A stretch of 64,000 nucleotides of DNA from Nonomuraea antri (GTDB taxonomy: Bacteria; Actinomycetota; Actinomycetes; Streptosporangiales; Streptosporangiaceae), in assembly GCF_013283785.1 (NCBI RefSeq), contig NZ_JABCPZ010000016.1, positions 1 through 64,000 of the forward strand. Reading direction: 5' to 3'. Below are positions 1-64,000 of this stretch, one piece after another. The position numbers and the translations under genes were made by a program. Within the stretch, counting starts at the first letter, position 1. Each line of letters starts with the position of its first letter. Under the pieces are notes generated by a model. The model was given only the letters and a program-made list of their open reading frames with translations. It was not told the DNA's origin and searched no databases.

Positions 1-2
1 CC

Positions 3-1019
3 CCCACCGGTCCGCACCCGGTCGGCACCACCGCCTTCCATCTCACGGACGCCTCCCGTCCCGACCCCTGGAACCTCGACGCCGAGGCCCGGGAGCTCAA
101 GGTCACCCTGTGGTACCCGACCGGGCGACGCGACGGCGAGCGGGCGCCGTACATGACGCCCAAGGAGTCGGAGCTCCTCATCAAGGGCACCGGGATCGCG
201 GGCGCGCCGGACGACACGCTGAGCAAGATCCGGACGAACGCCGTCAAGGACGCCGAACCCGCGGGCCGGTCGCTGCCGCTGGTGGTGCTCTCCCCCGGCT
301 TCACCAAGCCGATGAGCACCCTCACCTCCCTGGCCGAGGACCTGGCCAGCCGCGGGTACGTGGTGGCCGGAATCGACCACACCTACGAGAACTACGCCAC
401 CACCTTCCCCGGCGGGCGGGTGGCCGAATGCCTGGCCTGCGACAGCAATACCGACCCCGGCTTCGGGGCCGGCCTGGTGCGGGGCCGGGCCGCCGACGTC
501 TCGTTCGTGCTCGACCGGCTGCCCTCCCGGTGGGACGGCTCCGACCGGATCGACCGTTCCCGCATCGCCATGGTCGGGCAGTCGATCGGCGGGTCCAGCG
601 CCATGGCGGCCATGCTCGAAGACTCCCGCGTGCGGGCCGGAATCGACATGGACGGCACCGCCTACGCCCGGATCCCCAAGCGCGGCTTCTCCCGGCCGTT
701 CATGTTCCTGGGCTCGGCGCAGCACGTCTCCGGCGGCCCCGCCCCCACCTGGGACCGCGACTGGAAGCTGCTCACCGGATGGAAACGCTGGATCGTGCTG
801 TCGGGCGCCGAACACCAGTCCTTCACCGACAGCCCGTTGCTGTCCGGCGCCCTCGGCATCGCGCCCCTGCCCGGGGTGCTGCCCGCGGCGCGCGCCGCCG
901 AGCTCACCCGCGCCTACGTGGCGGCCTTCCTCGACCAGCACCTGAAGGACGAGCCGCAGCCCCTCCTGGACCGGCCGTCCGCCCGCTACCCCGAGGCGAG
1001 GTTCTGCCCCGGATGCTGA
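3..1019 (+). CDS. PAF-acetylhydrolase-like alpha/beta hydrolase (5'-truncated by window)
   Basis: The reading frame is open from the window edge to TGA at 1017-1019, so the true start lies upstream. The first visible residues (PTGPHPVGTTAFHLTD) and the later LWYP are typical of bacterial platelet-activating-factor acetylhydrolase-like alpha/beta hydrolases. The nucleophile elbow GQSIGGSS supplies the catalytic serine (codon near 582), and the IDMDGT strand after it probably carries the acid. Members hydrolyse short acyl or oxidised-lipid esters or polyesters; the substrate here is unknown. Internal ATGs such as 153 would remove the conserved N-terminal strand, so they are not the start. It converges on the exporter operon to its right. 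Confidence 0.85.
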   Translation, partial: PTGPHPVGTTAFHLTDASRPDPWNLDAEARELKVTLWYPTGRRDGERAPYMTPKESELLIKGTGIAGAPDDTLSKIRTNAVKDAEPAGRSLPLVVLSPGFTKPMSTLTSLAEDLASRGYVVAGIDHTYENYATTFPGGRVAECLACDSNTDPGFGAGLVRGRAADVSFVLDRLPSRWDGSDRIDRSRIAMVGQSIGGSSAMAAMLEDSRVRAGIDMDGTAYARIPKRGFSRPFMFLGSAQHVSGGPAPTWDRDWKLLTGWKRWIVLSGAEHQSFTDSPLLSGALGIAPLPGVLPAARAAELTRAYVAAFLDQHLKDEPQPLLDRPSARYPEARFCPGC

Positions 1020-1046
1020 ACGGCTCCGCCGTGCCTTCGGCCGGGC

Positions 1047-1787
1047 TCACGCGTCCTTGCGGCGGAACGTCACCAGAGCCGCCCCGGTGAGCGCGGCGAC
1101 GAAGGCGGCGTACAGCAGGAAGCCGGGCCAGGGCGAGGAGTGCGGCAGCGTCGCGACGACCTGCGTGCCGGCGACGGTCGGCCAGAGGCCGGCGACCTGC
1201 GGCGGCAGCAGTTGCAGCACGGCCAGGACGAGGACGGTCATCGACGTCAGCAGGGTGACGCCGGCGGCGGTGGACCGGGTCAGGAACCCCAGCGCCAGGC
1301 CGAGCGGCCCGATCAGCGCGAGGTAGAGCCCGCCCCCGAGCACGGCCCGGGCCACCTCAGGATCGCCGAGGCCCGCGTGCGGCACCCCGTTCGCGGCGAG
1401 CGCGGCCTGGCCGACGAGGAACGAGCCGAGCGCCGCCGTCAGCCCGGCGACGGCGGCGACCAGGCCGACGACGACGGCCTTGGCGGCGAACAGCCGGCCG
1501 CGCCCGGGCACCGCGGTCAGGCTCGCGTGGATGGTGCCGGTGGCGTACTCGGAGGTGATCGACAGCACCCCGAGGAGGCCGACGACGAGCTGGCCGAACA
1601 TCATCCCGCCCTGGAGGCTGAGCGCGGTGGGGTCGAAGTCGGCGGGCCGCTCGCGATGGATCTCGCTCGCGCCGCCGCTGAACAGCGCCGCGAAACCGAC
1701 GCTCAGGAGCGCCAGGGCGGCCAGGCAGGCGGAGGTGGACCGGAGCGTGCGCAGCTTGCGCCATTCGCCCCGCAGCGCCGCCTTCAC
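1047..1787 (-). CDS. ABC-2 type exporter permease
   Basis: A 246-residue membrane protein with about six hydrophobic segments and an opening VKAALRGEWRKLRTLRS, the usual cytoplasmic N-terminus of ABC-2 permeases paired with a stand-alone ATPase. The GTG start at 1787 overlaps the ATPase stop as GTGA, indicating translational coupling. A much longer reading frame through the start exists but its upstream part is Arg/Pro-rich shadow of the ATPase gene. It probably forms the channel of an efflux complex for a drug, lipid or peptide; no substrate can be read from the sequence. Third gene of a DUF998-ATPase-permease operon. Confidence 0.88.
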   Translation of the reverse strand: MKAALRGEWRKLRTLRSTSACLAALALLSVGFAALFSGGASEIHRERPADFDPTALSLQGGMMFGQLVVGLLGVLSITSEYATGTIHASLTAVPGRGRLFAAKAVVVGLVAAVAGLTAALGSFLVGQAALAANGVPHAGLGDPEVARAVLGGGLYLALIGPLGLALGFLTRSTAAGVTLLTSMTVLVLAVLQLLPPQVAGLWPTVAGTQVVATLPHSSPWPGFLLYAAFVAALTGAALVTFRRKDA

Positions 1788-2689
1788 CGGTCCGCTCCGC
1801 GTGCCCCGCCGAACTCGGCGCTGCCGGCGGTCAGATCCAGGTACGCCTGCTCCAGGGTGGCCCGCTGCGGCGTCAGCTCGGTCAGCGCCAGCCCGCGGGC
1901 GGCGGCGAGCGCGCCGACGGCGGCGCTGTCCATGCCGGTGACGGTCAGCGCCGGCCCGGACCACCGGATCGAGGCGCCCTCGCCCGAGAGGAGACGGGCC
2001 AGCTCGGCCGATCGGGTGGCCCGCACCAGCACCGACTGCGCGCCGGTGAGCTCCGCCAGCCCCGTGTCTGCCAGGAGCCGGCCGCGCCCGATCACGATCA
2101 GGTGGTCCGCGGTCAGCGCCATCTCGCTCATCAGATGGCTGGAGACGAGGACCGTGCGCCCTTCCGCGGCCAGGTCGCGCACGAGTCCGCGGATCCACCT
2201 GATGCCTTCCGGGTCCAGGCCGTTCACCGGTTCGTCGAAGATCAGCACTTCGGGGTCGCCCAGGAGCGCCGCCGCGATCCCCAGACGCTGGCTCATGCCG
2301 AGCGAGAACGTCCCCGCCCGGCGGTGCGCCGCCTGTTCGAGCCCGGCGAGGCCGAGCACCTCGTCGACGCGGCGGTCGGGGATGCCGCCGCTCGCCGCCA
2401 GGCAGTGCAGGTGGTCGCGGGCCGTCCTGCGCGGGTGCACGGCGCGCGCGTCGAGCAGGGCGCCGACGGTGCGCAGCGGGTGGGCCAGGTCGGCGTAGCG
2501 GCGTCCGGCCACGGTCGCCGTCCCGTGTGTCGGCCGGTCCAGCCCCATGACCAGGCGCAGCGTGGTGGATTTGCCCGCGCCGTTGGGTCCGAGGAACCCG
2601 GTGACGACGCCGGGTTCGACGGTGAACGTGAGCTGGTCGACGGCGCGTCCCGTGCCGTAGGTCTTGGTGAGCGAGGAGACCTCGATCAT
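1784..2689 (-). CDS. ABC exporter ATP-binding protein
   Basis: A 301-residue ATPase of the drug-exporter (DrrA/CcmA) class. Walker A is GPNGAGKST (about residues 34-42), the signature is FSLGMSQRLG in place of LSGGQ, Walker B is LIFDEPVNGLD, and the switch histidine is in SSHLMSE. The C-terminal third is the accessory domain common to antibiotic-exporter ATPases. The ATG at 2689 overlaps the stop of the DUF998 gene as ATGA, and the stop overlaps the permease start, so the three genes form one tight transcription unit. It would power the permease encoded downstream. Confidence 0.92.
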   Translation of the reverse strand: MIEVSSLTKTYGTGRAVDQLTFTVEPGVVTGFLGPNGAGKSTTLRLVMGLDRPTHGTATVAGRRYADLAHPLRTVGALLDARAVHPRRTARDHLHCLAASGGIPDRRVDEVLGLAGLEQAAHRRAGTFSLGMSQRLGIAAALLGDPEVLIFDEPVNGLDPEGIRWIRGLVRDLAAEGRTVLVSSHLMSEMALTADHLIVIGRGRLLADTGLAELTGAQSVLVRATRSAELARLLSGEGASIRWSGPALTVTGMDSAAVGALAAARGLALTELTPQRATLEQAYLDLTAGSAEFGGARGADR

Positions 2690-3381
2690 GACCGTGCCTC
2701 CCCGGACCGGGTCCTGAGCAGGCGGAGCGGCACCAGCGCGGCCCAGACCCAGCCGAGCGGGATGACCATCCGGCCCGCGATCCCGTCGAGGGCGGCGTAC
2801 CATTCGCCGGAGACGGCCAGCGGCTGGAGGACGAGGCTGCCGCCGTACATGATCGACGGGGCCAGGACGCCGGTGGCGGCGAGGCAGGCCGCCCAGGCGC
2901 GCCCGCCGGGCTCGGCGGCGAAGCGCCGGGCGAAGGTGAAGCAGGCCAGGGTGGTGGCGGCGTAGATGACGAACGCCGTCATCCAGTGCAGCTGCCCATG
3001 CCAGCTCACCTGGGCGTTCACGCCGGGCAGGAGGTCCGACGGGGTCCCCGGCGGGTAGCCCAGCTGCGGATCGGTGACGAACACCCCGGTGGCGATCATG
3101 GCCGCGCCGTACACGGCCACCAGCCGGGGACCCCATCGAGCGGCGCGCCCGGCGGGCAGCGCGCGCCGGATCCCGGCGGCGCAGGCGATCATCAGCGTCC
3201 CGGTGATCACGAAGTTGGCGATCTGCAGCCAGCCGCGGTCACCGGTCATCATCGAGCTCGGCGCGTGGCGCAGCGGGTCGTACCCGGCGCGGAACGCCAT
3301 GTCGAGGTGGAAGACCAGCAGCGAGGCGAGCGGTGCGACGGCCCCGCAGATCAGCAGGGCCCGTGTCGTTCGGTAGGACAT
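2686..3381 (-). CDS. DUF998 integral membrane protein
   Basis: A 231-residue protein with about six membrane segments, beginning MSYRTTRALLICGAVAPLAS. A membrane segment, then the loop with FHLDMAFRAGYDPLRHAPSS and the later TDPQLGYPPGTP match the DUF998 family. ATG 3381 is preferred because the 22 residues upstream are polar and Arg-rich. It is the first gene of the exporter operon, so it may be an accessory or immunity-type membrane component; the family has no settled function. It is transcribed divergently from the sensor kinase gene across about 110 bp that contain a perfect palindrome. Confidence 0.8.
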   Translation of the reverse strand: MSYRTTRALLICGAVAPLASLLVFHLDMAFRAGYDPLRHAPSSMMTGDRGWLQIANFVITGTLMIACAAGIRRALPAGRAARWGPRLVAVYGAAMIATGVFVTDPQLGYPPGTPSDLLPGVNAQVSWHGQLHWMTAFVIYAATTLACFTFARRFAAEPGGRAWAACLAATGVLAPSIMYGGSLVLQPLAVSGEWYAALDGIAGRMVIPLGWVWAALVPLRLLRTRSGEARS

Positions 3382-3447
3382 GCCCCGATTCGACCGTGGG
3401 GTGAAGGTGCGGCGGGAGCTGCGATGGTGGGGTTCTCCGCGCCCCAA

Positions 3448-3467
3448 GACCCTACTTTCGTAGGGTC
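3448..3467. promoter_or_regulatory. 8-4-8 perfect palindrome, probable response-regulator site
   Basis: GACCCTAC-TTTC-GTAGGGTC is a perfect inverted repeat, 25 bp before the kinase start and 67 bp before the DUF998 start. Its size and position fit a dimeric NarL-type regulator controlling both divergent units. Binding by the adjacent regulator is inference. Confidence 0.6.
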
Positions 3468-3491
3468 CGCGCCGGCGGGCCGCCGCCTAGG

Positions 3492-4688
3492 GTGAGGGTT
3501 GTGCGTGCCCGGCTGATCCGCGACACGGTCGTCGACGCGGCGATCGTGGTGTTCTGCCTGATCCTGGCGGGGGAACAGCTGGGGCACGGGCCGGCCACGA
3601 CCGTCGTGCTGATCGCCGCCGCGCTCGCGCCGGCGCTCCGCAGGCGGGCGCCGGTGGCCGTCGCCTGGCTGGTGTGCGGCGCCGCCGTGGCGCTCGCCCT
3701 CCTGCCCGGCGGCGTCCCGAGCGACCCGGCCGTGCTCTGGTGGCTGCCCGCGGCGCCGTTCGCCGCCTACGCGGCGATGCTCTTCCCGGCCGATCGCCGC
3801 CTGGCGGCGATCCCGGTGGTCGCGCTCGTCGTGCTGCCCACGCCCGTGCTCCCGCCGGGCGAGGTCGGCCTGCGCAGCTCGCTGGTCACCCTGGCCGGCG
3901 CGTTGCTCGGCCTGTACGTGGCCGCGCGCCGGCAACTGATCGCCTCGCTGCGCGAACGGGCCGAACGCGCCGAGCGCGAGCGGCACCTGGTGGCCGAGCA
4001 GGTCCGCGGCGAGGAACGGGTGCGGCTGGCGGCCGAGATCCACGACGTGGTCACCCATCGGGTCAGCCTGATGGTCCTCCAGGCGGGGGCGTTACAGGTG
4101 TCCTCCGCCGACGCCCAGGCCAGGGAGGCCGCCGAGACGCTGCGGGTGACCGGCTGCCAGGCGTTGCGGGAGCTGCGCGACCTCGTCGGGATCCTGCACG
4201 ACCCCGACGGCGACGGGATGCGCGAGCAGGAGCTGCCCGACCTCGTCACGCTGGTCGCCGAGTCGGAGTCCGTGGGCGTCCGGGTCGAGCTCGTCGAGCA
4301 CGGGGACCGGTCGCCGATCTCGCCCGTCGTGGGGCGTACCGCCCATCGGGTCGTCCAGGAGGCGCTGACCAACGTGCGCAAGCACGCGCCGGGCGCGTCG
4401 GCCCGCGTCGAGGTGCGCTACGAGCGCGACGGCGTGCTGCTGCTCGTGCGCAACACCGCGCCCACGCGTGCCCCCGACCCGGCGCTGATCGGCGTCGGCC
4501 CGGCCGGTGCCGGGCCGGCACTGACCGGTGCCGGGCCGGCACTGACCGGTGCCGGTCCTGCGGCCGGGACCGGGCTGCTGGGCCTGCGGCAGCGGGTCGA
4601 GCTGGTCGACGGCACGCTGCTGGCCGGCCCGTACGGCGACGGCGGCTTCGAGCTGCGCGTGACCCTGCCCCGGGGCACGCGATGGTGA
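3492..4688 (+). CDS. DesK-type sensor histidine kinase
   Basis: A 398-residue kinase. Residues about 10-145 contain several membrane segments without an obvious large sensor domain, followed by a basic/acidic coiled stretch (LRERAERAERERHLVAEQ) and the HisKA_3 dimerisation box with the phosphoacceptor histidine in EIHDVVTHRVSLMVLQAG. The HATPase domain follows (RVVQEALTNVRKHAPGA, then GTGLLGLRQRVELVDG). A glycine/alanine/proline insert within the ATPase lid is encoded by 21-bp tandem repeats, unusual for this position. Start could be GTG 3492 or GTG 3501. The stop overlaps the regulator's ATG. The pair probably senses membrane stress or an antibiotic and controls the adjacent exporter. Confidence 0.9.
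   Translation: MRVVRARLIRDTVVDAAIVVFCLILAGEQLGHGPATTVVLIAAALAPALRRRAPVAVAWLVCGAAVALALLPGGVPSDPAVLWWLPAAPFAAYAAMLFPADRRLAAIPVVALVVLPTPVLPPGEVGLRSSLVTLAGALLGLYVAARRQLIASLRERAERAERERHLVAEQVRGEERVRLAAEIHDVVTHRVSLMVLQAGALQVSSADAQAREAAETLRVTGCQALRELRDLVGILHDPDGDGMREQELPDLVTLVAESESVGVRVELVEHGDRSPISPVVGRTAHRVVQEALTNVRKHAPGASARVEVRYERDGVLLLVRNTAPTRAPDPALIGVGPAGAGPALTGAGPALTGAGPAAGTGLLGLRQRVELVDGTLLAGPYGDGGFELRVTLPRGTRW
4506..4559 (+). repeat. In-frame 21-bp tandem repeat inside kinase gene
   Basis: Two perfect 21-bp units (4506-4526 and 4527-4547) and about half of a third encode repeats of AGPALTG in the ATP-lid region of the kinase. Multiples of three bases keep the frame, so copy number could vary without inactivating the protein. 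Confidence 0.85.
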
Positions 4689-5329
4689 GGGTCGTCGTGG
4701 TCGACGACGAGCCGATGGTGTGCACGCACCTGCGCACGATCCTCGGCTCGGCCGGCGACGTCGAGGTGGTCGGCGAGGCCTACGACGGGGCGGCGGGCGT
4801 CGAGGAGGTCGTCCGGCACCGGCCGGACCTCGTGCTGATGGATCTGCGGATGCCGCGCGTCGACGGGATCACGGCCATCGGCATGATCGCGGCGCTGGCC
4901 GGGCCGCCGCATGTGGTCGTGCTGACCACGTTCGACGCCGACCAGTACGTGCTGCGCGCACTGCACGCGGGCGCCTCGGGTTTCCTGCTCAAGTCCACCC
5001 CGCCCCAGGACTTGATCGGCCTGGTCCGGGTCGCCGCCGAGGGCCACACCGTGATGTCGCGCACCGCCACCAGGCGGCTGCTCGCCACCGCCGACGGCCG
5101 GCGCGCCGCCCGTGATCACCGGCTGGCCCTCCTGGAGGAGCTGACCGAGCGGGAGCGGGAGGTGCTGGTGTGCGTGTCCCGTGGCATGTCGAACGCGGAG
5201 ATCGCCGCCGCGCTGTTCCTGAGCGAGACCACCGTCAAAGGCCACATCTCCCGCATCCTGGCCAAGACGCAGTGCACCAACCGCACTCAGGTCGGCCTGC
5301 TCGCCTACGAGGCCGGCCTGGGCCGTTAG
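4682..5329 (+). CDS. NarL/LuxR-family response regulator
   Basis: A 215-residue regulator. The receiver domain has the acidic pair D8-D9, phosphoacceptor D54 in LVLMDLRMP, T in VVLTTF and lysine in FLLKSTPP. A LuxR-type HTH follows: LTEREREVLVCVSRGMSNAEIAAALFLSE, then TVKGHISRIL. ATG 4682 lies inside the last codons of the kinase gene and overlaps its TGA, so the two are translationally coupled. The best candidate target is the palindrome at 3448-3467. It converges on the FadR-type gene, with only 28 bp between the stops. Confidence 0.93.
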   Translation: MVRVVVVDDEPMVCTHLRTILGSAGDVEVVGEAYDGAAGVEEVVRHRPDLVLMDLRMPRVDGITAIGMIAALAGPPHVVVLTTFDADQYVLRALHAGASGFLLKSTPPQDLIGLVRVAAEGHTVMSRTATRRLLATADGRRAARDHRLALLEELTEREREVLVCVSRGMSNAEIAAALFLSETTVKGHISRILAKTQCTNRTQVGLLAYEAGLGR

Positions 5330-5357
5330 CCGGCCGTGTGCGTCGAGCGGCGCGCGC

Positions 5358-6125
5358 TCACTCCTCGGCCTCCGGGTTGGCCAGGCGGTCGGCGGTGCGC
5401 TGCAGGTGGCGGGTCATGACGGCGCGGGCCCGCTCGACGTCGCGCTGCTCGATCGCCTCGACCAGCTCGAAGTGCTCGTGGGCGCCGCGAAGGCCCATCA
5501 GCGGCGCGGAGACCTGAGCCCGCTGCAACGACATGAGCAGCGGGCCGTGGAAGGTGTGCACCAGCATCTCCATCGCCGGGTTGTGCGCCGACGAGGCGAC
5601 CCGCACGTGGAAGGCGGCCGACATGGCCATCGTGTAGGTGCCGTCCTCCAGCGCGCTGAGACCCTGGTCGACCAGGACGCGCAACTCCGCGATGTCCGCC
5701 TCGGTGGCGCGCTCCACCACCAGGGGCAGGATGCCGAGCTCGACGACCATCCGGGCCTCGGTGACGTCGAGTGCGGTCATCGGGGCCAGGGTCAGCAGCT
5801 CCGCGAGCCCTTTGCCGACGCGTTCGCTCGACGGGCGGGTGACGAAGGCGCCGCCCCGCGCCCCGACGCGGATCTCCACCAGGCCGCTGGCCTCCAGGAC
5901 GCGAAGCGCCTCGCGGACGGTCACCCGGCTGACCCCGAACTGCTCGCACAGGTTGCGCTCGCTGGGCAGCCGGTCACCGGGGACGAGCTTGCCCTCCCTG
6001 ATCAGGAGCCGCATCTGCTCCACGATGACCTCGGAGATGCGATCGACGCTGACCGGGCTGAACAGGTCTGCGGTGCTTCTCTTGCCCGGTGTGTCGTCCG
6101 ACGGCCTCACTGACGCACTGGCCAT
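5358..6125 (-). CDS. FadR-subfamily GntR repressor (copy 1 of the catabolic locus)
   Basis: A 255-residue regulator: N-terminal winged helix (RISEVIVEQMRLLIREG, then PGDRLPSERNLCEQFGVSRVTVREALRVLE) and a C-terminal FCD ligand domain with metal-type histidines in AAFH, SSAH, HEH and MTRHL. The recognition-helix segment GVSRVTVREALRVLEA is identical in the second regulator at 27486-28223, and long stretches of the FCD domain (VVELGILPLVVERATEADIA) are also identical, so the two probably bind the same DNA sites and respond to related ligands. ATG 6125 is chosen because the 28 residues upstream are uncharacteristic. It is divergent from the ferredoxin gene, with operator-like sites in between; autoregulation is likely. 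An aromatic acid or breakdown product as inducer is inference. Confidence 0.92.
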   Translation of the reverse strand: MASASVRPSDDTPGKRSTADLFSPVSVDRISEVIVEQMRLLIREGKLVPGDRLPSERNLCEQFGVSRVTVREALRVLEASGLVEIRVGARGGAFVTRPSSERVGKGLAELLTLAPMTALDVTEARMVVELGILPLVVERATEADIAELRVLVDQGLSALEDGTYTMAMSAAFHVRVASSAHNPAMEMLVHTFHGPLLMSLQRAQVSAPLMGLRGAHEHFELVEAIEQRDVERARAVMTRHLQRTADRLANPEAEE

Positions 6126-6178
6126 GCCGGCGCCCCCTTCACGATCTCGGTCGGTCCCCCGGCTGCATCGTATCAAGA

Positions 6179-6193
6179 AATGGTCTAACCAAT
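6179..6193. promoter_or_regulatory. Regulon operator O1 (fadR copy 1 side)
   Basis: AATGGTCTAACCAAT, an inverted repeat of the GGT-N3-ACC type used by FadR-subfamily GntR proteins, lying 54 bp before the regulator's start. It differs by one base from O3, read on the other strand. Confidence 0.75.
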
Positions 6194-6227
6194 CTCTAGA
6201 ACAGTCCACTGGTTGGCTCCCGGGCTG

Positions 6228-6270
6228 TTGACCTACCCGATACGCATCTAGGTATATTGGTTAGGCCATT
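6228..6270 (+). promoter_or_regulatory. Ferredoxin promoter with operator O3
   Basis: TTGACC (6228-6233) and TATATT (6253-6258) are possible -35 and -10 boxes, though 19 bp apart. ATTGGTTAGGCCATT (6256-6270) overlaps the -10 end; its complement is AATGGCCTAACCAAT, almost O1. The overlap fits repression by blocking polymerase. Confidence 0.65.
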
Positions 6271-6289
6271 ATCCCGGAAGGAGTCGTAC

Positions 6290-6613
6290 GTGCCGAAGGT
6301 CGTCTATGTCAGCACCCAGGGCGACGAGCACGTCGTCGAGGCCGCGGCCGGTGACACGGTGATGTCCGCCGCGGTGCGCAACGGAGTGCCCGGGATCATC
6401 GGCGAGTGCGGGGGCAACAACTCCTGCGCCACCTGCCACGTCTGGGTGCGCGCCGACTTCGCCGAACGCGCGGGAGGCCCGGGCGACCTCGAGGACGACC
6501 TGCTCGACCTCGGCGTCGAGGACCGGCGGGCCACCAGCAGGCTCGGCTGCCAGATCGAGGTCACCGAGGACCTCGACGGCCTCGTCGTCGAGGTGCCGCC
6601 CAGCCAGGCGTGA
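6290..6613 (+). CDS. [2Fe-2S] ferredoxin, putidaredoxin type
   Basis: A 107-residue ferredoxin that would pass electrons from an FAD reductase to the Rieske oxygenase. Cluster ligands are C40, C46, C49 and C87 in the order CGGNNSCATC and LGCQI, the adrenodoxin/putidaredoxin spacing. GTG 6290 is chosen because GGAAGGAG lies 7 bases upstream and the product begins PKVVYVSTQGDEH, the normal first strand. The matching reductase is 10 kb away at 16168-17433 in the same regulon. The gene appears monocistronic, followed by another promoter before the oxygenase. Confidence 0.93.
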   Translation: MPKVVYVSTQGDEHVVEAAAGDTVMSAAVRNGVPGIIGECGGNNSCATCHVWVRADFAERAGGPGDLEDDLLDLGVEDRRATSRLGCQIEVTEDLDGLVVEVPPSQA

Positions 6614-6641
6614 GCCTCCACTCGCCCATTGCTCGGCCAAG

Positions 6642-6680
6642 AATGGTCTGATAGTTATTCCTTATAGTGAAAGGACCATA
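6642..6680 (+). promoter_or_regulatory. Operator-like half-sites O4 before the Rieske gene
   Basis: AATGGTCTG (6642-6650) and AAAGGACCATA (6670-6680) carry inverted half-sites ATGGTC and GACCAT on either side of an AT-rich stretch with a TTATAGT -10-like box. The match is weaker than at the other sites, and the second half-site abuts the start codon. Confidence 0.45.
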
Positions 6681-6682
6681 GG

Positions 6683-7966
6683 ATGCTACGCCCCGAGATC
6701 AACGAGCTGCTGACCCAGACCGGACCCGGCACCCCGATGGGCGACCTGTTCCGCCGCTACTGGCAGCCGGTGTTGCTGGCGGAGGAGCTCCCGGCGAACG
6801 ACGGCCCGCCGGTCCGCGTCAAGGTCCTCTCCGAACGGCTGATCGCCTTCCGCGACTCCGAGGGCCGCTACGGCCTGATGGACGAGTTCTGCGCCCACCG
6901 CGGCGTCTCGCTCTGGTTCGGCCGCAACGAGGAAGGCGGCCTGCGCTGCCCGTACCACGGCTGGAAGTACGACTACACCGGCCAGGCCATCGAGGTGCCC
7001 AGCGAGCCCGAGACCAGCAACTTCTGCGCCAACGTGAAGCTGAAGTCCTACCCCCTGGTCAAGCGCGGCGACGTGCTGTGGGCCTACCTCGGCGACCCCG
7101 ACAAGCGGCCGCCGCTGCCCGAGTGGGAGTTCGCCACCGTTCCTGAGACCCAGACGTACACCTCCAAGCGGCTGCAGGAGTGCAACTGGCTGCAGGCGCT
7201 CGAAGGCGGCATCGACTCCAGCCACGTCACCTTCCTGCACTCCGGCAGCCTCGACAGCGACCCGCTGTTCAAGGGGTCGCGGGGCAACGCGTACAACAGG
7301 GGCGACCTCAAGCCGTTCTTCGAGGTCGTCGACTACGAGGGCGGCCTGCTGATCGGCGCCAGGCGCAACGCCGAGGAGGGCCACTACTACTGGCGGGTGA
7401 CGCCGTGGGTGCTGCCCAACTTCACGATGGTGCCACCGCGCGGAGACCACCCGATGCACGGCCACTTCTGGGTGCCGATCGACGACGAGAACTGCTGGGC
7501 CTGGAGCTTCGACTACCACCCGACCCGCCCGCTCACCGAGGACGAGGTCACGGCCATGCGGGCCGGCATGGGCGTGCACAGCGCGAACGACGAGAACTAC
7601 CGCCCGCTCGCCAACAAGGACAACGACTACCTGATGGACCGCGAGGCCCAGCGCCGCGGCGAGACCTACTCCGGGATCAAGGGCATCGCCCTCCAGGACG
7701 CCTCGCTGCAGGAGTCGATGGGCCCGATCGTCGACCGCACCAAGGAACGCCTGGTCGCCACCGACGCCGGCATCATCAAGGCACGTCAGAAGCTGCGCAA
7801 GGCGGCGCTGGCGCTCAAGCAGGAGGGCGCGGAGCCGGTCGGCAACCGCGCGCGGGATCAGCGGGTGCGCTCGGTCGCCATCGTGCTGCCGGCCGACCAG
7901 TCGTTCGTCGACGGCATCGGCGAGGCCATGGTCGCCAGGCCCGGCGTCCCGCAGACCACCGTCTGA
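6683..7966 (+). CDS. Rieske non-heme iron oxygenase, phthalate 4,5-dioxygenase-like alpha subunit
   Basis: A 427-residue terminal oxygenase. The Rieske [2Fe-2S] cluster is bound by C70-x-H72 and C89-x2-H92 (FCAHRG, CPYHGW). The mononuclear iron site is D178...H181-x4-H186 in EGGIDSSHVTFLH. Start MLRPEINELLTQTGPGTPMGDLFRRYWQPV and the overall plan match the single-subunit group that includes phthalate 4,5-dioxygenase and related O-demethylases, which need no beta subunit. It would hydroxylate or demethylate an aromatic carboxylate using electrons from the ferredoxin. First gene of a four-gene unit with the 159-residue protein, the PanB-like protein and the alpha/beta-hydrolase-fold protein. 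The exact substrate cannot be read from sequence. Confidence 0.92.
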   Translation: MLRPEINELLTQTGPGTPMGDLFRRYWQPVLLAEELPANDGPPVRVKVLSERLIAFRDSEGRYGLMDEFCAHRGVSLWFGRNEEGGLRCPYHGWKYDYTGQAIEVPSEPETSNFCANVKLKSYPLVKRGDVLWAYLGDPDKRPPLPEWEFATVPETQTYTSKRLQECNWLQALEGGIDSSHVTFLHSGSLDSDPLFKGSRGNAYNRGDLKPFFEVVDYEGGLLIGARRNAEEGHYYWRVTPWVLPNFTMVPPRGDHPMHGHFWVPIDDENCWAWSFDYHPTRPLTEDEVTAMRAGMGVHSANDENYRPLANKDNDYLMDREAQRRGETYSGIKGIALQDASLQESMGPIVDRTKERLVATDAGIIKARQKLRKAALALKQEGAEPVGNRARDQRVRSVAIVLPADQSFVDGIGEAMVARPGVPQTTV

Positions 7967-7989
7967 CATCCCATCAGAGGAGCACTCCG

Positions 7990-8469
7990 ATGACACCATC
8001 GCGCCTGGTCAGCAGCTGCGCCCGCGCGGCGACCGCCGAGGAGGCGGCCTTCAGGATCGACTATCCCCTCTCGGCCGCCAGGAACACCCGGGTGGTGGCG
8101 CTGGACGCCGCGGCCGAGCAGATCGTGCGCCGGGCGGCGCGGATGCGGTGGGCGCAGGCGAAGTTCTACCTCGCCGCCGATCCCGGGCACCACCTCGTCA
8201 CCCTGTCCGGCGAGAGCGTGCCGCTGGCCGGGGAACTGGCGGACAGCAACACCCTCATGCTCGTCTCGACCAGCGGAGAGAACGCCGAGGCGGCCGCGAC
8301 CATCGGCGCGGCCTGCAAGGTGCGCGGCATCATGACGGCGGGCCTGGCCGTCACACCGGGGCGGCTGACCAGCGAGGCGCTGTTCGCGCTGCGGCCCCAC
8401 GCCCGCATGCTGCTGGTCCCCGCCGAGGAGGACGACCTCTTCGAGCTGCTCAGGGCGACCCGCGCATGA
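7990..8469 (+). CDS. Unrecognised 159-residue protein, possible Rossmann/SIS-like fold
   Basis: I do not recognise this protein. It is soluble, rich in alanine, and has a glycine/serine segment LMLVSTSGENAEAAATIGAACKVRG that resembles the nucleotide- or sugar-phosphate-binding turn of SIS domains, but the similarity is weak. GAGGAG lies 7 bases before ATG 7990, so expression is likely. Its TGA overlaps the ATG of the PanB-like gene, so the two are translationally coupled and may work as a pair. No membrane segment, signal peptide or metal motif is visible. Confidence 0.75.
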   Translation: MTPSRLVSSCARAATAEEAAFRIDYPLSAARNTRVVALDAAAEQIVRRAARMRWAQAKFYLAADPGHHLVTLSGESVPLAGELADSNTLMLVSTSGENAEAAATIGAACKVRGIMTAGLAVTPGRLTSEALFALRPHARMLLVPAEEDDLFELLRATRA

Positions 8470-9296
8470 GCGCCGCGACCGCGTCCGGCAAGGTGACCGT
8501 CCCGTCGCTGCGGGCGATGAAGGCCGCCGGGGACAAGAGCGTCTGCCTCGTCGCCTGGGACTACCAGATGGCGCGCATCGCCGACCGGGTGGGCGTCGAG
8601 ATCGTCTCGGTGGGCGACACCGTCGGGGTGAACCTCTGGGGCCAGCCGCATCCGCTGCGGATCACCATGGAGGAGATGCTGGTCGTGGCGAAGGCGGTGC
8701 GGCGCGGGGTCAGCCGCGCGCTGCTGAGCTGCGACTTCCCGTTCGGCCCGCTGCAGGAGGGCCCGGCCGCGGCCGTCCGCGCCGCCGTCCGGCTGGTCAA
8801 GGAGGCCGGCGCCGACCTGGTCAAGCTCGACGGCGCGGCGAGCTTCCCCGAGGCCGTGGAGGCGGTGACCCGGGCCGGCATCCCCGTCTTCGCGCAGTTC
8901 GGGATCACCCCGCAGACCGCGCTCAAGCACGGCGTCGAGTACTCGGCGGCCGCGTCCGCGCGCGTTCCCGACGAGCTGCTGGACGAGCTGGTCGGCGAGG
9001 CCAGGCGGCTGGAGTCGGCCGGCGCCATCGCGCTCAACTTCACCAACTCCGGTCCCGTCGTGGGGCCGGCCGTGGTCGAGGCGGTGTCGATCCCCGTGCT
9101 GGGCGGCTTCGGCGGCGGGCCGTGGCTCGACGGCCGGATCAGGATGACCACCGCCGCGCTCGGCTACTCCGCCGACAACCTCGACCACGAGCCCGACACC
9201 TACCTCAACGTCGCCCGCCTCGCCTACGACGCGCTCAGCCGGTGCGCGGCCGACATCCGCGCCGGGCGGCAGATCCGCGGCGGCATCACGATCTAG
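8466..9296 (+). CDS. PanB-like TIM-barrel protein with altered active site
   Basis: A 276-residue protein aligned by eye with ketopantoate hydroxymethyltransferase. VSVGDTVG matches the PanB VGDSLG metal loop, SCDFPFG the second Asp loop, VKLDGA the VKIEGG loop, and FGITPQ the LGLTPQ segment. The PanB general base (Glu181 in E. coli, in LVLECVP) aligns with Asn in ALNFTN, and the third metal ligand Glu is Asp. It is therefore unlikely to make pantoate; a different aldol, C-C lyase or hydrolase reaction on a pathway intermediate is more plausible. Its start overlaps the preceding stop and it is followed 9 bp later by the alpha/beta-hydrolase-fold gene. Confidence 0.8.
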   Translation: MSAATASGKVTVPSLRAMKAAGDKSVCLVAWDYQMARIADRVGVEIVSVGDTVGVNLWGQPHPLRITMEEMLVVAKAVRRGVSRALLSCDFPFGPLQEGPAAAVRAAVRLVKEAGADLVKLDGAASFPEAVEAVTRAGIPVFAQFGITPQTALKHGVEYSAAASARVPDELLDELVGEARRLESAGAIALNFTNSGPVVGPAVVEAVSIPVLGGFGGGPWLDGRIRMTTAALGYSADNLDHEPDTYLNVARLAYDALSRCAADIRAGRQIRGGITI

Positions 9297-9304
9297 GAGG
9301 CTCC

Positions 9305-10153
9305 ATGCCCTTCGCCGACCTCGACGGCATCCGCACCCGCTACGAGACGGTGGGACAGGGCCCGGCGCTGCTGATGTTCAGCCCGGGCGGCTTCGACTCC
9401 GGGCTGGAGAACTGGACCGGCTTCGGCCGCTACCGTGACCTGGGCTTCGTCGAGGCGTTCGCGCCGCACTACACCTGCGTGATCTTCGACCGGCGCGAGG
9501 CCGCCGCGTCGGGCGGCCGGGTCGAGCGGCTGACCTGGGACAAGTACGCCGGCCAGGCGCTCGCGCTGCTCGACCACCTCGGCATCGACTCCGCCCACAC
9601 GATGGGGGGCTGCGTGGGCTGCTCGACGGCCGCCGCGCTCGCCGTCGCGGCCCCGGACCGGGTGCGGAGCATGGTGCTCTTCTCCCCCGCCGGCGGGCCC
9701 CGCTACCGGATGGCCCAGCACCGGCGCTTCGCGCGGCATCTGGCGTTCGTCGCCGAGCGGGGGCTGGGCGCGGTCGCCGAGCTGGCCCGCGCCACGACGG
9801 ACGGCTTCGGCAAGGACCCGCGGGTCGGCCCGTGGGCGGCTCCGCTGCGTACCGACGAGGCGTTCGCCGCGTCCTACGCCGCGCTCGACCCGGCCCGCTA
9901 CGAGCTGGTCGTGACGGGCAGCGTGGGCGGGCTCTTCGACCGCGACACCGTCCCAGGCCCGGGGGCCGAGGAGCTGATGACGCTCGACGTGCCGGCGCTG
10001 ATCGTGCCCGGCCAGGACGCCTCGCACGCGCCGTCGGCCGCGCGCTATCTCCAGGAGTGCCTGCCCGTCCACGAGTACTGGGACGTCCCGGTGGCCGAGC
10101 AGACCGCGCGGACGGCTCCGGCCCGCATCCTGGAGTTCCTCCGCTCTCACTGA
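9305..10153 (+). CDS. Alpha/beta-hydrolase-fold protein with Cys at the nucleophile position
   Basis: A 282-residue protein of the alpha/beta-hydrolase fold (FSPGGFDSG oxyanion loop, VIFDRREAAASG, later DVPALIVPGQDASHAP). The elbow is GGCVGCS, placing Cys103 where serine normally sits. At the C-terminus, DVPVAEQTARTAPARILEFL lacks the usual catalytic histidine. AGGAGG is ideally placed before ATG 9305. As last gene of the Rieske unit it could be a meta-cleavage-product or lactone hydrolase, or an isomerase/lyase that reuses the fold. The 3' end overlaps the convergent RpiB gene by 7 bp. Confidence 0.85.
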   Translation: MPFADLDGIRTRYETVGQGPALLMFSPGGFDSGLENWTGFGRYRDLGFVEAFAPHYTCVIFDRREAAASGGRVERLTWDKYAGQALALLDHLGIDSAHTMGGCVGCSTAAALAVAAPDRVRSMVLFSPAGGPRYRMAQHRRFARHLAFVAERGLGAVAELARATTDGFGKDPRVGPWAAPLRTDEAFAASYAALDPARYELVVTGSVGGLFDRDTVPGPGAEELMTLDVPALIVPGQDASHAPSAARYLQECLPVHEYWDVPVAEQTARTAPARILEFLRSH

Positions 10154-10611
10154 CCGGCGGACCCGAGCCGACCGGCGTCTTCGAGCGCGCCGATCTGCGC
10201 CACCCGGGCCGCGTGCACACCGCCCTTGAACGGCGTGGCGAGCCACAACGCGAGCAGGTCCTCGGCCTCGTCGTCGCCGAGGACCTTGGTGCCCAGCACC
10301 ATCACGTTGGCGTCGTTGTTGCCACGGGAGATCTCGACCGCGAAGCGGCTGTAGGCCAGCCCGGCGCGCACGCCGCGCACCTTGTTGCAGGCGATCACCT
10401 CGCCCTGGCCGCTGCCGCCGATGACGACGCCGAGGTCGGCCTCCCCCGCGGCCACCCGCCGGCCCACCGCGGCGCACAGCGGCGGGTAGTCGGCGAGGTC
10501 GGCCGTGTGGGTGCCGAGGTCGTCGACCAGGTGGCCGCGTGCCGTCAGCCAGCCGGTCAGCCGGCTCTTGAGCGCGACACCGTGGTGGTCGCCGGCGATC
10601 ACGACGCGCAC
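10147..10611 (-). CDS. rpiB: RpiB/LacAB-family sugar-phosphate isomerase
   Basis: A 154-residue member of the RpiB/LacAB family: start VRVVIAGDHHGVALK, then VVIGGSGQGEVIACNKVRGVRAGLA and GNNDANVMVLGTKVLG. The loop has GSGQGE rather than the CGTG of the E. coli enzyme, resembling the mycobacterial subtype that uses glutamate instead of cysteine as base. GTG 10611 starts one codon after the stop of the upstream decarboxylase-like gene, so they form an operon. Ribose-5-phosphate isomerase B is the best family name, but its place in a catabolic regulon suggests it may isomerise a hydroxy-keto acid or sugar acid. Confidence 0.85.
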   Translation of the reverse strand: MRVVIAGDHHGVALKSRLTGWLTARGHLVDDLGTHTADLADYPPLCAAVGRRVAAGEADLGVVIGGSGQGEVIACNKVRGVRAGLAYSRFAVEISRGNNDANVMVLGTKVLGDDEAEDLLALWLATPFKGGVHAARVAQIGALEDAGRLGSAGQ

Positions 10612-10614
10612 GGC

Positions 10615-11547
10615 TCAGCCCGCCAGCTTCAGGGTGGCGGGCGCGAACAGGTCCTCGATCCTGGCCGGCGCGGCGAGGATGCGCTGCCGCACGGCATGAC
10701 CCATGAGCTCCTCCAGGACGGCCCGGTTGGGCTCCAGCCCGTACGGCAGGGGGTCCGCGCCGGTCTCGGCCAGCACGCGGGCGTACATCCGGTCGGTGGC
10801 GTCGGCCACCTCCCCTGACCTGAGCCGTTCGACGTAGCGCCGCTTGGACTCGGCGAACGCCTCGAAGACGGCGGCGGCGATCCCCGGCCGCTCGGCCAGG
10901 ACGTCGTCCTTGACGACCACGAGATGGTTGATCGGGTACAGGCCGCGCGAGCGCAGGGCGGCGAAGCCGGCCTCGACGGGGTCGGCGATGAGCGGCGCGA
11001 GGTCCGGGTCGTCGGTGTCGACGCCGATCACCGCGTCGAGCTCACCCGCCTTCAGCAGGTCGACCAGCGTGCGGCCGGCGGGGGCCGAGACGACGTTGGC
11101 GGGCGGCCGGTAGCCGGCGACGTGCTCGTCACCGGAGCGCACCCACGTGACCGAGTCGAGGTCGAGCCCGCCCTCGGTGCCCAGGATCGCCCGGCCCCAG
11201 ACGCCCGTGGTGACCGTGTAGCCGCGGTTGACGCCGACCCGCCGGCCGCTCAGCTGCCCGGCCTCGGTGATCGAGCCGTCGCCGCGCACCAGGATCGCGC
11301 CGTGGTGGAAGCCGCGGACCAGGAAGATCGGCAGCGCGTTGAAGCGCACGCCGTGCTCGCGGGCGCACAGGTAGGTGGTCAGCGCCATCTCACTGACGTC
11401 GTAGGCCAGGTCGCGGACCATCTTGCGGAACCCCTGGACGAGGACCGCCTCCTGGGCGAACTCGAGCGGGAAGCCCTCGGGAGCCACGCTCCCGTCGATG
11501 ACGGCCCGGTTGTTGCCCTGGGCTCGGGTGAGAGTTACGCAACGCAT
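10615..11547 (-). CDS. 4,5-dihydroxyphthalate decarboxylase-like protein (paralog A)
   Basis: A 310-residue protein with the periplasmic-binding-protein fold of the Pht5/4,5-dihydroxyphthalate decarboxylase family, which has no signal peptide and acts in the cytoplasm. Visible family segments are DVSEMALTTYLCAR, FHHGAILVRGDGSI, GRRVGVNRGYTVTTGVWGR, and the late GLYPINHLVVVKDDVL. It probably removes a carboxyl group from a hydroxylated aromatic diacid. There is no clear ribosome-binding site before ATG 11547, which lies very close to the operator/promoter region, so the mRNA may be leaderless. It is divergent from the dehydrogenase operon and forms a two-gene unit with rpiB. A paralog sits at 14434-15420. 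Confidence 0.82.
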   Translation of the reverse strand: MRCVTLTRAQGNNRAVIDGSVAPEGFPLEFAQEAVLVQGFRKMVRDLAYDVSEMALTTYLCAREHGVRFNALPIFLVRGFHHGAILVRGDGSITEAGQLSGRRVGVNRGYTVTTGVWGRAILGTEGGLDLDSVTWVRSGDEHVAGYRPPANVVSAPAGRTLVDLLKAGELDAVIGVDTDDPDLAPLIADPVEAGFAALRSRGLYPINHLVVVKDDVLAERPGIAAAVFEAFAESKRRYVERLRSGEVADATDRMYARVLAETGADPLPYGLEPNRAVLEELMGHAVRQRILAAPARIEDLFAPATLKLAG

Positions 11548-11576
11548 TGGCCTATGGTACTAATGGCATGACCATT
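11534..11576 (+). promoter_or_regulatory. Divergent promoter with operator O5
   Basis: TTACGC (11534-11539) and TACTAA (11558-11563) at 18-bp spacing form a plausible promoter for the dehydrogenase operon. AATGGCATGACCATT (11562-11576) is a perfect 5-5-5 inverted repeat (AATGG/CCATT) overlapping the -10 end, the cleanest copy of the regulon motif. Confidence 0.75.
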
Positions 11577-11593
11577 TGGCCATAAGGAGCGAC

Positions 11594-12739
11594 ATGAGCG
11601 ACACAGTGCGCGCGGCGGTGCGCGTCGCGCCAGGCACGACCGAGATGCAGGAGTTCCCCTTCCCGGCGATCGACGCGGATTCGGCGCTGCTGCGGGTGGA
11701 GGTCGCCGGCATCTGCGGCACCGACGTGAAGATGTACGGCAGCCCGCCGAGCGCGATCCACGGCCAGGTGATCATGGGCCATGAGAACGTCGGCGTGATC
11801 GCCCAGGCCGGCGCCCGCTTCAAGGCCCGGCACGGCCTGAGCGAGGGCGACCGGGTCTTCGTCGAGCACTATGTCGGCTGCTTCACCTGCGAGTGGTGCC
11901 GCATCGGCGAGTACCGCCACTGCGCGGCCACCGACTGGCGCACCAACCCCGACGCCCGCCGCTACGGCTACACCTCGGCGGAGAACCCCGGCACCCTGTG
12001 GGGCGGCTTCAGCGAGTACATGTACCTGCCGTGGAACGCCGTGCTCCACCGCGTGCCCGACACCGTCACCGCCGAGCTCGCCGGCCTGGTCACCCCCCTG
12101 TCGAACGGCATCGAGTGGGCGCTGCGCGCGGCCGGCGTCGGCTACGGCCACACCGTGCTGATCCAGGGCCCCGGCCAGCAGGGCCTCTCCCAGGTGGTGG
12201 CCTGCAAGCAGGCCGGCGCCGCGCGGATCATCGTCAGCGGCACCACCCGCGACCGGGCCAGGCTCGACCTGGCCCGCGAACTCGGCGCCGACGACGTCGT
12301 CGACGTCCTGACGCAGGACCCGCTGGAGCAGGTCATGGACCTCACCGGCGGCCGCGGGGTGGACTTCGTGCTCGACTGCACCTCGCGCGCCGGGACCGCG
12401 CCCGTGCTGCTCGGCATCGACGCGCTGGTGCGCAGGGAGGGCACGCTGCTCGTCCAGGGCGAGCTGGCCGCCTTCCCGGACTTCCCGATCAAGAAGCTGA
12501 CCGAGAAGGCGATCACCGTCAAGAGCGCCCGCGGTCACTCGTTCAAGTCCTGCGAGCTCGCCCTCGACCAGCTCGCCTCCGGCCGCTTCCCGCTGGAGCG
12601 GCTGGCCACCCACCGCTACGGCATCGACCAGGTCGACCACGCCATCCGCGTGCTGGCGGGCGAGACCGAGGAGGACGCCATCCACATCTCGCTCATGCCC
12701 GAGCTGATCGGCCAGGCCGGTGGGGCGGTGGCCCGGTGA
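11594..12739 (+). CDS. Zinc-dependent medium-chain dehydrogenase
   Basis: A 381-residue alcohol/threonine-dehydrogenase-type MDR enzyme. Catalytic zinc ligands are in GICGTD and GHENVG; the structural zinc cysteines are in [15 protein letters not shown]. The nucleotide fold is marked by [15 protein letters not shown], and [26 protein letters not shown] is typical of the family. ATG 11594 is chosen over ATG 11576 because AAGGAG lies just before it. It would oxidise an alcohol or dihydrodiol intermediate with NAD(P). First of a five-gene operon whose members overlap or nearly touch. Confidence 0.9.
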
Positions 12740-13440
12740 ACGGCATCGTCGTCACCGATCCGCCGCGCACCCCGGCCGGCCTGCGCGACGGCCTCGGCAG
12801 ATACGGCGTCGCCACCGTCCACGAGGCGCAGGGCCGCACCGGGCTGCTGGCGCCGTCCATCTCCCCGGTCTACCGGGGCGCGCACGTCACCGGCACGGCG
12901 GTCACGGTCAGCGTGCCGCCTGGCGACAACTGGATGATCCACGTCGCCGTCGAGCAGTGCCGGCCGGGCGACGTCGTCGTGGTGTCGCCGACCTCGCCGT
13001 CGGACGCCGGCTACTTCGGCGACCTGCTGGCGACCTCGCTGCAGGCGCGCGGGGTGCGCGGCATCGTGGTCGACGCCGGCGTGCGCGACGTCGCCGAGCT
13101 CGAGGCGATGCGCTTCCCCGCCTGGTCGAGATGCGTCTCGGCCGAGGGCACGGTCAAGGAGACCCTCGGCGCGGTGAACGTGCCGATCGTCTGCGCCGGG
13201 CGGCTGGTCGAGCCGGGCGACGTGATCGTCGCCGACGACGACGGCGTGGTGGTCGTCCGCAGGGCCGAGGCGGCGGCCGTGCTCGCGGCCGCCGAGGCGC
13301 GCGAGGAGAAGGAGGCGCTCTCCCGCCTGCGCTACGCCGACGGCGAGCTGGGGCTGGACGTGAACGCCATGCGCGAGCGGCTCGAACGCAAGGGCCTGCG
13401 CTACCTCGACCACGAGACCTACCGGAGGGAGCACGGATGA
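12736..13440 (+). CDS. RraA-fold 4-carboxy-4-hydroxy-2-oxoadipate aldolase (LigK/ProA type)
   Basis: A 234-residue protein of the RraA/HMG-CHA aldolase family. The active-site Arg-Asp pair is in [15 protein letters not shown], with [12 protein letters not shown] and [23 protein letters not shown] as further family segments. The enzyme splits 4-carboxy-4-hydroxy-2-oxoadipate into pyruvate and oxaloacetate, the last step of protocatechuate 4,5-cleavage and gallate pathways, using a divalent metal. The long C-terminal helix (residues about 180-234) is normal for the aldolases and absent in the RNase E regulator RraA. GTG 12736 overlaps the dehydrogenase stop and the TGA overlaps the ATG of the LigJ-like gene. 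Confidence 0.87.
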
Positions 13441-14432
13441 TCATCGACGTCCACGGCCACTACACCACCGCCCCGCCCGCGCTCCAGGCCTTCCGCGACG
13501 CCCAGCTCGCCGGCGGCGCCGCCGCCATGGCCCCCGTCTCCGACGACGAGTTGCGGGAGAGCGTCGAGGGCAACCAGCTACGCGTCCTGCGCGAGCGCGG
13601 CGGCGACGTGATGCTGTTCTCCCCCAAGGCCTCGGCCATGGAGCACCACGTGCCCGGCGCCGCCGTGGCCGACGCGTGGGCCCGCGCGTCCAACGACCTG
13701 GTCCACCGGCTCTGCGAGCTGTACCCGCGCCACTTCGCCCCGGTCGCGCAGCTGCCGCAGACGCCCGGCGGCGACCTCGGCGGCGTGCTCGCCGAGCTGC
13801 GCCGGACGGTCGGTGAGCTGGGCTTCGTCGGCTGCAACCTCAACCCCGACCCGTCGGGCACCTGGGCGGGGCTGCCGCTCACCGACGAGTCGTGGTTCCC
13901 GCTGTACGAGGCGCTCCAGGAGCTGGACGTCCCGGCCATGGTGCACGTCTCGACCGCGTGCAACCCGAACTTCCACACCCTCGGCGCGCACTACCTCAAC
14001 GCCGACACCAGCGTCTTCGTCCAGCTGCTGCAGAGCGACCTGTTCCGGCGCTTCCCCGGCCTGCGCCTGGTCATCCCGCACGGCGGGGGCGCGGTCCCCT
14101 ACCACTGGGGCCGCTACCGGGGGCTGGCGACGCGCAACGGCTGGCCGGATCCGGCCGGGCTGCTCGGCAACGTCTTCTTCGACACCGCGGTCTACCACCA
14201 GGCCGGCATCGACCTGCTGACGCGCGTCGTCCCGGCCGCGAACGTGCTGTTCGCCTCGGAGATGCTCGGCGCGGTGCGCGGCGCGGACCCCGACACCGGC
14301 ATCGCCTGGGACGACACGCTGAGGTACGTCGAGGCCGCGGGCCTGTCCCCCGCCGACCGGACGGCCGTCCTGGAGGCGAACGCGCTGCGGGTCTACCCCC
14401 GGCTCGCGACCCGACTCACAACAGGGGCCTGA
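13437..14432 (+). CDS. Amidohydrolase-fold 4-oxalomesaconate hydratase-like protein (LigJ type)
   Basis: A 331-residue amidohydrolase-2 protein starting [16 protein letters not shown], with metal histidines H6 and H8. Further family segments are [61 protein letters not shown] and [11 protein letters not shown]. This matches 4-oxalomesaconate hydratases of meta-cleavage pathways better than the ACMSD or resorcylate decarboxylase branches of the fold. Directly coupled to the aldolase that uses the hydratase product, which supports both assignments. ATG 13437 overlaps the aldolase TGA. Confidence 0.86.
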
Positions 14433-14433
14433 C

Positions 14434-15420
14434 ATGGGCAGACTCGGATTGACCCTCGCCTGCGGCGACTACGACCGCACCCGCGCGCTCGAGGACGGCA
14501 GCATCCGCCCCGACGGCATCGACCTGACCTACCTGCGGCTCCCGGTCGAGGAGACCTTCTTCCGCATGTTGCAGCACCGCGAGTTCGACGTGGCGGAGAT
14601 GTCGCTGTCGACGTACGTCGCCACGCTCGACGCGGAGACGCCGCCGTTCGTGGCGCTGCCCGTCTTCACCTCGCGGATGTTCCGGCACGGCGGCATCTAC
14701 CTCAACGCCGGAGCCGGCATCGAGCAGCCGTCCGACCTGCGCGGCAAGCGCGTCGGCAACCCGGAGTTCCAGCTCACCGCGGGCGTGTGGATCCGCGGCA
14801 TCCTGGCCGAGCACCACGGCGTGCCGCTCGACTCGGTCACCTACGTCTCCGGCGGCCAGGAGTCGCCGGGGCGCGTGGAGAAGGGCCGGGTCGAGACGCC
14901 GTTCAGGATGGAGACGGCGCCGCCCGGCCGAACTCTGTCCGACCTGCTGGCGACCGGCGAGATCGACGCGCTCTACACCCCGCGCGTGCCCAGCCCCTTC
15001 CAGCAGGGGGATCCCCGGGTCAGGCGGCTGTTCCCCGACGTCGCCGTGGCGGAGCGCGCCTACTTCGCCGCGACGGGCATCTTCCCGATCATGCATGTGG
15101 TGGTCGTCCGCCGCGACGTCTACGAGCGGTACCGCTGGGTGGCGCAGTCGCTGTGCAAGGCGTTCACGGCCGCGCGCGACGACGCCTACGGCCGGATCTA
15201 CGACTCCTCCGCGCTGCGTTTCATGACCCCGTGGCTGATCCAGGAGATCGAGCAGGCCCGTGACCTGCTCGGCGCCGACTACTGGTCCTACGGCGTGGCG
15301 GCGAACCGGCACGTGCTGGCCACGTTCCTGCGTTACCACCACGAGCAAGGTCTGTCGCGCGTGCTCCGCGAGCCGGAGGCGATCTTCGCCCCGGAGAGCC
15401 TGGAGGCGTTCGTCATCTGA
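14434..15420 (+). CDS. 4,5-dihydroxyphthalate decarboxylase-like protein (paralog B)
   Basis: A 328-residue cytoplasmic protein of the same family as 10615-11547, opening MGRLGLTLACGDYDRTRALEDG. Shared segments are DVAEMSLSTYVATL, FRHGGIYLNAGAGIEQPSDLRGKRVG, and FPIMHVVVVRRDVYERYRW. It lacks a signal peptide, arguing against a role as an ABC binding protein despite the fold. Likely reaction is decarboxylation of a dihydroxylated aromatic dicarboxylate. Two divergent paralogs in one locus suggest two substrates or two regioisomers. It starts 1 bp after the LigJ-like stop and its TGA overlaps the next ATG. Confidence 0.84.
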   Translation: MGRLGLTLACGDYDRTRALEDGSIRPDGIDLTYLRLPVEETFFRMLQHREFDVAEMSLSTYVATLDAETPPFVALPVFTSRMFRHGGIYLNAGAGIEQPSDLRGKRVGNPEFQLTAGVWIRGILAEHHGVPLDSVTYVSGGQESPGRVEKGRVETPFRMETAPPGRTLSDLLATGEIDALYTPRVPSPFQQGDPRVRRLFPDVAVAERAYFAATGIFPIMHVVVVRRDVYERYRWVAQSLCKAFTAARDDAYGRIYDSSALRFMTPWLIQEIEQARDLLGADYWSYGVAANRHVLATFLRYHHEQGLSRVLREPEAIFAPESLEAFVI

Positions 15421-16154
15421 TGGCCGGCGAACTCGACGAGTTGCGCAGGACGGTCGCGCTCGGCTGCCGCATCGTGGCGGCGGCCGGGCTGACCACGCCA
15501 CTGCTCGGGCACATCAGCCTGCGCGTCGGCCGGGACCGGGTCCTGGTCCGCTGCCGCGGCCCGCGTGAGCGCGGGCTGCTGTTCACCACCGTGGCCGACG
15601 TCCGGCTCGTCTCGCTCGACGACGAGGGTGACGTCGGCGACGGCTACCGGCTGCCCCACGAGTATCCGATCCATGCCGAGATCCTGCGCGCCCGCCCGGA
15701 CCTGGTGTCCGTGCTGCACGCCCACCCGCGCTCGGCGCTGCTCGGCGGGCTCGCGCGGGTGCCGCTCCGCCCGGTCTTCGGCGCCTACGACATCCCGGCG
15801 TTCCTGCTGGCCGACGGCGGCGTGCCCGTCTACCCGCACGCCGGTCTGGTGCGCACCGCCGCCGCGGGCGCGCGGCTGGCCCGCGTGCTCGGCGGATCCG
15901 CGGTCGTCCTGCTGCGCGGCCACGGGGTCGTGACGGCCGGGCAGGACGTGCCGCAGGCGCTGAGCCGGCTGCTCGCGCTCGACGAGCTGCTGCGGATCAG
16001 CGTCGAGCTGGCCCGGCTGGGCGCCGCGCCGGCCGAGGTCTCGGAGCAGGATCGCGCGCATCTGCCCGATCTGGGCGCGGCGTTCAACGAGCAGGCGCTG
16101 TGGCGCCACCACGTGGCGCTGCTGGAGCTGCGGGGGCTCGCCGACGCCGGCTGA
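15420..16154 (+). CDS. Class II aldolase/adducin-family decarboxylase or aldolase
   Basis: A 244-residue protein with the class II aldolase fold: LLGHISLRVG, the acid in HEYPIHAEIL, zinc histidines in HAHPRS, and a third in LLRGHGVVTAG. The family includes fuculose- and ribulose-phosphate aldolases, and also 3,4-dihydroxyphthalate decarboxylase (PhtC) of Gram-positive phthalate pathways. In this aromatic context the decarboxylase role is the better guess. ATG 15420 shares its first base with the preceding stop. Last gene of the five-gene unit; it converges with the reductase gene, 13 bp away, leaving no room for a long terminator. Confidence 0.85.
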   Translation: MAGELDELRRTVALGCRIVAAAGLTTPLLGHISLRVGRDRVLVRCRGPRERGLLFTTVADVRLVSLDDEGDVGDGYRLPHEYPIHAEILRARPDLVSVLHAHPRSALLGGLARVPLRPVFGAYDIPAFLLADGGVPVYPHAGLVRTAAAGARLARVLGGSAVVLLRGHGVVTAGQDVPQALSRLLALDELLRISVELARLGAAPAEVSEQDRAHLPDLGAAFNEQALWRHHVALLELRGLADAG

Positions 16155-16167
16155 TTCGCGACCGCGC

Positions 16168-17433
16168 TCAGGCGACCGCCGTCGGCGGGTTCACCAGGTT
16201 CTTCAGCGAGATCGACTCGTCACCGACGCGGTCGGGCGGCAGCGTGCCTCCGTCGCCGAGCACCTTGCGCACCAGCATGTAGTCGCGGGGCGCGTTGACG
16301 GAGTCGGAGGCGATCAGCCGGCCGGTCTTGTAGTAGAACACCGAGAACCGCTCGGTGGCCGGGTCGCCGCGCACGACGCAGTCGTCGTAGCCCGCGGACA
16401 GGCCGGCGATCTGCAGTTTCAGGTCGGCCTGATCCGACCAGAACCACGGCACGGCCCGCGTCTCCTGGGTGAGCCCGAGCAGCGAGGCGGCGGCGACCTG
16501 CGCCTGCGCCACGGCGTTCTGCACCGACTCGATCCGCACCCGGCCCTGCCGGGTCAGCGGATGGGGCAGGACGGTGCAGTCGCCTGCGGCCACGATCGCC
16601 GGGTTGCTGGTGCGCGCGGCGGCGTCGACGACGATGCCGTGCTCGACCCGCAGCCCCAGTTGCCCGGCCAGCTCGGTGCGCGGTTCCAGGCCGATGCCCA
16701 CGACCACCACGTCCGCGGGCAGCAGGGTGCCGTCGCTCAGCCGCACGCCGCGTACGCGCTCGTCGCCCGTGAACGCGGTCACCGTCGTGCCGGTGCGCAC
16801 CTCGGTGCCCCGGCGGCGGTGGGCGTCGGCGTAGAAGCCGGAGACGGCGGGCGCGACCGCGCGCGCCATCAGCCGGTCGGCGGCCTCGACCACGACGACG
16901 TCCTTGCCGGCGGCCCGCGCGGCGGCGGCGGCCTCCAGGCCGACGAATCCGCCGCCGACGACCACGACGCGCCCGGCGCCCGCCAGGTCGCGGCGCAGCG
17001 CGAGCGCGTCGTCGACGTCGCGCAGGTAGTGGATGCCGCTCAGGCCGTGTCCTGGCACGCGCATGCGCCTGGGGGTGCCGCCGACGGTCAGGGCGAGCCT
17101 GGTGAAGGCGAGCCGCCGGCCGCCGCGCGTCACGGCCTCACCCGCGCCCGTGACGGGGTCGGTGAGACGGATGGTCTCGATCCATTCGCCGCAGATCAGC
17201 TCGATCCCGTTGCTCGCGTAGAAGTCCGCGCCGCGCAGCGCGAGCCGGTCCTCGGCGAGATCGCCCTGGAGGAACCGTTTGGACAGCGGCGGTCGCTGGT
17301 AGGGCGGGCGCGCCTCGCCGCCGATCAGGGTGATCGGCTCGGTCGCGCCCAGCTCCCGAAGGCTCGTCGCCACCTGCAGCCCGGCCTGGCTGGCACCCAC
17401 GATCAGCGTGCCCACGCGGTCGCTGGAGTTCAC
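16168..17433 (-). CDS. FAD-dependent ferredoxin reductase for the oxygenase
   Basis: A 421-residue reductase of the putidaredoxin-reductase type. The FAD motif is LIVGASQAGLQVATSL, followed by YQRPPLSKRFLQG; the NAD(P)H motif is VVVGGGFVGLEAAAA; the second FAD motif is IVAAGDCTVLPHP, and the C-terminal domain begins at PWFWSDQADLKLQIAGL. It would transfer electrons from NADH to the ferredoxin at 6290. It is monocistronic, divergent from the first bicupin gene, and has operator O6 14 bp upstream of its start. Confidence 0.93.
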   Translation of the reverse strand: MNSSDRVGTLIVGASQAGLQVATSLRELGATEPITLIGGEARPPYQRPPLSKRFLQGDLAEDRLALRGADFYASNGIELICGEWIETIRLTDPVTGAGEAVTRGGRRLAFTRLALTVGGTPRRMRVPGHGLSGIHYLRDVDDALALRRDLAGAGRVVVVGGGFVGLEAAAAARAAGKDVVVVEAADRLMARAVAPAVSGFYADAHRRRGTEVRTGTTVTAFTGDERVRGVRLSDGTLLPADVVVVGIGLEPRTELAGQLGLRVEHGIVVDAAARTSNPAIVAAGDCTVLPHPLTRQGRVRIESVQNAVAQAQVAAASLLGLTQETRAVPWFWSDQADLKLQIAGLSAGYDDCVVRGDPATERFSVFYYKTGRLIASDSVNAPRDYMLVRKVLGDGGTLPPDRVGDESISLKNLVNPPTAVA

Positions 17434-17446
17434 CGCACCTCCCTTG

Positions 17447-17461
17447 AAAGGTCTAACATTT
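17447..17461. promoter_or_regulatory. Regulon operator O6 (reductase side)
   Basis: AAAGGTCTAACATTT shares the AAAGGTCTAAC half with O8 and has a degenerate second arm. It lies 14 bp before the reductase start. Confidence 0.65.
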
Positions 17462-17494
17462 ATACCTTAGTCGGGCGCGAGCCTCCGTTCAACC

Positions 17495-17535
17495 TTGACG
17501 GTCGTTGCGGGCTTCGGTAGGAAGGTAATACCATT
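17495..17535 (+). promoter_or_regulatory. Bicupin promoter with operator O7
   Basis: TTGACG (17495-17500), 17 bp, then TAGGAA (17518-17523) form a promoter. GAAGGTAATACCATT (17521-17535) overlaps the -10 end and is almost identical to O9 at 26160. Confidence 0.7.
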
Positions 17536-17571
17536 AAGCCTAATTGTGTAGGGCCGATGCTAGGAGGACCC

Positions 17572-18564
17572 ATGGGCAAGAGCGGACGAGTGTTCGTACG
17601 CGGCCTGATCTCGCAGACCTACGGCCTCGGGGAGTTCCGCCGCCGCCAGCTGGCGGTCGAGCGCGTCCGCGACGACAGCGTCGTCGTGGACGACGCGAAG
17701 GTCGCGCACTCCGGTGACAGCGCGAAGAGCAAGACCTGGTGGCGCATCGGCCCCGGTGACGAGGACTTCCTCACCCAGACGATCCAGGTGCACTTCGTGG
17801 AGTTGCCGCCGGAGTCGTCGAACCACGGCCACGGCCATCAGAACGAGGCCGCCTTCTACATCCTGGAGGGCCGCGGCTACGAGATCCACGACGACCAGCG
17901 CTACGACTGGGCCAAGGACGACCTGGTCTTCGTGCACACCGACTCCGTGCACCGGCACTTCAACCCCTACCAGGAGCGCGCCGTCGCGCTGGTGGTGAAG
18001 GCCAAGTGCACGTGGATGTTCATGGGGCTGATCCAGCAGGGCCGGTCCGGGCCGGTCGAGGAGGAGGAGCGTTTCGGCCCGCGCGAGGACTGGTCGCGCA
18101 TCTGGACGCCGGGCGTGCTCGACCGCAAGAAGGTGATCTCTCCCGCCGACACGACCTGGGAGCGGACCCCGCTCGGGCGGGTGCGCGTCATGTCCTCGGC
18201 CGAGCGCACCGACGGCCGCATCTTCAGCGTGGACGCCTTCGAGCTCGACATCCCCGCCGGCGGCCACAGCGGCAAGTACTGGAAGATGGCCGACGAGGTC
18301 TACTACGTGCTCGACGGCGACGGCTACGCGCTGCAGTGGGAGGTCGAGGCCGAGATCGCGGAGAAGTACTACGCGCGGATCGCCCTGGAGCCCAAGCGCT
18401 ACGAGATCAGGCGGGGCGACACGCTCTACGTCCCGCAGAACCACGTCTGCCAGATCTTCGCCGCGGACGGCACCCCGCTGCGGCTGTTCAACGCGCAGAA
18501 CCGCGTCTTCAAGCACCTCGGTTACGACACCGTCCACTACTTCGAGCCGGCCTCGGCGGAGTGA
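17572..18564 (+). CDS. Bicupin protein A, possible metal-dependent dioxygenase
   Basis: A 330-residue protein with two cupin domains. The N-terminal domain has a complete site: H-x-H-x4-E in [12 protein letters not shown] and H-x3-N in HRHFN. The C-terminal domain ([25 protein letters not shown], then PQNHVCQIF) lacks the second histidine and the H-x3-N motif, so it is probably structural. ATG 17572 is chosen over ATG 17557 because AGGAGG precedes it. The fold includes gentisate-type ring-cleaving dioxygenases. Since no LigAB-type extradiol dioxygenase is in the locus, this is one of two candidates for ring opening. The stop overlaps the phosphoglycerate-mutase-like start. Confidence 0.8.
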
Positions 18565-19349
18565 CCCTGCGGCTGAAGGACGCCCCGTTCCGGCACCCGG
18601 AGCGGGGCGTCTCCCCGTTGGTCCTGCTGCGGCACGGCGAGAGCGAGTGGAACGCCGGGAACCTGTTCACCGGCTGGGTCGACGTCGACCTGACGCCGTC
18701 CGGCGCGGAGCAGGCGCGGCGGGCCGGGCGGCTGCTGCGCCGGGCCGGGCTGCCGCCGACCGTGGCGCACACCTCCCTGCTCACCCGCGCGGTGCGCACC
18801 GGGGATCTCGCGCTGGCCGCGGCAGGCCGGGCCTGGGCGCAGGTCCGCAGGAACTGGCGGCTCAACGAGCGGCACTACGGCGCGCTGCAGGGCAAGGACA
18901 AGAGGGAGATCCTCCGCGAGTACGGCGAGGAGCGCTTCCGGCTCTGGCGCCGCTCCTACGACGTGCCGCCGCCGCCCGACCCGGACGACGCCTGGCACGT
19001 GCGTGACGACCCGCGCTACGCCGATCTGCCCCGCGACCTGCTGCCCCGGGCCGAGTCGCTGGCCGACGTCGCCGCCCGCCTGCTGCCCCACTGGTACGAC
19101 GGCATCGTGCCCGACCTGCGCGCCGGGCACACGGTACTGGTCGTGGCGCACAGCAACTCGCTGCGGGCGCTCGTCGCGCACCTCGACCGCCTCGACCGCG
19201 AGGAGGTCATGGGCCTGAACATCCCGACCGGCATCCCGCTGCGCTACGACCTCGACGAGGATCTGCGTCCGCTCCAGCGCGGCGGCCGCTACCTCGACCC
19301 GGCGGCGGCCGCGGCGGGCGCCCTGGCGGTGGCCGGCCAGGGGCGCTGA
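18561..19349 (+). CDS. Phosphoglycerate mutase-family protein (GpmA-like)
   Basis: A 262-residue histidine-phosphatase-superfamily protein with the cofactor-dependent phosphoglycerate mutase signature: [20 protein letters not shown] with His25 as phosphoacceptor, [14 protein letters not shown] with the catalytic Glu, [10 protein letters not shown], and second histidine in [11 protein letters not shown]. The G of the usual AHGNS is serine here. Length and insert are close to GpmA, but its coupling to a bicupin in a catabolic regulon and the probable presence of a housekeeping copy elsewhere suggest a specialised role. GTG 18561 overlaps the cupin stop as GTGA. Confidence 0.85.
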
Positions 19350-19350
19350 G

Positions 19351-20565
19351 CTACCGCTCGGCCTCGGCCATCCCGGTGTAGGAGCGCACCACGCCGCCGC
19401 GCAGCCACGCCCATCCGGCGACGAGCACCGGACCCAGCCCTCCGACGGTGAGCGCCGCCACGGGGCCGATCACGCCGGCCACCGCCCCGACGACGACGTC
19501 CCCGATCGCCGGGCCGCCCCGCGAGGACATCTGGTAGAAGGCCGTGACCCGGCCCCGGATCTCGTCCGGGGTGTCGATCTGGACGGCGGCGTGCCTGATC
19601 GTGGTGGCCATGGCGTCGAAGGCGCCGAGCAGCAGGGCGGCGAGCACGGCCAGGGGGAAGACCGGCGAGTGCGCCAGCAGCATGGCCGAGACGCCGTAGC
19701 AGAGCGTGGCCGCGAGCAGGACCCGGCCCTGCCGCCGGCTGCTCCGCACCGTGCGGACGATCGCGTAGGTCGCGATCAGCGCCCCGGCCGACGGGGCGCC
19801 GGACAGCACGCCGTACCCGGTCGCGCCGACCTGCAGCACGTCCAGCGCGAGCGCCGGCAGCAGCACCCGGTAGGCGCTGAACACCGTCGCCGACAGGTCG
19901 AGCAGCATGAGGTGGTAGATGAGCGGCCGGCGGGCGATGTATCCGGCGCCGTCGGCGATCGAGCCCAGGATCGAGCGGCGCTCGGCGGCCGGCGCCGGCG
20001 CGGGGAGCCGCAGCAGGGCGAGCACCCCGACCAGCACCGCGTAGGTCACCGCGTCGACGACGTACATCAGCCCGGGCCCGGCCACGCTGATGAGCACGCC
20101 CGCCAGCAGCGGGCCGGCCAGCACGGCCAGCTCGCGCGACGGGTTGAGCAGCGCGATCGCCTCCCCGATCCGGTGCTTCGGCACCAGCGCGGGGATCAGC
20201 GCCTGCCTGGCCGGCTGGTCGAACGTCGCCGCGGCCGTGGTGAGCACCACGGAGACCACGACGTGCCAGGCCTCGGCCCGGCCGGTTAGCGTCAGCCAGG
20301 AGAGCGCGGCGGCTACGAGCAGCGCGACGGCCTGCGCGGCCTGCAGCAGCCGGCGCCGGTCCAGGCGGTCGGCCAGCGCCCCGCCCAGCGGGCTGAGGAC
20401 GAGCAGCGCGACCGCCTGCGCGGCGCCGACCAGCCCGGTGTGCACCACCGAGCCGGTCAGCTGGTAGACCTGGTAGAAATTGGCCGCCACGGTGCCGCGG
20501 GTGCCGATCTGGGACAACACGACTCCGCACCAGTACAGCGCGAAGTCGCGGTTGCGCAGAATCAC
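19351..20565 (-). CDS. MFS transporter, MFS_3 (EntS-like) type
   Basis: A protein of about 404 residues with 10-12 membrane segments. It opens ILRNRDFALYWCGVVLSQIGT, has the MFS loop GGALADRLDRRRLLQAAQA between segments 2 and 3, and the APSAGALIATYAIVRTV region mid-protein. The MFS_3 group is mostly exporters. The start is GTG 20565 or TTG 20571; the latter overlaps the stop of the ABC ATPase. Upstream codons are Arg/Pro-rich shadow. Last gene of the importer operon, so it may export a toxic intermediate. It converges with the mutase-like gene at 2 bp distance. Confidence 0.85.
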   Translation of the reverse strand: MILRNRDFALYWCGVVLSQIGTRGTVAANFYQVYQLTGSVVHTGLVGAAQAVALLVLSPLGGALADRLDRRRLLQAAQAVALLVAAALSWLTLTGRAEAWHVVVSVVLTTAAATFDQPARQALIPALVPKHRIGEAIALLNPSRELAVLAGPLLAGVLISVAGPGLMYVVDAVTYAVLVGVLALLRLPAPAPAAERRSILGSIADGAGYIARRPLIYHLMLLDLSATVFSAYRVLLPALALDVLQVGATGYGVLSGAPSAGALIATYAIVRTVRSSRRQGRVLLAATLCYGVSAMLLAHSPVFPLAVLAALLLGAFDAMATTIRHAAVQIDTPDEIRGRVTAFYQMSSRGGPAIGDVVVGAVAGVIGPVAALTVGGLGPVLVAGWAWLRGGVVRSYTGMAEAER

Positions 20566-20567
20566 GG

Positions 20568-21719
20568 TCAATCGACGGGGACCAGCACGAGCTTGGCCGG
20601 ATCCATCCGCAGATAGACCTCGGTCCCTGGTTCGATCGAGGTCGAGGGGTTCCCGCGGGTGCGCAGCTCGTGCTTGCCGACCGCCACCACGTGGTCGAGG
20701 CTGTCTCCCAGGTAGGCGCGGGTGAGCACGGTGCCCTTCCACTCGTTGGGCACCTCGCCCGCCCTGGAGGTGGTGCTGACCTCCACCACCTCAGGACGCG
20801 CCGACACGATCACGTCGGTGCCCAGCGGCAGGGCCATGGCGGAGTCGAGCGCGAGCTGGCCGTCGAGGGTGTTGACGGTGTAGCGGTCGCCGTCCCTGGC
20901 CACCACGTTGCCGGACAGGAAGTTCGACGTGCCGATGAACTCCGCGACGAACCGGCAGTTGGGGTTCTCGTAGATGTCGCGGGGCCGGCCGAGCTGCACG
21001 ACGCTGCCGTTGCGCATCACCGCGATCGCGTTGCTCAGCGCCAGCGCCTCGACCTGGTCGTGCGTCACGTACACCGAGGTGATGCCGAGTTCGCGCTGCA
21101 CCCGCTTCAGCTCGTAGCGCAGCGACTCGCGCAGTTTCGCGTCCAGGTTGGACAGCGGCTCGTCGAGCAGCAGGAGCGGGGGTTCGATGACGAGGGCGCG
21201 GGCCAGGGCGAGCCGCTGCTGCTGGCCGCCGGACAGCTTGGTGGCCTGCCGGTCTGCCAGGTGGGCCAGCTCCATCGTCTCCAGCACGCGCAGCACCCGC
21301 TCGGAGATCTCCTTGCGGCCCAGCCGGTCGCCGCGCTTCTTCACCTGCAGGGGGAAGGCGACGTTGTCGAAGACCGTCATGTGCGGCCAGATGGCGTAGG
21401 ACTGGAAGACCATGCCCAGTCCCCGCTCGTTGGCGGGGACGTTGACCGATCTCCTGCCCTCGTCGGCGGAGAAGAGCACGCGGTCGCCGACCTCGATGGT
21501 GCCCGAGTCGGGGCGTTCCAGCCCGGCGATCGCGCGCAGCGTCGTCGTCTTGCCGCAGCCCGAGGGCCCGAGCAAGGTGAACAACTGGCCGTTCTCCACG
21601 GTGAAGCTGACGTCGTTGACCGCGAACACCCGGGCCTCCTGTGCCGAGGCGGCGCGCGAGTCACGCCGGCGGCGGCGCTCCCCGTCGAAGGTCTTGACGA
21701 GGTTGTTGATGCTGAGCAT
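20568..21719 (-). CDS. ABC importer ATPase (FbpC/PotA type)
   Basis: A 383-residue ATPase for a binding-protein-dependent importer. Walker A is GPSGCGKTT, signature LSGGQQQRLALARAL, Walker B LLLDEPLSNLDAKLRESL, with the C-terminal TOBE-type regulatory domain (NFLSGNVV, VSARPEVVEV). An Arg-rich insert at residues 16-30 is unusual between strands 1 and 2. It belongs to the ferric iron/polyamine/thiamine-type class of transporters, which also includes carboxylate importers. It follows the permease by 27 bp and would energise it. Confidence 0.92.
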   Translation of the reverse strand: MLSINNLVKTFDGERRRRRDSRAASAQEARVFAVNDVSFTVENGQLFTLLGPSGCGKTTTLRAIAGLERPDSGTIEVGDRVLFSADEGRRSVNVPANERGLGMVFQSYAIWPHMTVFDNVAFPLQVKKRGDRLGRKEISERVLRVLETMELAHLADRQATKLSGGQQQRLALARALVIEPPLLLLDEPLSNLDAKLRESLRYELKRVQRELGITSVYVTHDQVEALALSNAIAVMRNGSVVQLGRPRDIYENPNCRFVAEFIGTSNFLSGNVVARDGDRYTVNTLDGQLALDSAMALPLGTDVIVSARPEVVEVSTTSRAGEVPNEWKGTVLTRAYLGDSLDHVVAVGKHELRTRGNPSTSIEPGTEVYLRMDPAKLVLVPVD

Positions 21720-21746
21720 CTGTCCTCCTGATGAAAGCCCGGTGGG

Positions 21747-23474
21747 TCAGTCCTGCCGGAGCCCGACTTTGGCGCCGAGCTTGTAGGCGATGACGACGAG
21801 CACGGCGAGGGTGAGCACCATGACGACACCGAGTGCCGCCAGGACGGTGAACTGGCCGTTCTCGTACTGCTCGAAGATGAGAATGGAGAGGACCTCGTTG
21901 CCCGGGCTGTAGAGCAGGATCGAGCTCGACAGTTCGCGGAAGGAGACGACGAGGATGTAGATCCACCCGTCCAGCAGGCCGGGCGAGAGGAGGGGCAGCA
22001 GCACCCGGCGGAACGTCTGCCACCAGCTCGCCCCGCTGACCTGGGCCGACTCCTCCAGCTCGGCCGAGATCTGGTGCATCGAGGTGACCGCGTAGCGCAT
22101 GCCGTACGGCATGTAGCGGGTGCAGTAGGCGATCAGCAGGATGAAGATCGTGCCGTAGATCGGGATGGGGCTGCGCAGGTACACGAAGGAGAGCGCGAGC
22201 CCGAGCACCAGGCCGGGGATCACCAGCGGGACGAACGAGAAGTGGTCCACGAGCTGCCGCCCGGGGATGCGTGAGCGCACGACGATCCACGCGCCGACCG
22301 CCATCAGGATCATGACGAGCGTCGCCGACCCCAGACCGAGCGCCAGGGAGTTCGTCAGCGCCGTCATCGCGTCGGACATCTCGAAGAGCTGGCGGTAGTT
22401 GTCCAGCGACATCGAGGCGAAGGCGTCGCCCGACGGCGCCTGGTAGAACTTCAGCAGCGAGGTGTAGAGCAGCACGAGCAGCGGCCCGACGACGGTGAAG
22501 AAGAAGTACAGCACGATGAGTGCGCCCATGACCGGCCGCCACTTGCCGAGCTCCATCGGCCGCGGCCGGAACCCCTTGCCCGTCACGGTCTGGTAGGTCT
22601 TGCCCGACCTGCCGACGAAATTGGAGATCGTCACGCCGATCAGCGCGAGCACCAGCAGGCCCACCGCCAGCGCGCCGGCCGAGGCGAGGTCGGGCGGGTA
22701 GGAACGCAGCACGAAGTAGATGCGGCTGGTGAAGACGTAGATCCCGTTCTGCAGGCCGAGCAGGGCGGGCACCTCGAAGCTCTCCAGGCTGCGCACCACC
22801 ATGATGAGCACCGCGGCGACGATCGCCGGGCGCGTCAGCGGCACGGTGATCCGGCGGAACACCTGCCACCTGCTGGCCCCCGACATCAGGGCCGACTCCT
22901 CCAGCGAGGGGTCCATCGACCGGAACGCGGCGACCATGAGCAGGAACACGATGGGAGAAAGGTGCAGACCTTCCACCCAGACCATCCCCCACACGGTGAA
23001 GATGTCGAGGAAGGCCGGGCCGAAGACCGGTTCGAGCAGCTTGTTGAGCAGGCCGATGTCCGGGCTCGCCAGGAAGATCCACGAGATGGTGTACAGGATG
23101 CCCGGGATGATCAAGGGGATGATCGAGGCCGCGAAGAAGAGTCCCTTGAACGGGACGTCCGTCCGCACGTTGAGGTAGGCGAGTGCGGTGCCGACGACCA
23201 ACGACAGCACGGCCGATCCCACCGCGAACCACAACGAGTTCCCGATCATGTCGCCGACGCGCGGATCACCGTAGGCGCGGGCGAAACCGCCGAGCGTGAA
23301 ACCGTCGGCGTCGAAGAAGGTGCCCCAGATCAAGTAGTAGAGGGGCACGAGCGCGAGATAGCCGATCAGACCGGCGACCACGGCGATGATGACGATCTTG
23401 GGGGTTGCCAACCGGCGCAGCCGGCCGAGCACGGCTGCCTTGCGGGCAGGGACGGCGGGAGACGCCGTGGTCAT
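21747..23474 (-). CDS. ABC importer permease, fused two-domain (FbpB type)
   Basis: A 575-residue protein with two BPD_transp_1 permease domains fused head to tail, about 12 membrane segments. Each half carries an EAA loop: EESALMSGASRWQVFRRITVPL in the first and EESAQVSGASWWQTFRRVLLPLL in the second. Fused permeases are typical of ferric-iron-type importers. AGAGGTGAGGGC precedes ATG 23474. It would pair with the ATPase and the two lipoprotein binding proteins. Substrate is unknown; regulon membership suggests the aromatic growth substrate or an ester of it rather than iron. Confidence 0.92.
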   Translation of the reverse strand: MTTASPAVPARKAAVLGRLRRLATPKIVIIAVVAGLIGYLALVPLYYLIWGTFFDADGFTLGGFARAYGDPRVGDMIGNSLWFAVGSAVLSLVVGTALAYLNVRTDVPFKGLFFAASIIPLIIPGILYTISWIFLASPDIGLLNKLLEPVFGPAFLDIFTVWGMVWVEGLHLSPIVFLLMVAAFRSMDPSLEESALMSGASRWQVFRRITVPLTRPAIVAAVLIMVVRSLESFEVPALLGLQNGIYVFTSRIYFVLRSYPPDLASAGALAVGLLVLALIGVTISNFVGRSGKTYQTVTGKGFRPRPMELGKWRPVMGALIVLYFFFTVVGPLLVLLYTSLLKFYQAPSGDAFASMSLDNYRQLFEMSDAMTALTNSLALGLGSATLVMILMAVGAWIVVRSRIPGRQLVDHFSFVPLVIPGLVLGLALSFVYLRSPIPIYGTIFILLIAYCTRYMPYGMRYAVTSMHQISAELEESAQVSGASWWQTFRRVLLPLLSPGLLDGWIYILVVSFRELSSSILLYSPGNEVLSILIFEQYENGQFTVLAALGVVMVLTLAVLVVIAYKLGAKVGLRQD

Positions 23475-23553
23475 GCCCTCACCTCTTTCCGAACCAGGTT
23501 GCGATGATCAAGCGCGCGGCGGCACCGGGGGCGCCGCCGCGCGATCGGGTGAC

Positions 23554-24702
23554 TCACTTGCCGTCGACCTGCTCACCGTTGGAGATGACCTGGTCATAGC
23601 GCTTGCTCCACTCGTCACCGTTCTTCGTCAGCTCAGCGACGTCGATCGGGACGATCTCCACCCCCTTGAGCGGGTCGTCGCCCTCCACGATGGCCGGGGT
23701 GAGGCCCTGCTTCACCAGCAGCTCCTGGCCCTCCTGCAGCATCCAGTCGGCGAACAACATCGCCGCGGCGGGATGCTTGGCCGTCTTCATCAGGCCGAAG
23801 CCGTTGGGCCTGGCGATGACCGGCTGCACGAGGGGCAGGTAGTCGACCGGCGCGCCCTTGGCCTTGGCCTGCTCGACGATGTAGGTGTAGTTGGAGGCGG
23901 CGACCGAGAACTGGCCGGCCGACAGCAACTGGCCCTGCACCGTGTGGCCCTTGACGATCTTCGCGCCGCCGGCCATGCCGGTGAAGAGCTTGTCGATCTC
24001 CTCCTTGGTCTTGCCCTGCTTCTCCCAGTACCGGTAGAGGGTCAGGTACCAGTCGGAGTCGCTGAGCTCCATGGCCAGCTTGCCGTCCCACTTGGGGTCG
24101 GCGAGCTCCTCCCAGGTCTTCGGCGCCTGCTCCGAGGTCACCATCTTGGTGTTCCAGCTCGGCGCGAACAGGTTCATGCGCGTGGCCGTCCAGCCCTGCT
24201 GCCGCCCGGCCTCCTGGACCATGCGCCGCCGTTCACCGTCGTAGGTGGCCAGAACGCCTTCGGTGTTCAGGTCGAACAGCTCGGTCGCGTTGGTCTCCAC
24301 CACGTCGTTGCCCTGGTAGCCGGCCTTCTGCTCCTGCACGATCCGCTGCAGCACCGTCTCGGACCCGGCGCGGTACAGGTTCACCTTGACGTCGAACTGG
24401 CCTTCGAACGCCTTCAGCACGGCGTCGGCCACCTCGCTCGTCATGGACGTGTAGAGGTCGAGCGTGCCCTCCTTCTCGGCCAGCGGGACGAGCTTGTCGC
24501 GCCGCTGCTGCCCGGTCATCGCGTTGACCTCGGTGTAGAGCTGCTCCGCCGCGGTGGGCCCGCCGCCGGTCGCGGCCTTGGGCACGCCGGCCGTGGGCGG
24601 GCCGCCGCAGCCCGCGAGCAGGAGCACGAGCGCGGACCCTGAGGCCAGAGCGTGCTTGACGGGCCTACCTCCGCGGTGGCCCGGCACAGGTGCGGTGTTC
24701 AC
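23554..24702 (-). CDS. Solute-binding lipoprotein 1 of the importer
   Basis: A 382-residue family-1 extracellular solute-binding protein. After an unusually long 19-residue n-region comes SGSALVLLLAGCGG with the lipobox cysteine. The mature part has LVPLAEKEGTLDLYTSMTSE, FEGQFDVKVNLYRAGSETVLQRI and ADPKWDGKLAMELSD, as in Fbp/iron-type receptors. GTG 24702 overlaps the stop of the other binding protein as GTGA, and no nearer start codon precedes the signal. It resembles its neighbour closely along the whole length, so they arose by tandem duplication; they may bind different ligands. Confidence 0.9.
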   Translation of the reverse strand: MNTAPVPGHRGGRPVKHALASGSALVLLLAGCGGPPTAGVPKAATGGGPTAAEQLYTEVNAMTGQQRRDKLVPLAEKEGTLDLYTSMTSEVADAVLKAFEGQFDVKVNLYRAGSETVLQRIVQEQKAGYQGNDVVETNATELFDLNTEGVLATYDGERRRMVQEAGRQQGWTATRMNLFAPSWNTKMVTSEQAPKTWEELADPKWDGKLAMELSDSDWYLTLYRYWEKQGKTKEEIDKLFTGMAGGAKIVKGHTVQGQLLSAGQFSVAASNYTYIVEQAKAKGAPVDYLPLVQPVIARPNGFGLMKTAKHPAAAMLFADWMLQEGQELLVKQGLTPAIVEGDDPLKGVEIVPIDVAELTKNGDEWSKRYDQVISNGEQVDGK

Positions 24703-25823
24703 TGGACCTCCCGGCCTGACTGGACGATCTCCTCGTAGAGGGCGTCCCACTTCTTGGGGTTGTCGAGCATCTCCTGCTCGGGCACGGTGATCGTGGTGAG
24801 CCCGGCCAGGGGATCGTCCGCGGTGGGGATCGATCCGACCCGGAAGGACTCGCCGAGGATCTTCTGACCTTCGGTCAGCTCGTAGTCGATGAAGAGCATC
24901 GCCGCCGCGGGGTGTGTCGCCGTCTTCATCAGCGCCACGCCGTTGGGCCGGATCACGATGGGCTGCACCGGGGTTCCCGAGGCCGGGTGCCAGCTCACCG
25001 GGGCGCCCTGGTCGGCGGCCTTGTCGATGGTGTGGCTGTAGGAGGAGGCCGTCACCGCGAACTGACCGGCCGAGAGCAGCTCACCCTGCGCCGTGTGCCC
25101 CTTGGCGATCTTCGCGTTGGCGACGACCCGGTTGAACAGGTCGCGGACCTCGGCGTCCGTCTTGCCCTGGGCCAGGTAGTGCTTGTACATGGCGGCGAAC
25201 CAGTCGACGTCGCCGACCTCCAGGGAGACGAGTCCCTTCCACTTCGGGTCGGCGAGCTCCTCGAACGACTTCGGCTCCGCGCCGGGCTTCACCTTGGCGG
25301 TGTTCCAGCCGACCACGAACACGTTGAACCGGGTCGCGGTCCAGCCGTCCGCCTGGCCCTCCTTGCGCACCGCGGCCCGCAGCGCGCCCTCGTAGGGGTA
25401 GAGCATGTTCTGCTTGGCCATGACGTTGAGCTCGCCGGCGTTCGTCTCGACGAGATCGTTGCCGTGGTAGTTCGCCTGCTGCTCCTGCGCCACCCGCTGG
25501 AGCACCGACTCCGAGTTCCCGCGGTAGACCTCCACGTCGATCGGGTAGGCCTTCTCGAACCCGTCGATGACCTTGTCCAGGTCGGTGTTCGAGGTGTAGA
25601 TCGACAGCGCGCCTTCCTGTTTCGCGAGGTCGAGCAGGACCTTGGTCCGTTCGTCACCGGTGAGCCCGTTGACGCGGTCGTAGACCTCCTGAGCTTTCGT
25701 GCCGGACGCGCCGGCCTTGTCGGCCGGTGCGGGCCCGCCTGCTGACGGCGAAGCGCCGCAGGCCGTCAGGAGGAGGACGGCGGCGGCCGCCGCCGCCGAT
25801 CCGAAGATTTTCTGGTGTTGCAT
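24699..25823 (-). CDS. Solute-binding lipoprotein 2 of the importer
   Basis: A 374-residue paralog of the preceding protein with a classical lipoprotein signal: MQHQKIFGSAAAAAAVLLL then TAC with Cys22 as lipidation site. Matching segments include LLDLAKQEGALSIYTSNTD, FEKAYPIDVEVYRGNSESVLQRV and LADPKWKGLVSLEVGD, plus KGHTAQGELLSAGQF, which parallels KGHTVQGQLLSAGQF in the paralog. It is the first main gene of a five-gene operon (binding proteins, permease, ATPase, MFS). GGGAG lies upstream of ATG 25823. A short ORF with a much stronger ribosome-binding site lies 85 bp upstream. Confidence 0.91.
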   Translation of the reverse strand: MQHQKIFGSAAAAAAVLLLTACGASPSAGGPAPADKAGASGTKAQEVYDRVNGLTGDERTKVLLDLAKQEGALSIYTSNTDLDKVIDGFEKAYPIDVEVYRGNSESVLQRVAQEQQANYHGNDLVETNAGELNVMAKQNMLYPYEGALRAAVRKEGQADGWTATRFNVFVVGWNTAKVKPGAEPKSFEELADPKWKGLVSLEVGDVDWFAAMYKHYLAQGKTDAEVRDLFNRVVANAKIAKGHTAQGELLSAGQFAVTASSYSHTIDKAADQGAPVSWHPASGTPVQPIVIRPNGVALMKTATHPAAAMLFIDYELTEGQKILGESFRVGSIPTADDPLAGLTTITVPEQEMLDNPKKWDALYEEIVQSGREVQ

Positions 25824-25908
25824 GGATGCTCTCCCGCGAGCTCGGCGGGGCGGTGTGCGCACCGACCCGGCGATGATGCGTTTGTGGTCCCCCCGCGAGA
25901 AGTAGTGC

Positions 25909-25962
25909 TCAGATCACGCCCGTCTCTCCGGCGAGAGCTCCAGCCCGATAGTCATCGCACAT
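25909..25962 (-). CDS. 17-residue upstream ORF in importer leader
   Basis: ATG 25962 to TGA 25909 encodes MCDDYRAGALAGETGVI. AAAGGAGG (complement of 25968-25975) sits 5 bases before the ATG, a far better ribosome-binding site than that of the following lipoprotein gene, so translation is very likely. It lies between operator O8 and the first binding-protein gene, in the same direction. It may be a leader peptide for translational attenuation, or an independent micropeptide. The peptide family is unknown to me. Confidence 0.5.
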   Translation of the reverse strand: MCDDYRAGALAGETGVI

Positions 25963-26009
25963 CTTGCCTCCTTTGAGCGAATTACCCGAGTACACACCGT
26001 GGTCGGACT

Positions 26010-26024
26010 AAAGGTCTAACCTTT
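26010..26024. promoter_or_regulatory. Regulon operator O8 (importer operon)
   Basis: AAAGGTCTAACCTTT, a near-perfect inverted repeat (AAAGG/CCTTT with GGT-N3-ACC core), 48 bp before the upstream ORF and 187 bp before the first binding-protein gene. Confidence 0.75.
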
Positions 26025-26159
26025 CGGCCAAGTTTTATCGGACCGTTACCTCGGGGCCGATTCAGGCCACGTACGGGCACGTCGCCCACCTGACCGGCCA
26101 CGCGATCGTCCAGCGAGGCACGTCACGGCGATGGCCGCGAGCCTCTTCCTCTCGACTCG

Positions 26160-26174
26160 AAAGGTAATACCATT
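26160..26174. promoter_or_regulatory. Regulon operator O9 (MFS gene)
   Basis: AAAGGTAATACCATT lies 26 bp before the MFS start. It matches O7 in all but the first base. Confidence 0.75.
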
Positions 26175-26199
26175 AGCCGAATCTAGAGAAGGGGCTTTC

Positions 26200-27453
26200 A
26201 TGGGTTCGGCAGACGACACGTTCACCGCCCGCATCCGCACCGCGCCCCGGCGGGTCTTCCGCTCGCTCGCCGTGCCCAACTACCGGCGCTTCTTCGCCGG
26301 CCACGCGGTGAGCGTGATCGGGACCTGGATGCAGCGGGTGGCGCAGGACTGGCTCGTGCTGGAGCTGACGGACTCCCCCGTCGCGCTCGGCATCTCGACC
26401 GCCCTGCAGTTCCTGCCCACGCTCCTGCTCGGCCTGTGGGGCGGCGTCCTCGTCGACCGGCTCGACCGCCGCCGTACGATCATGGCGACGCAGGCGGTCA
26501 GCGCCGTGCTCGCGGCCGTGCTCGCGGTGCTCGTCCTGGGCGACCTGGTGCGGCTGTGGATGGTCTACGCGCTCGCACTCGGGCTCGGCCTGGTCACCGT
26601 GCTCGACGTCCCCGCACGGCACGCCTTCATCACCGAGCTGGTCAGCCCGGACAACTACGTGAACGCCCAGGCGCTGAACTCGACCGTGCACAACGCCGGC
26701 CGCCTGGTCGGCCCGGCGATCGCCGGGGTCCTCATCGCGACCGTCGACATCGGGGTGGCGTTCGCGATCAACGCGCTGTCGTTCGTGGCGGTGCTGCTCG
26801 GGCTCTGGCGGGTCGACCCCCGCGAGCTGCACCGGGTCCCCGCCCTGCCGCGGGCCAAGGGCCAGGCCAGGCAGGGCCTGCGCTACGCGTGGGCGCACCC
26901 CGAGCTACGCGCGTGCCTGTTCCTCGTCGCCGTGGTCGCGCTGCTCGGCCAGCACTTCCGCGTCGTGTTCCCGCTGCTGGCGCGCGACACCTTCGGCGGC
27001 GGCGCCGAGGTCTACGGCTGGCTCACCTCCGCGCTCGGGGTGGGCGCGGTGCTCGGGGCCCTGGCCAGCGCCGCGCGCGTGAGCGCCGGCGCGTGGTCCC
27101 TGCTGCTGTGGACGTTCGCCTTCGCCGGCGTGAACCTCGCCGCCGCGGCCGCCCCCACGCTCGGCCTGGCGCTGGCGGCGGTCGTCGCACTCGGCGTGGC
27201 GAACATCTGCTTCAACACGCTCGCCCGCACGCTGCTGCAGATCAAGGCCGACCCGACGATGCAGGGACGGCTGATCGCCCTGCACAGCCTGATATTCCTG
27301 GGCAGCACCCCGTTGGGCGCGCCGATCGCGGGGTGGGTGTGCGAGCAGTGGGGGGCGCGCACCGGGCTCCTGCTGGCCGGGATCCCGGCCGGGCTCGCGG
27401 CGCTCGCGCTGCTGCCGTGGCTGCGGAAGATCCGCACCCCGCGAGAGGAGTGA
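26200..27453 (+). CDS. MFS transporter, MFS_3 type (second in locus)
   Basis: A 417-residue membrane protein with about 12 segments. Family marks: LAVPNYRRFFAGHAVSVIGT, MQRVAQDWLVLELT, and the loop WGGVLVDRLDRRRTIMATQA. ATG 26200 is preferred because AGAAGGGG precedes it and the upstream part of the frame runs through operator O9. The MFS_3 family is mainly export, though some members import aromatic acids; direction cannot be decided. It is divergent from the importer operon and convergent with the second FadR-type gene. Confidence 0.88.
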   Translation: MGSADDTFTARIRTAPRRVFRSLAVPNYRRFFAGHAVSVIGTWMQRVAQDWLVLELTDSPVALGISTALQFLPTLLLGLWGGVLVDRLDRRRTIMATQAVSAVLAAVLAVLVLGDLVRLWMVYALALGLGLVTVLDVPARHAFITELVSPDNYVNAQALNSTVHNAGRLVGPAIAGVLIATVDIGVAFAINALSFVAVLLGLWRVDPRELHRVPALPRAKGQARQGLRYAWAHPELRACLFLVAVVALLGQHFRVVFPLLARDTFGGGAEVYGWLTSALGVGAVLGALASAARVSAGAWSLLLWTFAFAGVNLAAAAAPTLGLALAAVVALGVANICFNTLARTLLQIKADPTMQGRLIALHSLIFLGSTPLGAPIAGWVCEQWGARTGLLLAGIPAGLAALALLPWLRKIRTPREE

Positions 27454-27485
27454 CGGAGGCGCGGCCCTGCCCAGAAGGGGTCCGG

Positions 27486-28223
27486 TCAGGTGTCGCGCCG
27501 GACGCGGCGGGCCGTCCGCTCGAGGTGGCGGGTCATCACCGCGCGGGCCGCCGCCTCGTCGCGGGCCTGGATGGCGCGGGTGAGCGCCAGGTGCTCCTCG
27601 GTCCCCTGACGCCCCATCGGCGCGTCGGCGTGCGACTCCTCCAGCGACATCAGCAGCGGGCCGTGGAAGCTCTGGACCAGCATCTCGATGGCGGGGTTGT
27701 GCGTGCACGCGGCCACCCGGGTGTGGAACGCGGCCGACATCTCGATGGCGTATTCGCCCCGCTCGACGGCCCGGCCGCTCTCCTCGGCCATGGCCAGCAG
27801 GTCGGCGATGTCGGCCTCGGTCGCCCGCTCGACGACCAGGGGAAGGATGCCCAGTTCCACGACCGTGCGCGCCTCGGTGACGTTCGCGGCCGTCAACGGC
27901 GCCAGCGAGATGAGGTCGGCCAGCCCGGCGCCGAGGCGCTCGGCCGAAGGCGCGGTCAGGAAGGCGCCGCCGTGCGAGCCGACCTTGATCGTGACGAGCC
28001 CGCCGGCCTCCAGCACGCGCAGCGCCTCGCGCACGGTCACCCGGCTGACGCCGAAGCGCTGGCCCAGCTCGCGCTCGCTGGGCAGGCGATCGCCGGCGCT
28101 CAGCCGGCCGTCGCGGATGAGCAGCTTGATCTGGTCGACGATGACCTGCGAGACGCGGTCGACGTTGACGCGGCTGAAGAGCTCCGCCGGGCCGTCGCCG
28201 TCCTCGGCCCTCTTCGTCCCCAT
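27486..28223 (-). CDS. FadR-subfamily GntR repressor (copy 2)
   Basis: A 245-residue regulator closely related to 5358-6125. The winged helix has AGDRLPSERELGQRFGVSRVTVREALRVLE; the FCD domain has VVELGILPLVVERATEADIADL, AAFHTRVAACTHNPAIEMLV and MTRHLERT. The identical recognition helix implies the same GGT-N3-ACC operators. Differences concentrate in the FCD domain and the termini, so the two may respond to different ligands or form mixed dimers. It is divergent from the bicupin/EutA unit with operators O10 and O11 between. Two nearly identical repressors flanking one regulon is unusual. Confidence 0.92.
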   Translation of the reverse strand: MGTKRAEDGDGPAELFSRVNVDRVSQVIVDQIKLLIRDGRLSAGDRLPSERELGQRFGVSRVTVREALRVLEAGGLVTIKVGSHGGAFLTAPSAERLGAGLADLISLAPLTAANVTEARTVVELGILPLVVERATEADIADLLAMAEESGRAVERGEYAIEMSAAFHTRVAACTHNPAIEMLVQSFHGPLLMSLEESHADAPMGRQGTEEHLALTRAIQARDEAAARAVMTRHLERTARRVRRDT

Positions 28224-28262
28224 GTGCGCTCCTCACGTCCGCGGTGGCCGTTTGCCAGGTCT

Positions 28263-28277
28263 GATGGTATGTCCTTT
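28263..28277. promoter_or_regulatory. Regulon operator O10 (fadR copy 2 side)
   Basis: GATGGTATGTCCTTT keeps the ATGGT and CC-TT arms with a one-base change in the ACC core. It lies 40 bp before the regulator start; CAGGTCTGATGG overlaps it as a second partial site. Confidence 0.55.
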
Positions 28278-28333
28278 GGCGGGGTCGCCGCGCAGGCGCG
28301 GGAGGGCCGAGCTGCGCGTTCGATCGGGTGTGG

Positions 28334-28364
28334 TTGACGTCACGTCGCGATTGGTCTTACCGTT
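28334..28364 (+). promoter_or_regulatory. Bicupin B promoter with operator O11
   Basis: TTGACG (28334-28339) and TACCGT (28358-28363), 18 bp apart, with ATTGGTCTTACCGTT (28350-28364) covering the spacer end and -10. A further half-site TGGACCA follows at 28364-28370. Confidence 0.65.
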
Positions 28365-28389
28365 GGACCACATGAATGCGGAGGTTGCA

Positions 28390-29522
28390 ATGGCAAAGAA
28401 TGCGCTCGTTTCGGACGGCATGGCGAAGAACTTCGCTCGCGAGAAGGACACCCCGTACGCCTCATGGGTCCGCAACGAGGGTCTGGACATCATCTCCGCC
28501 CACTACATCCCCGATCTCAACACCGTCGAGCTGAAACCATGGGAACGCCGCGGCGGCCGGGGCGTCTTCATCAACCACGAAGCCTCCCGCACGTCCAACG
28601 ACTGTTACGTGTGCGAGATCCCCGCCGGCGGCAAGCTGGCCCCGCAACGCCAGCTCTTCGAAGAAATGATCATGGTGCTCTCGGGCCACGGCTCGACCAG
28701 CGTGTGGAACGACGCCGGCCGGAAGGTCACCTTCGAATGGGGGCCGGGCTCGCTCTTCGCGATCCCGCTCAACACCTGGCACCAGCACTTCAACGGCTCC
28801 GGAAGCACCGCCGCCCGCTTCGTCTCCTCGACGAACCTGCCGCCTGTGCTGAACATGTACGACGAGCCGGAGTTCGTCTTCGGCACCGCGCACGACTTCG
28901 CCGGCCGCTTCAACGGCGAACCCGACTACTTCGCCGACAAGGACGAGGTCGAGGGCCTGCTGCTCAAGACGAACTTCGTCGCCGACGCGGTGAACCTGCC
29001 GCTCATCCACGCCAAGGAACGCGGTGCGGGCGGCGGCCACATCCGCTTCATGATGGCCAAGGGCTCCATGAACAGCCACATCTCGCAGTTCCCCGTCGCC
29101 ACGTACAAGAAGGGGCACCGCCACGGGCCCGGCGCGCACGTCATCATCATGAGCGGTGAGGGCTTCAGCCTGATGTGGCCGGAAGGCGAGGAGCCCAAGC
29201 GCTACGACTGGCAGCCCGGCACGCTCATCGTCCCGCCCAACATGTGGTTCCACCAGCACTTCAACACCGGCGACAGCCCGGCCAGGTACCTGGCGTTCAA
29301 GCACGAGGTGGTCTCGATCCGCAACGCCCAGGGCGTGCCGAAGGCCTGGATCAGCCGGCGGATCGGCGGCGACCAGATCGACTACGCCGACGAGGCGCCC
29401 ATCGTCCGCGACACCTTCGCCAAGGCGCTCGCCCACAAGGGGCTGACCCCGCAGATGGACGCCGCCTACGCGGCCGAACTCGAGGACCTGCCGCCGCTGC
29501 CGGGCGAGAGCACCGCCACGGC

Positions 29523-29526
<4 letters not shown>
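28390..29526 (+). CDS. Bicupin protein B, probable metal enzyme
   Basis: A 378-residue bicupin. The N-terminal cupin (GGKLAPQRQLFEEMIMVLSGHG) has lost the H-x-H motif though it keeps H-x3-N (HQHFN). The C-terminal cupin has H-x-H-x4-H in GHRHGPGAHVIIMSGEG and H-x3-N in FHQHFN, giving a site with histidine where cupins usually have glutamate, as in some all-histidine iron cupins. GGAGG precedes ATG 28390; an in-frame ATG at 28372 lacks one. Possible ring-cleaving or oxidative enzyme of the pathway. The stop overlaps the ATG of the EutA-like gene, so the pair is translationally coupled. Confidence 0.8.
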
Positions 29527-31061
<1,535 letters not shown>

Positions 31062-31090
31062 ACACCCCCTGTCGACCCGCCGGACGGCGC

Positions 31091-31150
31091 GGCTTCCGTC
31101 GACGGAGGCCGCCCGCCGACGTCTGGTGGATTTGCTCTGGCGTCGGCGGG
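31091..31150. terminator. Hairpins after the EutA-like gene
   Basis: 31091-31110 folds GGCTTCC/GGAGGCC around GTCGAC; CCCGCCGACG (31112-31121) pairs with CGTCGGCGGG (31141-31150). There is no T-run, so termination is only possible. The rest of 31062-31311 shows no gene. Confidence 0.4.
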
Positions 31151-31311
31151 TGGCAGGGCGGATCCACCCTCAGGCGAGCCGAGGGAGCCTGCAGGCGGTC
31201 GCCCGCAGTGGGCACGAAGAACCACCGATAGTCGAGCCACGCCACCCCATTGACGCCGGGCAGCGAACGGCGCGGATGAGCAGCCACCCCAGTGGGGATG
31301 ACGTCCAGCAG

Positions 31312-31932
31312 TCACGGCGCGGCGAGGTGCAGGCTCGCCGGGATGGCTTCGAACGCGCCCTCCAGCCGCCGGACGAGGGCCCGCCGCCCGCCGCGCCCGC
31401 CCTCGCGAACCCAGTCGCGGCCCGACACGCTCCAGGCGGTGACGGCCAGCTCGGCCAGCACGTGCAGGCGCAGGTCATCGGCGTCCAGGCCGAGCTTGCC
31501 CGCCAGGCAGCCGATCACGTCCTTCTTGACCCCGGATCGGTGGTGCTCCACGTAGGCGAGCAGCGCGGGAGCGGTGAGCACCAGCCGGCGGGTGGCGACG
31601 TAGCGTTCGTCCCAGCCCGGCTCCAGCGCGGAGGCGGTCTCCAGCAACGCATCGCGCAGCTCACCCAGGACGAGGCCGGTCAGCTCCCGCCGCTCCAACG
31701 TGGCCAGGTACGCCGACCACAGGTGGATCTCGGCCTCGATCGCCACCGCCTCCTTGGCCGGGAAGGTGCGGAAGAACGTGCTCTTCGACACCTCCACCTC
31801 GGCGACCAGTTCCTCCAGCGTGGTCGCGTCGAAGCCCTTGTCGCTGAACAGTCGCAGGGCGGCGTCGGCCAGTGCGCGGCGGGTGCGCAGCTTCTTGCGT
31901 TCGCGCAGCGGGAGTGGACGGTCGTCGGTCAT
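31312..31932 (-). CDS. TetR-family regulator
   Basis: A 206-residue TetR protein: RKKLRTRRALADAALRLFSDKGFDATTLEELVAEVEVSKSTFFRTFPAKEAV is the three-helix DNA-binding domain. The ligand domain starts near residue 65 and contains YVATRRLVLTAPALLAYVEHH. ATG 31932 (TDDRPLPLRERKK) is taken as the start; ATG 31941 adds three residues. It is divergent from a MarR-like gene, with a 15-bp near-palindrome between them. No ligand can be proposed. Confidence 0.9.
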   Translation of the reverse strand: MTDDRPLPLRERKKLRTRRALADAALRLFSDKGFDATTLEELVAEVEVSKSTFFRTFPAKEAVAIEAEIHLWSAYLATLERRELTGLVLGELRDALLETASALEPGWDERYVATRRLVLTAPALLAYVEHHRSGVKKDVIGCLAGKLGLDADDLRLHVLAELAVTAWSVSGRDWVREGGRGGRRALVRRLEGAFEAIPASLHLAAP

Positions 31933-32003
31933 GCGCGCCATCCTAGCCGAATCGACCCCGAGACTCAGATGACCCTGAGCACTAGTTGGCACTTGCTCTT
32001 ATT

Positions 32004-32018
32004 TGAGACTGAGTGTCA
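32004..32018. promoter_or_regulatory. Near-palindrome between TetR and MarR-like genes
   Basis: TGAGACTGAGTGTCA is an inverted repeat with matching bases at TGA-ACT/AGT-TCA. It lies 43 bp before the MarR-like start and is a candidate operator for either regulator. Confidence 0.45.
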
Positions 32019-32061
32019 TTATTGGCGGCGTCCGGGAAACCACTCCAGTCAAGGAGCGACC

Positions 32062-32490
32062 ATGACCGCGCCGATCACCCTCAACCCTCAGATCCTCGGC
32101 CAGGCCGAGAACGCACACCGAGCCCTGCTGGAGCGCACCCTGACCGGCACCGGCCTCACCTACCGCCACTGGGTCACCCTCAAGATCGCCGCTGTCAGCG
32201 GCCCGGCCATCCAGCACGAGCAACTCGCCGCCCGCGCCGCCGGCGCCCTGAAGATCGATGTCCAGGCGGTGGGCGAGTCCATCACCCACCTGGCCTCCTC
32301 CGGGCTGCTGGACGTCCGCTCCGGCGCCGTCGGCCTCACCGCCCGAGGCCACGACCTGCACCAGCGCCTCAGCGCCGCCATCGGCCAGACCATCTCCCGG
32401 CTCTACAGCGCGGTGTCCGCCGAAGACTTGCAGGTCGCCGGACGCGTACTGGCCACCATCACCGCCCACGCCAACACTGAACTCACCTAA
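32062..32490 (+). CDS. MarR-like winged-helix protein
   Basis: A 142-residue single-domain protein: LTYRHWVTLKIAAVSGPAI, IDVQAVGESITHLASSGLLDVRSGAVGLTARGHDLHQRL forms the recognition helix and wing of a MarR-type fold. AAGGAG precedes ATG 32062. It could be controlled by the divergent TetR protein, or regulate an unlinked gene. Confidence 0.75.
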   Translation: MTAPITLNPQILGQAENAHRALLERTLTGTGLTYRHWVTLKIAAVSGPAIQHEQLAARAAGALKIDVQAVGESITHLASSGLLDVRSGAVGLTARGHDLHQRLSAAIGQTISRLYSAVSAEDLQVAGRVLATITAHANTELT

Positions 32491-32836
32491 ATCCGCCGCC
32501 TTTACGCATGGGCGCGCACTGATGGGTATGTCGCACTCTTGAGCCAGGCAGAAGGGACGCCACCACCCCTTGGTCCACCGGCTTCAGAACACGGACCAAC
32601 GGCTACAAAAAATGCAGGTGGCAAGTGTCAGGTCAGGTATGGCGGGCGACAGAAAGAATTCACGCCATTCCGTGGCGTGCAGGCCGCCGGTCGCCACGTT
32701 CCGCGCGGGCCGTTCGACACCCCGAGGTTCGGAATCCCCCGGCGTCCCCAGCTCACCGAACCTCGCGAAACGCTCGCACCGCGGCGAACCCGCCCGCTCG
32801 CCCCCAGGCACCCCCTGCGGGAGAGGAAGGACCACA
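32491..32836. other. Intergenic region before the nuclease-fold gene
   Basis: About 350 bp of lower GC content (poly-A run near 32607) with no convincing gene. It should hold the promoter of the secreted protein downstream; GAGAGGAAGG at 32821-32830 is its ribosome-binding site. Confidence 0.5.
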
Positions 32837-33682
32837 GTGAAGCGCAAGTTGATCGGTGGCATGACCGCCGCGGCCGCCGCGGTACTGATGAGTGCGGGCG
32901 CTACGGCGTCGGCGCAGGAGCAGCCGACCGACCCCACCCGGCTGAAGGTGATGACCTGGAATCTCGACTACCAGCGGGAGAACTTCGACGGCTGGGTCGA
33001 CACCATCGACAAGCTCAAGCCGGCCGTCGCCGGGCTGCAGGAGGCCTGTGTCACCGATCTCTCCGGTCTCAACGGCGTCCTCTGGCAGCTCAGGCAGAGG
33101 GGCCTGCACTACTACAAGGCGCACGGTACGTGGACCTACAAGTACCAGTGCGCCCAACTCTCCCATAAGGGCCAATACGGCAGTGCGATCATCTCGCTCT
33201 ACCCGATGACCCGGGTCAAACACGTCCCGTACAAGGCCGACGACGGCGAGGGCCGCGGCTTCACGGTCGCCACGATCGATGTGGCCAGGATCGGCAAGAT
33301 CCGCGTGTACGTCACCCACCTCGGTTCGGGCGGGAACGCGCAGAGCGAGCGCGTGCGCGCGAAGGAAGTCGCCCAGTTGATGAGGTTCCACAAAGCCGAC
33401 GCCAGGAAGCACAAGGTGCAGGGCACCGTGATCCTCGGCGACTTCAACACCGGCCCGGCCGGCAAGGCGCTCAAGCCGATCTGGCGCGCCGGGTTCCGCG
33501 ACGTCGACCCGAACTGCTACAAGCGCTCCCCCGGCTGCAAGACGACCCATACCAACGAGGACAACGGCAAGAAGAGCAAACTGGACTACATCTTCCACAA
33601 GGACCTGCGAATCGCCGACCGGCACCTGTCCAGGACAGGCCACTCCGACCACGACATCTGGCAGATGACCATAGCCGGGTAG
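32837..33682 (+). CDS. Secreted endonuclease/exonuclease/phosphatase-family protein
   Basis: A 281-residue EEP-fold protein. Signal peptide KRKLIGGMTAAAAAVLMSAG-ATASA, then MTWNLDYQ (metal/active-site Asn), LQEACV (metal Glu), YVTHLGSGG (catalytic His), ILGDFNTGP (Asp-Asn), SKLDYIF and GHSDHDIW (Asp-His pair). All catalytic residues of the DNase I/sphingomyelinase superfamily are present. GTG 32837 is placed by GGAAGG 6 bases upstream. It acts outside the cell as a nuclease or phosphodiesterase; the specificity cannot be told. Confidence 0.9.
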   Translation: MKRKLIGGMTAAAAAVLMSAGATASAQEQPTDPTRLKVMTWNLDYQRENFDGWVDTIDKLKPAVAGLQEACVTDLSGLNGVLWQLRQRGLHYYKAHGTWTYKYQCAQLSHKGQYGSAIISLYPMTRVKHVPYKADDGEGRGFTVATIDVARIGKIRVYVTHLGSGGNAQSERVRAKEVAQLMRFHKADARKHKVQGTVILGDFNTGPAGKALKPIWRAGFRDVDPNCYKRSPGCKTTHTNEDNGKKSKLDYIFHKDLRIADRHLSRTGHSDHDIWQMTIAG

Positions 33683-33753
33683 CCCCCTCACATCGGGCGC
33701 GAGAAACGGTCCGCTCGGCGGCGCCACCCTCGGTGTTCCAGACGCCCATCATG

Positions 33754-33793
33754 AGTACCCGGACATCCGTTCTTCGCCCGCTTCCCGGGTACT
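33754..33793. promoter_or_regulatory. 9-bp inverted repeat just before a membrane-protein gene
   Basis: AGTACCCGG (33754-33762) and CCGGGTACT (33785-33793) pair perfectly around a 22-base loop and end 8 bases before ATG 33802, where no Shine-Dalgarno is visible. It could be an operator or an mRNA hairpin controlling translation. Confidence 0.4.
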
Positions 33794-33801
33794 TCTCCGT
33801 C

Positions 33802-34398
33802 ATGTCTGATCCCCTCATCACCGCCATGACCACCGAGCATTTCGTGCTGCAGAGCGCTGCCGGCACGGCCACCAGCGAGGAGTCCGCCCGCGCGAGCCTG
33901 TACGTGATGGCCCTGTCCAGCACGCTGGTGGCGATGGGTTTCACGGTCCAGACCCCGGCGTTCGCGCCGCTGGCCGCGATCACCCTCCCCGTGCTGGTGC
34001 TGCTCGGCCTGTTCACGATCGCGCGCCTGGTGGACACCGGCCTGCAAACCATTCATCTCCGTACGGCCATCGCCCGGATTCGCGCCTACTACCGCCGGCT
34101 CAGCCCCGACGCCCCCGAGCACATCCCCGCGTGGGGCACCGACGCCGCGACCGAGGCGATGAGCACGCTCACGGTCACGGGACGGCGCGACTGGCAGGTC
34201 GGCCTGGTCACGATCGCGACGATGATCGCCACCATCAACAGCGTGGTGACGGGCGCCGGGATCACGCTGCTCGTGCTCGTCCTGGCCGATTCCCTGGCCG
34301 TCGCCCTCGTCGCGGGCATCGTCCTGGGCCTCGCCCACCTGGCGGGCTTCCTCCTCTACCAGCGCCGCCGTTACCGCAACAGGCCCACCCCTTCGTGA
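33802..34398 (+). CDS. Hypothetical membrane protein
   Basis: A 198-residue protein of no family I recognise. Two pairs of membrane segments (YVMALSSTLVAMGF, ITLPVLVLLGLFTIARLV, then LVTIATMIATINSVVTGAGITLLVLVL and ALVAGIVLGLAHLAGFLLY) flank a cytoplasmic loop with RIRAYYRRLSPDA. ATG 33802 gives a compact protein; the in-frame ATGs at 33733 and 33751 would add a polar tail. It ends in an Arg-rich tail. Confidence 0.65.
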   Translation: MSDPLITAMTTEHFVLQSAAGTATSEESARASLYVMALSSTLVAMGFTVQTPAFAPLAAITLPVLVLLGLFTIARLVDTGLQTIHLRTAIARIRAYYRRLSPDAPEHIPAWGTDAATEAMSTLTVTGRRDWQVGLVTIATMIATINSVVTGAGITLLVLVLADSLAVALVAGIVLGLAHLAGFLLYQRRRYRNRPTPS

Positions 34399-34469
34399 AG
34401 GCACCCATCACAGCCGAAACTGACGAAGCCCTGACGCGTTTCTCAGCCCAACCTCCGACAGTCCGATGT

Positions 34470-35645
34470 TCAGCCCCAGCGGGTCGGCGTTGAGCCGGAG
34501 GGACGGGCCGGGGTGATCGCCGCATCGAGGTGCGGGTCCGTCTCCCTGGAGCCGGCGGGTGTCGTCGTCTCACCGGGCGCGAGCCCATTGCGGTGCGCCG
34601 CCTTCCCGCGGCGGACCAGCTCGCTTCGACTCGCCGCCTCGGCGCGTCGAGCAAGCTCGGTGCGATGAGCAAGCTCGGTGCGGTGGGCGGCCGTGACGGC
34701 CAGGGCCGCCAGCAGCGCGGTCAGGACGGCCGTCGCCGCGAGCGCGCTCCAGGTGGCCGCGTCGGGGTGGATCAGCGACTGACCGCGCAGCGCCTGCCAG
34801 GCGGTGATGGCGAACAGCGCGCCGTAGCCCACGATGACGACCCCGGTGAGTTGGGCGCGTGTGCGTTCGTGGCGTAAGTGACCGATCCGAGGCGCGAGGG
34901 CGGCGAGAACCAGCACCGTGAGCACGAACACCTGGATGGAGTGCAGGCCGATGAAGTGCGGAACGCGCAGGTCGCCGCCGGTGCTGCTCCAGTTCGTGAT
35001 CGGCATGCCGCCGCCGTCCGGCGCCCCGACCCCGTGTCCGCCCACCAGCGGGACCGGGCTGCCGTAGGCGTCCTGGACGGTGCGGGGTCCGGCCGAGGAG
35101 GTCCACCCGGTGATGAAGGACGCCAACGCCATGCCGAGGACGGCCAGCCCGAGCCCGGCACGCAGGGCCCAGGTGAGCGCCGCATCACCGATGCGCTGGA
35201 ACAGCAGCATGATGGCGACGATCAGGCTCGCTCCGAACAATCCGAACACACCGGTGGCGAAGATCTGCTGTCCGATCTGGTTGAACGTGTCGGTGCCGGC
35301 GTTGAAGTGACTGAAAGTGCCGCGGGCGGCCTGCACCGCGACGAACCCGACGTCGAGCAGCCCGGCGACGGCGAAGAGCGTTCCGACGGTCCACATCGTG
35401 CGCCGCGCTCGGTGCAATTTGGGTATCAGCCAGGCGAGCGTCGCGCCGTACATGACGAACGACACCCCGAACTTCAACGGCTTGGCCCAGATCGACTGCC
35501 GCAGGAGCTCGCGGCCGTCGACGAAGAGACCGACACTCGCGACGATGACCAGCGCGGACATGGCCGCCACCATGATCATAAGCGGCCGATGCCACGACCG
35601 CACCTCGGTATACGAGGTGGACAACCGGCTCCCCCACTGGTTCAT
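34470..35645 (-). CDS. Multi-pass membrane protein, unknown function
   Basis: A 391-residue protein with about eight membrane segments and a 65-residue polar C-terminal tail containing near-repeats of AHRTELARR. Recognisable stretches are WAKPLKFGVSFVMYGATLAWL and FIGLHSIQVFVLTVLVLAAL, the latter with a conserved-looking histidine. I know similar actinomycete proteins only as hypothetical membrane proteins. GGAGGA precedes ATG 35645. It is divergent from the GntR-TetR fusion gene and may be its target. Confidence 0.75.
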   Translation of the reverse strand: MNQWGSRLSTSYTEVRSWHRPLMIMVAAMSALVIVASVGLFVDGRELLRQSIWAKPLKFGVSFVMYGATLAWLIPKLHRARRTMWTVGTLFAVAGLLDVGFVAVQAARGTFSHFNAGTDTFNQIGQQIFATGVFGLFGASLIVAIMLLFQRIGDAALTWALRAGLGLAVLGMALASFITGWTSSAGPRTVQDAYGSPVPLVGGHGVGAPDGGGMPITNWSSTGGDLRVPHFIGLHSIQVFVLTVLVLAALAPRIGHLRHERTRAQLTGVVIVGYGALFAITAWQALRGQSLIHPDAATWSALAATAVLTALLAALAVTAAHRTELAHRTELARRAEAASRSELVRRGKAAHRNGLAPGETTTPAGSRETDPHLDAAITPARPSGSTPTRWG

Positions 35646-35718
35646 GCGTCCTCCGCCGACCATGCCGAGTCCCCCGCGCAATGCCCTCGCCGGCATGCCG
35701 GCTTCGCGTGCCACAAGT

Positions 35719-35837
35719 ATGCGTACGGCGTATCAGATGTCATGCGTACATCGTACGAGCATGCTTTGCCGAAATCACGCTGTTCACGCTCACCAAAGGT
35801 ATAAAGTGCACTAGTATGTCGATTGAATGAACTAGTA
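35719..35837. promoter_or_regulatory. Divergent control region with paired direct repeats
   Basis: ATGCGTAC occurs at 35719-35726 and 35742-35749, and ACTAGTA at 35810-35816 and 35831-35837, spaced 23 and 21 bp, i.e. about two helical turns. Such spacing suits a dimeric regulator; the GntR-TetR fusion protein is the obvious candidate. Confidence 0.5.
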
Positions 35838-35883
35838 CATTGGAAGCCGCGCGCGACCACCGTCAAAGGATGGGAAGGCACTC

Positions 35884-36882
35884 ATGACCTCGGCCACGCA
35901 ACGTCCGGATCCGCCCTACCGGCGTATCCTCGCGGAGTTCCGTACCCGGATTCTGGCCGGTGACCTGCGGCCAGGCGATCGCGTGCCATCCATCAGGCAG
36001 ATCGCCCAGCGATGGGGTGTCGCGGTCGCGACCGCGACCAAGGTCGTGGCGGCCCTGCGTGACGAGGGGCTGGTCGAGGCGAAGGTCGGCGCCGGTACGG
36101 TGGTCGCCGCACGCGCGAGCCGGCAGGAGCGGTCGCCCGATCCGACCGATCCGACCGATCCGGCCGGGCCGCCGACGGCGCGGCCGGCCGGCGCCCCCAA
36201 GGGCTCGCTGAACCGCGAGCACGTCCTGCGTGCCGCCATCGCGATCGCCGACGCCGAAGGGCTCGGCGCGGTGTCCATGCGGCGGCTCGCCGCCGAGCTC
36301 GGCGCGGGCCCGATGTCGCTGTATCGGCACGTGACGAGCAAGGACGAACTGGTGACGCAGATGGCCGACGAGGTCTTCGGCGAGGTGGAACTGCCCGTCC
36401 CCGGGCCGGAGGGGTGGCGGGCCAAGCTCGAGCTGATCGCCCGCCGGCAGTGGGAGCTGTCCCGGCGGCACCTCTGGCTCCCCAGGGCCGTCTCGTTCAC
36501 CCGCCCCTTGCTGGCGCCCAACATGATGGCCCACACCGAGTGGACCCTGCGCGCACTCGACGAGCTCGGCCTGCCCATGGAAACCCGGATCCGGGAGGCG
36601 CTCACGCTGCCCGCGCTGGTCCACACGGTGGCGCTGTCCATGGCGGAGGAGGCCGAAACCGAGCAGGAGACCGGCGTGACGCTCGACGGGTGGCGGCTGC
36701 TCCAGCGCAAGCGGGCCGACGAACTCCTCAGCACCGGACGATTCCCGCTCCTGGCCATGCTCCCCGAGGAGACGGTGTCGGACCTGGACGGGATGTTCGA
36801 CTACATCCTGGCACGCCATCTCGACGGGTTCGCCGTCATGCTGAGCAGGGATTCTGCCGCTGAGGGGCGGTCGGCACGCTAA
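35884..36882 (+). CDS. GntR-TetR fusion transcription regulator
   Basis: A 332-residue protein with two DNA-binding heads. Residues about 10-78 are a GntR winged helix (PGDRVPSIRQIAQRWGVAVATATKVVAALRDEGLV). A linker of repeated DPTDPTDP follows, then a TetR HTH at about 108-155 (REHVLRAAIAIADAEGLGAVSMRRLAAELGAGPMSLYRHV) and a TetR_C ligand domain with repeated leucine helices. This fusion is known in actinomycetes, where it controls efflux or membrane genes. It probably regulates the divergent membrane protein and itself through the direct repeats upstream. Confidence 0.9.
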   Translation: MTSATQRPDPPYRRILAEFRTRILAGDLRPGDRVPSIRQIAQRWGVAVATATKVVAALRDEGLVEAKVGAGTVVAARASRQERSPDPTDPTDPAGPPTARPAGAPKGSLNREHVLRAAIAIADAEGLGAVSMRRLAAELGAGPMSLYRHVTSKDELVTQMADEVFGEVELPVPGPEGWRAKLELIARRQWELSRRHLWLPRAVSFTRPLLAPNMMAHTEWTLRALDELGLPMETRIREALTLPALVHTVALSMAEEAETEQETGVTLDGWRLLQRKRADELLSTGRFPLLAMLPEETVSDLDGMFDYILARHLDGFAVMLSRDSAAEGRSAR

Positions 36883-36909
36883 TTCGCTTGGAGCTGTTCG
36901 GAGTTCGGA

Positions 36910-37116
36910 TCATGTGGTTGAGGCGAGGAGTCTTGACCACTTGTCCAGGACGGTGGTGAACCGCGGGCAGTCAGCGGCTTGACCGAGCGTGAGCACGCGC
37001 GAGCCGGCCTCGGCGATCAACGCCTTGGCCCAGCCGTTGAACCGGGAGTAGACCGTGGACCAAGGCCCGTACCGTTCCGGCACGTCCCGCCGGCCCGACC
37101 CGGACAGAGATTCCAA
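36910..37116 (-). pseudogene. IS5-family transposase remnant
   Basis: The reverse strand encodes RRDVPERYGPWSTVYSRFNGWAKA, the end of the first domain of IS5-type transposases (normally CKWRxLPxxFPPWxTVYxRF). It starts inside the domain and ends early at KWSRLLASTT, so only a fragment remains. No inverted repeats or target duplication are obvious. Nothing else was seen in 36883-37176. Confidence 0.65.
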
Positions 37117-37176
37117 TCCTCCAGAGTTCAGCCGGACAACCTTCGGTTCGTATGGACCTTTCTTGGCGACTGGAGA

Positions 37177-37719
37177 TCAGTCGATGGCGATTCTGAAGGT
37201 CGAGGTCGTGCCGTCCTGGTCGGTGAGGGTGACCGGCCCGAAGGTGATGATCGGGACGGAGACGCTTCCGGTTCCTCGATAGAAGCCCGTGCCCTGGGTG
37301 ATTCTCAATGAAAGCGCGGCAAGCGTCGCGGCCTTCGCCTCGTCGGCGTGGATCTTCGGCTCGGTGAGCGAAGAGTGGCCCTGGGCCGTCGCCCAGTCGC
37401 GGATGGCGCGGGAGTCCCGGCTCATCTCAGGCAGGATGCTCTCGTTGGCCCAAGCCCAGAGCCATGAGGCTGCCGAGGGATTGTGAGAGGCGATGATCTG
37501 CGCCGGAGCCGTGGCTGTCTTGTCAGGGAAAGTCCAGGTGATGAGGCCAGTGCGCTGATCGAGCCCCCAGCGGAGCGCCGATCCCAGCCCCCATGACATG
37601 TGTGCCTGGGCCAGTTGTTCGATCATGTCCTCGCCCTGCAGGAGCAGGACACCCAGATCAGCCTGATCGAGTGCGGCCACAGCCACGTCCGCCTTGTCGT
37701 TTCGCTTGAACAATGCCAC
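37177..37719 (-). CDS. DUF6882-family protein
   Basis: A 180-residue soluble protein. GLITWTFPDKTATAPAQIIASHNPSAASWLWAWANESI is the hallmark of DUF6882, found in many actinomycetes and often near toxin/immunity-like genes. Alpha-helical N-terminus, mixed C-terminus ending VTLTDQDGTTSTFRIAID. No catalytic motif is visible and the function is unknown. It lies next to a transposase remnant, in an accessory-looking region. Confidence 0.75.
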   Translation of the reverse strand: MALFKRNDKADVAVAALDQADLGVLLLQGEDMIEQLAQAHMSWGLGSALRWGLDQRTGLITWTFPDKTATAPAQIIASHNPSAASWLWAWANESILPEMSRDSRAIRDWATAQGHSSLTEPKIHADEAKAATLAALSLRITQGTGFYRGTGSVSVPIITFGPVTLTDQDGTTSTFRIAID

Positions 37720-38051
37720 GCCGCGAAGTCTCGCATACCGGACAATGTCCTGGTCACGAGGGTTAGGTCAGCTTGAAGGCCAGCCGGTTTTGGGGATTGC
37801 GACCAGGGCATCGGTACCTGTCTTCCTTTTCACGACCGAAGCATGGTGGTGGCGGCCGGATCGCTGACCACGGACGCCTCGACAGGGACGTGACGGGGAC
37901 CGACTCTCACGAGTTCCCGCCAGGCGGCCTTCCGGGAATCACCAGAAGCGACGACTGACCGCGGGCTGGCACGAGCAGAGGCTAGAGTCGAGGTCATGGC
38001 CCTCGTCGTCTCCCTGAGGCGTGCTCGCCGATCTTCTCCCGCCACCCCCGC
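37720..38051. other. Gene-poor stretch
   Basis: About 330 bp without a supported gene; it should hold the promoter of the DUF6882 gene. Short frames here lack ribosome-binding sites. Confidence 0.4.
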
Positions 38052-38261
38052 TCAGTCTCCTGACCCGTCGGGCACGGACGGCTCCCCGACGTCGCCCGTG
38101 ATGGCCGCCCGCACCTCCTGCGCTGCGGCGATCAAGGGCAGGCAGGCACGTAGCAGCCGGGTCAACGCGGCCACCAGCGTGGCCAGGCTGTCGGGGATTC
38201 GGGCGGCGGCGGCTATCACGACGATGCCGGCGGCCAAGGCGGTCAGCAGGGTGCTGGTCAT
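38052..38261 (-). CDS. Small single-pass membrane protein
   Basis: A 69-residue protein: LLTALAAGIVVIAAAA forms one membrane segment, followed by an amphipathic leucine/alanine helix and an acidic tail. GGGAG lies 7 bases before ATG 38261. It is divergent from the large NTPase gene with about 115 bp between, so it may be functionally linked to it. No family recognised. Confidence 0.5.
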   Translation of the reverse strand: MTSTLLTALAAGIVVIAAAARIPDSLATLVAALTRLLRACLPLIAAAQEVRAAITGDVGEPSVPDGSGD

Positions 38262-38377
38262 GAGCGGTCTCCCGGAGTCGGTGTCCGGGCCGGGCGGCTC
38301 GGGCCACCCCAGGACGTCATGTCCGCCCAGGCGCCGGCAAGGGCTCCCACCCTCGCTCCCCCACGTGAGCAGGGACG

Positions 38378-41188
38378 ATGTCTTATCCGGACCGGTCCGG
38401 ACCGGAGCCGGGAGTACGTGTGCCGAATGAGCAGGAGCCCGATCCGCGTCACGTACTGGCCGGACGGCTACGCGAGCTGCTGACCGCCGCCGACGTCAAG
38501 CGGGCGGCCATCGCGCGGGAAGCCACCAGCCGCCTGCGCGCGTCCGCCGCAGCCCCGGGGCAGGGGCCAGGACCGGCGTCAGCGTCGAGGAGCGCGCCGC
38601 AGGAGATCACCGAGCAGCGGATCAGCGACTGGTGCAAGGGCAAGCACCTGCCCGCCAGGAAGGAAAGCCTGCTCGCCGTGGTGCGCGTGGCGCTGCGGCT
38701 CGCGCACGGCCCGGCCGGCGAAGCCCAGCTGAAATCCTGGAGCCAGCTGTACGACACCGCAGTCCAGGCGAATCGGGACAGGCACACCCCCGCTCCACCA
38801 TCGCAGGACGAGCAGCGCCCGCCCGACGCGGACACCGTCGCCCAGGCGGACCCGCTGCGGCTCGGGGTCCATCCCGCGCTGGGCGCGGAGCCGGCGGCGA
38901 CCCCGTCAGAGGCTCGGCTGCCGGACTACTTGACACGCCCGCACGACGACCTCCTGCGGGCGACGCTGGCACGGGCCGCCGACCCGGCCGACGGCAGGTC
39001 GGTGCTCGTGGTGCTCACCGGGGACTCCTCGGTCGGCAAGACCCGCGCCTTGTGGGAGGCCGTGCACGAGGTCGCGCCCGGCCACTGGCGGTTGCTGGCC
39101 CCCGCCGACGCCGCCGACCTGCACACCCTCCTCCAGGATGAGGGCGTGGCGCCGGACACGGTGCTGTGGCTCAACGAGATGCAGCGGCACCTGGACGGCG
39201 ACGCCGGCGCGGCCGCCGCCCGTGCTCTCGAACGCGTGCTGGCGACCGTCCCGCGAGTGATGGCGGTGGGAGCGATGTGGACGTGGCCCTACTGGCACGC
39301 CTTCACCACCCAGGGCGGCTTCCCGGACGGCGTCGCCGCAGCCAGAACACTCCTCACCGGACCGCACACCCACCGCATCGAGGTCCCCGACCGCCTCGAC
39401 GACGGCCAGCGGCGGGAACTGGCCCGCAAGAATCGGCACCACGCGGACGGTGCTGACCAGCGCCTGATCAGCGCCCTGGCCGCCGGCTCCGACGACGGCC
39501 GGGTGATCCAGCATCTGACCGGCGGTCCCGCGTTGCTGGACGCCTTCCGGCACGGCGGCCTGTTCACCCCCGTCGAACAGGCGCTGATCACCGCGCTGCT
39601 GGACGCCCGCCGGATGGGACGTCTCGCTCCCGTCCCGGCCGAGTTCCTGGTCGCGGCGGCCGATGGTTATCTGTCGCCCTGGGAACGTCCTGCCGATCCG
39701 GGTGCGTTCGCCGTCGCGCTGGAGGATCTGACCCGCGGTCACCGCGCGGACGGGACGCCCACCAGCGTCCGCAGGGCGCTGACCGCGCTGACGGCGCGGC
39801 GTGAACACGCGGGCGGCCCCGCCGATTTCGAGCCCAACGACTATCTTCAGCAGCACGCCTTCAGGGAACGCCGCTACCGGATCCCGCCCGGCAGCTTCTG
39901 GACCGCCGCGACCCGTCCTGGCTCCTCCGTCGCGGGCAGCCTCGCGTACGCGGCCGAGGCGCACGGACTCAGCCGCCATGCCGCACGGCTGCGCAAGCAC
40001 GCCGCCGCCGCTGGCGACACCCTCTCGGCGGCGGAACTGCTCATGCAGTTGCAGCGGCTGCATCCGGACGACGTACGACCCGCCGTCTGGGTCACCACGC
40101 GACCAACGATGATCGAGCCCTACTTCCTCGGCCGGATCATCGATGCCCTCACCAAGGCGGGCGGCCGGCGGCAGGCCGCCGTGCTGGCCGAATACGCCGC
40201 AGCCCACACCGACGTCACCGACCCCAGCAGCGTGAGCTACGTGCTGGAGGCGCTGCACCAGGCCGACGCGCGGGAAGCGATCGACACGCTGCTGGCCCGT
40301 GACCCGGCCGGCCACGTCCGTGCGGACTCACCGGGCGACCTCGCCAGGCTGCTCGGCGTCCTGGCAGGGCTCTCGGCTGAGCGCCAGGTCGACGGGCTGG
40401 CCGAGCGCGCCGGCCGGATCGAGACCGAGCGCCTGTTCGGGCAGGAGCAGTGGGGTCTGGAATCCCTGTTGCGAACCCTGCACGACGTCGGCGCCCAGCA
40501 GCAGGTCCATGACCTCGCCGACCGGATCGTCGCGAACGCCGACGCGTACCCGATCGGGCGGTTTCTCCATGAGTCACTGCGGAAAGCCGGCGCTGAGAGG
40601 CAGGCCGCGGCGCTCGCCACCAGATTCAAGGACGCCTCGCCGCTCCCCGCCGACTTCTGGCCGGCCTTGCTCGCTTCCGGTCCCGAGCGGACGGACGAAG
40701 ACACCGCACCCACCGACCCGGACGATCCAGAAGTCCTGGCCGAGAGCATCAGGGATGCCCTTCTCGCCATCCGATGGATGGGAGGTGACCCGCAGCTCCT
40801 CACCGCGCTCCTGGCCGGCGACCCCGCGGCACGTGTCAGTCTCGAGGATCCGGGCAAGGTGGCCGGGCTGCTCCGCACCCTGCTGGACGCCGGGGCCGGC
40901 CCGCAGGCCGAGGCCCTGGCGCACCGCGCGGCCGCCCAACTGGGTCTGCGCACGTCCACCTATTTCATCCATGAACGGGCGATGGGCACCGATCAGCTCC
41001 TCAGCGCCATGGACGCCGCCGGCCTGGACGGCCCGGCCCGGGTGCTGACCGACCGGCTGCCGGACGCAGGACTGTTCCACCTGTACCTCCGCCGCGGCGA
41101 TCACGCGCACCGCTTCCGGTTCGGCCGCGATCCGGAGGACGGCACCCCCGCCCCCGCCTGGGACTGGAGCGACGTGTCCGGCCAGTGA
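38378..41188 (+). CDS. Large HTH-NTPase (STAND-like) with repeat C-terminus
   Basis: A 936-residue soluble protein. Residues about 22-105 are an XRE-like domain (ITEQRISDWCKGKHLPARKESL). A P-loop NTPase follows with Walker A VVLTGDSSVGKT (about 211-221), Walker B DTVLWLNEMQ (about 259-268) and GAMWTWPYW as sensor. The C-terminal half contains degenerate repeats of about 38 residues (LLRTLHDVGAQQQVHDLADR, then FLHESLRKAGAERQAAALATR), ending with FRFGRDPEDGTPAPAWDW. This resembles STAND NTPases, where the repeats sense a ligand and trigger the N-terminal effector. Role in regulation or phage defence is inference. Confidence 0.8.
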   Translation: MSYPDRSGPEPGVRVPNEQEPDPRHVLAGRLRELLTAADVKRAAIAREATSRLRASAAAPGQGPGPASASRSAPQEITEQRISDWCKGKHLPARKESLLAVVRVALRLAHGPAGEAQLKSWSQLYDTAVQANRDRHTPAPPSQDEQRPPDADTVAQADPLRLGVHPALGAEPAATPSEARLPDYLTRPHDDLLRATLARAADPADGRSVLVVLTGDSSVGKTRALWEAVHEVAPGHWRLLAPADAADLHTLLQDEGVAPDTVLWLNEMQRHLDGDAGAAAARALERVLATVPRVMAVGAMWTWPYWHAFTTQGGFPDGVAAARTLLTGPHTHRIEVPDRLDDGQRRELARKNRHHADGADQRLISALAAGSDDGRVIQHLTGGPALLDAFRHGGLFTPVEQALITALLDARRMGRLAPVPAEFLVAAADGYLSPWERPADPGAFAVALEDLTRGHRADGTPTSVRRALTALTARREHAGGPADFEPNDYLQQHAFRERRYRIPPGSFWTAATRPGSSVAGSLAYAAEAHGLSRHAARLRKHAAAAGDTLSAAELLMQLQRLHPDDVRPAVWVTTRPTMIEPYFLGRIIDALTKAGGRRQAAVLAEYAAAHTDVTDPSSVSYVLEALHQADAREAIDTLLARDPAGHVRADSPGDLARLLGVLAGLSAERQVDGLAERAGRIETERLFGQEQWGLESLLRTLHDVGAQQQVHDLADRIVANADAYPIGRFLHESLRKAGAERQAAALATRFKDASPLPADFWPALLASGPERTDEDTAPTDPDDPEVLAESIRDALLAIRWMGGDPQLLTALLAGDPAARVSLEDPGKVAGLLRTLLDAGAGPQAEALAHRAAAQLGLRTSTYFIHERAMGTDQLLSAMDAAGLDGPARVLTDRLPDAGLFHLYLRRGDHAHRFRFGRDPEDGTPAPAWDWSDVSGQ

Positions 41189-41250
41189 CCCGGCGACCCT
41201 GCCTGCGATGATCCTTTCGCCCGGCGGACAGCGGAGAGGCGGACGAGGCC

Positions 41251-41778
41251 ATGGGAATCTGGGACGTCAAGAAGGACGAGGACCGTCTTGCATGGGATCT
41301 CACACCGCTCGTCGGCGTGGGCCCGCTGGCCTTCGGGATGCGTCCCGGCGAAGTGTCGGAAGCGCTGGGCGGGGGCCCTGCCACGTCCCAAGGGCGCTGG
41401 GACCGTGACGCCCAGACCACCCGGATCGACTCCGCGACATACTCCGAAGTCGGCGTCACCGTGTACTACACGGACTATTCCTGCTTGGCCGGCGTGGCCG
41501 TCGATGCTCTGACGGGGCCGCAGGTGACGCTGGACGGTGTCGCGCTGGTCGCGCGCGTGCCGTCCGAGCTGGAGCGGTGGCTCATCGATCACACGGAGTC
41601 CCGGGAGCTGGATCTGCACTACGTCCCCGAGGGAAATCCGGCATCCGCCGACCTCGGCCTGATGCTTCGCGCGCAGAGGGCCGGCGACGCCGCCGTGACC
41701 CGGCCGCTCTTCCTCATGCGGCAGTGGATGCGGGACGTCTGGGAGTCCCTTCCCGCGTCCGAGTGGGCGACGTTCTGA
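41251..41778 (+). CDS. Hypothetical protein
   Basis: A 175-residue soluble protein starting MGIWDVKKDEDRLAWDLTPLVGVGPLAFGMRPGEVSEALGG, a pattern of short actinomycete immunity- or SMI1-like proteins whose central sheet reads VTVYYTDYSCLAGVAVDA. I do not recognise the family. GGAGAGG and GAGG precede ATG 41251. It follows the NTPase by 62 bp and could be co-transcribed. Confidence 0.65.
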   Translation: MGIWDVKKDEDRLAWDLTPLVGVGPLAFGMRPGEVSEALGGGPATSQGRWDRDAQTTRIDSATYSEVGVTVYYTDYSCLAGVAVDALTGPQVTLDGVALVARVPSELERWLIDHTESRELDLHYVPEGNPASADLGLMLRAQRAGDAAVTRPLFLMRQWMRDVWESLPASEWATF

Positions 41779-41910
41779 CGAGCCGGTCGATCAGGCTCGC
41801 ACGTCGCAGACGTCCGCATGGGTCGAGGTTCTCCCTGCGCGACCGCCCTCCCTTCGTTACGAACGGAAGCAGGGCGGCGATATCAGGACATGAAGGTCAA
41901 CGACCTCGCC

Positions 41911-41948
41911 CATGGAACCCACCGCCGACGACGGCGGTGGGTTCCATG
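41911..41948. repeat. Perfect 16-bp stem, 6-base loop hairpin
   Basis: 41911-41926 pairs perfectly with 41933-41948 around GACGAC (arms begin CATGGAACCCACC). It lacks a T-run but ends the upstream unit, so it may be a bidirectional terminator; it could also be an end of a lost IS200/IS605-type element. Confidence 0.7.
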
Positions 41949-42033
41949 AGCGAGCCGGTCACGGCCAACAGCACCACCACCGGCAGCACGAGCCCCCATT
42001 TCCAGGGCGGCCCGAACCGATGTGGAGGAAGTC

Positions 42034-42861
42034 GTGCGTCTGCTGCATCGTCTCGCCGCGCCCGCGGCCGCGGTACTCGTCTCGGCGGCACTCATCACCG
42101 TCCCGCACCCGGCCCACGCCGCCGCCGCTCCCTCGGTGATCACCGTCCGACCCGCCGCCGCCCCCGGCTCCCTGGACCCGGTGATCGCCGCCATCAAACG
42201 TCAGTTCGCCGGGAAGAGCGGTGTACGGTTCACCGCCAAAGCGGTGGAACGGACATACGGCTTCATCGGAACGGTGATCTCCTCCGGCGCGTACCGCTTC
42301 TCGGCTTCCGGGGTGTACGCCTCCGACGTCATGAGCCGTGACGAGGACGGATGGCGCTTTCGCCTGCGCAACGTCGGACGGGTCAGCTACGTCCAGGACA
42401 GCAGGTACGACTCCCTGCCCAAAGGGAAGAAGTGGCGCTTGCAGGGGGACGCTCCCAACTTCCGCTGGAACAACGATCTGGTCGACGGAATCAACCTCGG
42501 CTTCCTCGCGCTGGCGGCCTCCCAGAGCCACAGCGTCGCCGACGGCGGAACCGTCGAAGGCACCCCCTGCACCCTCCACAAGGGGATGGCGACCGTGGCC
42601 GTCCTCAGCACGACCCAGCCCGGCGTCAGGTTCGGCATGAAGGACGAGGATGACACCTGGGCAGGCGGCACGATCTCGTGGCGGCTCTGGACCGGCCCGG
42701 ACCACCTGCCACGCCGCTTCAACGCCGTGATCACCTGGGACAAACCCCCGGACGAGAAGGACATCGGCTTCGACTACGTCAAGCTCAACAAGATCTACCG
42801 GCACTGGGGATCCGACTTCACCATTACGCATCCGCCGAAGGCGCTCGTCGCTCCCGAGTGA
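42034..42861 (+). CDS. Hypothetical secreted protein
   Basis: A 275-residue protein with a clear signal peptide (LLHRLAAPAAAVLVSAALI then PHPAHAAAA cleavage region). The mature part is beta-rich and contains two cysteines at most, with stretches such as GVRFTAKAVERTYGFIGT and SGVYASDVMSRDEDGW. GGAGGA places the start at GTG 42034 rather than GTG 42022. No family recognised. Its stop overlaps the next candidate start. Confidence 0.7.
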   Translation: MRLLHRLAAPAAAVLVSAALITVPHPAHAAAAPSVITVRPAAAPGSLDPVIAAIKRQFAGKSGVRFTAKAVERTYGFIGTVISSGAYRFSASGVYASDVMSRDEDGWRFRLRNVGRVSYVQDSRYDSLPKGKKWRLQGDAPNFRWNNDLVDGINLGFLALAASQSHSVADGGTVEGTPCTLHKGMATVAVLSTTQPGVRFGMKDEDDTWAGGTISWRLWTGPDHLPRRFNAVITWDKPPDEKDIGFDYVKLNKIYRHWGSDFTITHPPKALVAPE

Positions 42862-43403
42862 GGGCGGCGGACCTCCGGCACACTATCCACGTGAACCGGC
42901 GATATCACTATGTCGGCCCTGCCGAGATCCGCGACCAGACACGTGCGGGAAGTCCAGGGCACGTGATCTCCGACCAGAATGATCTCGCTGACTGGCTGCA
43001 GAAGCAGGCGGCGGAAGATCGTGCGGAGCCGTTCACCTTCGTCGTCGATGTGCGTGGGAACCTGCGGCTCGCGCCGCAGCGAAGTGAACACGTCGCCTGC
43101 GCCGGAGGTGCTCCCGTCCTGAGCGCCGGCGAGATCAGCTTCGCCTGGGACGGCACGCGCTGGCTGGTCTCCGAGATCAGCAACCAGTCCACCGGTTATT
43201 GCCCTGACGTCCAACCCTGGACGGCGGTGAAGGCCGCGCTCCTGCGTGCGGGGATTGATCACCCTGACGCCTTCACCCGTCCCATCGTCTTTCGCCGCTG
43301 TCCGCGATGCCGCCAGCGCAACATCGTCAAGGACGACGACTTTGCCTGCGGCGTCTGTCAGGCGCCGCTGCCCAGAATCTGGAACGTGGACCAGCCGGAC
43401 TGA
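42858..43403 (+). CDS. Zinc-ribbon hypothetical protein
   Basis: A protein of 181 residues (170 if it starts at GTG 42891, VNRRYHYVGPAEIRD). The C-terminus has a zinc ribbon, CPRCRQRN then CGVCQAPLP (C-x2-C, 12 residues, C-x2-C). The middle reads AEDRAEPFTFVVDVRGNLRLAPQRSEHVACAGG. GTG 42858 overlaps the preceding stop as GTGA. Similar small proteins in actinomycetes are annotated hypothetical; a role in toxin/immunity loci is possible but not shown. Confidence 0.65.
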   Translation: MRAADLRHTIHVNRRYHYVGPAEIRDQTRAGSPGHVISDQNDLADWLQKQAAEDRAEPFTFVVDVRGNLRLAPQRSEHVACAGGAPVLSAGEISFAWDGTRWLVSEISNQSTGYCPDVQPWTAVKAALLRAGIDHPDAFTRPIVFRRCPRCRQRNIVKDDDFACGVCQAPLPRIWNVDQPD

Positions 43404-43465
43404 AGCGCCTTCAGCTCGATGAGCAGGGGACGCGAAGCTCGATCAACGCGGGTCGCGGCGTTGTC

Positions 43466-43522
43466 GGGAGCGTCTGGCCACCGCGGGAGCGTCCGGCCAC
43501 CGCGGGAGCGTCCGGCCGCCGC
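43466..43522. repeat. Three 19-bp tandem repeats
   Basis: Units at 43466-43484, 43485-43503 and 43504-43522 (GGGAGCGTCCGGCCACCGC with one or two changes). They lie in the 320-bp gap 43404-43723, which shows no convincing gene. Confidence 0.85.
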
Positions 43523-43723
43523 CCGATCCGGCACTGCGGAACAATCCATGGCGAACCCGCCGCTGCCACCGCCCACCTGCCCCCCGATCCGCCTCCGGTC
43601 ACGGACACTTCGTGGGCTGGGCGAACGGGCTTCGCGTGCGTTCCCGGCCCTGAGTAGTCCGGGGGGAGCGTGCGTTGGCGAACCCCGGCGAATCGGTCGG
43701 CTGGCGTTCCCAACCTTTCGGGG

Positions 43724-44125
43724 TCAAGACGCGGGCGGTCCCGGTGTCCCCGTCCGGTCGATCCGGCGCAGGCACCGCTCCAGGATCACGATGACCGCCT
43801 CCGGGTCGTCGGTGAGATGTGCCAGGTAGGCGTGGTCCGCACCCCTCTGCGCGGACGCCGTCGCGTCGTCGCCCAAGGCGTCCAGCAGCACGTCGACGGG
43901 TCGCAGCCGGTGCGCGGGATCCGGTGGCCCGGCTTCCCGGGCGAGGTGGTCGCGCAGAGACGCGATCGTCCGCCGGAGGTTCCGGCTTGGCACGTCGTCG
44001 CCGCGCAGCGCCTCGAGTGCCGCGTCCACGGGCGGGTGCCGCAGCCGCGTGCATTCCACCATCGCGGCCACCATCAGGTATCTGATCCTGGGCAGCTTGT
44101 CGGGCATGGGTTCGGCGACGATCAT
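43724..44125 (-). CDS. Hypothetical protein downstream of DUF6461
   Basis: A 133-residue, mainly alpha-helical protein (RIRYLMVAAMVECTRLRHPPVDAALEALRGDD). Its ATG 44125 overlaps the stop of the DUF6461 gene as ATGA, so it is translated with it. The family is not recognised; in this arrangement it may be a partner or immunity protein. Confidence 0.55.
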   Translation of the reverse strand: MIVAEPMPDKLPRIRYLMVAAMVECTRLRHPPVDAALEALRGDDVPSRNLRRTIASLRDHLAREAGPPDPAHRLRPVDVLLDALGDDATASAQRGADHAYLAHLTDDPEAVIVILERCLRRIDRTGTPGPPAS

Positions 44126-44796
44126 CCGGAGTCCGTCCGGAGTTCGGGATCGGCGAGCACGTGGTGGTCGTGGTGCCGCTCGGGAACAAGGTCGTCCGGG
44201 AGCGGGTCCGCGACGAGCAGGCGCGTGAGACCGTCGTCGAGTAGCCAGGCCTCGGTGAGCCGGACGCCCGTGATGCGTTCCGCCGCCAGGAGCACCGCGG
44301 CCCGGCTCGTGACGGGGTCCTCGACCTCGGCCGGTTCGGCGGGGACCGCGTCGATGATCGCATCCGCGTCCCCTGGCAGTAGGCCGGGGCCGGTGAACGG
44401 GACGGCCGTCGTCCTGACCGCGACCACTTCGCCACCGGCGGCGTAGCTCAGCAGGTCACCGCGCCCGCCACCGAGCAGGACGCTCACCGCCCGCCCACGT
44501 ACGGACAGCGCGCGCAGCACCTCGGGCCTGGCGCCCTCGCAGCCGTTCGGCTCGACGACCAGCGCCCAGCCGCCGCACGTCCCGGCCACGAGTGTGGGCA
44601 GGATCCCCGGGATGTCCGCGTTGTACTGCTCGATCTGGGCGTCCTCCACGTTCATGCGCTCCCCGGCTGCGGGGTCGGCGCCGAACGCGCGGGCCACGTC
44701 GTCCAGGTCGGTCGGCGCGGACCAGGTCAGGCAGGTCGGGTCGGCGAACCAGGCGGAAACGAGCTCCTGGTAGTACACGAAGTCCTCAGGCCGCAC
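44122..44796 (-). CDS. DUF6461-family protein
   Basis: A 224-residue protein opening VRPEDFVYYQELVSAWFADPTCLTWS; the segment GGWALVVEPNGCEGARPEVLRALS is typical of DUF6461. GTG 44796 is chosen because GGGGGAG lies shortly upstream and the 80 residues before it in the frame are Arg/Pro-rich noise. The family is widespread in actinomycetes, unknown in function, and often in loci with other DUF proteins. Confidence 0.72.
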   Translation of the reverse strand: MRPEDFVYYQELVSAWFADPTCLTWSAPTDLDDVARAFGADPAAGERMNVEDAQIEQYNADIPGILPTLVAGTCGGWALVVEPNGCEGARPEVLRALSVRGRAVSVLLGGGRGDLLSYAAGGEVVAVRTTAVPFTGPGLLPGDADAIIDAVPAEPAEVEDPVTSRAAVLLAAERITGVRLTEAWLLDDGLTRLLVADPLPDDLVPERHHDHHVLADPELRTDSG

Positions 44797-45102
44797 GCCT
44801 CGTCTCCCCCACGATGAGGAGCCGGGGAACGCTCCGCCGACTCGGCGATCTACTGTTCGGGCGGTTGCCCGTTGAAGATTTTCACGTAGCAGGTGTCTCC
44901 TGGAAGCGCGACTTTCTGGCAGTGGATTGCCAAGGCCAGAGGAGCGAGCAGGCGTACGTGCCGAACCCACCGCGACGCGACCTGATCCCCTCTGATCCCA
45001 GCCATGTCCCGGCAGCCCGGCTAAGCCCGGCAGGACCGGCCGCATCTCAGCGGCCCGTATGCGGGGGGTGGCACGGCCTCACTCCGGTGGGCCGTTGGGC
45101 GG
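44797..45102. other. Intergenic region, no gene seen
   Basis: About 300 bp between the DUF6461 gene and the MarR gene. It should contain the DUF6461 promoter; I see no repeats or supported ORF. Confidence 0.4.
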
Positions 45103-45729
45103 TCAATCCGTGGCCGGCTGGTGCTCCGAGCAGTCGGTCCGTAGGTCCGCCAGGGGCAGTGGCACCCGTAGCAGGTGGCAATGGTGCGGCGCACTGGCGT
45201 CGGCGTGGGCGTCCGGCTCGAAGAAGCGGCACGTCGTGCACGTGCGCGCGACGCTCACCACGCCCTGGCGCTGCAGGTCCGCGATCACTCGCAGGAGGCT
45301 GTGCAGCGTCGTGTCACGGTCGGGGGCGGGCAGTCGCGCGAACGCCTCCAGCAGCGGCCCGTCCCACGGCGCCAGTTCCCTGGCGACCTGCTGGCCGGCG
45401 TCGGTCAGGCTGAGCAGCCGCCGGCGCCCGTCGAGGCCGGGCGAGCGCGTCACGAGGCCCTTGCGCTCCAGCGCGGCGACGGCGTCGGACATCGTCGGCG
45501 AGGTGACGTCGAACTCCGCGGCGAGCGCGCTCACCTCGCGGCGGGCGGCAGGTTGCCGGACGAGCGCGAGCACCGCCTGCTGCTGCAGCGGCGACAGCCC
45601 GTGCTCGCGGGCGCTGCGCTGGGCCAGCGAGCGCAGACCGTGGCCGAGGCGTTCGAGCGCGTCGGCCAGCCGCCGCTCCACCTCGTCCGAGGCGTGCCGC
45701 CTGGTGCTCGTGCCGCTGGTCTTGGTCAT
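45103..45729 (-). CDS. MarR-family regulator with C-terminal Cys/His motif
   Basis: A 208-residue MarR protein: LSPLQQQAVLALVRQPAARREVSALAAEFDVTSPTMSDAVAALERKGLV is the winged helix, followed by SPGLDGRRRLLSLTDAG as the wing. An extra C-terminal segment has CTTCRFF, HHCHLL and DCSEH, a likely zinc or Fe-S/redox site. The start is ATG 45729 or ATG 45741. A 23-bp palindrome lies immediately upstream, so autorepression is likely. The DHA2 pump gene begins 1.8 kb away on the same strand, too far for direct coupling, but it could be a target. Confidence 0.88.
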   Translation of the reverse strand: MTKTSGTSTRRHASDEVERRLADALERLGHGLRSLAQRSAREHGLSPLQQQAVLALVRQPAARREVSALAAEFDVTSPTMSDAVAALERKGLVTRSPGLDGRRRLLSLTDAGQQVARELAPWDGPLLEAFARLPAPDRDTTLHSLLRVIADLQRQGVVSVARTCTTCRFFEPDAHADASAPHHCHLLRVPLPLADLRTDCSEHQPATD

Positions 45730-45742
45730 GTACCCGCCCATT

Positions 45743-45765
45743 GCAAGTAGGACTCCTAATCTTGC
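45743..45765. promoter_or_regulatory. 23-bp palindrome at MarR start
   Basis: GCAAG-TAGGA-C-TCCTA-AT-CTTGC: two nested inverted arms directly before the regulator's start, and covering its only AGGAG. Best candidate for autoregulation. Confidence 0.65.
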
Positions 45766-45837
45766 CAGGATACGGCGGGCGACGAGCGGGCCGTCCCTTC
45801 CACACCCACTCCTACTCCCCTACCGGCGAAGCGGCGC

Positions 45838-45981
45838 ATTGCCACGAACGCGGCGTTCCTGTCATTGATCACCGCCGTGACGGCAGCCGCGCCGGCCGCC
45901 ACCTTCCGCCCGGACTTCGACGACACCCCGCTCTACGACGAGGACGGCAACGGCCGACCCAACGACGACGGCGGGCGCTGA
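45838..45981 (+). other. Possible remnant of a small exported-protein gene
   Basis: One frame reads NAAFLSLITAVTAAAPAATF followed by an acidic tail RPDFDDTPLYDEDGNGRPN and a stop at 45979-45981. It looks like a signal peptide with a short mature part, but there is no ATG, GTG or TTG in a useful place and no ribosome-binding site. The rest of 45766-46130 shows nothing. Confidence 0.25.
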
Positions 45982-46130
45982 TACGACCACCGGCTGGCCC
46001 TCGTCCCGGATATCACCCTCGCGGACAAGGCGCTCAAGGTGCGAGACATCGTCCCGGCGAGCGTCCCGACCGGCCCGCGACCTGCCCGCGCCCTGGCCCG
46101 GGGTGCCGCAAGCCCAGCTCCCAACGTTGA

Positions 46131-47546
46131 TCACTTCACGCTGGAGGCCGGTGGTTCGGCCCGGCTGCCGGTCTTGGACCGAGCCGCCCGGCCGGTCGCA
46201 CGTCCGCGGGGCATGGGTTCGACGGCGAGGGTGAGCATCGCGGCGGCCGCCGAAACCGCGAGCGGCAGCACGTACGCCCCGCTGACCGCGTGCGTGAGAT
46301 CGTCGGCCGAGCGCAGGAGCGCCCCGGCGCCCGCGCTGCCGATCAGGGCCCCGATCCGGGTGACCGTCGAGAAGACGCCCGAGGCCGCGCCGGACATGAC
46401 CGGAGGCACCCGGTACATGGCGATCGTCCCTGGCGGCGCGTAGACCAGGCCCATTCCGGCGCCGAACACCAGCAGGCCGGGCAGCAGGTCCGGCCAGGGA
46501 CCGCCGATGGTCACGGCCGCCCAGGCCAGCCCGGCCAGGAACAGCAACAGCCCCGCGAACAGGACGTACTTGCCGCCGTAGCGGTCGGTGAGCCGTCCGG
46601 ACAGGGCCGCGAACGGCACCGAGACCGCGGGGGCCGCCGCGACGACCAGACCCGCCCCTGCGGCGGGCAGGCCGCCGGCGTTCTGCAGATGGTAGACGGT
46701 CAGGAACATCATCGACCCGACACTCGCGGGCAGGGCCAGGTTGACCACGGTCATCAGGGTGAAGCCGCGGTCCTTGACGAGCGCGAGCGGCAGCAGCGGG
46801 TCGCGGTGCCGTCGCGTCCGCTCCACCAGGACGAAGGCCGCCAGCGGGACGGCGGCCGCCACTGCCGCCGCCGCGCGGCCCTCGATCAGCGCGAAGGCGA
46901 CGGCGAACAGCGCCAGGGCGAGCAGGGCGGAGCCGAGCAGGTCGAAGCGGCGCCTGCGTTCCGCCCGCGGGTTCGGGCACACCAGCGCCACGGCGACGAG
47001 CCCGAGGCCCCCGAGCGGCAGGTTGACGTAGAAGATCCAGCGCCAACCCAGTGAGCTGACGATCAGCCCGCCGACGGCCGGGCCGAGCGCGACGACGATC
47101 CCGGCCACCACTCCCCACAGGCCGAACGCCCGGCCCCGGCGCTCCGGCGGGAAGATGTGGGTGACCATGGACATGGTCTGCGGCAGCAGCAGGGCCGCGC
47201 CGACGCCCTGCAGCACCCTGGCCGCGATCAGCGTGCCCGCCCCGCCTGCCGTCCCGGCGAGCCCGGAGGCCGACGTGAACACGGCCAGACCGATGAGGAA
47301 GAGCGTGCGCGGGCCGTACAGGTCGGCCAGCCGTCCGCCGATGACCAGCAGCATCACGAGCGCGAGCACGTAGGCGTTGACCACCCACAGGAGGTCGTCG
47401 AGTCCCGCGCCCAGGTCGAGCATCATCGCGGGGATCGCCACGGTGACGGCCATGCCGTCGAGCGCGCAGATCGCGCTCGACAGCAGGAGCGTCCAGAGCA
47501 CCAGCCAAGGGCGGGCAGCACGGTTCACAGGGACAGCACGGTTCAC
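46131..47546 (-). CDS. DHA2-family MFS drug efflux pump (EmrB/QacA type)
   Basis: A 471-residue pump with about 14 membrane segments. Family motifs: DGMAVTVAIPAMMLDLG, LLVIGGRLADLYGPRTLF (motif A), LQGVGAALLLPQTMSMV, and GPAVGGLIVSSLGWRWIFYVNLPLG (motif C). Start is GTG 47546 or GTG 47528; a degenerate tandem repeat covers both, giving the N-terminus VNRAVPVNRAA, and no ribosome-binding site is clear. It is divergent from the MocR-type gene, 117 bp away. Confidence 0.9.
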   Translation of the reverse strand: MNRAVPVNRAARPWLVLWTLLLSSAICALDGMAVTVAIPAMMLDLGAGLDDLLWVVNAYVLALVMLLVIGGRLADLYGPRTLFLIGLAVFTSASGLAGTAGGAGTLIAARVLQGVGAALLLPQTMSMVTHIFPPERRGRAFGLWGVVAGIVVALGPAVGGLIVSSLGWRWIFYVNLPLGGLGLVAVALVCPNPRAERRRRFDLLGSALLALALFAVAFALIEGRAAAAVAAAVPLAAFVLVERTRRHRDPLLPLALVKDRGFTLMTVVNLALPASVGSMMFLTVYHLQNAGGLPAAGAGLVVAAAPAVSVPFAALSGRLTDRYGGKYVLFAGLLLFLAGLAWAAVTIGGPWPDLLPGLLVFGAGMGLVYAPPGTIAMYRVPPVMSGAASGVFSTVTRIGALIGSAGAGALLRSADDLTHAVSGAYVLPLAVSAAAAMLTLAVEPMPRGRATGRAARSKTGSRAEPPASSVK

Positions 47547-47587
47547 GGGGACACCACTGCTCTCGGGGCAGCACGGCTCTCGGGGGC
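47517..47587. repeat. Four degenerate 18-bp tandem repeats over the pump start codons
   Basis: Units of 18, 18, 17 and 18 bp (AGCACGGTTCACGGGGAC consensus) run from codon 10 of the pump gene into its leader. Both possible GTG starts lie in repeat units. Confidence 0.75.
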
Positions 47588-47663
47588 AGGGCGGTTCGGC
47601 GGCGTGGCATGGTTCATGGGGGCAGCTTGGCGGGGCGGTGGCCCAGGTTTAAGCTCCACTTCC

Positions 47664-49037
47664 ATGCCAGGCGAATGGACCACCTTGCGCGAGCTGCTCC
47701 TGCCGGACCTGCACGGCGAGCGCCGTACCCGGGGGCTGGAACGCGCGTTGCGCGAGGCGGTGCGCGACGGACGGATCCACGGCGGCACCCGCCTCCCGGC
47801 CAGCCGCGACCTGGCCGGCCAGCTCGGGCTGGCCAGGGGAACCGTCACCGCCGCCTACGCCCAGCTCGTGGCCGAGGGGTACCTGGTCGCCCGGCGCGGC
47901 TCGGGCACGTGGGTCGCCGACGGCGTGGCCACCGGCGGGCCCGGCCCGGGGAACCTGTCCAGGGCCGGCGGCGCCGCCTACGACGTCCGTCCGGGGCTGC
48001 CGTCCATGGCGCAGTTCCCGCGAGCGGCCTGGCTGGCCGCCTGCCAGGCGGGGCTGGCCGCGCTGAGCGACGCCGAGCTGTCCTACCCCGACCCGGCCGG
48101 GCTGCCGTCGCTGCGCGCCGAGCTGGCCGCCTACCTGTCCAGGGTCCGGGCTGTACGGGCCCGCGCGGACGACCTGATGATCACGCACGGCACGTTCGAG
48201 GGGCTGGGGCTGCTGGCCGGGGCGCTGCGGCGGCGGGGGCACCGGCAGGTCGCGGTGGAGGACCCCAGCAACCCCGAACAGGGCGAGTTGCTGCGCAGGC
48301 ACGGGCTGCGGCCGGTCCTCGTCCCGGTCGACGAGCGTGGCCTGCGCGTGGATGCGCTGGCGGCGACCGGGTGCCGCGCGGTGATCGTCACGGCCGCGCA
48401 CCAGTATCCGCTCGGCACGGCGCTGCACCCGGAGCGCAGGCACGCGCTGCTCGACTGGGCGCGTGCGCACGACGGGCTGGTCGTGGAGGACGACTACGAC
48501 GCCGAGTACCGCTACGACCGGCCCGCGGTGGCCGCCCTGCAGGGCGTCGATCCCGCCCGGGTGGTCTGTCTCGGCACGCTCAGCAAGACCCTCGCGCCCG
48601 CGATTCGCCTCGGGTGGCTGGTCAGCGCCCTGGACTGGGTCAAGGACGAGGTGCGGACCGGCAAGCGGCTCAGCGATCGCGGCTGCAGTTCGCTGCAGCA
48701 GGCCGCCTTCGCCGAGCTGCTGCGCACCGGCAGTTACGACCGTCACCTGCGCAGGACCACCGCCGTCTACCGGCGGCGGCGCGACGCCCTGCTGATGGCG
48801 CTGCCGCCGGAGTGGACGCCCATCGGGATCGCCGCCGGCCTGCACGTGGTGGTGCGGCTGCCGGACGGCACGGACGACCGGGAACTGGCCGCGCGGCTGG
48901 CGGAGCACGGAATCCTGGTGACCCCGCTGTCGGAGTACGCCCACGCGGCCCCGTCCTTCCCGGCGCTGGTGGTCGGCTACGCCCGGCTGACCCCCGACCG
49001 GCTCCGCGCGGCGGCGGCCCGCTTCGCCACGCTCTGA
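47664..49037 (+). CDS. MocR/PdxR-type GntR regulator with aminotransferase domain
   Basis: A 457-residue fusion: GntR winged helix (residues about 10-80, LPASRDLAGQLGLARGTVTAAYAQLVAEGYL) and a PLP-dependent class I aminotransferase fold. The latter has SYPDPAGLPSLRAELAAYL, HQYPLGTALHPERR, VEDDYDAEYRYDRP and the PLP lysine in LGTLSKTLAPAIRLG. MocR proteins use the PLP domain as a sensor, often for pyridoxal phosphate or amino compounds. It is divergent from the DHA2 pump and may regulate it. Confidence 0.92.
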   Translation: MPGEWTTLRELLLPDLHGERRTRGLERALREAVRDGRIHGGTRLPASRDLAGQLGLARGTVTAAYAQLVAEGYLVARRGSGTWVADGVATGGPGPGNLSRAGGAAYDVRPGLPSMAQFPRAAWLAACQAGLAALSDAELSYPDPAGLPSLRAELAAYLSRVRAVRARADDLMITHGTFEGLGLLAGALRRRGHRQVAVEDPSNPEQGELLRRHGLRPVLVPVDERGLRVDALAATGCRAVIVTAAHQYPLGTALHPERRHALLDWARAHDGLVVEDDYDAEYRYDRPAVAALQGVDPARVVCLGTLSKTLAPAIRLGWLVSALDWVKDEVRTGKRLSDRGCSSLQQAAFAELLRTGSYDRHLRRTTAVYRRRRDALLMALPPEWTPIGIAAGLHVVVRLPDGTDDRELAARLAEHGILVTPLSEYAHAAPSFPALVVGYARLTPDRLRAAAARFATL

Positions 49038-49251
49038 CCCCGACGGCGATCCCGATGGGCGTCCACCCTCGCGGTGCCGTTACGCATTCGCCGCGCTCCA
49101 ACCCCGACGGCGCCTTCGCGCATGGTGAGACTTGAACGCGCGTCACGTGAAAGCTGCACGTCCCACCGGTGACGGGAAAACTAGGCCCGCCGTCCACCGA
49201 ACGGCAAACTCGTACTCAGTCGGAAACAACACCGGACCTGAGGGGCACGAA

Positions 49252-49413
49252 ATGGCGACCACGCTGAAGACCCGCGACTGGCGCTACACCGAACTCGTCA
49301 TGAAGACCTGGACCGAGACCGCTCAGACGTCGGCCGGCCACGGGGGCCACGTCCTCATCGAGGACCTTGATCATCCGGCGCCCGTCTGCGCGCCCTGGAG
49401 CTACTGCGGCTGA
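49252..49413 (+). CDS. 53-residue peptide, RiPP-precursor-like
   Basis: ATG 49252 to TGA 49413 encodes MATTLKTRDWRYTELVMKTW, then 20 residues rich in T, S, G and H, and a C-terminus HPAPVCAPWSYCG. GAGGGG lies 7 bases before the ATG, and a perfect intrinsic terminator follows 20 bases after the stop, so it is a well-bounded monocistronic gene. The layout of an amphipathic N-terminus and a short Cys/Pro/Trp/Tyr-rich C-terminus resembles a leader-core peptide, but no modifying enzyme lies next to it. The family is not recognised. Confidence 0.6.
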   Translation: MATTLKTRDWRYTELVMKTWTETAQTSAGHGGHVLIEDLDHPAPVCAPWSYCG

Positions 49414-49432
49414 ATGAGAACGCCCCTGACGA

Positions 49433-49464
49433 GTCCGCCGCCGGCTGTGCCGGCGGCGGACTTT
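49433..49464 (+). terminator. Strong intrinsic terminator of the peptide gene
   Basis: GTCCGCCGCCGGC (49433-49445), loop TGT, GCCGGCGGCGGAC (49449-49461), then TTT. A perfect 13-bp GC stem, the most convincing terminator in the window. Confidence 0.85.
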
Positions 49465-49590
49465 CCATTTCGTGCGCACCCGGCCTCCGGCCGCTCCAAT
49501 CTCGGATATGCCCGCCTGGGGACGTTCAGGTCTGCCCGCTGAAGATCCCCCGTGAGTTCGTGAATTCTGAAGGGCCTCGGGGACGTGGGT

Positions 49591-50535
49591 TCACTTCAAT
49601 GCTGTGCGGACTTTCGCGAAGAAGACGGAATCCGTCGCCAATCGCACAAGGAACTGCTGGTGAGCATAGCTGCGCATCCCGGAGTGCCAGGTCGTTTCAG
49701 GTAGTCGCCGCAGTGCGAGGACGGTCTCGCGCGGTTTCTGACCTGGCCGCACGATGTACATGGCCTCGCTGATGACACCGGGCAGCGAGCCGCCCTTGGT
49801 GCCGATGAGGAGCGTTTTGGAATCGGCGCCGGGCTGGCGCATCGGCCATTCCAGATGCCGGCTCGCCGTCTTGTCCGTCCTGAGGCCGGCGAGCACTTTG
49901 CGCAGAACGCCGGGTTCGACGCGGGCCACGGTGTCGCTCCAGGCAGCCTGCCGGGCGAAGCCGGGAAGCGTGAGCCGTACCGGCTTCGCGTCCTTGACGT
50001 AGTTCTTCAGGCAGACGTCGGCGGGGAGCGTGCAGCCGCCGAAAGCACGGAGCATCTCGCCGTTGATGGTGCTGACGCGAGTGTGTGCGATCTTGCGCAG
50101 CGCGCCGGGGCCGAGGCGGTCGCGCAGCAGGTCGGCGGCGGCGTTGTCGCTCTCCTCGATCATGGCGGAGACGAGCTGGTCGAGCGTGACGCTCTTACCG
50201 GGCTTGAGTCGTTGCAGCGCCGCCTCGTGGGCGCCGCCATCGGTGCCGGGCAGGTGGTAGGAGTTCCACAGGGCCACGGAGACAGGTTCGTCCGGCTTGG
50301 TCTTTCCCCGTCGGACGGCGTCGGCGTAGGCGGCAAGGTGGACGATCTTGATGACCGACGCCACGGGGGCGAGGCGGTCGGCATTGTGGCTGATGCCCCG
50401 CGTCACCAGCGCGACGTCGTCGGGATGAGCGCGGATGTAGGCGAGTACGGCCTCAGCGTCCTTGAGGTCGGCCGGGGCGGCGGCCGTCGGGGTCACCAGC
50501 AGCGGGGACAGGAGCATGGCAACGATGGTTCGCAT
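49591..50535 (-). CDS. Class A beta-lactamase-like serine hydrolase, secreted
   Basis: A 314-residue exported protein with signal peptide (RTIVAMLLSPLLVTPTAAAPA). Active-site motifs in order: S-x-x-K in ASVIKIVHLAAY, SDN in EESDNAAADLL, and KGG (variant of KTG) in GTKGGSLPG. Two cysteines (GGCTLPADVC) could form a disulfide. The glutamate of the omega loop of true class A enzymes is not evident, so it may be a peptidase/esterase-type relative rather than a resistance enzyme. ATG 50535. It follows, 40 bp away, the HTH/membrane pair on the same strand. Confidence 0.85.
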   Translation of the reverse strand: MRTIVAMLLSPLLVTPTAAAPADLKDAEAVLAYIRAHPDDVALVTRGISHNADRLAPVASVIKIVHLAAYADAVRRGKTKPDEPVSVALWNSYHLPGTDGGAHEAALQRLKPGKSVTLDQLVSAMIEESDNAAADLLRDRLGPGALRKIAHTRVSTINGEMLRAFGGCTLPADVCLKNYVKDAKPVRLTLPGFARQAAWSDTVARVEPGVLRKVLAGLRTDKTASRHLEWPMRQPGADSKTLLIGTKGGSLPGVISEAMYIVRPGQKPRETVLALRRLPETTWHSGMRSYAHQQFLVRLATDSVFFAKVRTALK

Positions 50536-50577
50536 ATATCAGTCCAACCTTTCGAGATGATCGGTCAGTTACCGCGT

Positions 50578-50883
50578 TCAACTGCGAGGGGTGCCCTCGG
50601 TGATCTGCCGGAGTGTGGCCATGTAGTTCTGGAAGGCGTCGCGTCCGACGTCGGTCAGCGCCAGCCAGGTCCGAGGCCGTTTGCCGACGAAGCCCTTCGT
50701 CACCAGCACATAGCCCGCCTTCTCCAGCGTTTGAATGTGCTTGGACAGCAGCGAGTCGCTGACCTCGATCGTGTCCCTGAGGTAGCTGAACTCGACCGTC
50801 TCCGCCGCCGCGAGCATGGCCACGATGGAGAGCCGCACCGGCGCGTGGATGATCTCGTCCAGCGCGTGCCGGGGATGGCTCAC
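50578..50883 (-). CDS. Winged-helix regulator (HTH_34/ArsR-like)
   Basis: A 101-residue single-domain winged-helix protein: APVRLSIVAMLAAAETVEFSYLRDTIEVSDSLLSKHIQTLEKAGYV, then RTWLALTDVGRDAFQNYM. The pattern fits the HTH_34 family, usually encoded next to a membrane protein of the kind found here. GTG 50883 overlaps the stop of the upstream membrane-protein gene, so they form one unit. Its target is probably its own operon. Confidence 0.85.
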   Translation of the reverse strand: MSHPRHALDEIIHAPVRLSIVAMLAAAETVEFSYLRDTIEVSDSLLSKHIQTLEKAGYVLVTKGFVGKRPRTWLALTDVGRDAFQNYMATLRQITEGTPRS

Positions 50884-51329
50884 CGCTCACTCTCGGAGCG
50901 GAGCACGCGCACCGCGCCGTACAGCAGGGGGGCGCCCGCGATCAGCGTGACCACGACGTCGGGCACCACCCACCCCGGCCCCGGCTCCATCGGGTGCAGG
51001 AACATGTTGTAGAGCGACGCGAGCACGGTCGTCCCCACGAATGCCCCGGTGACAGGGTAGATGATCCGGGACATCAGCCGGCTGTAGACCCGCTCGCGGA
51101 AGACGAGGCGAGCGCCGAGCACCACACCGACGACGAGGAAGAGCCCTAGGCCGCTGTAGTCCTGGACCGCCTCGGTGCCGAGCAGCGCGGCCAGCCAGTA
51201 GGCGGTGCTGATCAGCCACAGCGACAGGAGGAAGATCGCGCCCCGTCGGCCGGACCTTCGTACGGCGCTCTGCGCGCGGTCCACTTCGCGAAGGGCGGCT
51301 TCCGCTGACAAGTCATCATGTTCCGGCAT
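50880..51329 (-). CDS. Four-helix membrane protein paired with the regulator
   Basis: A 149-residue protein with about four membrane segments (GAIFLLSLWLISTAYWLAALLG, FLVVGVVLGARLVF, YPVTGAFVGTTVLASLY, VVVTLIAGAPLLYGAVRVL) and an Arg-rich cytoplasmic N-terminus. First gene of the pair; its stop overlaps the regulator start as GTGA. The function is unknown; by analogy it may signal to or be controlled by the regulator. Confidence 0.75.
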   Translation of the reverse strand: MPEHDDLSAEAALREVDRAQSAVRRSGRRGAIFLLSLWLISTAYWLAALLGTEAVQDYSGLGLFLVVGVVLGARLVFRERVYSRLMSRIIYPVTGAFVGTTVLASLYNMFLHPMEPGPGWVVPDVVVTLIAGAPLLYGAVRVLRSESER

Positions 51330-51558
51330 GTTTCCTCCAGCTCATGTCCTTTACTCACAAGAGAGTACTCAACCGGCGTTCAAGTATCCAGAGATGAATG
51401 GATCGTACCTGGTGGGGCTGGATGATCAGCTAGCACGCATAGCCGGCACCAAGCGTCGCGAGCGGCAGGCAGGAACTAACGGGCGTTGGACAGCGCCTCG
51501 CGCCAGGCCCCCGAACAGGGCATCGACATCGTCGAGCGGGCGAGTCCGGCCTTGTGTA

Positions 51559-51981
51559 CGCATCCACGACTTGGCCCGCGACGAGCAGGTCGCCGCCGCC
51601 GTAGCCACCGATCTGCTACGCCGCCCGGAGGTCGCCTTCAAGGCGATGACCGACACCACCGCCCGGCACCTGGTCAGCCGAGCGCAGGTCGACCAGGCCC
51701 GGCAGGCCGGCGAGGCGGTCCGGGAGCGCACCCCGGCGCTGCCCCGGATCGAACGCAGCCGCGACTTCATCGAGCTGGTCGGCGCGTGCTCGGTGTTCGT
51801 GGCCGAGGTGGGCCGGGTGCTGCCGACGCTGCGCGGGCACGCCTTCGCCGCCGATGAACAGGCCACCGTGGCACGCAACCTCGGCCGGGTGCGCGCCACC
51901 GCCGACTGGCTGGAGGCGGCCGTCGAGTCCGGGGACGTGAGCCTGGACGAGGGCCTGGCCCGGCTGCTGCGCGGCGAGTAG
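51559..51981 (+). pseudogene. DUF6192-like gene, 5' part lost
   Basis: The frame HDLARDEQVAAAVATDLLRRPEVAFKAMTDTTARHLVSRAQVDQ to LEAAVESGDVSLDEGLARLLRGE is the C-terminal half of DUF6192, an actinomycete family often next to RacP. Upstream the frame has no proper N-terminal domain; fragments such as SRQAPEQGIDIVERAS appear in another frame, suggesting a frameshift or insertion. It is probably inactive. Confidence 0.6.
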
Positions 51982-51985
51982 CGCC

Positions 51986-52402
51986 ATGTCCTCCAGGGGC
52001 CTGGCCGCCAACGTCCGCGGCGACCAGGTTCGTCTCGCGCCGCTGGAGGCCCGCCCTGCCGGACTGACCGCCCGGCAACTGGTCGGCGCCACCGAACTGA
52101 GCCTCTACCAGGCCCGCAAGGGCATCCTCCACATCCGGGAGGTCTCGGCGATGGCCCACTTGACCCTGCTGATCTGGACGCGAGACGACGGCTACCGCTT
52201 CTCCTCCCAACCCGATGACTGGATCGCCTACGAGCGCTCGTGGATGCGCACCGAGCTGACCCGGATCAGCCGCCTGTTGTCGGCGACGGTGGCACCGCAT
52301 GCGGCCGCTCGCCCGGAGGAGGAGTGGGTCAACCTGGTGCCGGGTCGGCTCAATGTGGTGCAGGCGGCGCTGGCCCTGCTCAACAAGGCGGGGACGGCGT
52401 GA
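51986..52402 (+). CDS. RacP-family protein
   Basis: A 138-residue protein: LTARQLVGATELSLYQARKGILHIREVSA is a winged-helix-like start and MAHLTLLIWTRDDGYRFSSQPDDWIAYERSWMRTELTRISRLLSA the family core. RacP proteins accompany DUF6192 in Streptomyces and relatives, commonly on or near mobile DNA. It appears intact, though its partner is truncated. Function unknown. Confidence 0.65.
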   Translation: MSSRGLAANVRGDQVRLAPLEARPAGLTARQLVGATELSLYQARKGILHIREVSAMAHLTLLIWTRDDGYRFSSQPDDWIAYERSWMRTELTRISRLLSATVAPHAAARPEEEWVNLVPGRLNVVQAALALLNKAGTA

Positions 52403-52406
52403 GCTG

Positions 52407-52601
52407 ATGCGCCCGCGCCTCTACCCGTCTGACACCTCCGACGCCGAGTGGGCCTTGATCGAGCCTCTCCTGCCGGTGCCCGCCTGCCGGACACGCACAG
52501 GCGGCCGACCGGAAACGCACCACCGCCGCGACATCTTCGACGCGATCAGGTATGTGACCGACAACGCCTGCAAATGGCACGTTGTTTCGAATATGCGGTA
52601 A
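52407..52601 (+). pseudogene. IS5-family transposase, N-terminal fragment
   Basis: YPSDTSDAEWALIEPLLPVP then RRDIFDAIRYVTDNACKW is the DUF4096 domain that opens IS5-type transposases. It ends abruptly after CKWHVVSNMR, where the catalytic part should start. A different part of such a transposase is found at 36910-37116. No terminal inverted repeats were found. Confidence 0.8.
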
Positions 52602-52695
52602 CGGCGCCGGCTGGTGAGCGGACGTCTGATGGTGCTCGGGTCGGGTGAGACGGGTGTCGGTTCTGGTTTGGGATGGGCTCTGGCAGGCTGATCAT

Positions 52696-53250
52696 GTGAC
52701 AGGGAGTGCATCGGATCCTGGTGAGCGGTTCCGGGATCGGCGCGAACGGAAGTACGGGTACGACCTCATCGACGAGGTGTTGGTGCGCTGTCCTCGGTGC
52801 GACGGGTGCGCTGTCGTCTTGGCGCATCCGGGGACCCTTGAGGACGGCGAGGCGGCTTCCGGGGTCATGGATCTCCGCCGGCGCTTGCGCTGCAGGGAGT
52901 GTGGTTACTTCAAGGACGAGATGGTCGGCTCCGCTGTCGTCGGCGGCCCTGTCGACCCCTTCTTTCAGCGGCCGGTGTGGTTGCAGGCGAGTTGCTGCGG
53001 ACATGTGCTGTGGGCCTATAACGTCCGGCATCTCGATCTCTTGGAGGCTTACGTGGCGGCGAAGCTGCGCGAACGTGGAGATCTTGTGGCCGGGACTCCG
53101 GCGAGCCTCGTCGAGCGCCTGCCCACGTGGCTCAAGACCGCCAAGAATCGTGCCGAGGTCTTGCGAACGATCGGGCGCTTGCGCTCGGCGCTTCCCGCTG
53201 ACGGGAACAGCCAGACGCCGACCAGCGCCTGGACCATTTCGATCGGGTAG
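52696..53250 (+). CDS. Zinc-binding hypothetical protein with altered C-terminus
   Basis: A 184-residue protein: RERKYGYDLIDEVLVRCPRCDG, then RRRLRCRECGYFKDE, giving two C-x2-C pairs for a zinc site, plus a later CCGHVLW. Start GTG 52696 (VTGSASDPGERF) is preferred over GTG 52645, which adds residues from the preceding transposase region. The last 15-20 residues run into sequence belonging to an antisense remnant, so the natural end may have been replaced. Family not recognised. Confidence 0.55.
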   Translation: MTGSASDPGERFRDRRERKYGYDLIDEVLVRCPRCDGCAVVLAHPGTLEDGEAASGVMDLRRRLRCRECGYFKDEMVGSAVVGGPVDPFFQRPVWLQASCCGHVLWAYNVRHLDLLEAYVAAKLRERGDLVAGTPASLVERLPTWLKTAKNRAEVLRTIGRLRSALPADGNSQTPTSAWTISIG

Positions 53251-53552
53251 TAGTTGGTCTGGTAGCCCGCGTCCTTGGCACGTGGGCTCCCGTAGGGCTT
53301 GAGGTCTTCGGAGTTGAGCGTCAGCCCGGCGGCCATCAGCTTGGCCCAAGAGGCGTTGCCGATGGCGGCATTCATGGTGTCGGCGACGTACTCGGCCGCC
53401 ACGTCCCGGCTCCACGAGTCGGGGCAACGGCATCTGGATGCTTGTCTGCGGCCCACCGGCCGGCGATCAGCACCATCGGGAACTTGGACTTGATGGTGGA
53501 GGGTTCGCAGATGGTCAGGGCGCGCCAGCGTTCGGCTATCTCCAGCCACTAG
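53205..53552 (-). pseudogene. Frameshifted remnant of an unrecognised gene
   Basis: The reverse strand reads WLEIAERWRALTICEPSTIKS then FPMVLIAGRWAADKHPDA in one frame and continues SRDVAAEYVADTMNAAIGN, ASWAKLMAAGLTLNSEDLKP and YGSPRAKDAGYQTNYYPIEM in another. The order looks like one protein broken by a frameshift near 53430 and cut at both ends. I cannot name the family; a plasmid or integrase-related function is only a guess. Confidence 0.4.
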
Positions 53553-54030
53553 GCCGGGACCGTGGCCAGGGTTTCAGCCCGGGTGCCGCGCTGTTGGTCG
53601 TTGCCGTGAAGCGGACGGCTGGTGATGCCCTTATGCGCCAGGACACGAGAGGTTTTGATCAGACCGCGTCGGCGGCTGCCCACCGGATACTGCGCCGCCA
53701 GCGGGCCTCAGGTCCCAGACCGCGCAGGTGATCTGGTGGTCGAGCGTGTCGACAGAGGTCACGCCCAGGAACGCAACGTGTCGCGAACCTCGGCCAGGGC
53801 GGAATCGCCTCGGCCGGGGCCGAAGACCAGCTCGCCGAGCACGGCCAGACGCTGCACAGCGAAGCCCACCTGACCGTCGCTTCGATCACGCTCATGACCA
53901 GACGATCGACCAGGAAAAGGCCACCAGCATGGACCAGGCATCGGACCGACGCAGCCCCGGCGGCCTGACCCACCCGTGGAGCCGGATCGAAGCCGCCTCC
54001 TCGGGAGCCGGGCACGCGGTCGAACCTGGT
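53553..54030. other. Decayed DNA
   Basis: About 480 bp with short, broken frames on both strands (for example SAGAEDQLAEHGQTLHSEAH near 53810-53870) and no complete gene. It looks like eroded coding sequence joining the remnants at 51.5-53.5 kb. Confidence 0.4.
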
Positions 54031-54867
54031 TCACCAACGCCCTGTCAGGCTTTTCGACGCAAGGCCAGGGTCGTCGGCGTAGAAGCGGATCGTCGTGATG
54101 TGCTCGCGACGGCCGAGGGGCCTGGTGACGGTGATCGGCCCGGTCAGGTTGACGATCAGGTTGGTCTGCGCGTCCACTCCCAGCGTGAGGTGGCCGTCCG
54201 TCACTTCGATCACACGGCGCGCGTTGTAGTTACGGCTCACCTTGACCGAGGCGATGAGCTCGCGCGGGACGCGCAGGTCGAAGTACGCGCCATGGCGAAT
54301 GCGCAACTCCTCCGAGGTCACGACATGCGGCCGGGTGGCGGACGCCGCCCCGAGGGCCAGCACGAACAGGAGCTGGTAGGCATCGAGCACCATGACGATG
54401 ACGCGCAGGCCGGCCGCAGCGTTCGAGACCGCCAGCATCCACTCCAGGGCGACAGCCTGCACGGCCACGGCGAACAGCAGCATCAGCAGCAGCGGCCGCT
54501 GATTCTTCGCATACGCCAGGGCAATGCCACCCGGCGGCACCCCGTCCTGACGCCGCCTGACCCACAGGGCGAAGCTGGCCAGGTTCCTGTGTTCCGCTCT
54601 CAGGAGCATGCGCAGCTGCAGCGGCACCAGAGCATCGGCGACCGTCCTCAGCGCGTCCCATGGCGCGGCGCCGACCTCACGAGCGGCCTTGAACAGCCGG
54701 TACGCGTGCATGTATCCCATGGCGGACAGCGGCGCGACCACCGCCGCGGCCCCCAGTCCCGCAGGGGTGGGCGTCAATCGTCCCGCAACCATCAACAAGG
54801 CGACGAGCAGATCTAGGGCCGCCACCGCCAGCAGGCCGTTACGAGGGAGGCTGAACCGCATTCTCAT
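54031..54867 (-). CDS. PH-like-domain membrane protein
   Basis: A 278-residue protein with two N-terminal and two central membrane segments (LLLMLLFAVAVQAVALEWML, VIVMVLDAYQLLFVLALGAA) and a C-terminal domain of about 95 residues (TSEELRIRHGAYFDLRVPRELIASVKVSRNY and later RRVIEVTDGHLTLGVD) resembling bacterial PH domains (DUF304-like). ATG 54867. Function unknown. It borders the decayed region, but its frame is intact. Confidence 0.7.
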   Translation of the reverse strand: MRMRFSLPRNGLLAVAALDLLVALLMVAGRLTPTPAGLGAAAVVAPLSAMGYMHAYRLFKAAREVGAAPWDALRTVADALVPLQLRMLLRAEHRNLASFALWVRRRQDGVPPGGIALAYAKNQRPLLLMLLFAVAVQAVALEWMLAVSNAAAGLRVIVMVLDAYQLLFVLALGAASATRPHVVTSEELRIRHGAYFDLRVPRELIASVKVSRNYNARRVIEVTDGHLTLGVDAQTNLIVNLTGPITVTRPLGRREHITTIRFYADDPGLASKSLTGRW

Positions 54868-55240
54868 GTCCTTCCATCACAGGAGGAGGGCCATGAAGAT
54901 CATAGAAATGTCGGATCATCGCTCGCCATGCAGGCCTTCCTCGGAGCTCCATCGACTCCACGACCAGACAGGCACCATGCCCGATGCAGGCGAATCCACC
55001 TTGGTGAGTTCGACGCGTTGGTCGCCAAGCCGCCCGCCCAGGCCCTCTCACGTGAACCAGGGTTGGCCAGCGGACCAGCTCCATCACGACCGGATGGAAC
55101 TCGGAGAACCCGGGATACCCGGTTCCACCGGCCGGCCGTGCTGGGTCCGGCGGCGTGATCCTGAGGCGTGCCAGATGCGTCCGCCGTCAATGAACACGGA
55201 ACGCCGCGCAGCCGGTATCGCCGTGAGCCCCGTCCCCCGC
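54868..55240. other. Gap with a weak ORF behind a strong ribosome-binding site
   Basis: AGGAGGAGGG precedes ATG 54893, which opens a frame (MKIIEMSDHRSPCRPSSELH...) running to 55387 across the antisense TetR gene. Composition beyond the first 40 residues looks non-coding, so this is probably a broken gene. Nothing else is seen. Confidence 0.3.
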
Positions 55241-55822
55241 TCAACGCCGCGGGCTCAGGCCGGCGAAGAGCGCGTCCAGGACGCGATCGATGTAGGAGTG
55301 CGTCAGGGGCTCCTGCGTGATCAGAAGCCCGAAGTACAGCGGCCCGGACAGGATCGCCATGACCAGGTCGAGATCGAAGTCGGGTGAGACCTGGCCCTGG
55401 TCCTGGGCCGCCTTGAGACGGGCGATGGTCTTGTCGGTCTGCGGGCGGATGAAGCGTTCGTGGAGAGCGTCGGCGACCGCGGGGTCGTGCTGCGCCTCGC
55501 CGATCATGGCCCGGTAGAGCGGGCTCCACGGCGGTTTGCCCAGCAGGTCGACCGCCGCGTAGATCTGCCGGCGCAGGTCGGCCCGGACGTCGCCGGTGTC
55601 GGGATAGTCGAGGTCGGGCTCGTTCAGCGACAGCAGCGAGTCGAGGAACAGCAGCCCCTTGGAGGGCCAGCGGCGGTAGATCGTGTGCTTGCCGACCCCG
55701 GCCCGTGCGGCGACCGCTTCGATGCTCAGCTTGGCGTAGCCGGACTCCTGCGCCAGGGCGAGCGTGGCCTGCATGATCACCGCGGTGCGGGCGGTGGCGC
55801 GGTCGGGGCGGTTGCCGGTCAT
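55241..55822 (-). CDS. TetR-family regulator of the adjacent exporter
   Basis: A 193-residue TetR protein: ATARTAVIMQATLALAQESGYAKLSIEAVAARAGVGKHTIYRRWPSKGLLF is the HTH, and the C-terminal domain has PWSPLYRAMIGEAQHDPAVADALHERFIRPQ as in the TetR_C_11/C_16 groups. ATG 55822. It is divergent from the ABC exporter genes and the 128-bp gap holds two near-identical palindromes, so it most likely represses both itself and the exporter. Confidence 0.92.
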   Translation of the reverse strand: MTGNRPDRATARTAVIMQATLALAQESGYAKLSIEAVAARAGVGKHTIYRRWPSKGLLFLDSLLSLNEPDLDYPDTGDVRADLRRQIYAAVDLLGKPPWSPLYRAMIGEAQHDPAVADALHERFIRPQTDKTIARLKAAQDQGQVSPDFDLDLVMAILSGPLYFGLLITQEPLTHSYIDRVLDALFAGLSPRR

Positions 55823-55837
55823 GCCCGCCACCCTATC

Positions 55838-55852
55838 GGCACGGCACGTGCC
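55838..55852. promoter_or_regulatory. TetR operator copy 1
   Basis: GGCACG-GCA-CGTGCC, perfect 6-3-6 inverted repeat, 16 bp before the TetR start. Confidence 0.75.
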
Positions 55853-55898
55853 GGATTGACGCCGACAGCGGATCTCCCCCAGAATGACCACACGCTAC

Positions 55899-55913
55899 GG
55901 CACGGCCCGTGCC
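55899..55913. promoter_or_regulatory. TetR operator copy 2
   Basis: GGCACG-GCC-CGTGCC, same arms as copy 1, centred 61 bp away, 38 bp before the exporter ATPase start. A further GTGCC half-site follows. Confidence 0.75.
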
Positions 55914-55950
55914 GTGCCACAGTCGCCGCACGGAGGACCGGAAACACCTC

Positions 55951-56709
55951 ATGACCCCCGCCCTCAAGATCGCCGGTCTCGCCAAGAGGTTCGGCGAGAA
56001 GATCGCCGTCGACCGCGTCGACCTCACCGTCCCTCAAGGATCCTGCTACGGCCTGGTCGGGCCGAACGGAGCGGGCAAGACCACCGCGCTCTCCATGGCC
56101 GTCGGCCTGCTCCGGCCGGACGAGGGACGCGCGCTGGTTCACGGCGTCGACGTGTGGGCGGAGCCGCTGCGGGCGCGGCGCCTGATGGGTGTGCTGCCCG
56201 ACGGGCTGGCCATGCCGGAGCGGCTCACCGGCCGCGAGCTGCTCACCTACCTGGGGCAGTTGCACCACCTGAGCGCCGAGGAGTCCGACCGGCGGGCGGA
56301 CGAACTGCTCGCCGTCATGGAGCTCGACGGGTCCGCCGAACGCACCCTCGTCGTGGACTATTCCACCGGCATGCGCAAGAAGATCGGCCTGGCGACCGCG
56401 CTGCTGCACGCCCCCAAGCTCCTGGTGCTCGACGAACCCCTGGAGGCGGTCGACCCGGTCTCCGCCGCGACCATCAAGAAGATACTCAGGAGGTTCGTGG
56501 GCCACGGCGGCTCGGTGCTGATCTCCAGCCACGTCATGGCGCTCGTCGAGGAGCTCTGCGACACCGTCGCCGTCATGGCCAGGGGACGCGTCGTCGCCGA
56601 AGGCCCGCTCGACCGGGTCCGGGGCGGCCGCTCGCTGGAGGAGACCTTCGTCGACCTGGTCGGCGTCACGATCGGCGGCGAGGAGGGACTGTCGTGGTTG
56701 GCGTCCTGA
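55951..56709 (+). CDS. ABC transporter ATP-binding protein
   Basis: A 252-residue exporter ATPase: Walker A GPNGAGKTT, signature YSTGMRKKIGLA in place of LSGGQ, Walker B LLVLDEPLEAVDP, switch SSHVM. It belongs to the ABC-2 class found with large membrane partners. ATG 55951 is used; GGAGG lies 14 bases upstream, farther than ideal. The last 16 bases overlap the start of the permease gene, so the two are coupled. Confidence 0.9.
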   Translation: MTPALKIAGLAKRFGEKIAVDRVDLTVPQGSCYGLVGPNGAGKTTALSMAVGLLRPDEGRALVHGVDVWAEPLRARRLMGVLPDGLAMPERLTGRELLTYLGQLHHLSAEESDRRADELLAVMELDGSAERTLVVDYSTGMRKKIGLATALLHAPKLLVLDEPLEAVDPVSAATIKKILRRFVGHGGSVLISSHVMALVEELCDTVAVMARGRVVAEGPLDRVRGGRSLEETFVDLVGVTIGGEEGLSWLAS

Positions 56710-58577
56710 TCCGGATGAAACTGGCCGTGCTGCGCCACAGCACGACCGACGCCAAGCGGGCGCTCAACGCCCTGGGCCACGGCGCCGGCGTCTGTCTCGC
56801 CGTCGCCACCCTCGTCCTGGCCTTCCTGGACTTCTCCCGGCCGCGGCTGCTGATGGACCTGCTCGCGGTGACGTTCGCGCTGTGGGCGCTGGGCTGGATG
56901 GTCGGCCCGATCTTCGCGGGCGAGCCGGCGCTCAACGGGGAGCACTTCAGGCGCCAGCCCGTTCCGCGTCGCACGCTGGCCATGGGGCTGCTGGCCGCCG
57001 CCCTGGTCGCCGTCACCACCGCCGTGACCCTGCTGGCGTTCTGCGCGCTGATCGTCTTCGCCGCCCGGCTGAGCTGGATGGCCGTCGTGGTGTCGGTTCC
57101 CGGGGTGGTGCTGCTCCTGCTCCTGGTGGTGCTGCTGTCGCGGGTGGTCACGCTGCTGTTCCGGATGCTGGCCAGGTCCCGGCTCGGCGGGGTGGTCACC
57201 GCGACCGTCACCGCCGCGATGGTCTCGCTGTCCTCCTTCTCCTGGATCCTGATCATCGGGGTCTCCCTGCTGCTGGAGTACGGGTTCCCGCCCGCCTTCT
57301 CGTCCGTGGTGCGGTGGCTGCCGTCCAGCTGGAGCCTGATCGCCGTGGAGGCGGCCGGGCGCGGCGACTGGCCGTGGACGGTGGCACCGCTGCTCGCCCT
57401 GGCCGGGGTCGTGGCCGCGCTGTTCCTGGCGTGGAGCGCCCTGCTCGGACCGCAGCGGATCGCCCGCCCGGTGGTCCGCGGTTCGTCCGCGCGACGGACC
57501 GCCCGGCGAGGCCCGCTGTTCCGGGGCGACCAGGGCGCGATCTACCTCAAGGAACTGCGTACCTGGTGGCGCGACCCGGTACGCACGCAGGGCATCGTGA
57601 TGGGCCCCGCCTTCTCGATCATCACCGCGCTGTTCCCGCTGATCTTCGGCTTCACCGCCGCCTTCCCGTTCGTCGGCGCGGCGGGCGCGCTGATGGCCGC
57701 CGCGACTTGCGCCAACTCCTACGGCCAGGACGGCACCGCGCTCTGGCTGACCCTGACGGTGCCGGGCAAGGAGAAGGCGGACGTCCGTGCCCGCCAGCTG
57801 GCCTGGCTGACCGTCTTCGGCCCGCTGACACTGGCGCTGACGCTCGCCGGATGCCTGCTGCACGGCGACCCCGCCCTGGTGCCGTGGGCGCTGGCCGGCA
57901 CCCTCACCGCGCTCGGCGGCGGCTCCGGCCTGCTGGCCTGGGTCTCCGTGGTCGCCCTGGTGCCCGGCCCGGACCCGCACAAGAGCAAGAACTCGCCGAT
58001 GGACCACGGTGACGTCACCGGCCAGTCTTTCCTGACGTTCTTCCTGGTCGCGCTCGCGATGTGTCCCGCGCTCGGGGTCGCCTGGGCGGGCCACGCCCTG
58101 GACCTGCCCGCCCTGCTGTGGTCGAGCGTCCCGGTCGCCCTGCTCACGGGCGTCCTCTGTCACGTGCGGCTCGGTTCCGTCGCGGCGAGGACGTTGCGCG
58201 ACAAGGGTCCCGAACTGCTGCAGCTGATGCGGTCGGGCAAGCCCGCGTCCGCCGCCGCCGAGACGGACGCGGACGCCGCCGAGTCCCCGTTCACGACGAT
58301 GCCGGGCCGGCGTCAGACCCTCATGTGGTCGGCGATGGCCGTGGGCGTCCTCGGCCTGTTCCCGCAGGGACTGGCGCCGCTGGGCATCAAGCTCAGCGGA
58401 TCGCCGGCCAAGGTCTGGTTCCTCGCACTCCACGTGCCCGAGCCGTGGCAGTGGCCGGTGATCGCCGTCATGATCGCGATCGGTCTGGCCGGCCTTCGCG
58501 GCGCATACCTCGTGTACCGGACCGAGAAGACCAGACTCCAGGCCGCGACCCCGGCGGGACCGGGCACCCGGGCCTGA
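56694..58577 (+). CDS. Large ABC exporter permease
   Basis: A 627-residue membrane protein with about 12-14 hydrophobic segments, opening VVGVLIRMKLAVLRHSTTDAKRALNALGHG. The middle (GDQGAIYLKELRTWWRDPVRTQGIVMGPAFS) is a typical cytoplasmic coupling stretch of such exporters. AGGAGGG 6 bases upstream supports GTG 56694, inside the ATPase gene. It would form the channel with the ATPase under TetR control. Substrate unknown. Confidence 0.85.
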   Translation: MVGVLIRMKLAVLRHSTTDAKRALNALGHGAGVCLAVATLVLAFLDFSRPRLLMDLLAVTFALWALGWMVGPIFAGEPALNGEHFRRQPVPRRTLAMGLLAAALVAVTTAVTLLAFCALIVFAARLSWMAVVVSVPGVVLLLLLVVLLSRVVTLLFRMLARSRLGGVVTATVTAAMVSLSSFSWILIIGVSLLLEYGFPPAFSSVVRWLPSSWSLIAVEAAGRGDWPWTVAPLLALAGVVAALFLAWSALLGPQRIARPVVRGSSARRTARRGPLFRGDQGAIYLKELRTWWRDPVRTQGIVMGPAFSIITALFPLIFGFTAAFPFVGAAGALMAAATCANSYGQDGTALWLTLTVPGKEKADVRARQLAWLTVFGPLTLALTLAGCLLHGDPALVPWALAGTLTALGGGSGLLAWVSVVALVPGPDPHKSKNSPMDHGDVTGQSFLTFFLVALAMCPALGVAWAGHALDLPALLWSSVPVALLTGVLCHVRLGSVAARTLRDKGPELLQLMRSGKPASAAAETDADAAESPFTTMPGRRQTLMWSAMAVGVLGLFPQGLAPLGIKLSGSPAKVWFLALHVPEPWQWPVIAVMIAIGLAGLRGAYLVYRTEKTRLQAATPAGPGTRA

Positions 58578-58596
58578 AGCGGGATGAGCATGGCGA

Positions 58597-58640
58597 GGGC
58601 CGCCGATCCGGCTCGCACCCGGTGAACGAACCGGCGGCCC
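58597..58640 (+). terminator. Hairpin after the exporter operon
   Basis: GGGCCGCCG (58597-58605) pairs with CGGCGGCCC (58632-58640) around a loop of 26 bases. No T-run follows. A second inverted repeat, CTCAAGGG/CCCTTGAG, spans 58645-58695 and may belong to the next promoter. Confidence 0.5.
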
Positions 58641-58765
58641 GTCACTCAAGGGCGATGTCGCTAATGCGATGTGTTTTGGCAGATTTTCCCTTGAGGGCGA
58701 ATGGCCTGGTTCCGGCAGACTGATCTTTCGAAGTTCCGCCGGTGAGACAGGGGGTCTCCGGAAGG

Positions 58766-59959
58766 ATGGAAACCAACGTCACGCGTGGGTCACGGCCGCG
58801 GGCGATCATGGGCATGGCGGCGATCTTCCTGACCACCTGCGTACTGAGCAGCGTCGGGCCGCTGGCGGCCGGGGACTTACCGGTCGCCGACGCCGAGCTG
58901 GACCCGTCGACGGCCGATGCCCGGCAGCTGGCCGCGACCGCCTTCACGCTGGGGCTGGTCGCCGGCGGGCCGCTGGTGACCCTCGTCAGCGCGCGGCTCG
59001 GACGGCGTCCGCTGCTGCTGCTGGCGGTCGCGGCGACCGCGCTGGTCATCGTGCTCCCGGCGTTCCTGGCCGGCACCACGGTCCTGGTCGCGACCGCGGC
59101 CGCGGTCGGATCCCTGTACGGTCTGGCGTTCGGGGTCGCCTGCGGTCTGGCGGCTTCGATGGCGACCGCCGCGTGGGCCGGGCGGGCCGTCTCCGTGGCC
59201 TTCGCGGGCATCGCGGCCGGAGCCATGCTGGGGCCGGTGACCCAGGCCTGGCTGAGCGAGTTGTTCCTATCGAGTTCGCTGCTCATTCTGGCCGGCGCGG
59301 TCCTCATCGTGATCGTGCTGCCGCTCCTGCTGCTCGTCCCCTCGCCCACCGCCGTGCGGCGGGAGCGCGGTGGCACGGTCAGGGGGATCTTCCGGCCGCG
59401 CGCGCTCGCCCTGCTGGGCCTCGGCGCGCTTCTCCTGGGCGGGCAGCCCACCATGGTCACCAGCGGTCTCGATCTCGGGGCGTGGATCCAGGCGTTGTCG
59501 TCGTCCCAGCTCATCGCGCTGGTGGCCGGATTCGCGGGCGTCGCGGTCGTCCTGACCGTGGCCGGGGGCTGGGCCGCGGACCGCGGCACGCTCGGCGCCA
59601 TGCTCGCCGCCAACACCGTTCTCGTGCTCTCGCCGGCCCTGCTGTTCTTCATGGACGGCGGCGCCACGGCGGTCGCGGTCGTGGCGGTGTGGGTCCTCGC
59701 CCACCACGCGCTGCAGGCGCCGATCCTGCTCGGCCTCATCAAGGTGGCAGGGCCGGCCGGGTATCTGGCCGCGCCCGTCCTGCTGTCGGCCGTCCACCTC
59801 GGCTCGGTGGCCGGTTCGAGCCTCGTGGGACGGATATCGGAGTTCGGCGGGTCGCCGCTGGTCATGCTCAGCGCCCTGGCCGTGGGGTTGGTCGCGTTTC
59901 CGCTGATGGCGGCGGCCCGCCAGGCCAAGGCTCCGGCCGAAGCCGGGCATCCCCGTTGA
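58766..59959 (+). CDS. MFS transporter (DHA1-like)
   Basis: A membrane protein of 397 residues (405 from GTG 58742) with about 12 segments. TLGLVAGGPLVTLVSARLGRRPLLLLAVAATAL is the family loop between segments 2 and 3, and AFAGIAAGAMLGPVTQAWL resembles the antiporter motif C. ATG 58766 follows GGAAGG without any spacer, so the true start is uncertain. It is probably a drug or sugar exporter and precedes a small cupin gene by 28 bp, which may be co-transcribed. Confidence 0.85.
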   Translation: METNVTRGSRPRAIMGMAAIFLTTCVLSSVGPLAAGDLPVADAELDPSTADARQLAATAFTLGLVAGGPLVTLVSARLGRRPLLLLAVAATALVIVLPAFLAGTTVLVATAAAVGSLYGLAFGVACGLAASMATAAWAGRAVSVAFAGIAAGAMLGPVTQAWLSELFLSSSLLILAGAVLIVIVLPLLLLVPSPTAVRRERGGTVRGIFRPRALALLGLGALLLGGQPTMVTSGLDLGAWIQALSSSQLIALVAGFAGVAVVLTVAGGWAADRGTLGAMLAANTVLVLSPALLFFMDGGATAVAVVAVWVLAHHALQAPILLGLIKVAGPAGYLAAPVLLSAVHLGSVAGSSLVGRISEFGGSPLVMLSALAVGLVAFPLMAAARQAKAPAEAGHPR

Positions 59960-59987
59960 AAGATCGCAACAGGAAGGCCATCCCGGT

Positions 59988-60386
59988 ATGACCGTCGTCC
60001 CCTCCATCGACCTTTTCGGCTCGTCCATCCACCTGCACCAAGGCGGCGAGATTCACGCCGAACGAGGACTCAGGGACGAGCACTCCGACCAGGACGGCTG
60101 GCGGCTCACCGCGTTCCACGCGAAGTCCGGCGCGGACGTCCACGCCGACCATTGGGAGGTCCATCCCGAGGCCGAGAAGATGGTGTCCTGTCTCATCGGG
60201 AAGATCCGTCTCTACCTGCGGCCGGAGCGGCCGGGGCAGGAAGAGGAGGAGATCAGGCTGACCGCCGGGACCGCCACCGTCGTCCCGCGCGGACGATGGC
60301 ACCGCATCGAACTGGACATTCCCAGCACCATCATGGCCGTCACCCTGCCCCGTGGCAGCCGGCTGGAGGAACGGACCCGCGCTTGA
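59988..60386 (+). CDS. Small cupin-fold protein
   Basis: A 132-residue single cupin: HADHWEVHPEAEKMVSCLIGKIRLYLR and GTATVVPRGRWHRIELDIP are the two motifs. The H-x-H-x-E pattern is shifted (HADHWEVHPEAEK) and the second motif keeps PRGRWHR, so metal binding is possible. It follows the MFS gene closely. Such proteins often serve as sensors or small oxygenases; no specific role is visible. Confidence 0.75.
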   Translation: MTVVPSIDLFGSSIHLHQGGEIHAERGLRDEHSDQDGWRLTAFHAKSGADVHADHWEVHPEAEKMVSCLIGKIRLYLRPERPGQEEEEIRLTAGTATVVPRGRWHRIELDIPSTIMAVTLPRGSRLEERTRA

Positions 60387-60438
60387 CTCCTTATCGTTCA
60401 TCGATATTATCGAAACACGATAATATCGAGCAACGATA
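60383..60438 (+). promoter_or_regulatory. Promoter overlapped by a 47-bp palindrome
   Basis: TTGACT (60383-60388) and TATTAT (60405-60410), 16 bp apart. An inverted repeat with 21-bp arms (60392-60412 and 60418-60438, two mismatches, spacer AAACA; centre CGATATTATCG...CGATAATATCG) covers the -10 and the leader. GGAGCC and GTG 60451 follow. Confidence 0.8.
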
Positions 60439-60450
60439 TGGAGCCAAGCG

Positions 60451-61149
60451 GTGCCCCTCGACAGATCCACTCCCCCGAAGTGGACGGCGATCGTCGTCCG
60501 CGTTCTCCTGGTGCTGTTCGCCGCGACGATGGCCTACGACGTCGGGCGTGCGATCCTGACCGGCGGAGAGAACGCCGAAGGTTCCGACGGCGTCCGAAGC
60601 CTGGTGTGCGTGCCGTCGCCGAGCGTCCTCGACGTGAAGGAGAACTTCCTCCAGAACCCCCAGAACCGGAAGGCCGTGGCGGAAAGCAGCGGCGTCGACG
60701 GTCCCTATCCGGTGGAGAACGGCGTCGACTTCGCCTACCCGCCGCCTCAGCTCTGCAAGGACGACTCCGGCTTCGCCACCCAGTCGCTCTATCAGACCTC
60801 GCGGTTCGCCACCCCGCTGGTGTTGCTCGTCGCGCTCTTCCTCCTCGACCGGCTGATCAGAGTCGCACGACGGGACAGCGGCTTCGACGAGGTGGTCGTC
60901 CGCCGGCTGCGCTTCCTCGGCGTGTTCCTCATGGCCGGCACGGTGGCGGCGTCGCTCTACACCACCGCCGTAGAGACCGGCCTGGCCGTGTCGATGGTGG
61001 CCGGGACCGTCAGAGAGGTAGGTTGGATGGCTCTGTACGGTTGGGCCTTCCCGTGGCCGTCCCTGATCGCCGGGCTCGGGCTCGTCGTGATGTCCAAGGT
61101 CGTCCGCGTCGGCGCGCACATGCGCGAGGAACTCGAAGGAACTGTCTGA
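60451..61149 (+). CDS. DUF2975-family membrane protein
   Basis: A 232-residue protein with four membrane segments (AIVVRVLLVLFAATMAYDVG, FATPLVLLVALFLLDRLI, RFLGVFLMAGTVAASLYT, WPSLIAGLGLVVMSKVV) and a long extracytoplasmic loop with two cysteines (SLVCVPSPS, PQLCKDDSG). FDEVVVRRLRFLG and the end RVGAHMREELEGTV are DUF2975 marks. GTG 60451 has GGAGCC upstream. DUF2975 genes are usually followed by a small XRE regulator, as here; the membrane protein may modulate the regulator. Confidence 0.87.
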   Translation: MPLDRSTPPKWTAIVVRVLLVLFAATMAYDVGRAILTGGENAEGSDGVRSLVCVPSPSVLDVKENFLQNPQNRKAVAESSGVDGPYPVENGVDFAYPPPQLCKDDSGFATQSLYQTSRFATPLVLLVALFLLDRLIRVARRDSGFDEVVVRRLRFLGVFLMAGTVAASLYTTAVETGLAVSMVAGTVREVGWMALYGWAFPWPSLIAGLGLVVMSKVVRVGAHMREELEGTV

Positions 61150-61388
61150 TGTCGCCCGCCGAAAATCCCGAGCACGCCATCGAGGTACATCTGGATCGAT
61201 TGCTCGAAGAGCGCGGCATGACGGTGGTCGAGCTGGCCGACAAGGTGGGCATCACCAACGTGAACCTGTCGATCCTGAAGAACAACCGCGCCAAGGCGAT
61301 CAGGTTCTCGACGCTGAGCAAGATCTGCGAGGTCCTCGGCTGCCAGCCCGGCGACCTCCTGTCCTTCGCACCCCGCGCTTCGAACTGA
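61149..61388 (+). CDS. XRE-family regulator (HTH_26)
   Basis: A 79-residue regulator: IEVHLDRLLEERGMTVVELADKVGITNVNLSILKNNRAKAIRFSTLSKICEVLGCQPGDLL matches YozG/HTH_26 proteins encoded after DUF2975. ATG 61149 shares a base with the preceding TGA. The palindrome at 60392-60438 is a candidate target, though its AT-rich pattern also suits a TetR or PadR protein encoded elsewhere. Confidence 0.92.
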   Translation: MSPAENPEHAIEVHLDRLLEERGMTVVELADKVGITNVNLSILKNNRAKAIRFSTLSKICEVLGCQPGDLLSFAPRASN

Positions 61389-61420
61389 TCGCGTACGACC
61401 CAGCGATGTACCATCCGGAA

Positions 61421-62143
61421 ATGAGCTGGTTCGGTAGGAAGAGCTCCGTGAGCGCCACCGGTTCCGACCTCATGGCGGGCATGCCGCCGGTCACCGAGCC
61501 CAGCAAGACGGAGCAGTTCGCCGAGGACGCACGTCAGCACCGCCCGGCCGACGAGCACTGGACGCACACTCAGATCTTCGCCTACCAGGAGCTGCTGCAG
61601 GACCGGTACGACTCACCGCTCTACGTCGGGGTGAGCGGCAGGCCCGCGATCCTGTTGTGCCTGTCCGGCCGCATGCGCGCGGATCTCGACGGCCTCGAAG
61701 AGCTGATCCGGGACATGGGCGCCGATCTGTTCCTCGAGGGGCACCGGCTCGGACGCTACGGGATGGTACGCGCCGTGCTGGAGCTGCCGGAGCGCAACCT
61801 GATCTTCGAGACGCCGCTGACGCTGGCACATGGCGACGTGCAGGAGTTCGTCTCCGCGGGGTACCGGGCCAAGGCCGTCGAGCTGCACCTGTCCCACGCG
61901 AGCGATGCGCGGTCGCAGCGGTTCACCTGCCGGGCCGCCGGGTTGCGACCCGTGGTCGAGGCCGCGCTGGACGCGGTGCGCGGCCTCGACCATCCGACGA
62001 CACCGGCAGAACAGGCCGCACCCGTCGCCGAGCTGGAAGCCAGGTTCCCCGACATCGGCGACGGGCTGACCGGCCGGACCCGGATCCGGCTGACGGTCAC
62101 CGGGCCGGCGGACGACGTCGTGACCGTGGAAACACGCAACTGA
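61421..62143 (+). CDS. Hypothetical protein
   Basis: A 240-residue soluble protein beginning MSWFGRKSSVSATGSDLMAGMPPVTEPSKTEQF, with no signal or membrane segment. Central stretch: LLQDRYDSPLYVGVSGRPAILLCLSGRMRADLDGLEELIRDMGADLFLEGHRLGRYG. ATG 61406 would add five residues. I do not recognise the family. It is 32 bp after the XRE gene and may be its operon partner. Confidence 0.65.
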   Translation: MSWFGRKSSVSATGSDLMAGMPPVTEPSKTEQFAEDARQHRPADEHWTHTQIFAYQELLQDRYDSPLYVGVSGRPAILLCLSGRMRADLDGLEELIRDMGADLFLEGHRLGRYGMVRAVLELPERNLIFETPLTLAHGDVQEFVSAGYRAKAVELHLSHASDARSQRFTCRAAGLRPVVEAALDAVRGLDHPTTPAEQAAPVAELEARFPDIGDGLTGRTRIRLTVTGPADDVVTVETRN

Positions 62144-62147
62144 CGCG

Positions 62148-62216
62148 AGCGGGCGCGAATCGGAGACGTCAGCGGGCGCGAATCGGGAACGTCAGCGGCA
62201 GCGAATGGGAGACGTC
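62148..62216. repeat. Three 23-bp tandem repeats between convergent genes
   Basis: Units 62148-62170, 62171-62193 and 62194-62216, consensus AGCGGGCGCGAATCGGAGAC plus GTC. They fill the space between two convergent stops and touch the last codon of the oxidoreductase gene. Confidence 0.9.
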
Positions 62217-63213
62217 AGCGGGGCACGGTGACGACGATCTTGCCGATCTGCGCGTTGGACTCCAGGTACTCGTGCGCCCGCACGATCTCCTCCAGCTCGA
62301 ACGTCCGGTCCACCACCGGGCGGAACGCGCCGGTCTCCAGCCCCGAGGCGACGAACGCCTCGGCCCGGCGCAGCCGCCGCGGGTCGCGGGTGACCTCGAA
62401 GAGCGTGTAGGTGCGGACGTTCAGCGCGGGCATGCCCAGCTCCATCCCGGGATGCGGGGTGGGCCGGCCGCTCAGCGCGCCGTACAGGAAGATCGTGCCG
62501 TCCGGGGCGACGGCGCGGGCCAGGTCGGTCACGCCCGGGCCGGCGACGGCGTCGAGGACGTGGTCGGCGCCCCGGCCGCCGGTCAGGCCGCGCACGCAGG
62601 CCACGACGTCCTCCTCGTCGGAGACGATCACCGCGGCCGCGCCCTCCTTGTGCAGCCGTTCCTTCTTCGCCGCGGTACGGGTCACCGCGATCGGGATCGC
62701 GCCCAGCCGGTTGGCCGTCTGGATGGCGGCCAGCCCGACGCTGCTGGAGGCGGCGTTCAGCACGACCGTGTCCCCCGCCCGCATGCCGCCGATCTCCACC
62801 AGCGCGCCGTAGACGGTGACGAACGGCATCCAGAAGGCCGCGCCGGAGACCGCGTCGACGTTGTCGGGACGGCGCACGACCGCCGCGGCTGGCACGATGG
62901 CCTGCTCGGCGTAGACGCCGTAGTCGTTCTGGGAGAAGGCGGGCACGACGCTGACCCGCTGGGCGGGCGACAATCCGGTGACTCCCGCCCCGACGGCCTC
63001 GATCACACCCGCCGCCTCGTAGCCGAGCCTGGCCGGCAACCGCTTCACCGGCTCGATGTACCGGTCACGGCGGAACATCGCCTCGGCGCGGTTGAGCCCG
63101 ATGGCCTCCACCCGGATGCGTACCTCGCCCGGGCCGGGCTCCCCCACCTCCAGTTCCTCCAGGCGGAGCACGTGCGGGTCGCCGGTCTCGTGGAAGCGTA
63201 CGGTCCTGGCCAT
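62215..63213 (-). CDS. Zinc-independent quinone oxidoreductase-type MDR enzyme
   Basis: A 332-residue quinone oxidoreductase-like protein: ARTVRFHETGDPHVLRLEELEV, GLNRAEAMFRRDRY, LPARLGYEAAGVIEAVG, VVLNAASSSVGLAAIQTANRLGA (NADPH fold) and GLTGGRGADHVLDAVAGPG. The cysteines of zinc ADHs are missing, as in the QOR branch. It would reduce quinones or enones with NADPH. ATG 63213. It is single and convergent with the hypothetical gene. Confidence 0.92.
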   Translation of the reverse strand: MARTVRFHETGDPHVLRLEELEVGEPGPGEVRIRVEAIGLNRAEAMFRRDRYIEPVKRLPARLGYEAAGVIEAVGAGVTGLSPAQRVSVVPAFSQNDYGVYAEQAIVPAAAVVRRPDNVDAVSGAAFWMPFVTVYGALVEIGGMRAGDTVVLNAASSSVGLAAIQTANRLGAIPIAVTRTAAKKERLHKEGAAAVIVSDEEDVVACVRGLTGGRGADHVLDAVAGPGVTDLARAVAPDGTIFLYGALSGRPTPHPGMELGMPALNVRTYTLFEVTRDPRRLRRAEAFVASGLETGAFRPVVDRTFELEEIVRAHEYLESNAQIGKIVVTVPR

Positions 63214-63493
63214 TTCACAAATCCTTCACTGGTATCTGGGTGAGCGCCGAAACAGCTCGCGATCGCCTTTCCAATGAATGCATGCTGCCAGCACGCGAAT
63301 ATTCCAGCCACGGGTTAATACGCCATTCACCGCGGCTATTCCGCCGATCGGCCGCGCGGCCTGGCCGGAATCAAGCGGAGAATGGCAGGAATCGCTCTCA
63401 TCATCGAGGCCGTACCTTTGTCATTCTGCTACGTCACTCGCGCGGCCGCTGTGCGCTCCGCGCGACCACACACGGCTGTCTGCGGGGGAACGA
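63214..63493. other. Divergent intergenic region
   Basis: About 280 bp, locally AT-richer than its surroundings, between the divergent oxidoreductase and lipoprotein genes. Both promoters should lie here; no clear repeat or RNA structure was found. Confidence 0.4.
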
Positions 63494-64000
63494 ATGGCGA
63501 AGAGGCTGCGCGCGGCATGCGCGGTGACGTTGGCGGCGCTGATGGGGGGATGCGGGCTGGTCCCGTCCGCCCAGCCGGTGAGTGACGGCGACCCCACACC
63601 GCCCGCGCGGAGTTCCGCCGAGCCGGCCCGGCCCGAGAAGAGCCCGGAGACCGCCGCGCTGGCCGTCCCCGCCGACCCGTGCCGCGTCCTGACCGCACGG
63701 ACGCGCGCCAAGCTCGGGATGAAGGTGGCGAAGAAGGAGAAGTTCGACGTGGCCTGCAAATGGTCCAACGAACCAGGATCCGCCCCGCCTTACACCTTCA
63801 GAGATCTCAAGGTCACCTACGACGCGGGCATCGCCGGGATGGACTTCACCGAGCAGGACGCGAAGGCCGGCTTCAAGCGGGCGATGACCGACGACTACCG
63901 CCGGCCCAGCGTCTTCGGCGGGGCGCCCTCGGTGAAGGGCGTGCTCCGGCAGGTGGGCTCGGCGCGCCGGGGCGAACACTTCGACGAGGGCTACTACGTG
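63494..64000 (+). CDS. Lipoprotein, DUF3558-like (cut by window end)
   Basis: The frame runs from ATG 63494 to the window edge (169 codons). The signal RLRAACAVTLAALMGGCG has the lipobox Cys, followed by a Pro/Ser-rich linker. DPCRVLTARTRAKLGM, the later VACKWSN and the motif spacing resemble DUF3558 cell-surface lipoproteins of actinomycetes. GGGGGAA precedes the ATG. The C-terminus is missing. Role unknown, located on the outer face of the membrane. Confidence 0.8.
   Translation, partial: MAKRLRAACAVTLAALMGGCGLVPSAQPVSDGDPTPPARSSAEPARPEKSPETAALAVPADPCRVLTARTRAKLGMKVAKKEKFDVACKWSNEPGSAPPYTFRDLKVTYDAGIAGMDFTEQDAKAGFKRAMTDDYRRPSVFGGAPSVKGVLRQVGSARRGEHFDEGYYV

Follow-up and report, generated by a model that had tools for sequence, protein, structure and literature searches.

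The question raised by the locus

The 64-kb window considered here (64,000 nucleotides, positions 1 to 64,000 of Nonomuraea antri contig NZ_JABCPZ010000016.1, assembly GCF_013283785.1) carries a large group of catabolic and transport genes together with two regulator genes. Does a single operator govern the whole group, and which protein reads it? An earlier note on this DNA proposed one regulon under two FadR-type repressors with different ligand responses. In our opinion this is partly supported: we would give about 85% to the reading in which AAWGGT-N3-ACCWTT is the operator of FadR-subfamily GntR repressors that are encoded in the locus and would be released by a ligand, inducing the genes jointly.

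Genes and likely pathway

Rightward of the first regulator gene, the plus strand encodes a 2Fe-2S ferredoxin (6290..6613; PF00111), a Rieske oxygenase of the LigXa_C type (6683..7966; PF19301, PF00355), a PanB-like enzyme of the ketopantoate hydroxymethyltransferase family (8400..9296, start approximate; PF02548 at 197.9 bits on the longer ORF and below the NCBIfam panB cut-offs) and an alpha/beta hydrolase (9293..10153; PF00561 on the longer ORF). On the minus strand follow an RpiB-like isomerase (10147..10611; PF02502) and DHPD2 (10615..11547), which is without a family match at 0.001 in Pfam or NCBIfam and is called 4,5-dihydroxyphthalate-decarboxylase-like from its likeness to DHPD1 (32% identical). 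The plus strand continues with a protein of the zinc alcohol dehydrogenase (ADH) family (11594..12739; PF08240, PF00107), an amidohydrolase 2 family protein (13440..14432, start approximate; PF04909 at 177.8 bits on the longer ORF), the 4,5-dihydroxyphthalate-decarboxylase-like DHPD1 (14434..15420; 284.6 bits to PDB 9jp7) and the 3,4-dihydroxyphthalate decarboxylase PhtC (15420..16154; NF053537 at 299.8 bits, cut-off 200). A ferredoxin reductase on the minus strand (16168..17433; PF07992, PF14759) precedes cupin 1 (17572..18564; PF07883) and a phosphoglycerate-mutase-like protein (18561..19349; NF010718 at 372.5 bits, cut-off 366), both on the plus strand. Transport is represented by MFS1 with an ABC importer, consisting of an ATPase, a permease and two solute-binding proteins (19351..25862, minus), and by MFS2 (26200..27453, plus; PF05977). 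Beyond the second regulator gene lie, on the plus strand, cupin 2 (28390..29526; PF07883 on the containing ORF), which is distantly gentisate-dioxygenase-like with a weak NCBIfam 5-aminosalicylate dioxygenase match of 34 bits against a cut-off of 650, and a EutA-like protein (29586..31061, start approximate; PF06277 at 356.6 bits and well below the NCBIfam EutA cut-offs).

Dihydroxyphthalate decarboxylases are a feature of phthalate and isophthalate loci, and with PhtC and DHPD1 they are present here; judging from its gene content, the locus probably breaks down a phthalate-type aromatic carboxylate. Among solved structures the Rieske oxygenase comes closest to the isophthalate dioxygenase 9INA (453 bits), whose residues V178, R234 and H257 it keeps (PMC12445078). 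The pocket is nevertheless unlike that of isophthalate dioxygenase in its changes of F249 to R and L198 to N, found in 80/80 relatives. Riboflavin/lumichrome catabolism was also considered and was rejected, because the 30 ORFs scanned against Pfam gave no match to the enzymes that the lumichrome pathway employs, namely a P450, a decarboxylase dependent on thiamin, a xanthine-oxidase-like enzyme and a Rieske oxygenase of two subunits (PMC12746152).

Operator sites in the window

The earlier note had placed nine 15-bp sites in the control regions, and a string search of the window finds every one of them (9/9) exactly where it was placed, only once, and between genes. They are AATGGTCTAACCAAT upstream of the first regulator gene, GntR1 (6179..6193; score 23.7, 53 bp from the assigned start codon); ATTGGTTAGGCCATT upstream of the ferredoxin (6256..6270), overlapping a TTGACC-19-TATATT promoter-like pair; AATGGCATGACCATT, common to the divergent DHPD2 and ADH units (11562..11576); AAAGGTCTAACATTT upstream of the ferredoxin reductase (17447..17461); GAAGGTAATACCATT upstream of cupin 1 (17521..17535); AAAGGTCTAACCTTT ahead of the unit for the ABC importer (26010..26024); AAAGGTAATACCATT upstream of MFS2 (26160..26174); GATGGTATGTCCTTT upstream of the second regulator gene, GntR2 (28263..28277); and ATTGGTCTTACCGTT upstream of cupin 2 (28350..28364), which includes the TACCGT of a TTGACG-18-TACCGT pair. 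These two convincing -35/-10 pairs come from a looser scan of our own; a generic promoter scan of 5300-25200 stayed at chance level, with 1 match against 0.6 expected.

With a matrix built from the nine sites (leave-one-out scores 16.0-26.4), the same nine are the top matches of the whole window, at 18.8-27.4, and the next are 6642 (14.4) and then 32380 (11.8). The "weaker pair" described near 6642-6680 is thus reduced to one weak site, AATGGTCTGATAGTT (6642..6656), upstream of the Rieske gene; the second, overlapping it at 6650, scores 8.8. Counting the weak site, all ten are intergenic by our own assigned gene starts, though intergenic DNA makes up only 1257 of the 23032 bp of the span (5.5%). 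The sites have GGT-N3-ACC or differ from it by one to two bases, and the GT-N3-AC palindrome with TKGT/ACMA boxes is present. Their description as FadR-type operators holds well, since the core matches the published consensus TKGT-N3-ACMA (PMC4494728) as well as TNGTNNNACNA (PMC2230225).

The 11.67-Mb genome was searched for the motif outside the locus. Within one mismatch of AAWGGTNNNACCWTT there are 10 places, 6 of them inside the 22-kb locus, where AAAGGTCTAACCTTT and AAAGGTAATACCATT match it in full; within two mismatches there are 100, of which 9 fall in the locus against about 0.17 expected from the density elsewhere. A reversed control pattern occurs at 151 places, more than the 100 of the motif, therefore the motif is not enriched genome-wide and is only clustered at the locus. 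The count is partly circular because the search pattern was taken from the sites themselves. We inspected all four off-locus places within one mismatch and one with two mismatches, and found no aromatic-catabolic gene at these five. One lies within a glycosyltransferase gene (C76), one at the very beginning of the coding sequence for a GmrSD-type restriction protein (C574), one, with a matrix score of only 7.4, in the gap that separates a LacI-type regulator from a solute-binding protein (C575), and one in a stretch without an ORF passing the filter (C49). The fifth (C37) precedes another glycosyltransferase gene and speaks against the operator reading, as its score of 23.4 is as high as those of locus sites. 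Among the remaining two-mismatch places there may be an outlying target.

Conservation in relatives

For the comparison with other loci the matrix was made from this window alone and then applied elsewhere, with 200 column-permuted matrices as controls. In the 500 bp ahead of the Rieske orthologue, a site scoring at least 15 is found in 33/39 actinobacterial loci (6/39 have none) and in 0/37 proteobacterial ones. The same upstream site accompanies 23/25 loci that have a GntR homologue in the stretch, against 10/51 without one; the two exceptions among the 25 score 14.3 (L026) and 13.5 (L079). In total there are 92 matches of at least 15 in 40 actinobacterial loci (permuted mean 4.8, maximum 57), 79 in 31 same-family stretches (2.5, maximum 56; 6/31 without any match) and 6 in 38 proteobacterial loci (10.1, maximum 64). 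This enrichment has to be read with the caveat that extreme permuted matrices reach 56-64 matches, and that the compared loci are not independent, many being mycobacteria or close kin and two (L013 and L014) resembling near-duplicates. Some promoters of the relatives are without a site.

Single sites can be followed as well. All 15 letters of GAAGGTAATACCATT are unchanged before the cupin 1 orthologue in three genomes (G077, G022, G125). The weak AATGGTCTGATAGTT is unchanged in the Nonomuraea loci L011 and L012 and altered by one base in L015, while many relatives have stronger sites at similar places before the Rieske gene. In the gap between the second solute-binding protein (SBP2) and MFS2 the distance between the paired sites ranges across relatives from 150 bp up to about 1000 bp; given this variation, looping between them is not supported, and the sites seem to act each on a promoter of its own. 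Taken with the clustering and the matrix ranking, the conservation before Rieske orthologues argues for a single regulon across the locus, as the earlier note had supposed.

The two regulators

GntR1 (5358..6125, minus, 255 aa; PF00392 70.8 bits, PF07729 76.7 bits) and GntR2 (27486..28223, minus, 245 aa; PF00392 70.5 bits, PF07729 76.8 bits) both exceed the cut-offs for the GntR wHTH and FCD domains, so their assignment to the FadR subfamily stands. The predicted structure of GntR1 has an all-helical FCD domain, and the best Foldseek matches of the model are GntR-family structures, e.g. 6az6, 2di3 and NanR-DNA. To call the two repressors near-identical was an overstatement, as they share 151/230 residues (66%). 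In the wHTH 50/69 residues agree. It is around the recognition helix that they are nearly the same, with 16/17 at residues 64-80 and the segment GVSRVTVREALRVLEA in full, as had been noticed earlier. S66, R67, V68, T69 and R71 are invariant in an alignment of 27 hand-picked sequences. Both regulators probably recognise one common set of sites. The ligand domains agree at 82/132 residues and both keep H173, H181, H218 and H240, so their ligands may be the same or may differ. The idea that AAAGG sites belong to GntR2 and AATGG sites to GntR1 was rejected, since single-regulator genomes also carry AAAGG (G146).

Arthrobacter pascens and Streptomyces carpinensis have the regulators with which GntR2 forms a group. 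It is separate from the second copies in G077, G125, G104, G022 and G090 and is not in the group of the commonest second copy in family genomes. Thus the two genes do not seem to have arisen by simple local duplication.

In the mechanism that we propose, a regulator dimer would lie on the promoter or leader of every transcription unit, or next to it, in most cases 13-53 bp ahead of the start codon. There it would block transcription, that of its own gene included. The aromatic carboxylate, or an early intermediate, would enter the cell and bind the FCD domain, whereupon the ligand-bound regulator would come off its site, and the genes for uptake, the dioxygenase, the decarboxylases and ring cleavage would be induced together. 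From sequence we infer that the regulators bind and repress, what their ligand is, and that GntR1 and GntR2 use common sites.

Alternative explanations

The sites could instead belong to another, unlinked regulator, or be chance AT-rich promoter sequence. The genome does offer 64 matches to GntR1 at E <= 0.001, but the next relative after GntR2 is only 34% identical; moreover, the sites accompany the locus throughout actinobacteria and are missing ahead of the Rieske gene in proteobacterial loci, and their type suits FadR-subfamily proteins. We regard this explanation as very improbable.

Perhaps GntR1 alone controls the locus, GntR2 being a recently acquired relic or limited to its own promoter and that of cupin 2-EutA. 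Single-regulator genomes (E <= 1e-40; G146, G106, G108) have operators at the same promoters, the AAAGG variant included, the one-copy state is found in 9/19 positive family genomes, and GntR2 branches with regulators of other families. On the contrary, GntR2 is intact with its recognition segment and the invariant FCD residues kept, the gap before its gene contains two operators, and at least two such regulators occur in the other 10/19 genomes; we therefore consider control by GntR1 alone conceivable but somewhat doubtful. A similarly tentative place is due to the suggestion that both regulators act on common operators while sensing different compounds, so that full induction would need both, or each would tune part of the pathway. 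It would fit the divergence of the FCD part beside an almost unchanged recognition segment, and the origin of second copies in the family from at least two different clades; yet the FCD differences between GntR1 and GntR2 are scattered over the domain, and the corresponding pair of C. glutamicum has common ligands and is redundant (PMC2230225).

There is also a bolder extension, rather unlikely in our view, in which the locus is a conserved actinobacterial regulon for an undescribed aromatic polycarboxylate pathway, under regulators of FadR and not of IclR type, whose second repressors, of different clades but with the same recognition segment, were gained repeatedly on common operators, giving two-signal control by the substrate and a later intermediate. 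This pathway would include the Rieske clade with its extra pocket arginine and the three decarboxylase-like enzymes.

Comparison with known systems

The precedent for the regulator pair is C. glutamicum GntR1/GntR2, paralogous GntR-FCD proteins of the gluconate regulon, 78% identical, for which binding and release by the same ligands were demonstrated (PMC2230225). A paralogue pair with a near-identical DNA-binding segment, 15-bp operators of the TNGTNNNACNA type and uptake together with catabolism genes recur here. However, the C. glutamicum targets are scattered and serve gluconate, whereas the present ones form one locus for an aromatic acid under regulators of 66% identity. That pair also activates ptsG (PMC2230225), and by analogy some of the present sites may mediate activation instead of repression.

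PdhR, LldR, GlcC, DgoR and ExuR are among the FadR-subfamily regulators with TKGT-N3-ACMA operators (PMC4494728). They share with our case the domain pair, operator core, spacing and double sites in divergons, and differ from it in that no regulator among these named examples governs a phthalate-type locus and the outer arms AAWGG/CCWTT describe the present sites. The phthalate-isomer systems in PMC8222616 and PMC13040137 are likewise regulated Rieske-dioxygenase loci, and the closest solved Rieske enzyme is an isophthalate dioxygenase, but their regulators OphR, TphR and IphR, with their operators, are of the IclR family and not GntR-FCD. Further differences here are the altered Rieske pocket, the separate ferredoxin and reductase, and many extra genes.

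Implications

What emerges from the sequences is a conserved FadR-type regulon that we take to be real and of an already known type of gene switch. A limited literature search found no published account of the present operator or locus. According to the authors of a review, aerobic isophthalate catabolism genes have to their knowledge been validated only in two Comamonas strains, and high-identity homologues exist beyond these (PMC13040137). Here an operator and a regulator clade are assigned to an actinobacterial locus that is widely spread and has so far only a proposed substrate, so the operator could help to locate additional pathway genes and could serve in the construction of a sensor. 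Further, the several two-regulator states among the relatives allow a natural comparison that would show whether repressors of FadR type, when paired, act redundantly or give two-signal control.

The operator in the locus and in the genome

The earlier note had placed nine copies of a 15-bp palindromic operator at 6179, 6256, 11562, 17447, 17521, 26010, 26160, 28263 and 28350, and indeed an exact string search finds each of these strings once, at just these positions. When a symmetric matrix built from the nine (18.1 bits) is scanned over the 64-kb window, its top nine matches are the same nine; a weak site at 6642 comes tenth, 2.6 bits ahead of the match that follows it. By our own gene starts, 1257 of the 23032 bp of the span are intergenic, and all ten sites lie wholly within that part. 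At a threshold of 15 the matrix finds only the nine in the whole window, and consequently neither the kinase/response-regulator genes ahead of GntR1 nor the TetR gene that follows EutA have a site of that strength.

Transcription units were drawn from open reading frames, third-position GC and family matches, and their borders are a predicted reading: GntR1; ferredoxin; Rieske onwards; DHPD2-RpiB; ADH onwards; ferredoxin reductase; cupin 1-Pgm; the ABC/MFS1 unit; MFS2; GntR2; and cupin 2-EutA. A site precedes every predicted unit of the locus; two divergent units share that at 11562, and the site ahead of the Rieske gene (6683..7966, forward strand) is weak.

We also searched the organism's own genome (11,666,463 bases in 580 contigs) for the pattern AAWGGTNNNACCWTT, with the reversed pattern as control. 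Within one mismatch there are 10 places, 6 of them in the locus; within two mismatches there are 100 (151 for the reversed pattern), and the locus holds nine where the density elsewhere in the genome predicts about 0.17, a count that is partly circular, since the search pattern was derived from the sites themselves. Therefore the window matrix was tried on loci outside its building set. Two off-locus palindromes in the organism's own genome are probably chance matches: AATTGTTAAACCTTT (score 23.4; L091:2140-2154, a fetched stretch of contig C37), ahead of a glycosyltransferase gene, and AATGGTGTAACCGTT (score 18.6), just inside the listed start of a GmrSD-type restriction gene (L093:2072-4297, contig C574).

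Conservation in other loci

The sample consisted of 80 loci around a Rieske orthologue, with two close Nonomuraea loci left out of the matrix test; the threshold was a score of at least 15, and 200 permuted matrices served as control. The 40 actinobacterial loci contain 92 matches (permuted mean 4.8, maximum 57) and the 38 proteobacterial loci 6 (mean 10.1, maximum 64). In 31 same-family stretches, picked for containing a regulator homologue or adjoining one, there are 79 (mean 2.5, maximum 56), with none in 6 of the 31. The high permuted maxima are probably due to permutations in which columns of similar composition change places.

Among these loci, which are not independent because many are close kin (mycobacteria; also L013 and L014, near-duplicates by appearance with 13235 of 15559 letters equal, ungapped), the 500 bp preceding the Rieske orthologue contain a site in 33 of 39 actinobacterial versus 0 of 37 proteobacterial cases. 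Where the stretch includes a GntR1/2 homologue, such a site is present in 23 of 25 loci; where it does not, in 10 of 51. Given the totals of 33 and 0, these ten must be actinobacterial loci, and they may have a regulator gene beyond the part that was fetched. Within the family, sites stand at many of the same promoters in genomes G077, G022, G104, G125, G090, G183 and G026, and the 15-mer GAAGGTAATACCATT upstream of cupin 1 is identical in G077, G022 and G125. The original observation was right, and conservation of the sites across actinobacteria makes the predicted regulon well supported. In G183 and G026, further and more distant GntR homologues (51-52%) adjoin cupin 1 (stretches L125 and L127).

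The two regulators

GntR1 (5358..6125, reverse strand, 255 aa) and GntR2 (27486..28223, reverse strand, 245 aa) both score above the curated cut-offs for the GntR wHTH and for the FCD domain. They share 66% identity over 230 residues, and the next relative in the genome after GntR2 has 34% identity. By region, the two agree at 50 of 69 positions of the wHTH, at 16 of the 17 residues from 64 to 80, and at 82 of 132 positions of the FCD part. Across 27 hand-picked rows, the window's two included, S66, R67, V68, T69 and R71 are invariant, and so are the FCD histidines H173, H181, H218 and H240; histidines 190 and 216 differ between GntR1 and GntR2. In FCD proteins, such histidines can bind a metal. 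The predicted structure of GntR1 has the expected architecture (mean pLDDT 82, pTM 0.66), and Foldseek matches it best to GntR-family proteins, including NanR-DNA and DhdR-DNA.

A homologue at E <= 1e-40 occurs in 19 of 200 genomes of the family, with two or more copies in 10 of the 19; a stop inside is reported for 3 of the 31 matches. The locus looks accessory, since the ten other listed genomes of the genus have no homologue at E <= 1e-40. In the tree, GntR1 belongs to a 12-row clade (100/100) made up of two Nonomuraea and ten family genomes, among them that of the window. A separate clade (95/83) unites the second copies of G077, G125, G104, G022 and G090, whereas GntR2 groups with Arthrobacter pascens (100/94) and with Streptomyces carpinensis (98/91); in G026 and G185 the second copy sits at an open fork. 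Because second copies fall in different clades, the second regulator was probably gained more than once, or exchanged, a reading restricted by long branches and by the weakness of several deeper forks.

Proposed control

An extract of PMC4494728 describes the FadR-type operator as TKGT and ACMA boxes with three bases between GT and AC, and an extract of PMC2230225 gives the operator of a C. glutamicum regulator pair as TNGTNNNACNA. The locus sites match both and are of the FadR type. Their distance to the assigned start codon is 13-53 bp, except in the ABC unit (147 bp). The proposed overlap of sites with likely -10 boxes is seen at ferredoxin, where the site overlaps TATATT of TTGACC-19-TATATT, and at cupin 2 (28390..29526, forward strand), where it contains TACCGT of TTGACG-18-TACCGT. 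Over 5300-25200, a generic promoter scan gave no more matches than chance would, so the overlap is suggestive only. In the simplest model, a regulator on its site would occlude RNA polymerase, and binding of an acid to the FCD domain would relieve this; at single sites the regulator might instead activate. Between SBP2, a solute-binding protein gene of the ABC unit, and MFS2, the paired sites are 150 bp apart here; the distance is roughly 200-230 bp in G077 and G022 and rises to roughly 900-1000 bp in G146, G106, G108 and G090; this varying spacing speaks for their independence of each other.

Locus function

PhtC scores above the NCBIfam cut-off for 3,4-dihydroxyphthalate decarboxylase, and DHPD1 matches a solved 4,5-dihydroxyphthalate decarboxylase at 284.6 bits. 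The closest solved structure to the Rieske oxygenase (453 bits) is 9INA, named in an extract of PMC12445078 as isophthalate dioxygenase. With residue numbers from that source and the correspondence from our own reading of the alignment, V178, R234 and H257 of the Comamonas enzyme are kept, F249 is R and L198 is N. Since 80 of 80 fetched loci (42 actinobacterial, 38 proteobacterial) show this R and this N together with the three conserved residues, the oxygenase represents a clade with a pocket, and probably a substrate, of its own. As a guess, a substrate that carries three or more carboxylates would fit the additional arginine and the three decarboxylase-like proteins.

The family matches around the EutA-like gene (29586-31061) include no ethanolamine ammonia-lyase gene. 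Its place beside cupin 2 is kept in many loci of actinobacteria and Rhodobacteraceae, and for this reason it may have a role in the pathway. A PanB-like gene (8400-9296), whose product scores under the NCBIfam PanB cut-offs, is present in most actinobacterial loci of the cluster, and an RpiB-like gene (10147-10611) in many. Rieske relatives lie on plasmids, among others in Mycolicibacterium frederiksbergense LB 501T (one) and in Sinorhizobium and Caballeronia (several).

Relation to known systems

The kind of regulon is already known: in C. glutamicum, too, two related regulators go with a FadR-subfamily operator, and the locus, as read from its sequence, is alike. According to an extract of PMC8222616, OphR, TphR and IphR, which regulate phthalate-isomer genes, belong to the IclR family, and hence the FadR-type pair would represent a different solution to a related task.
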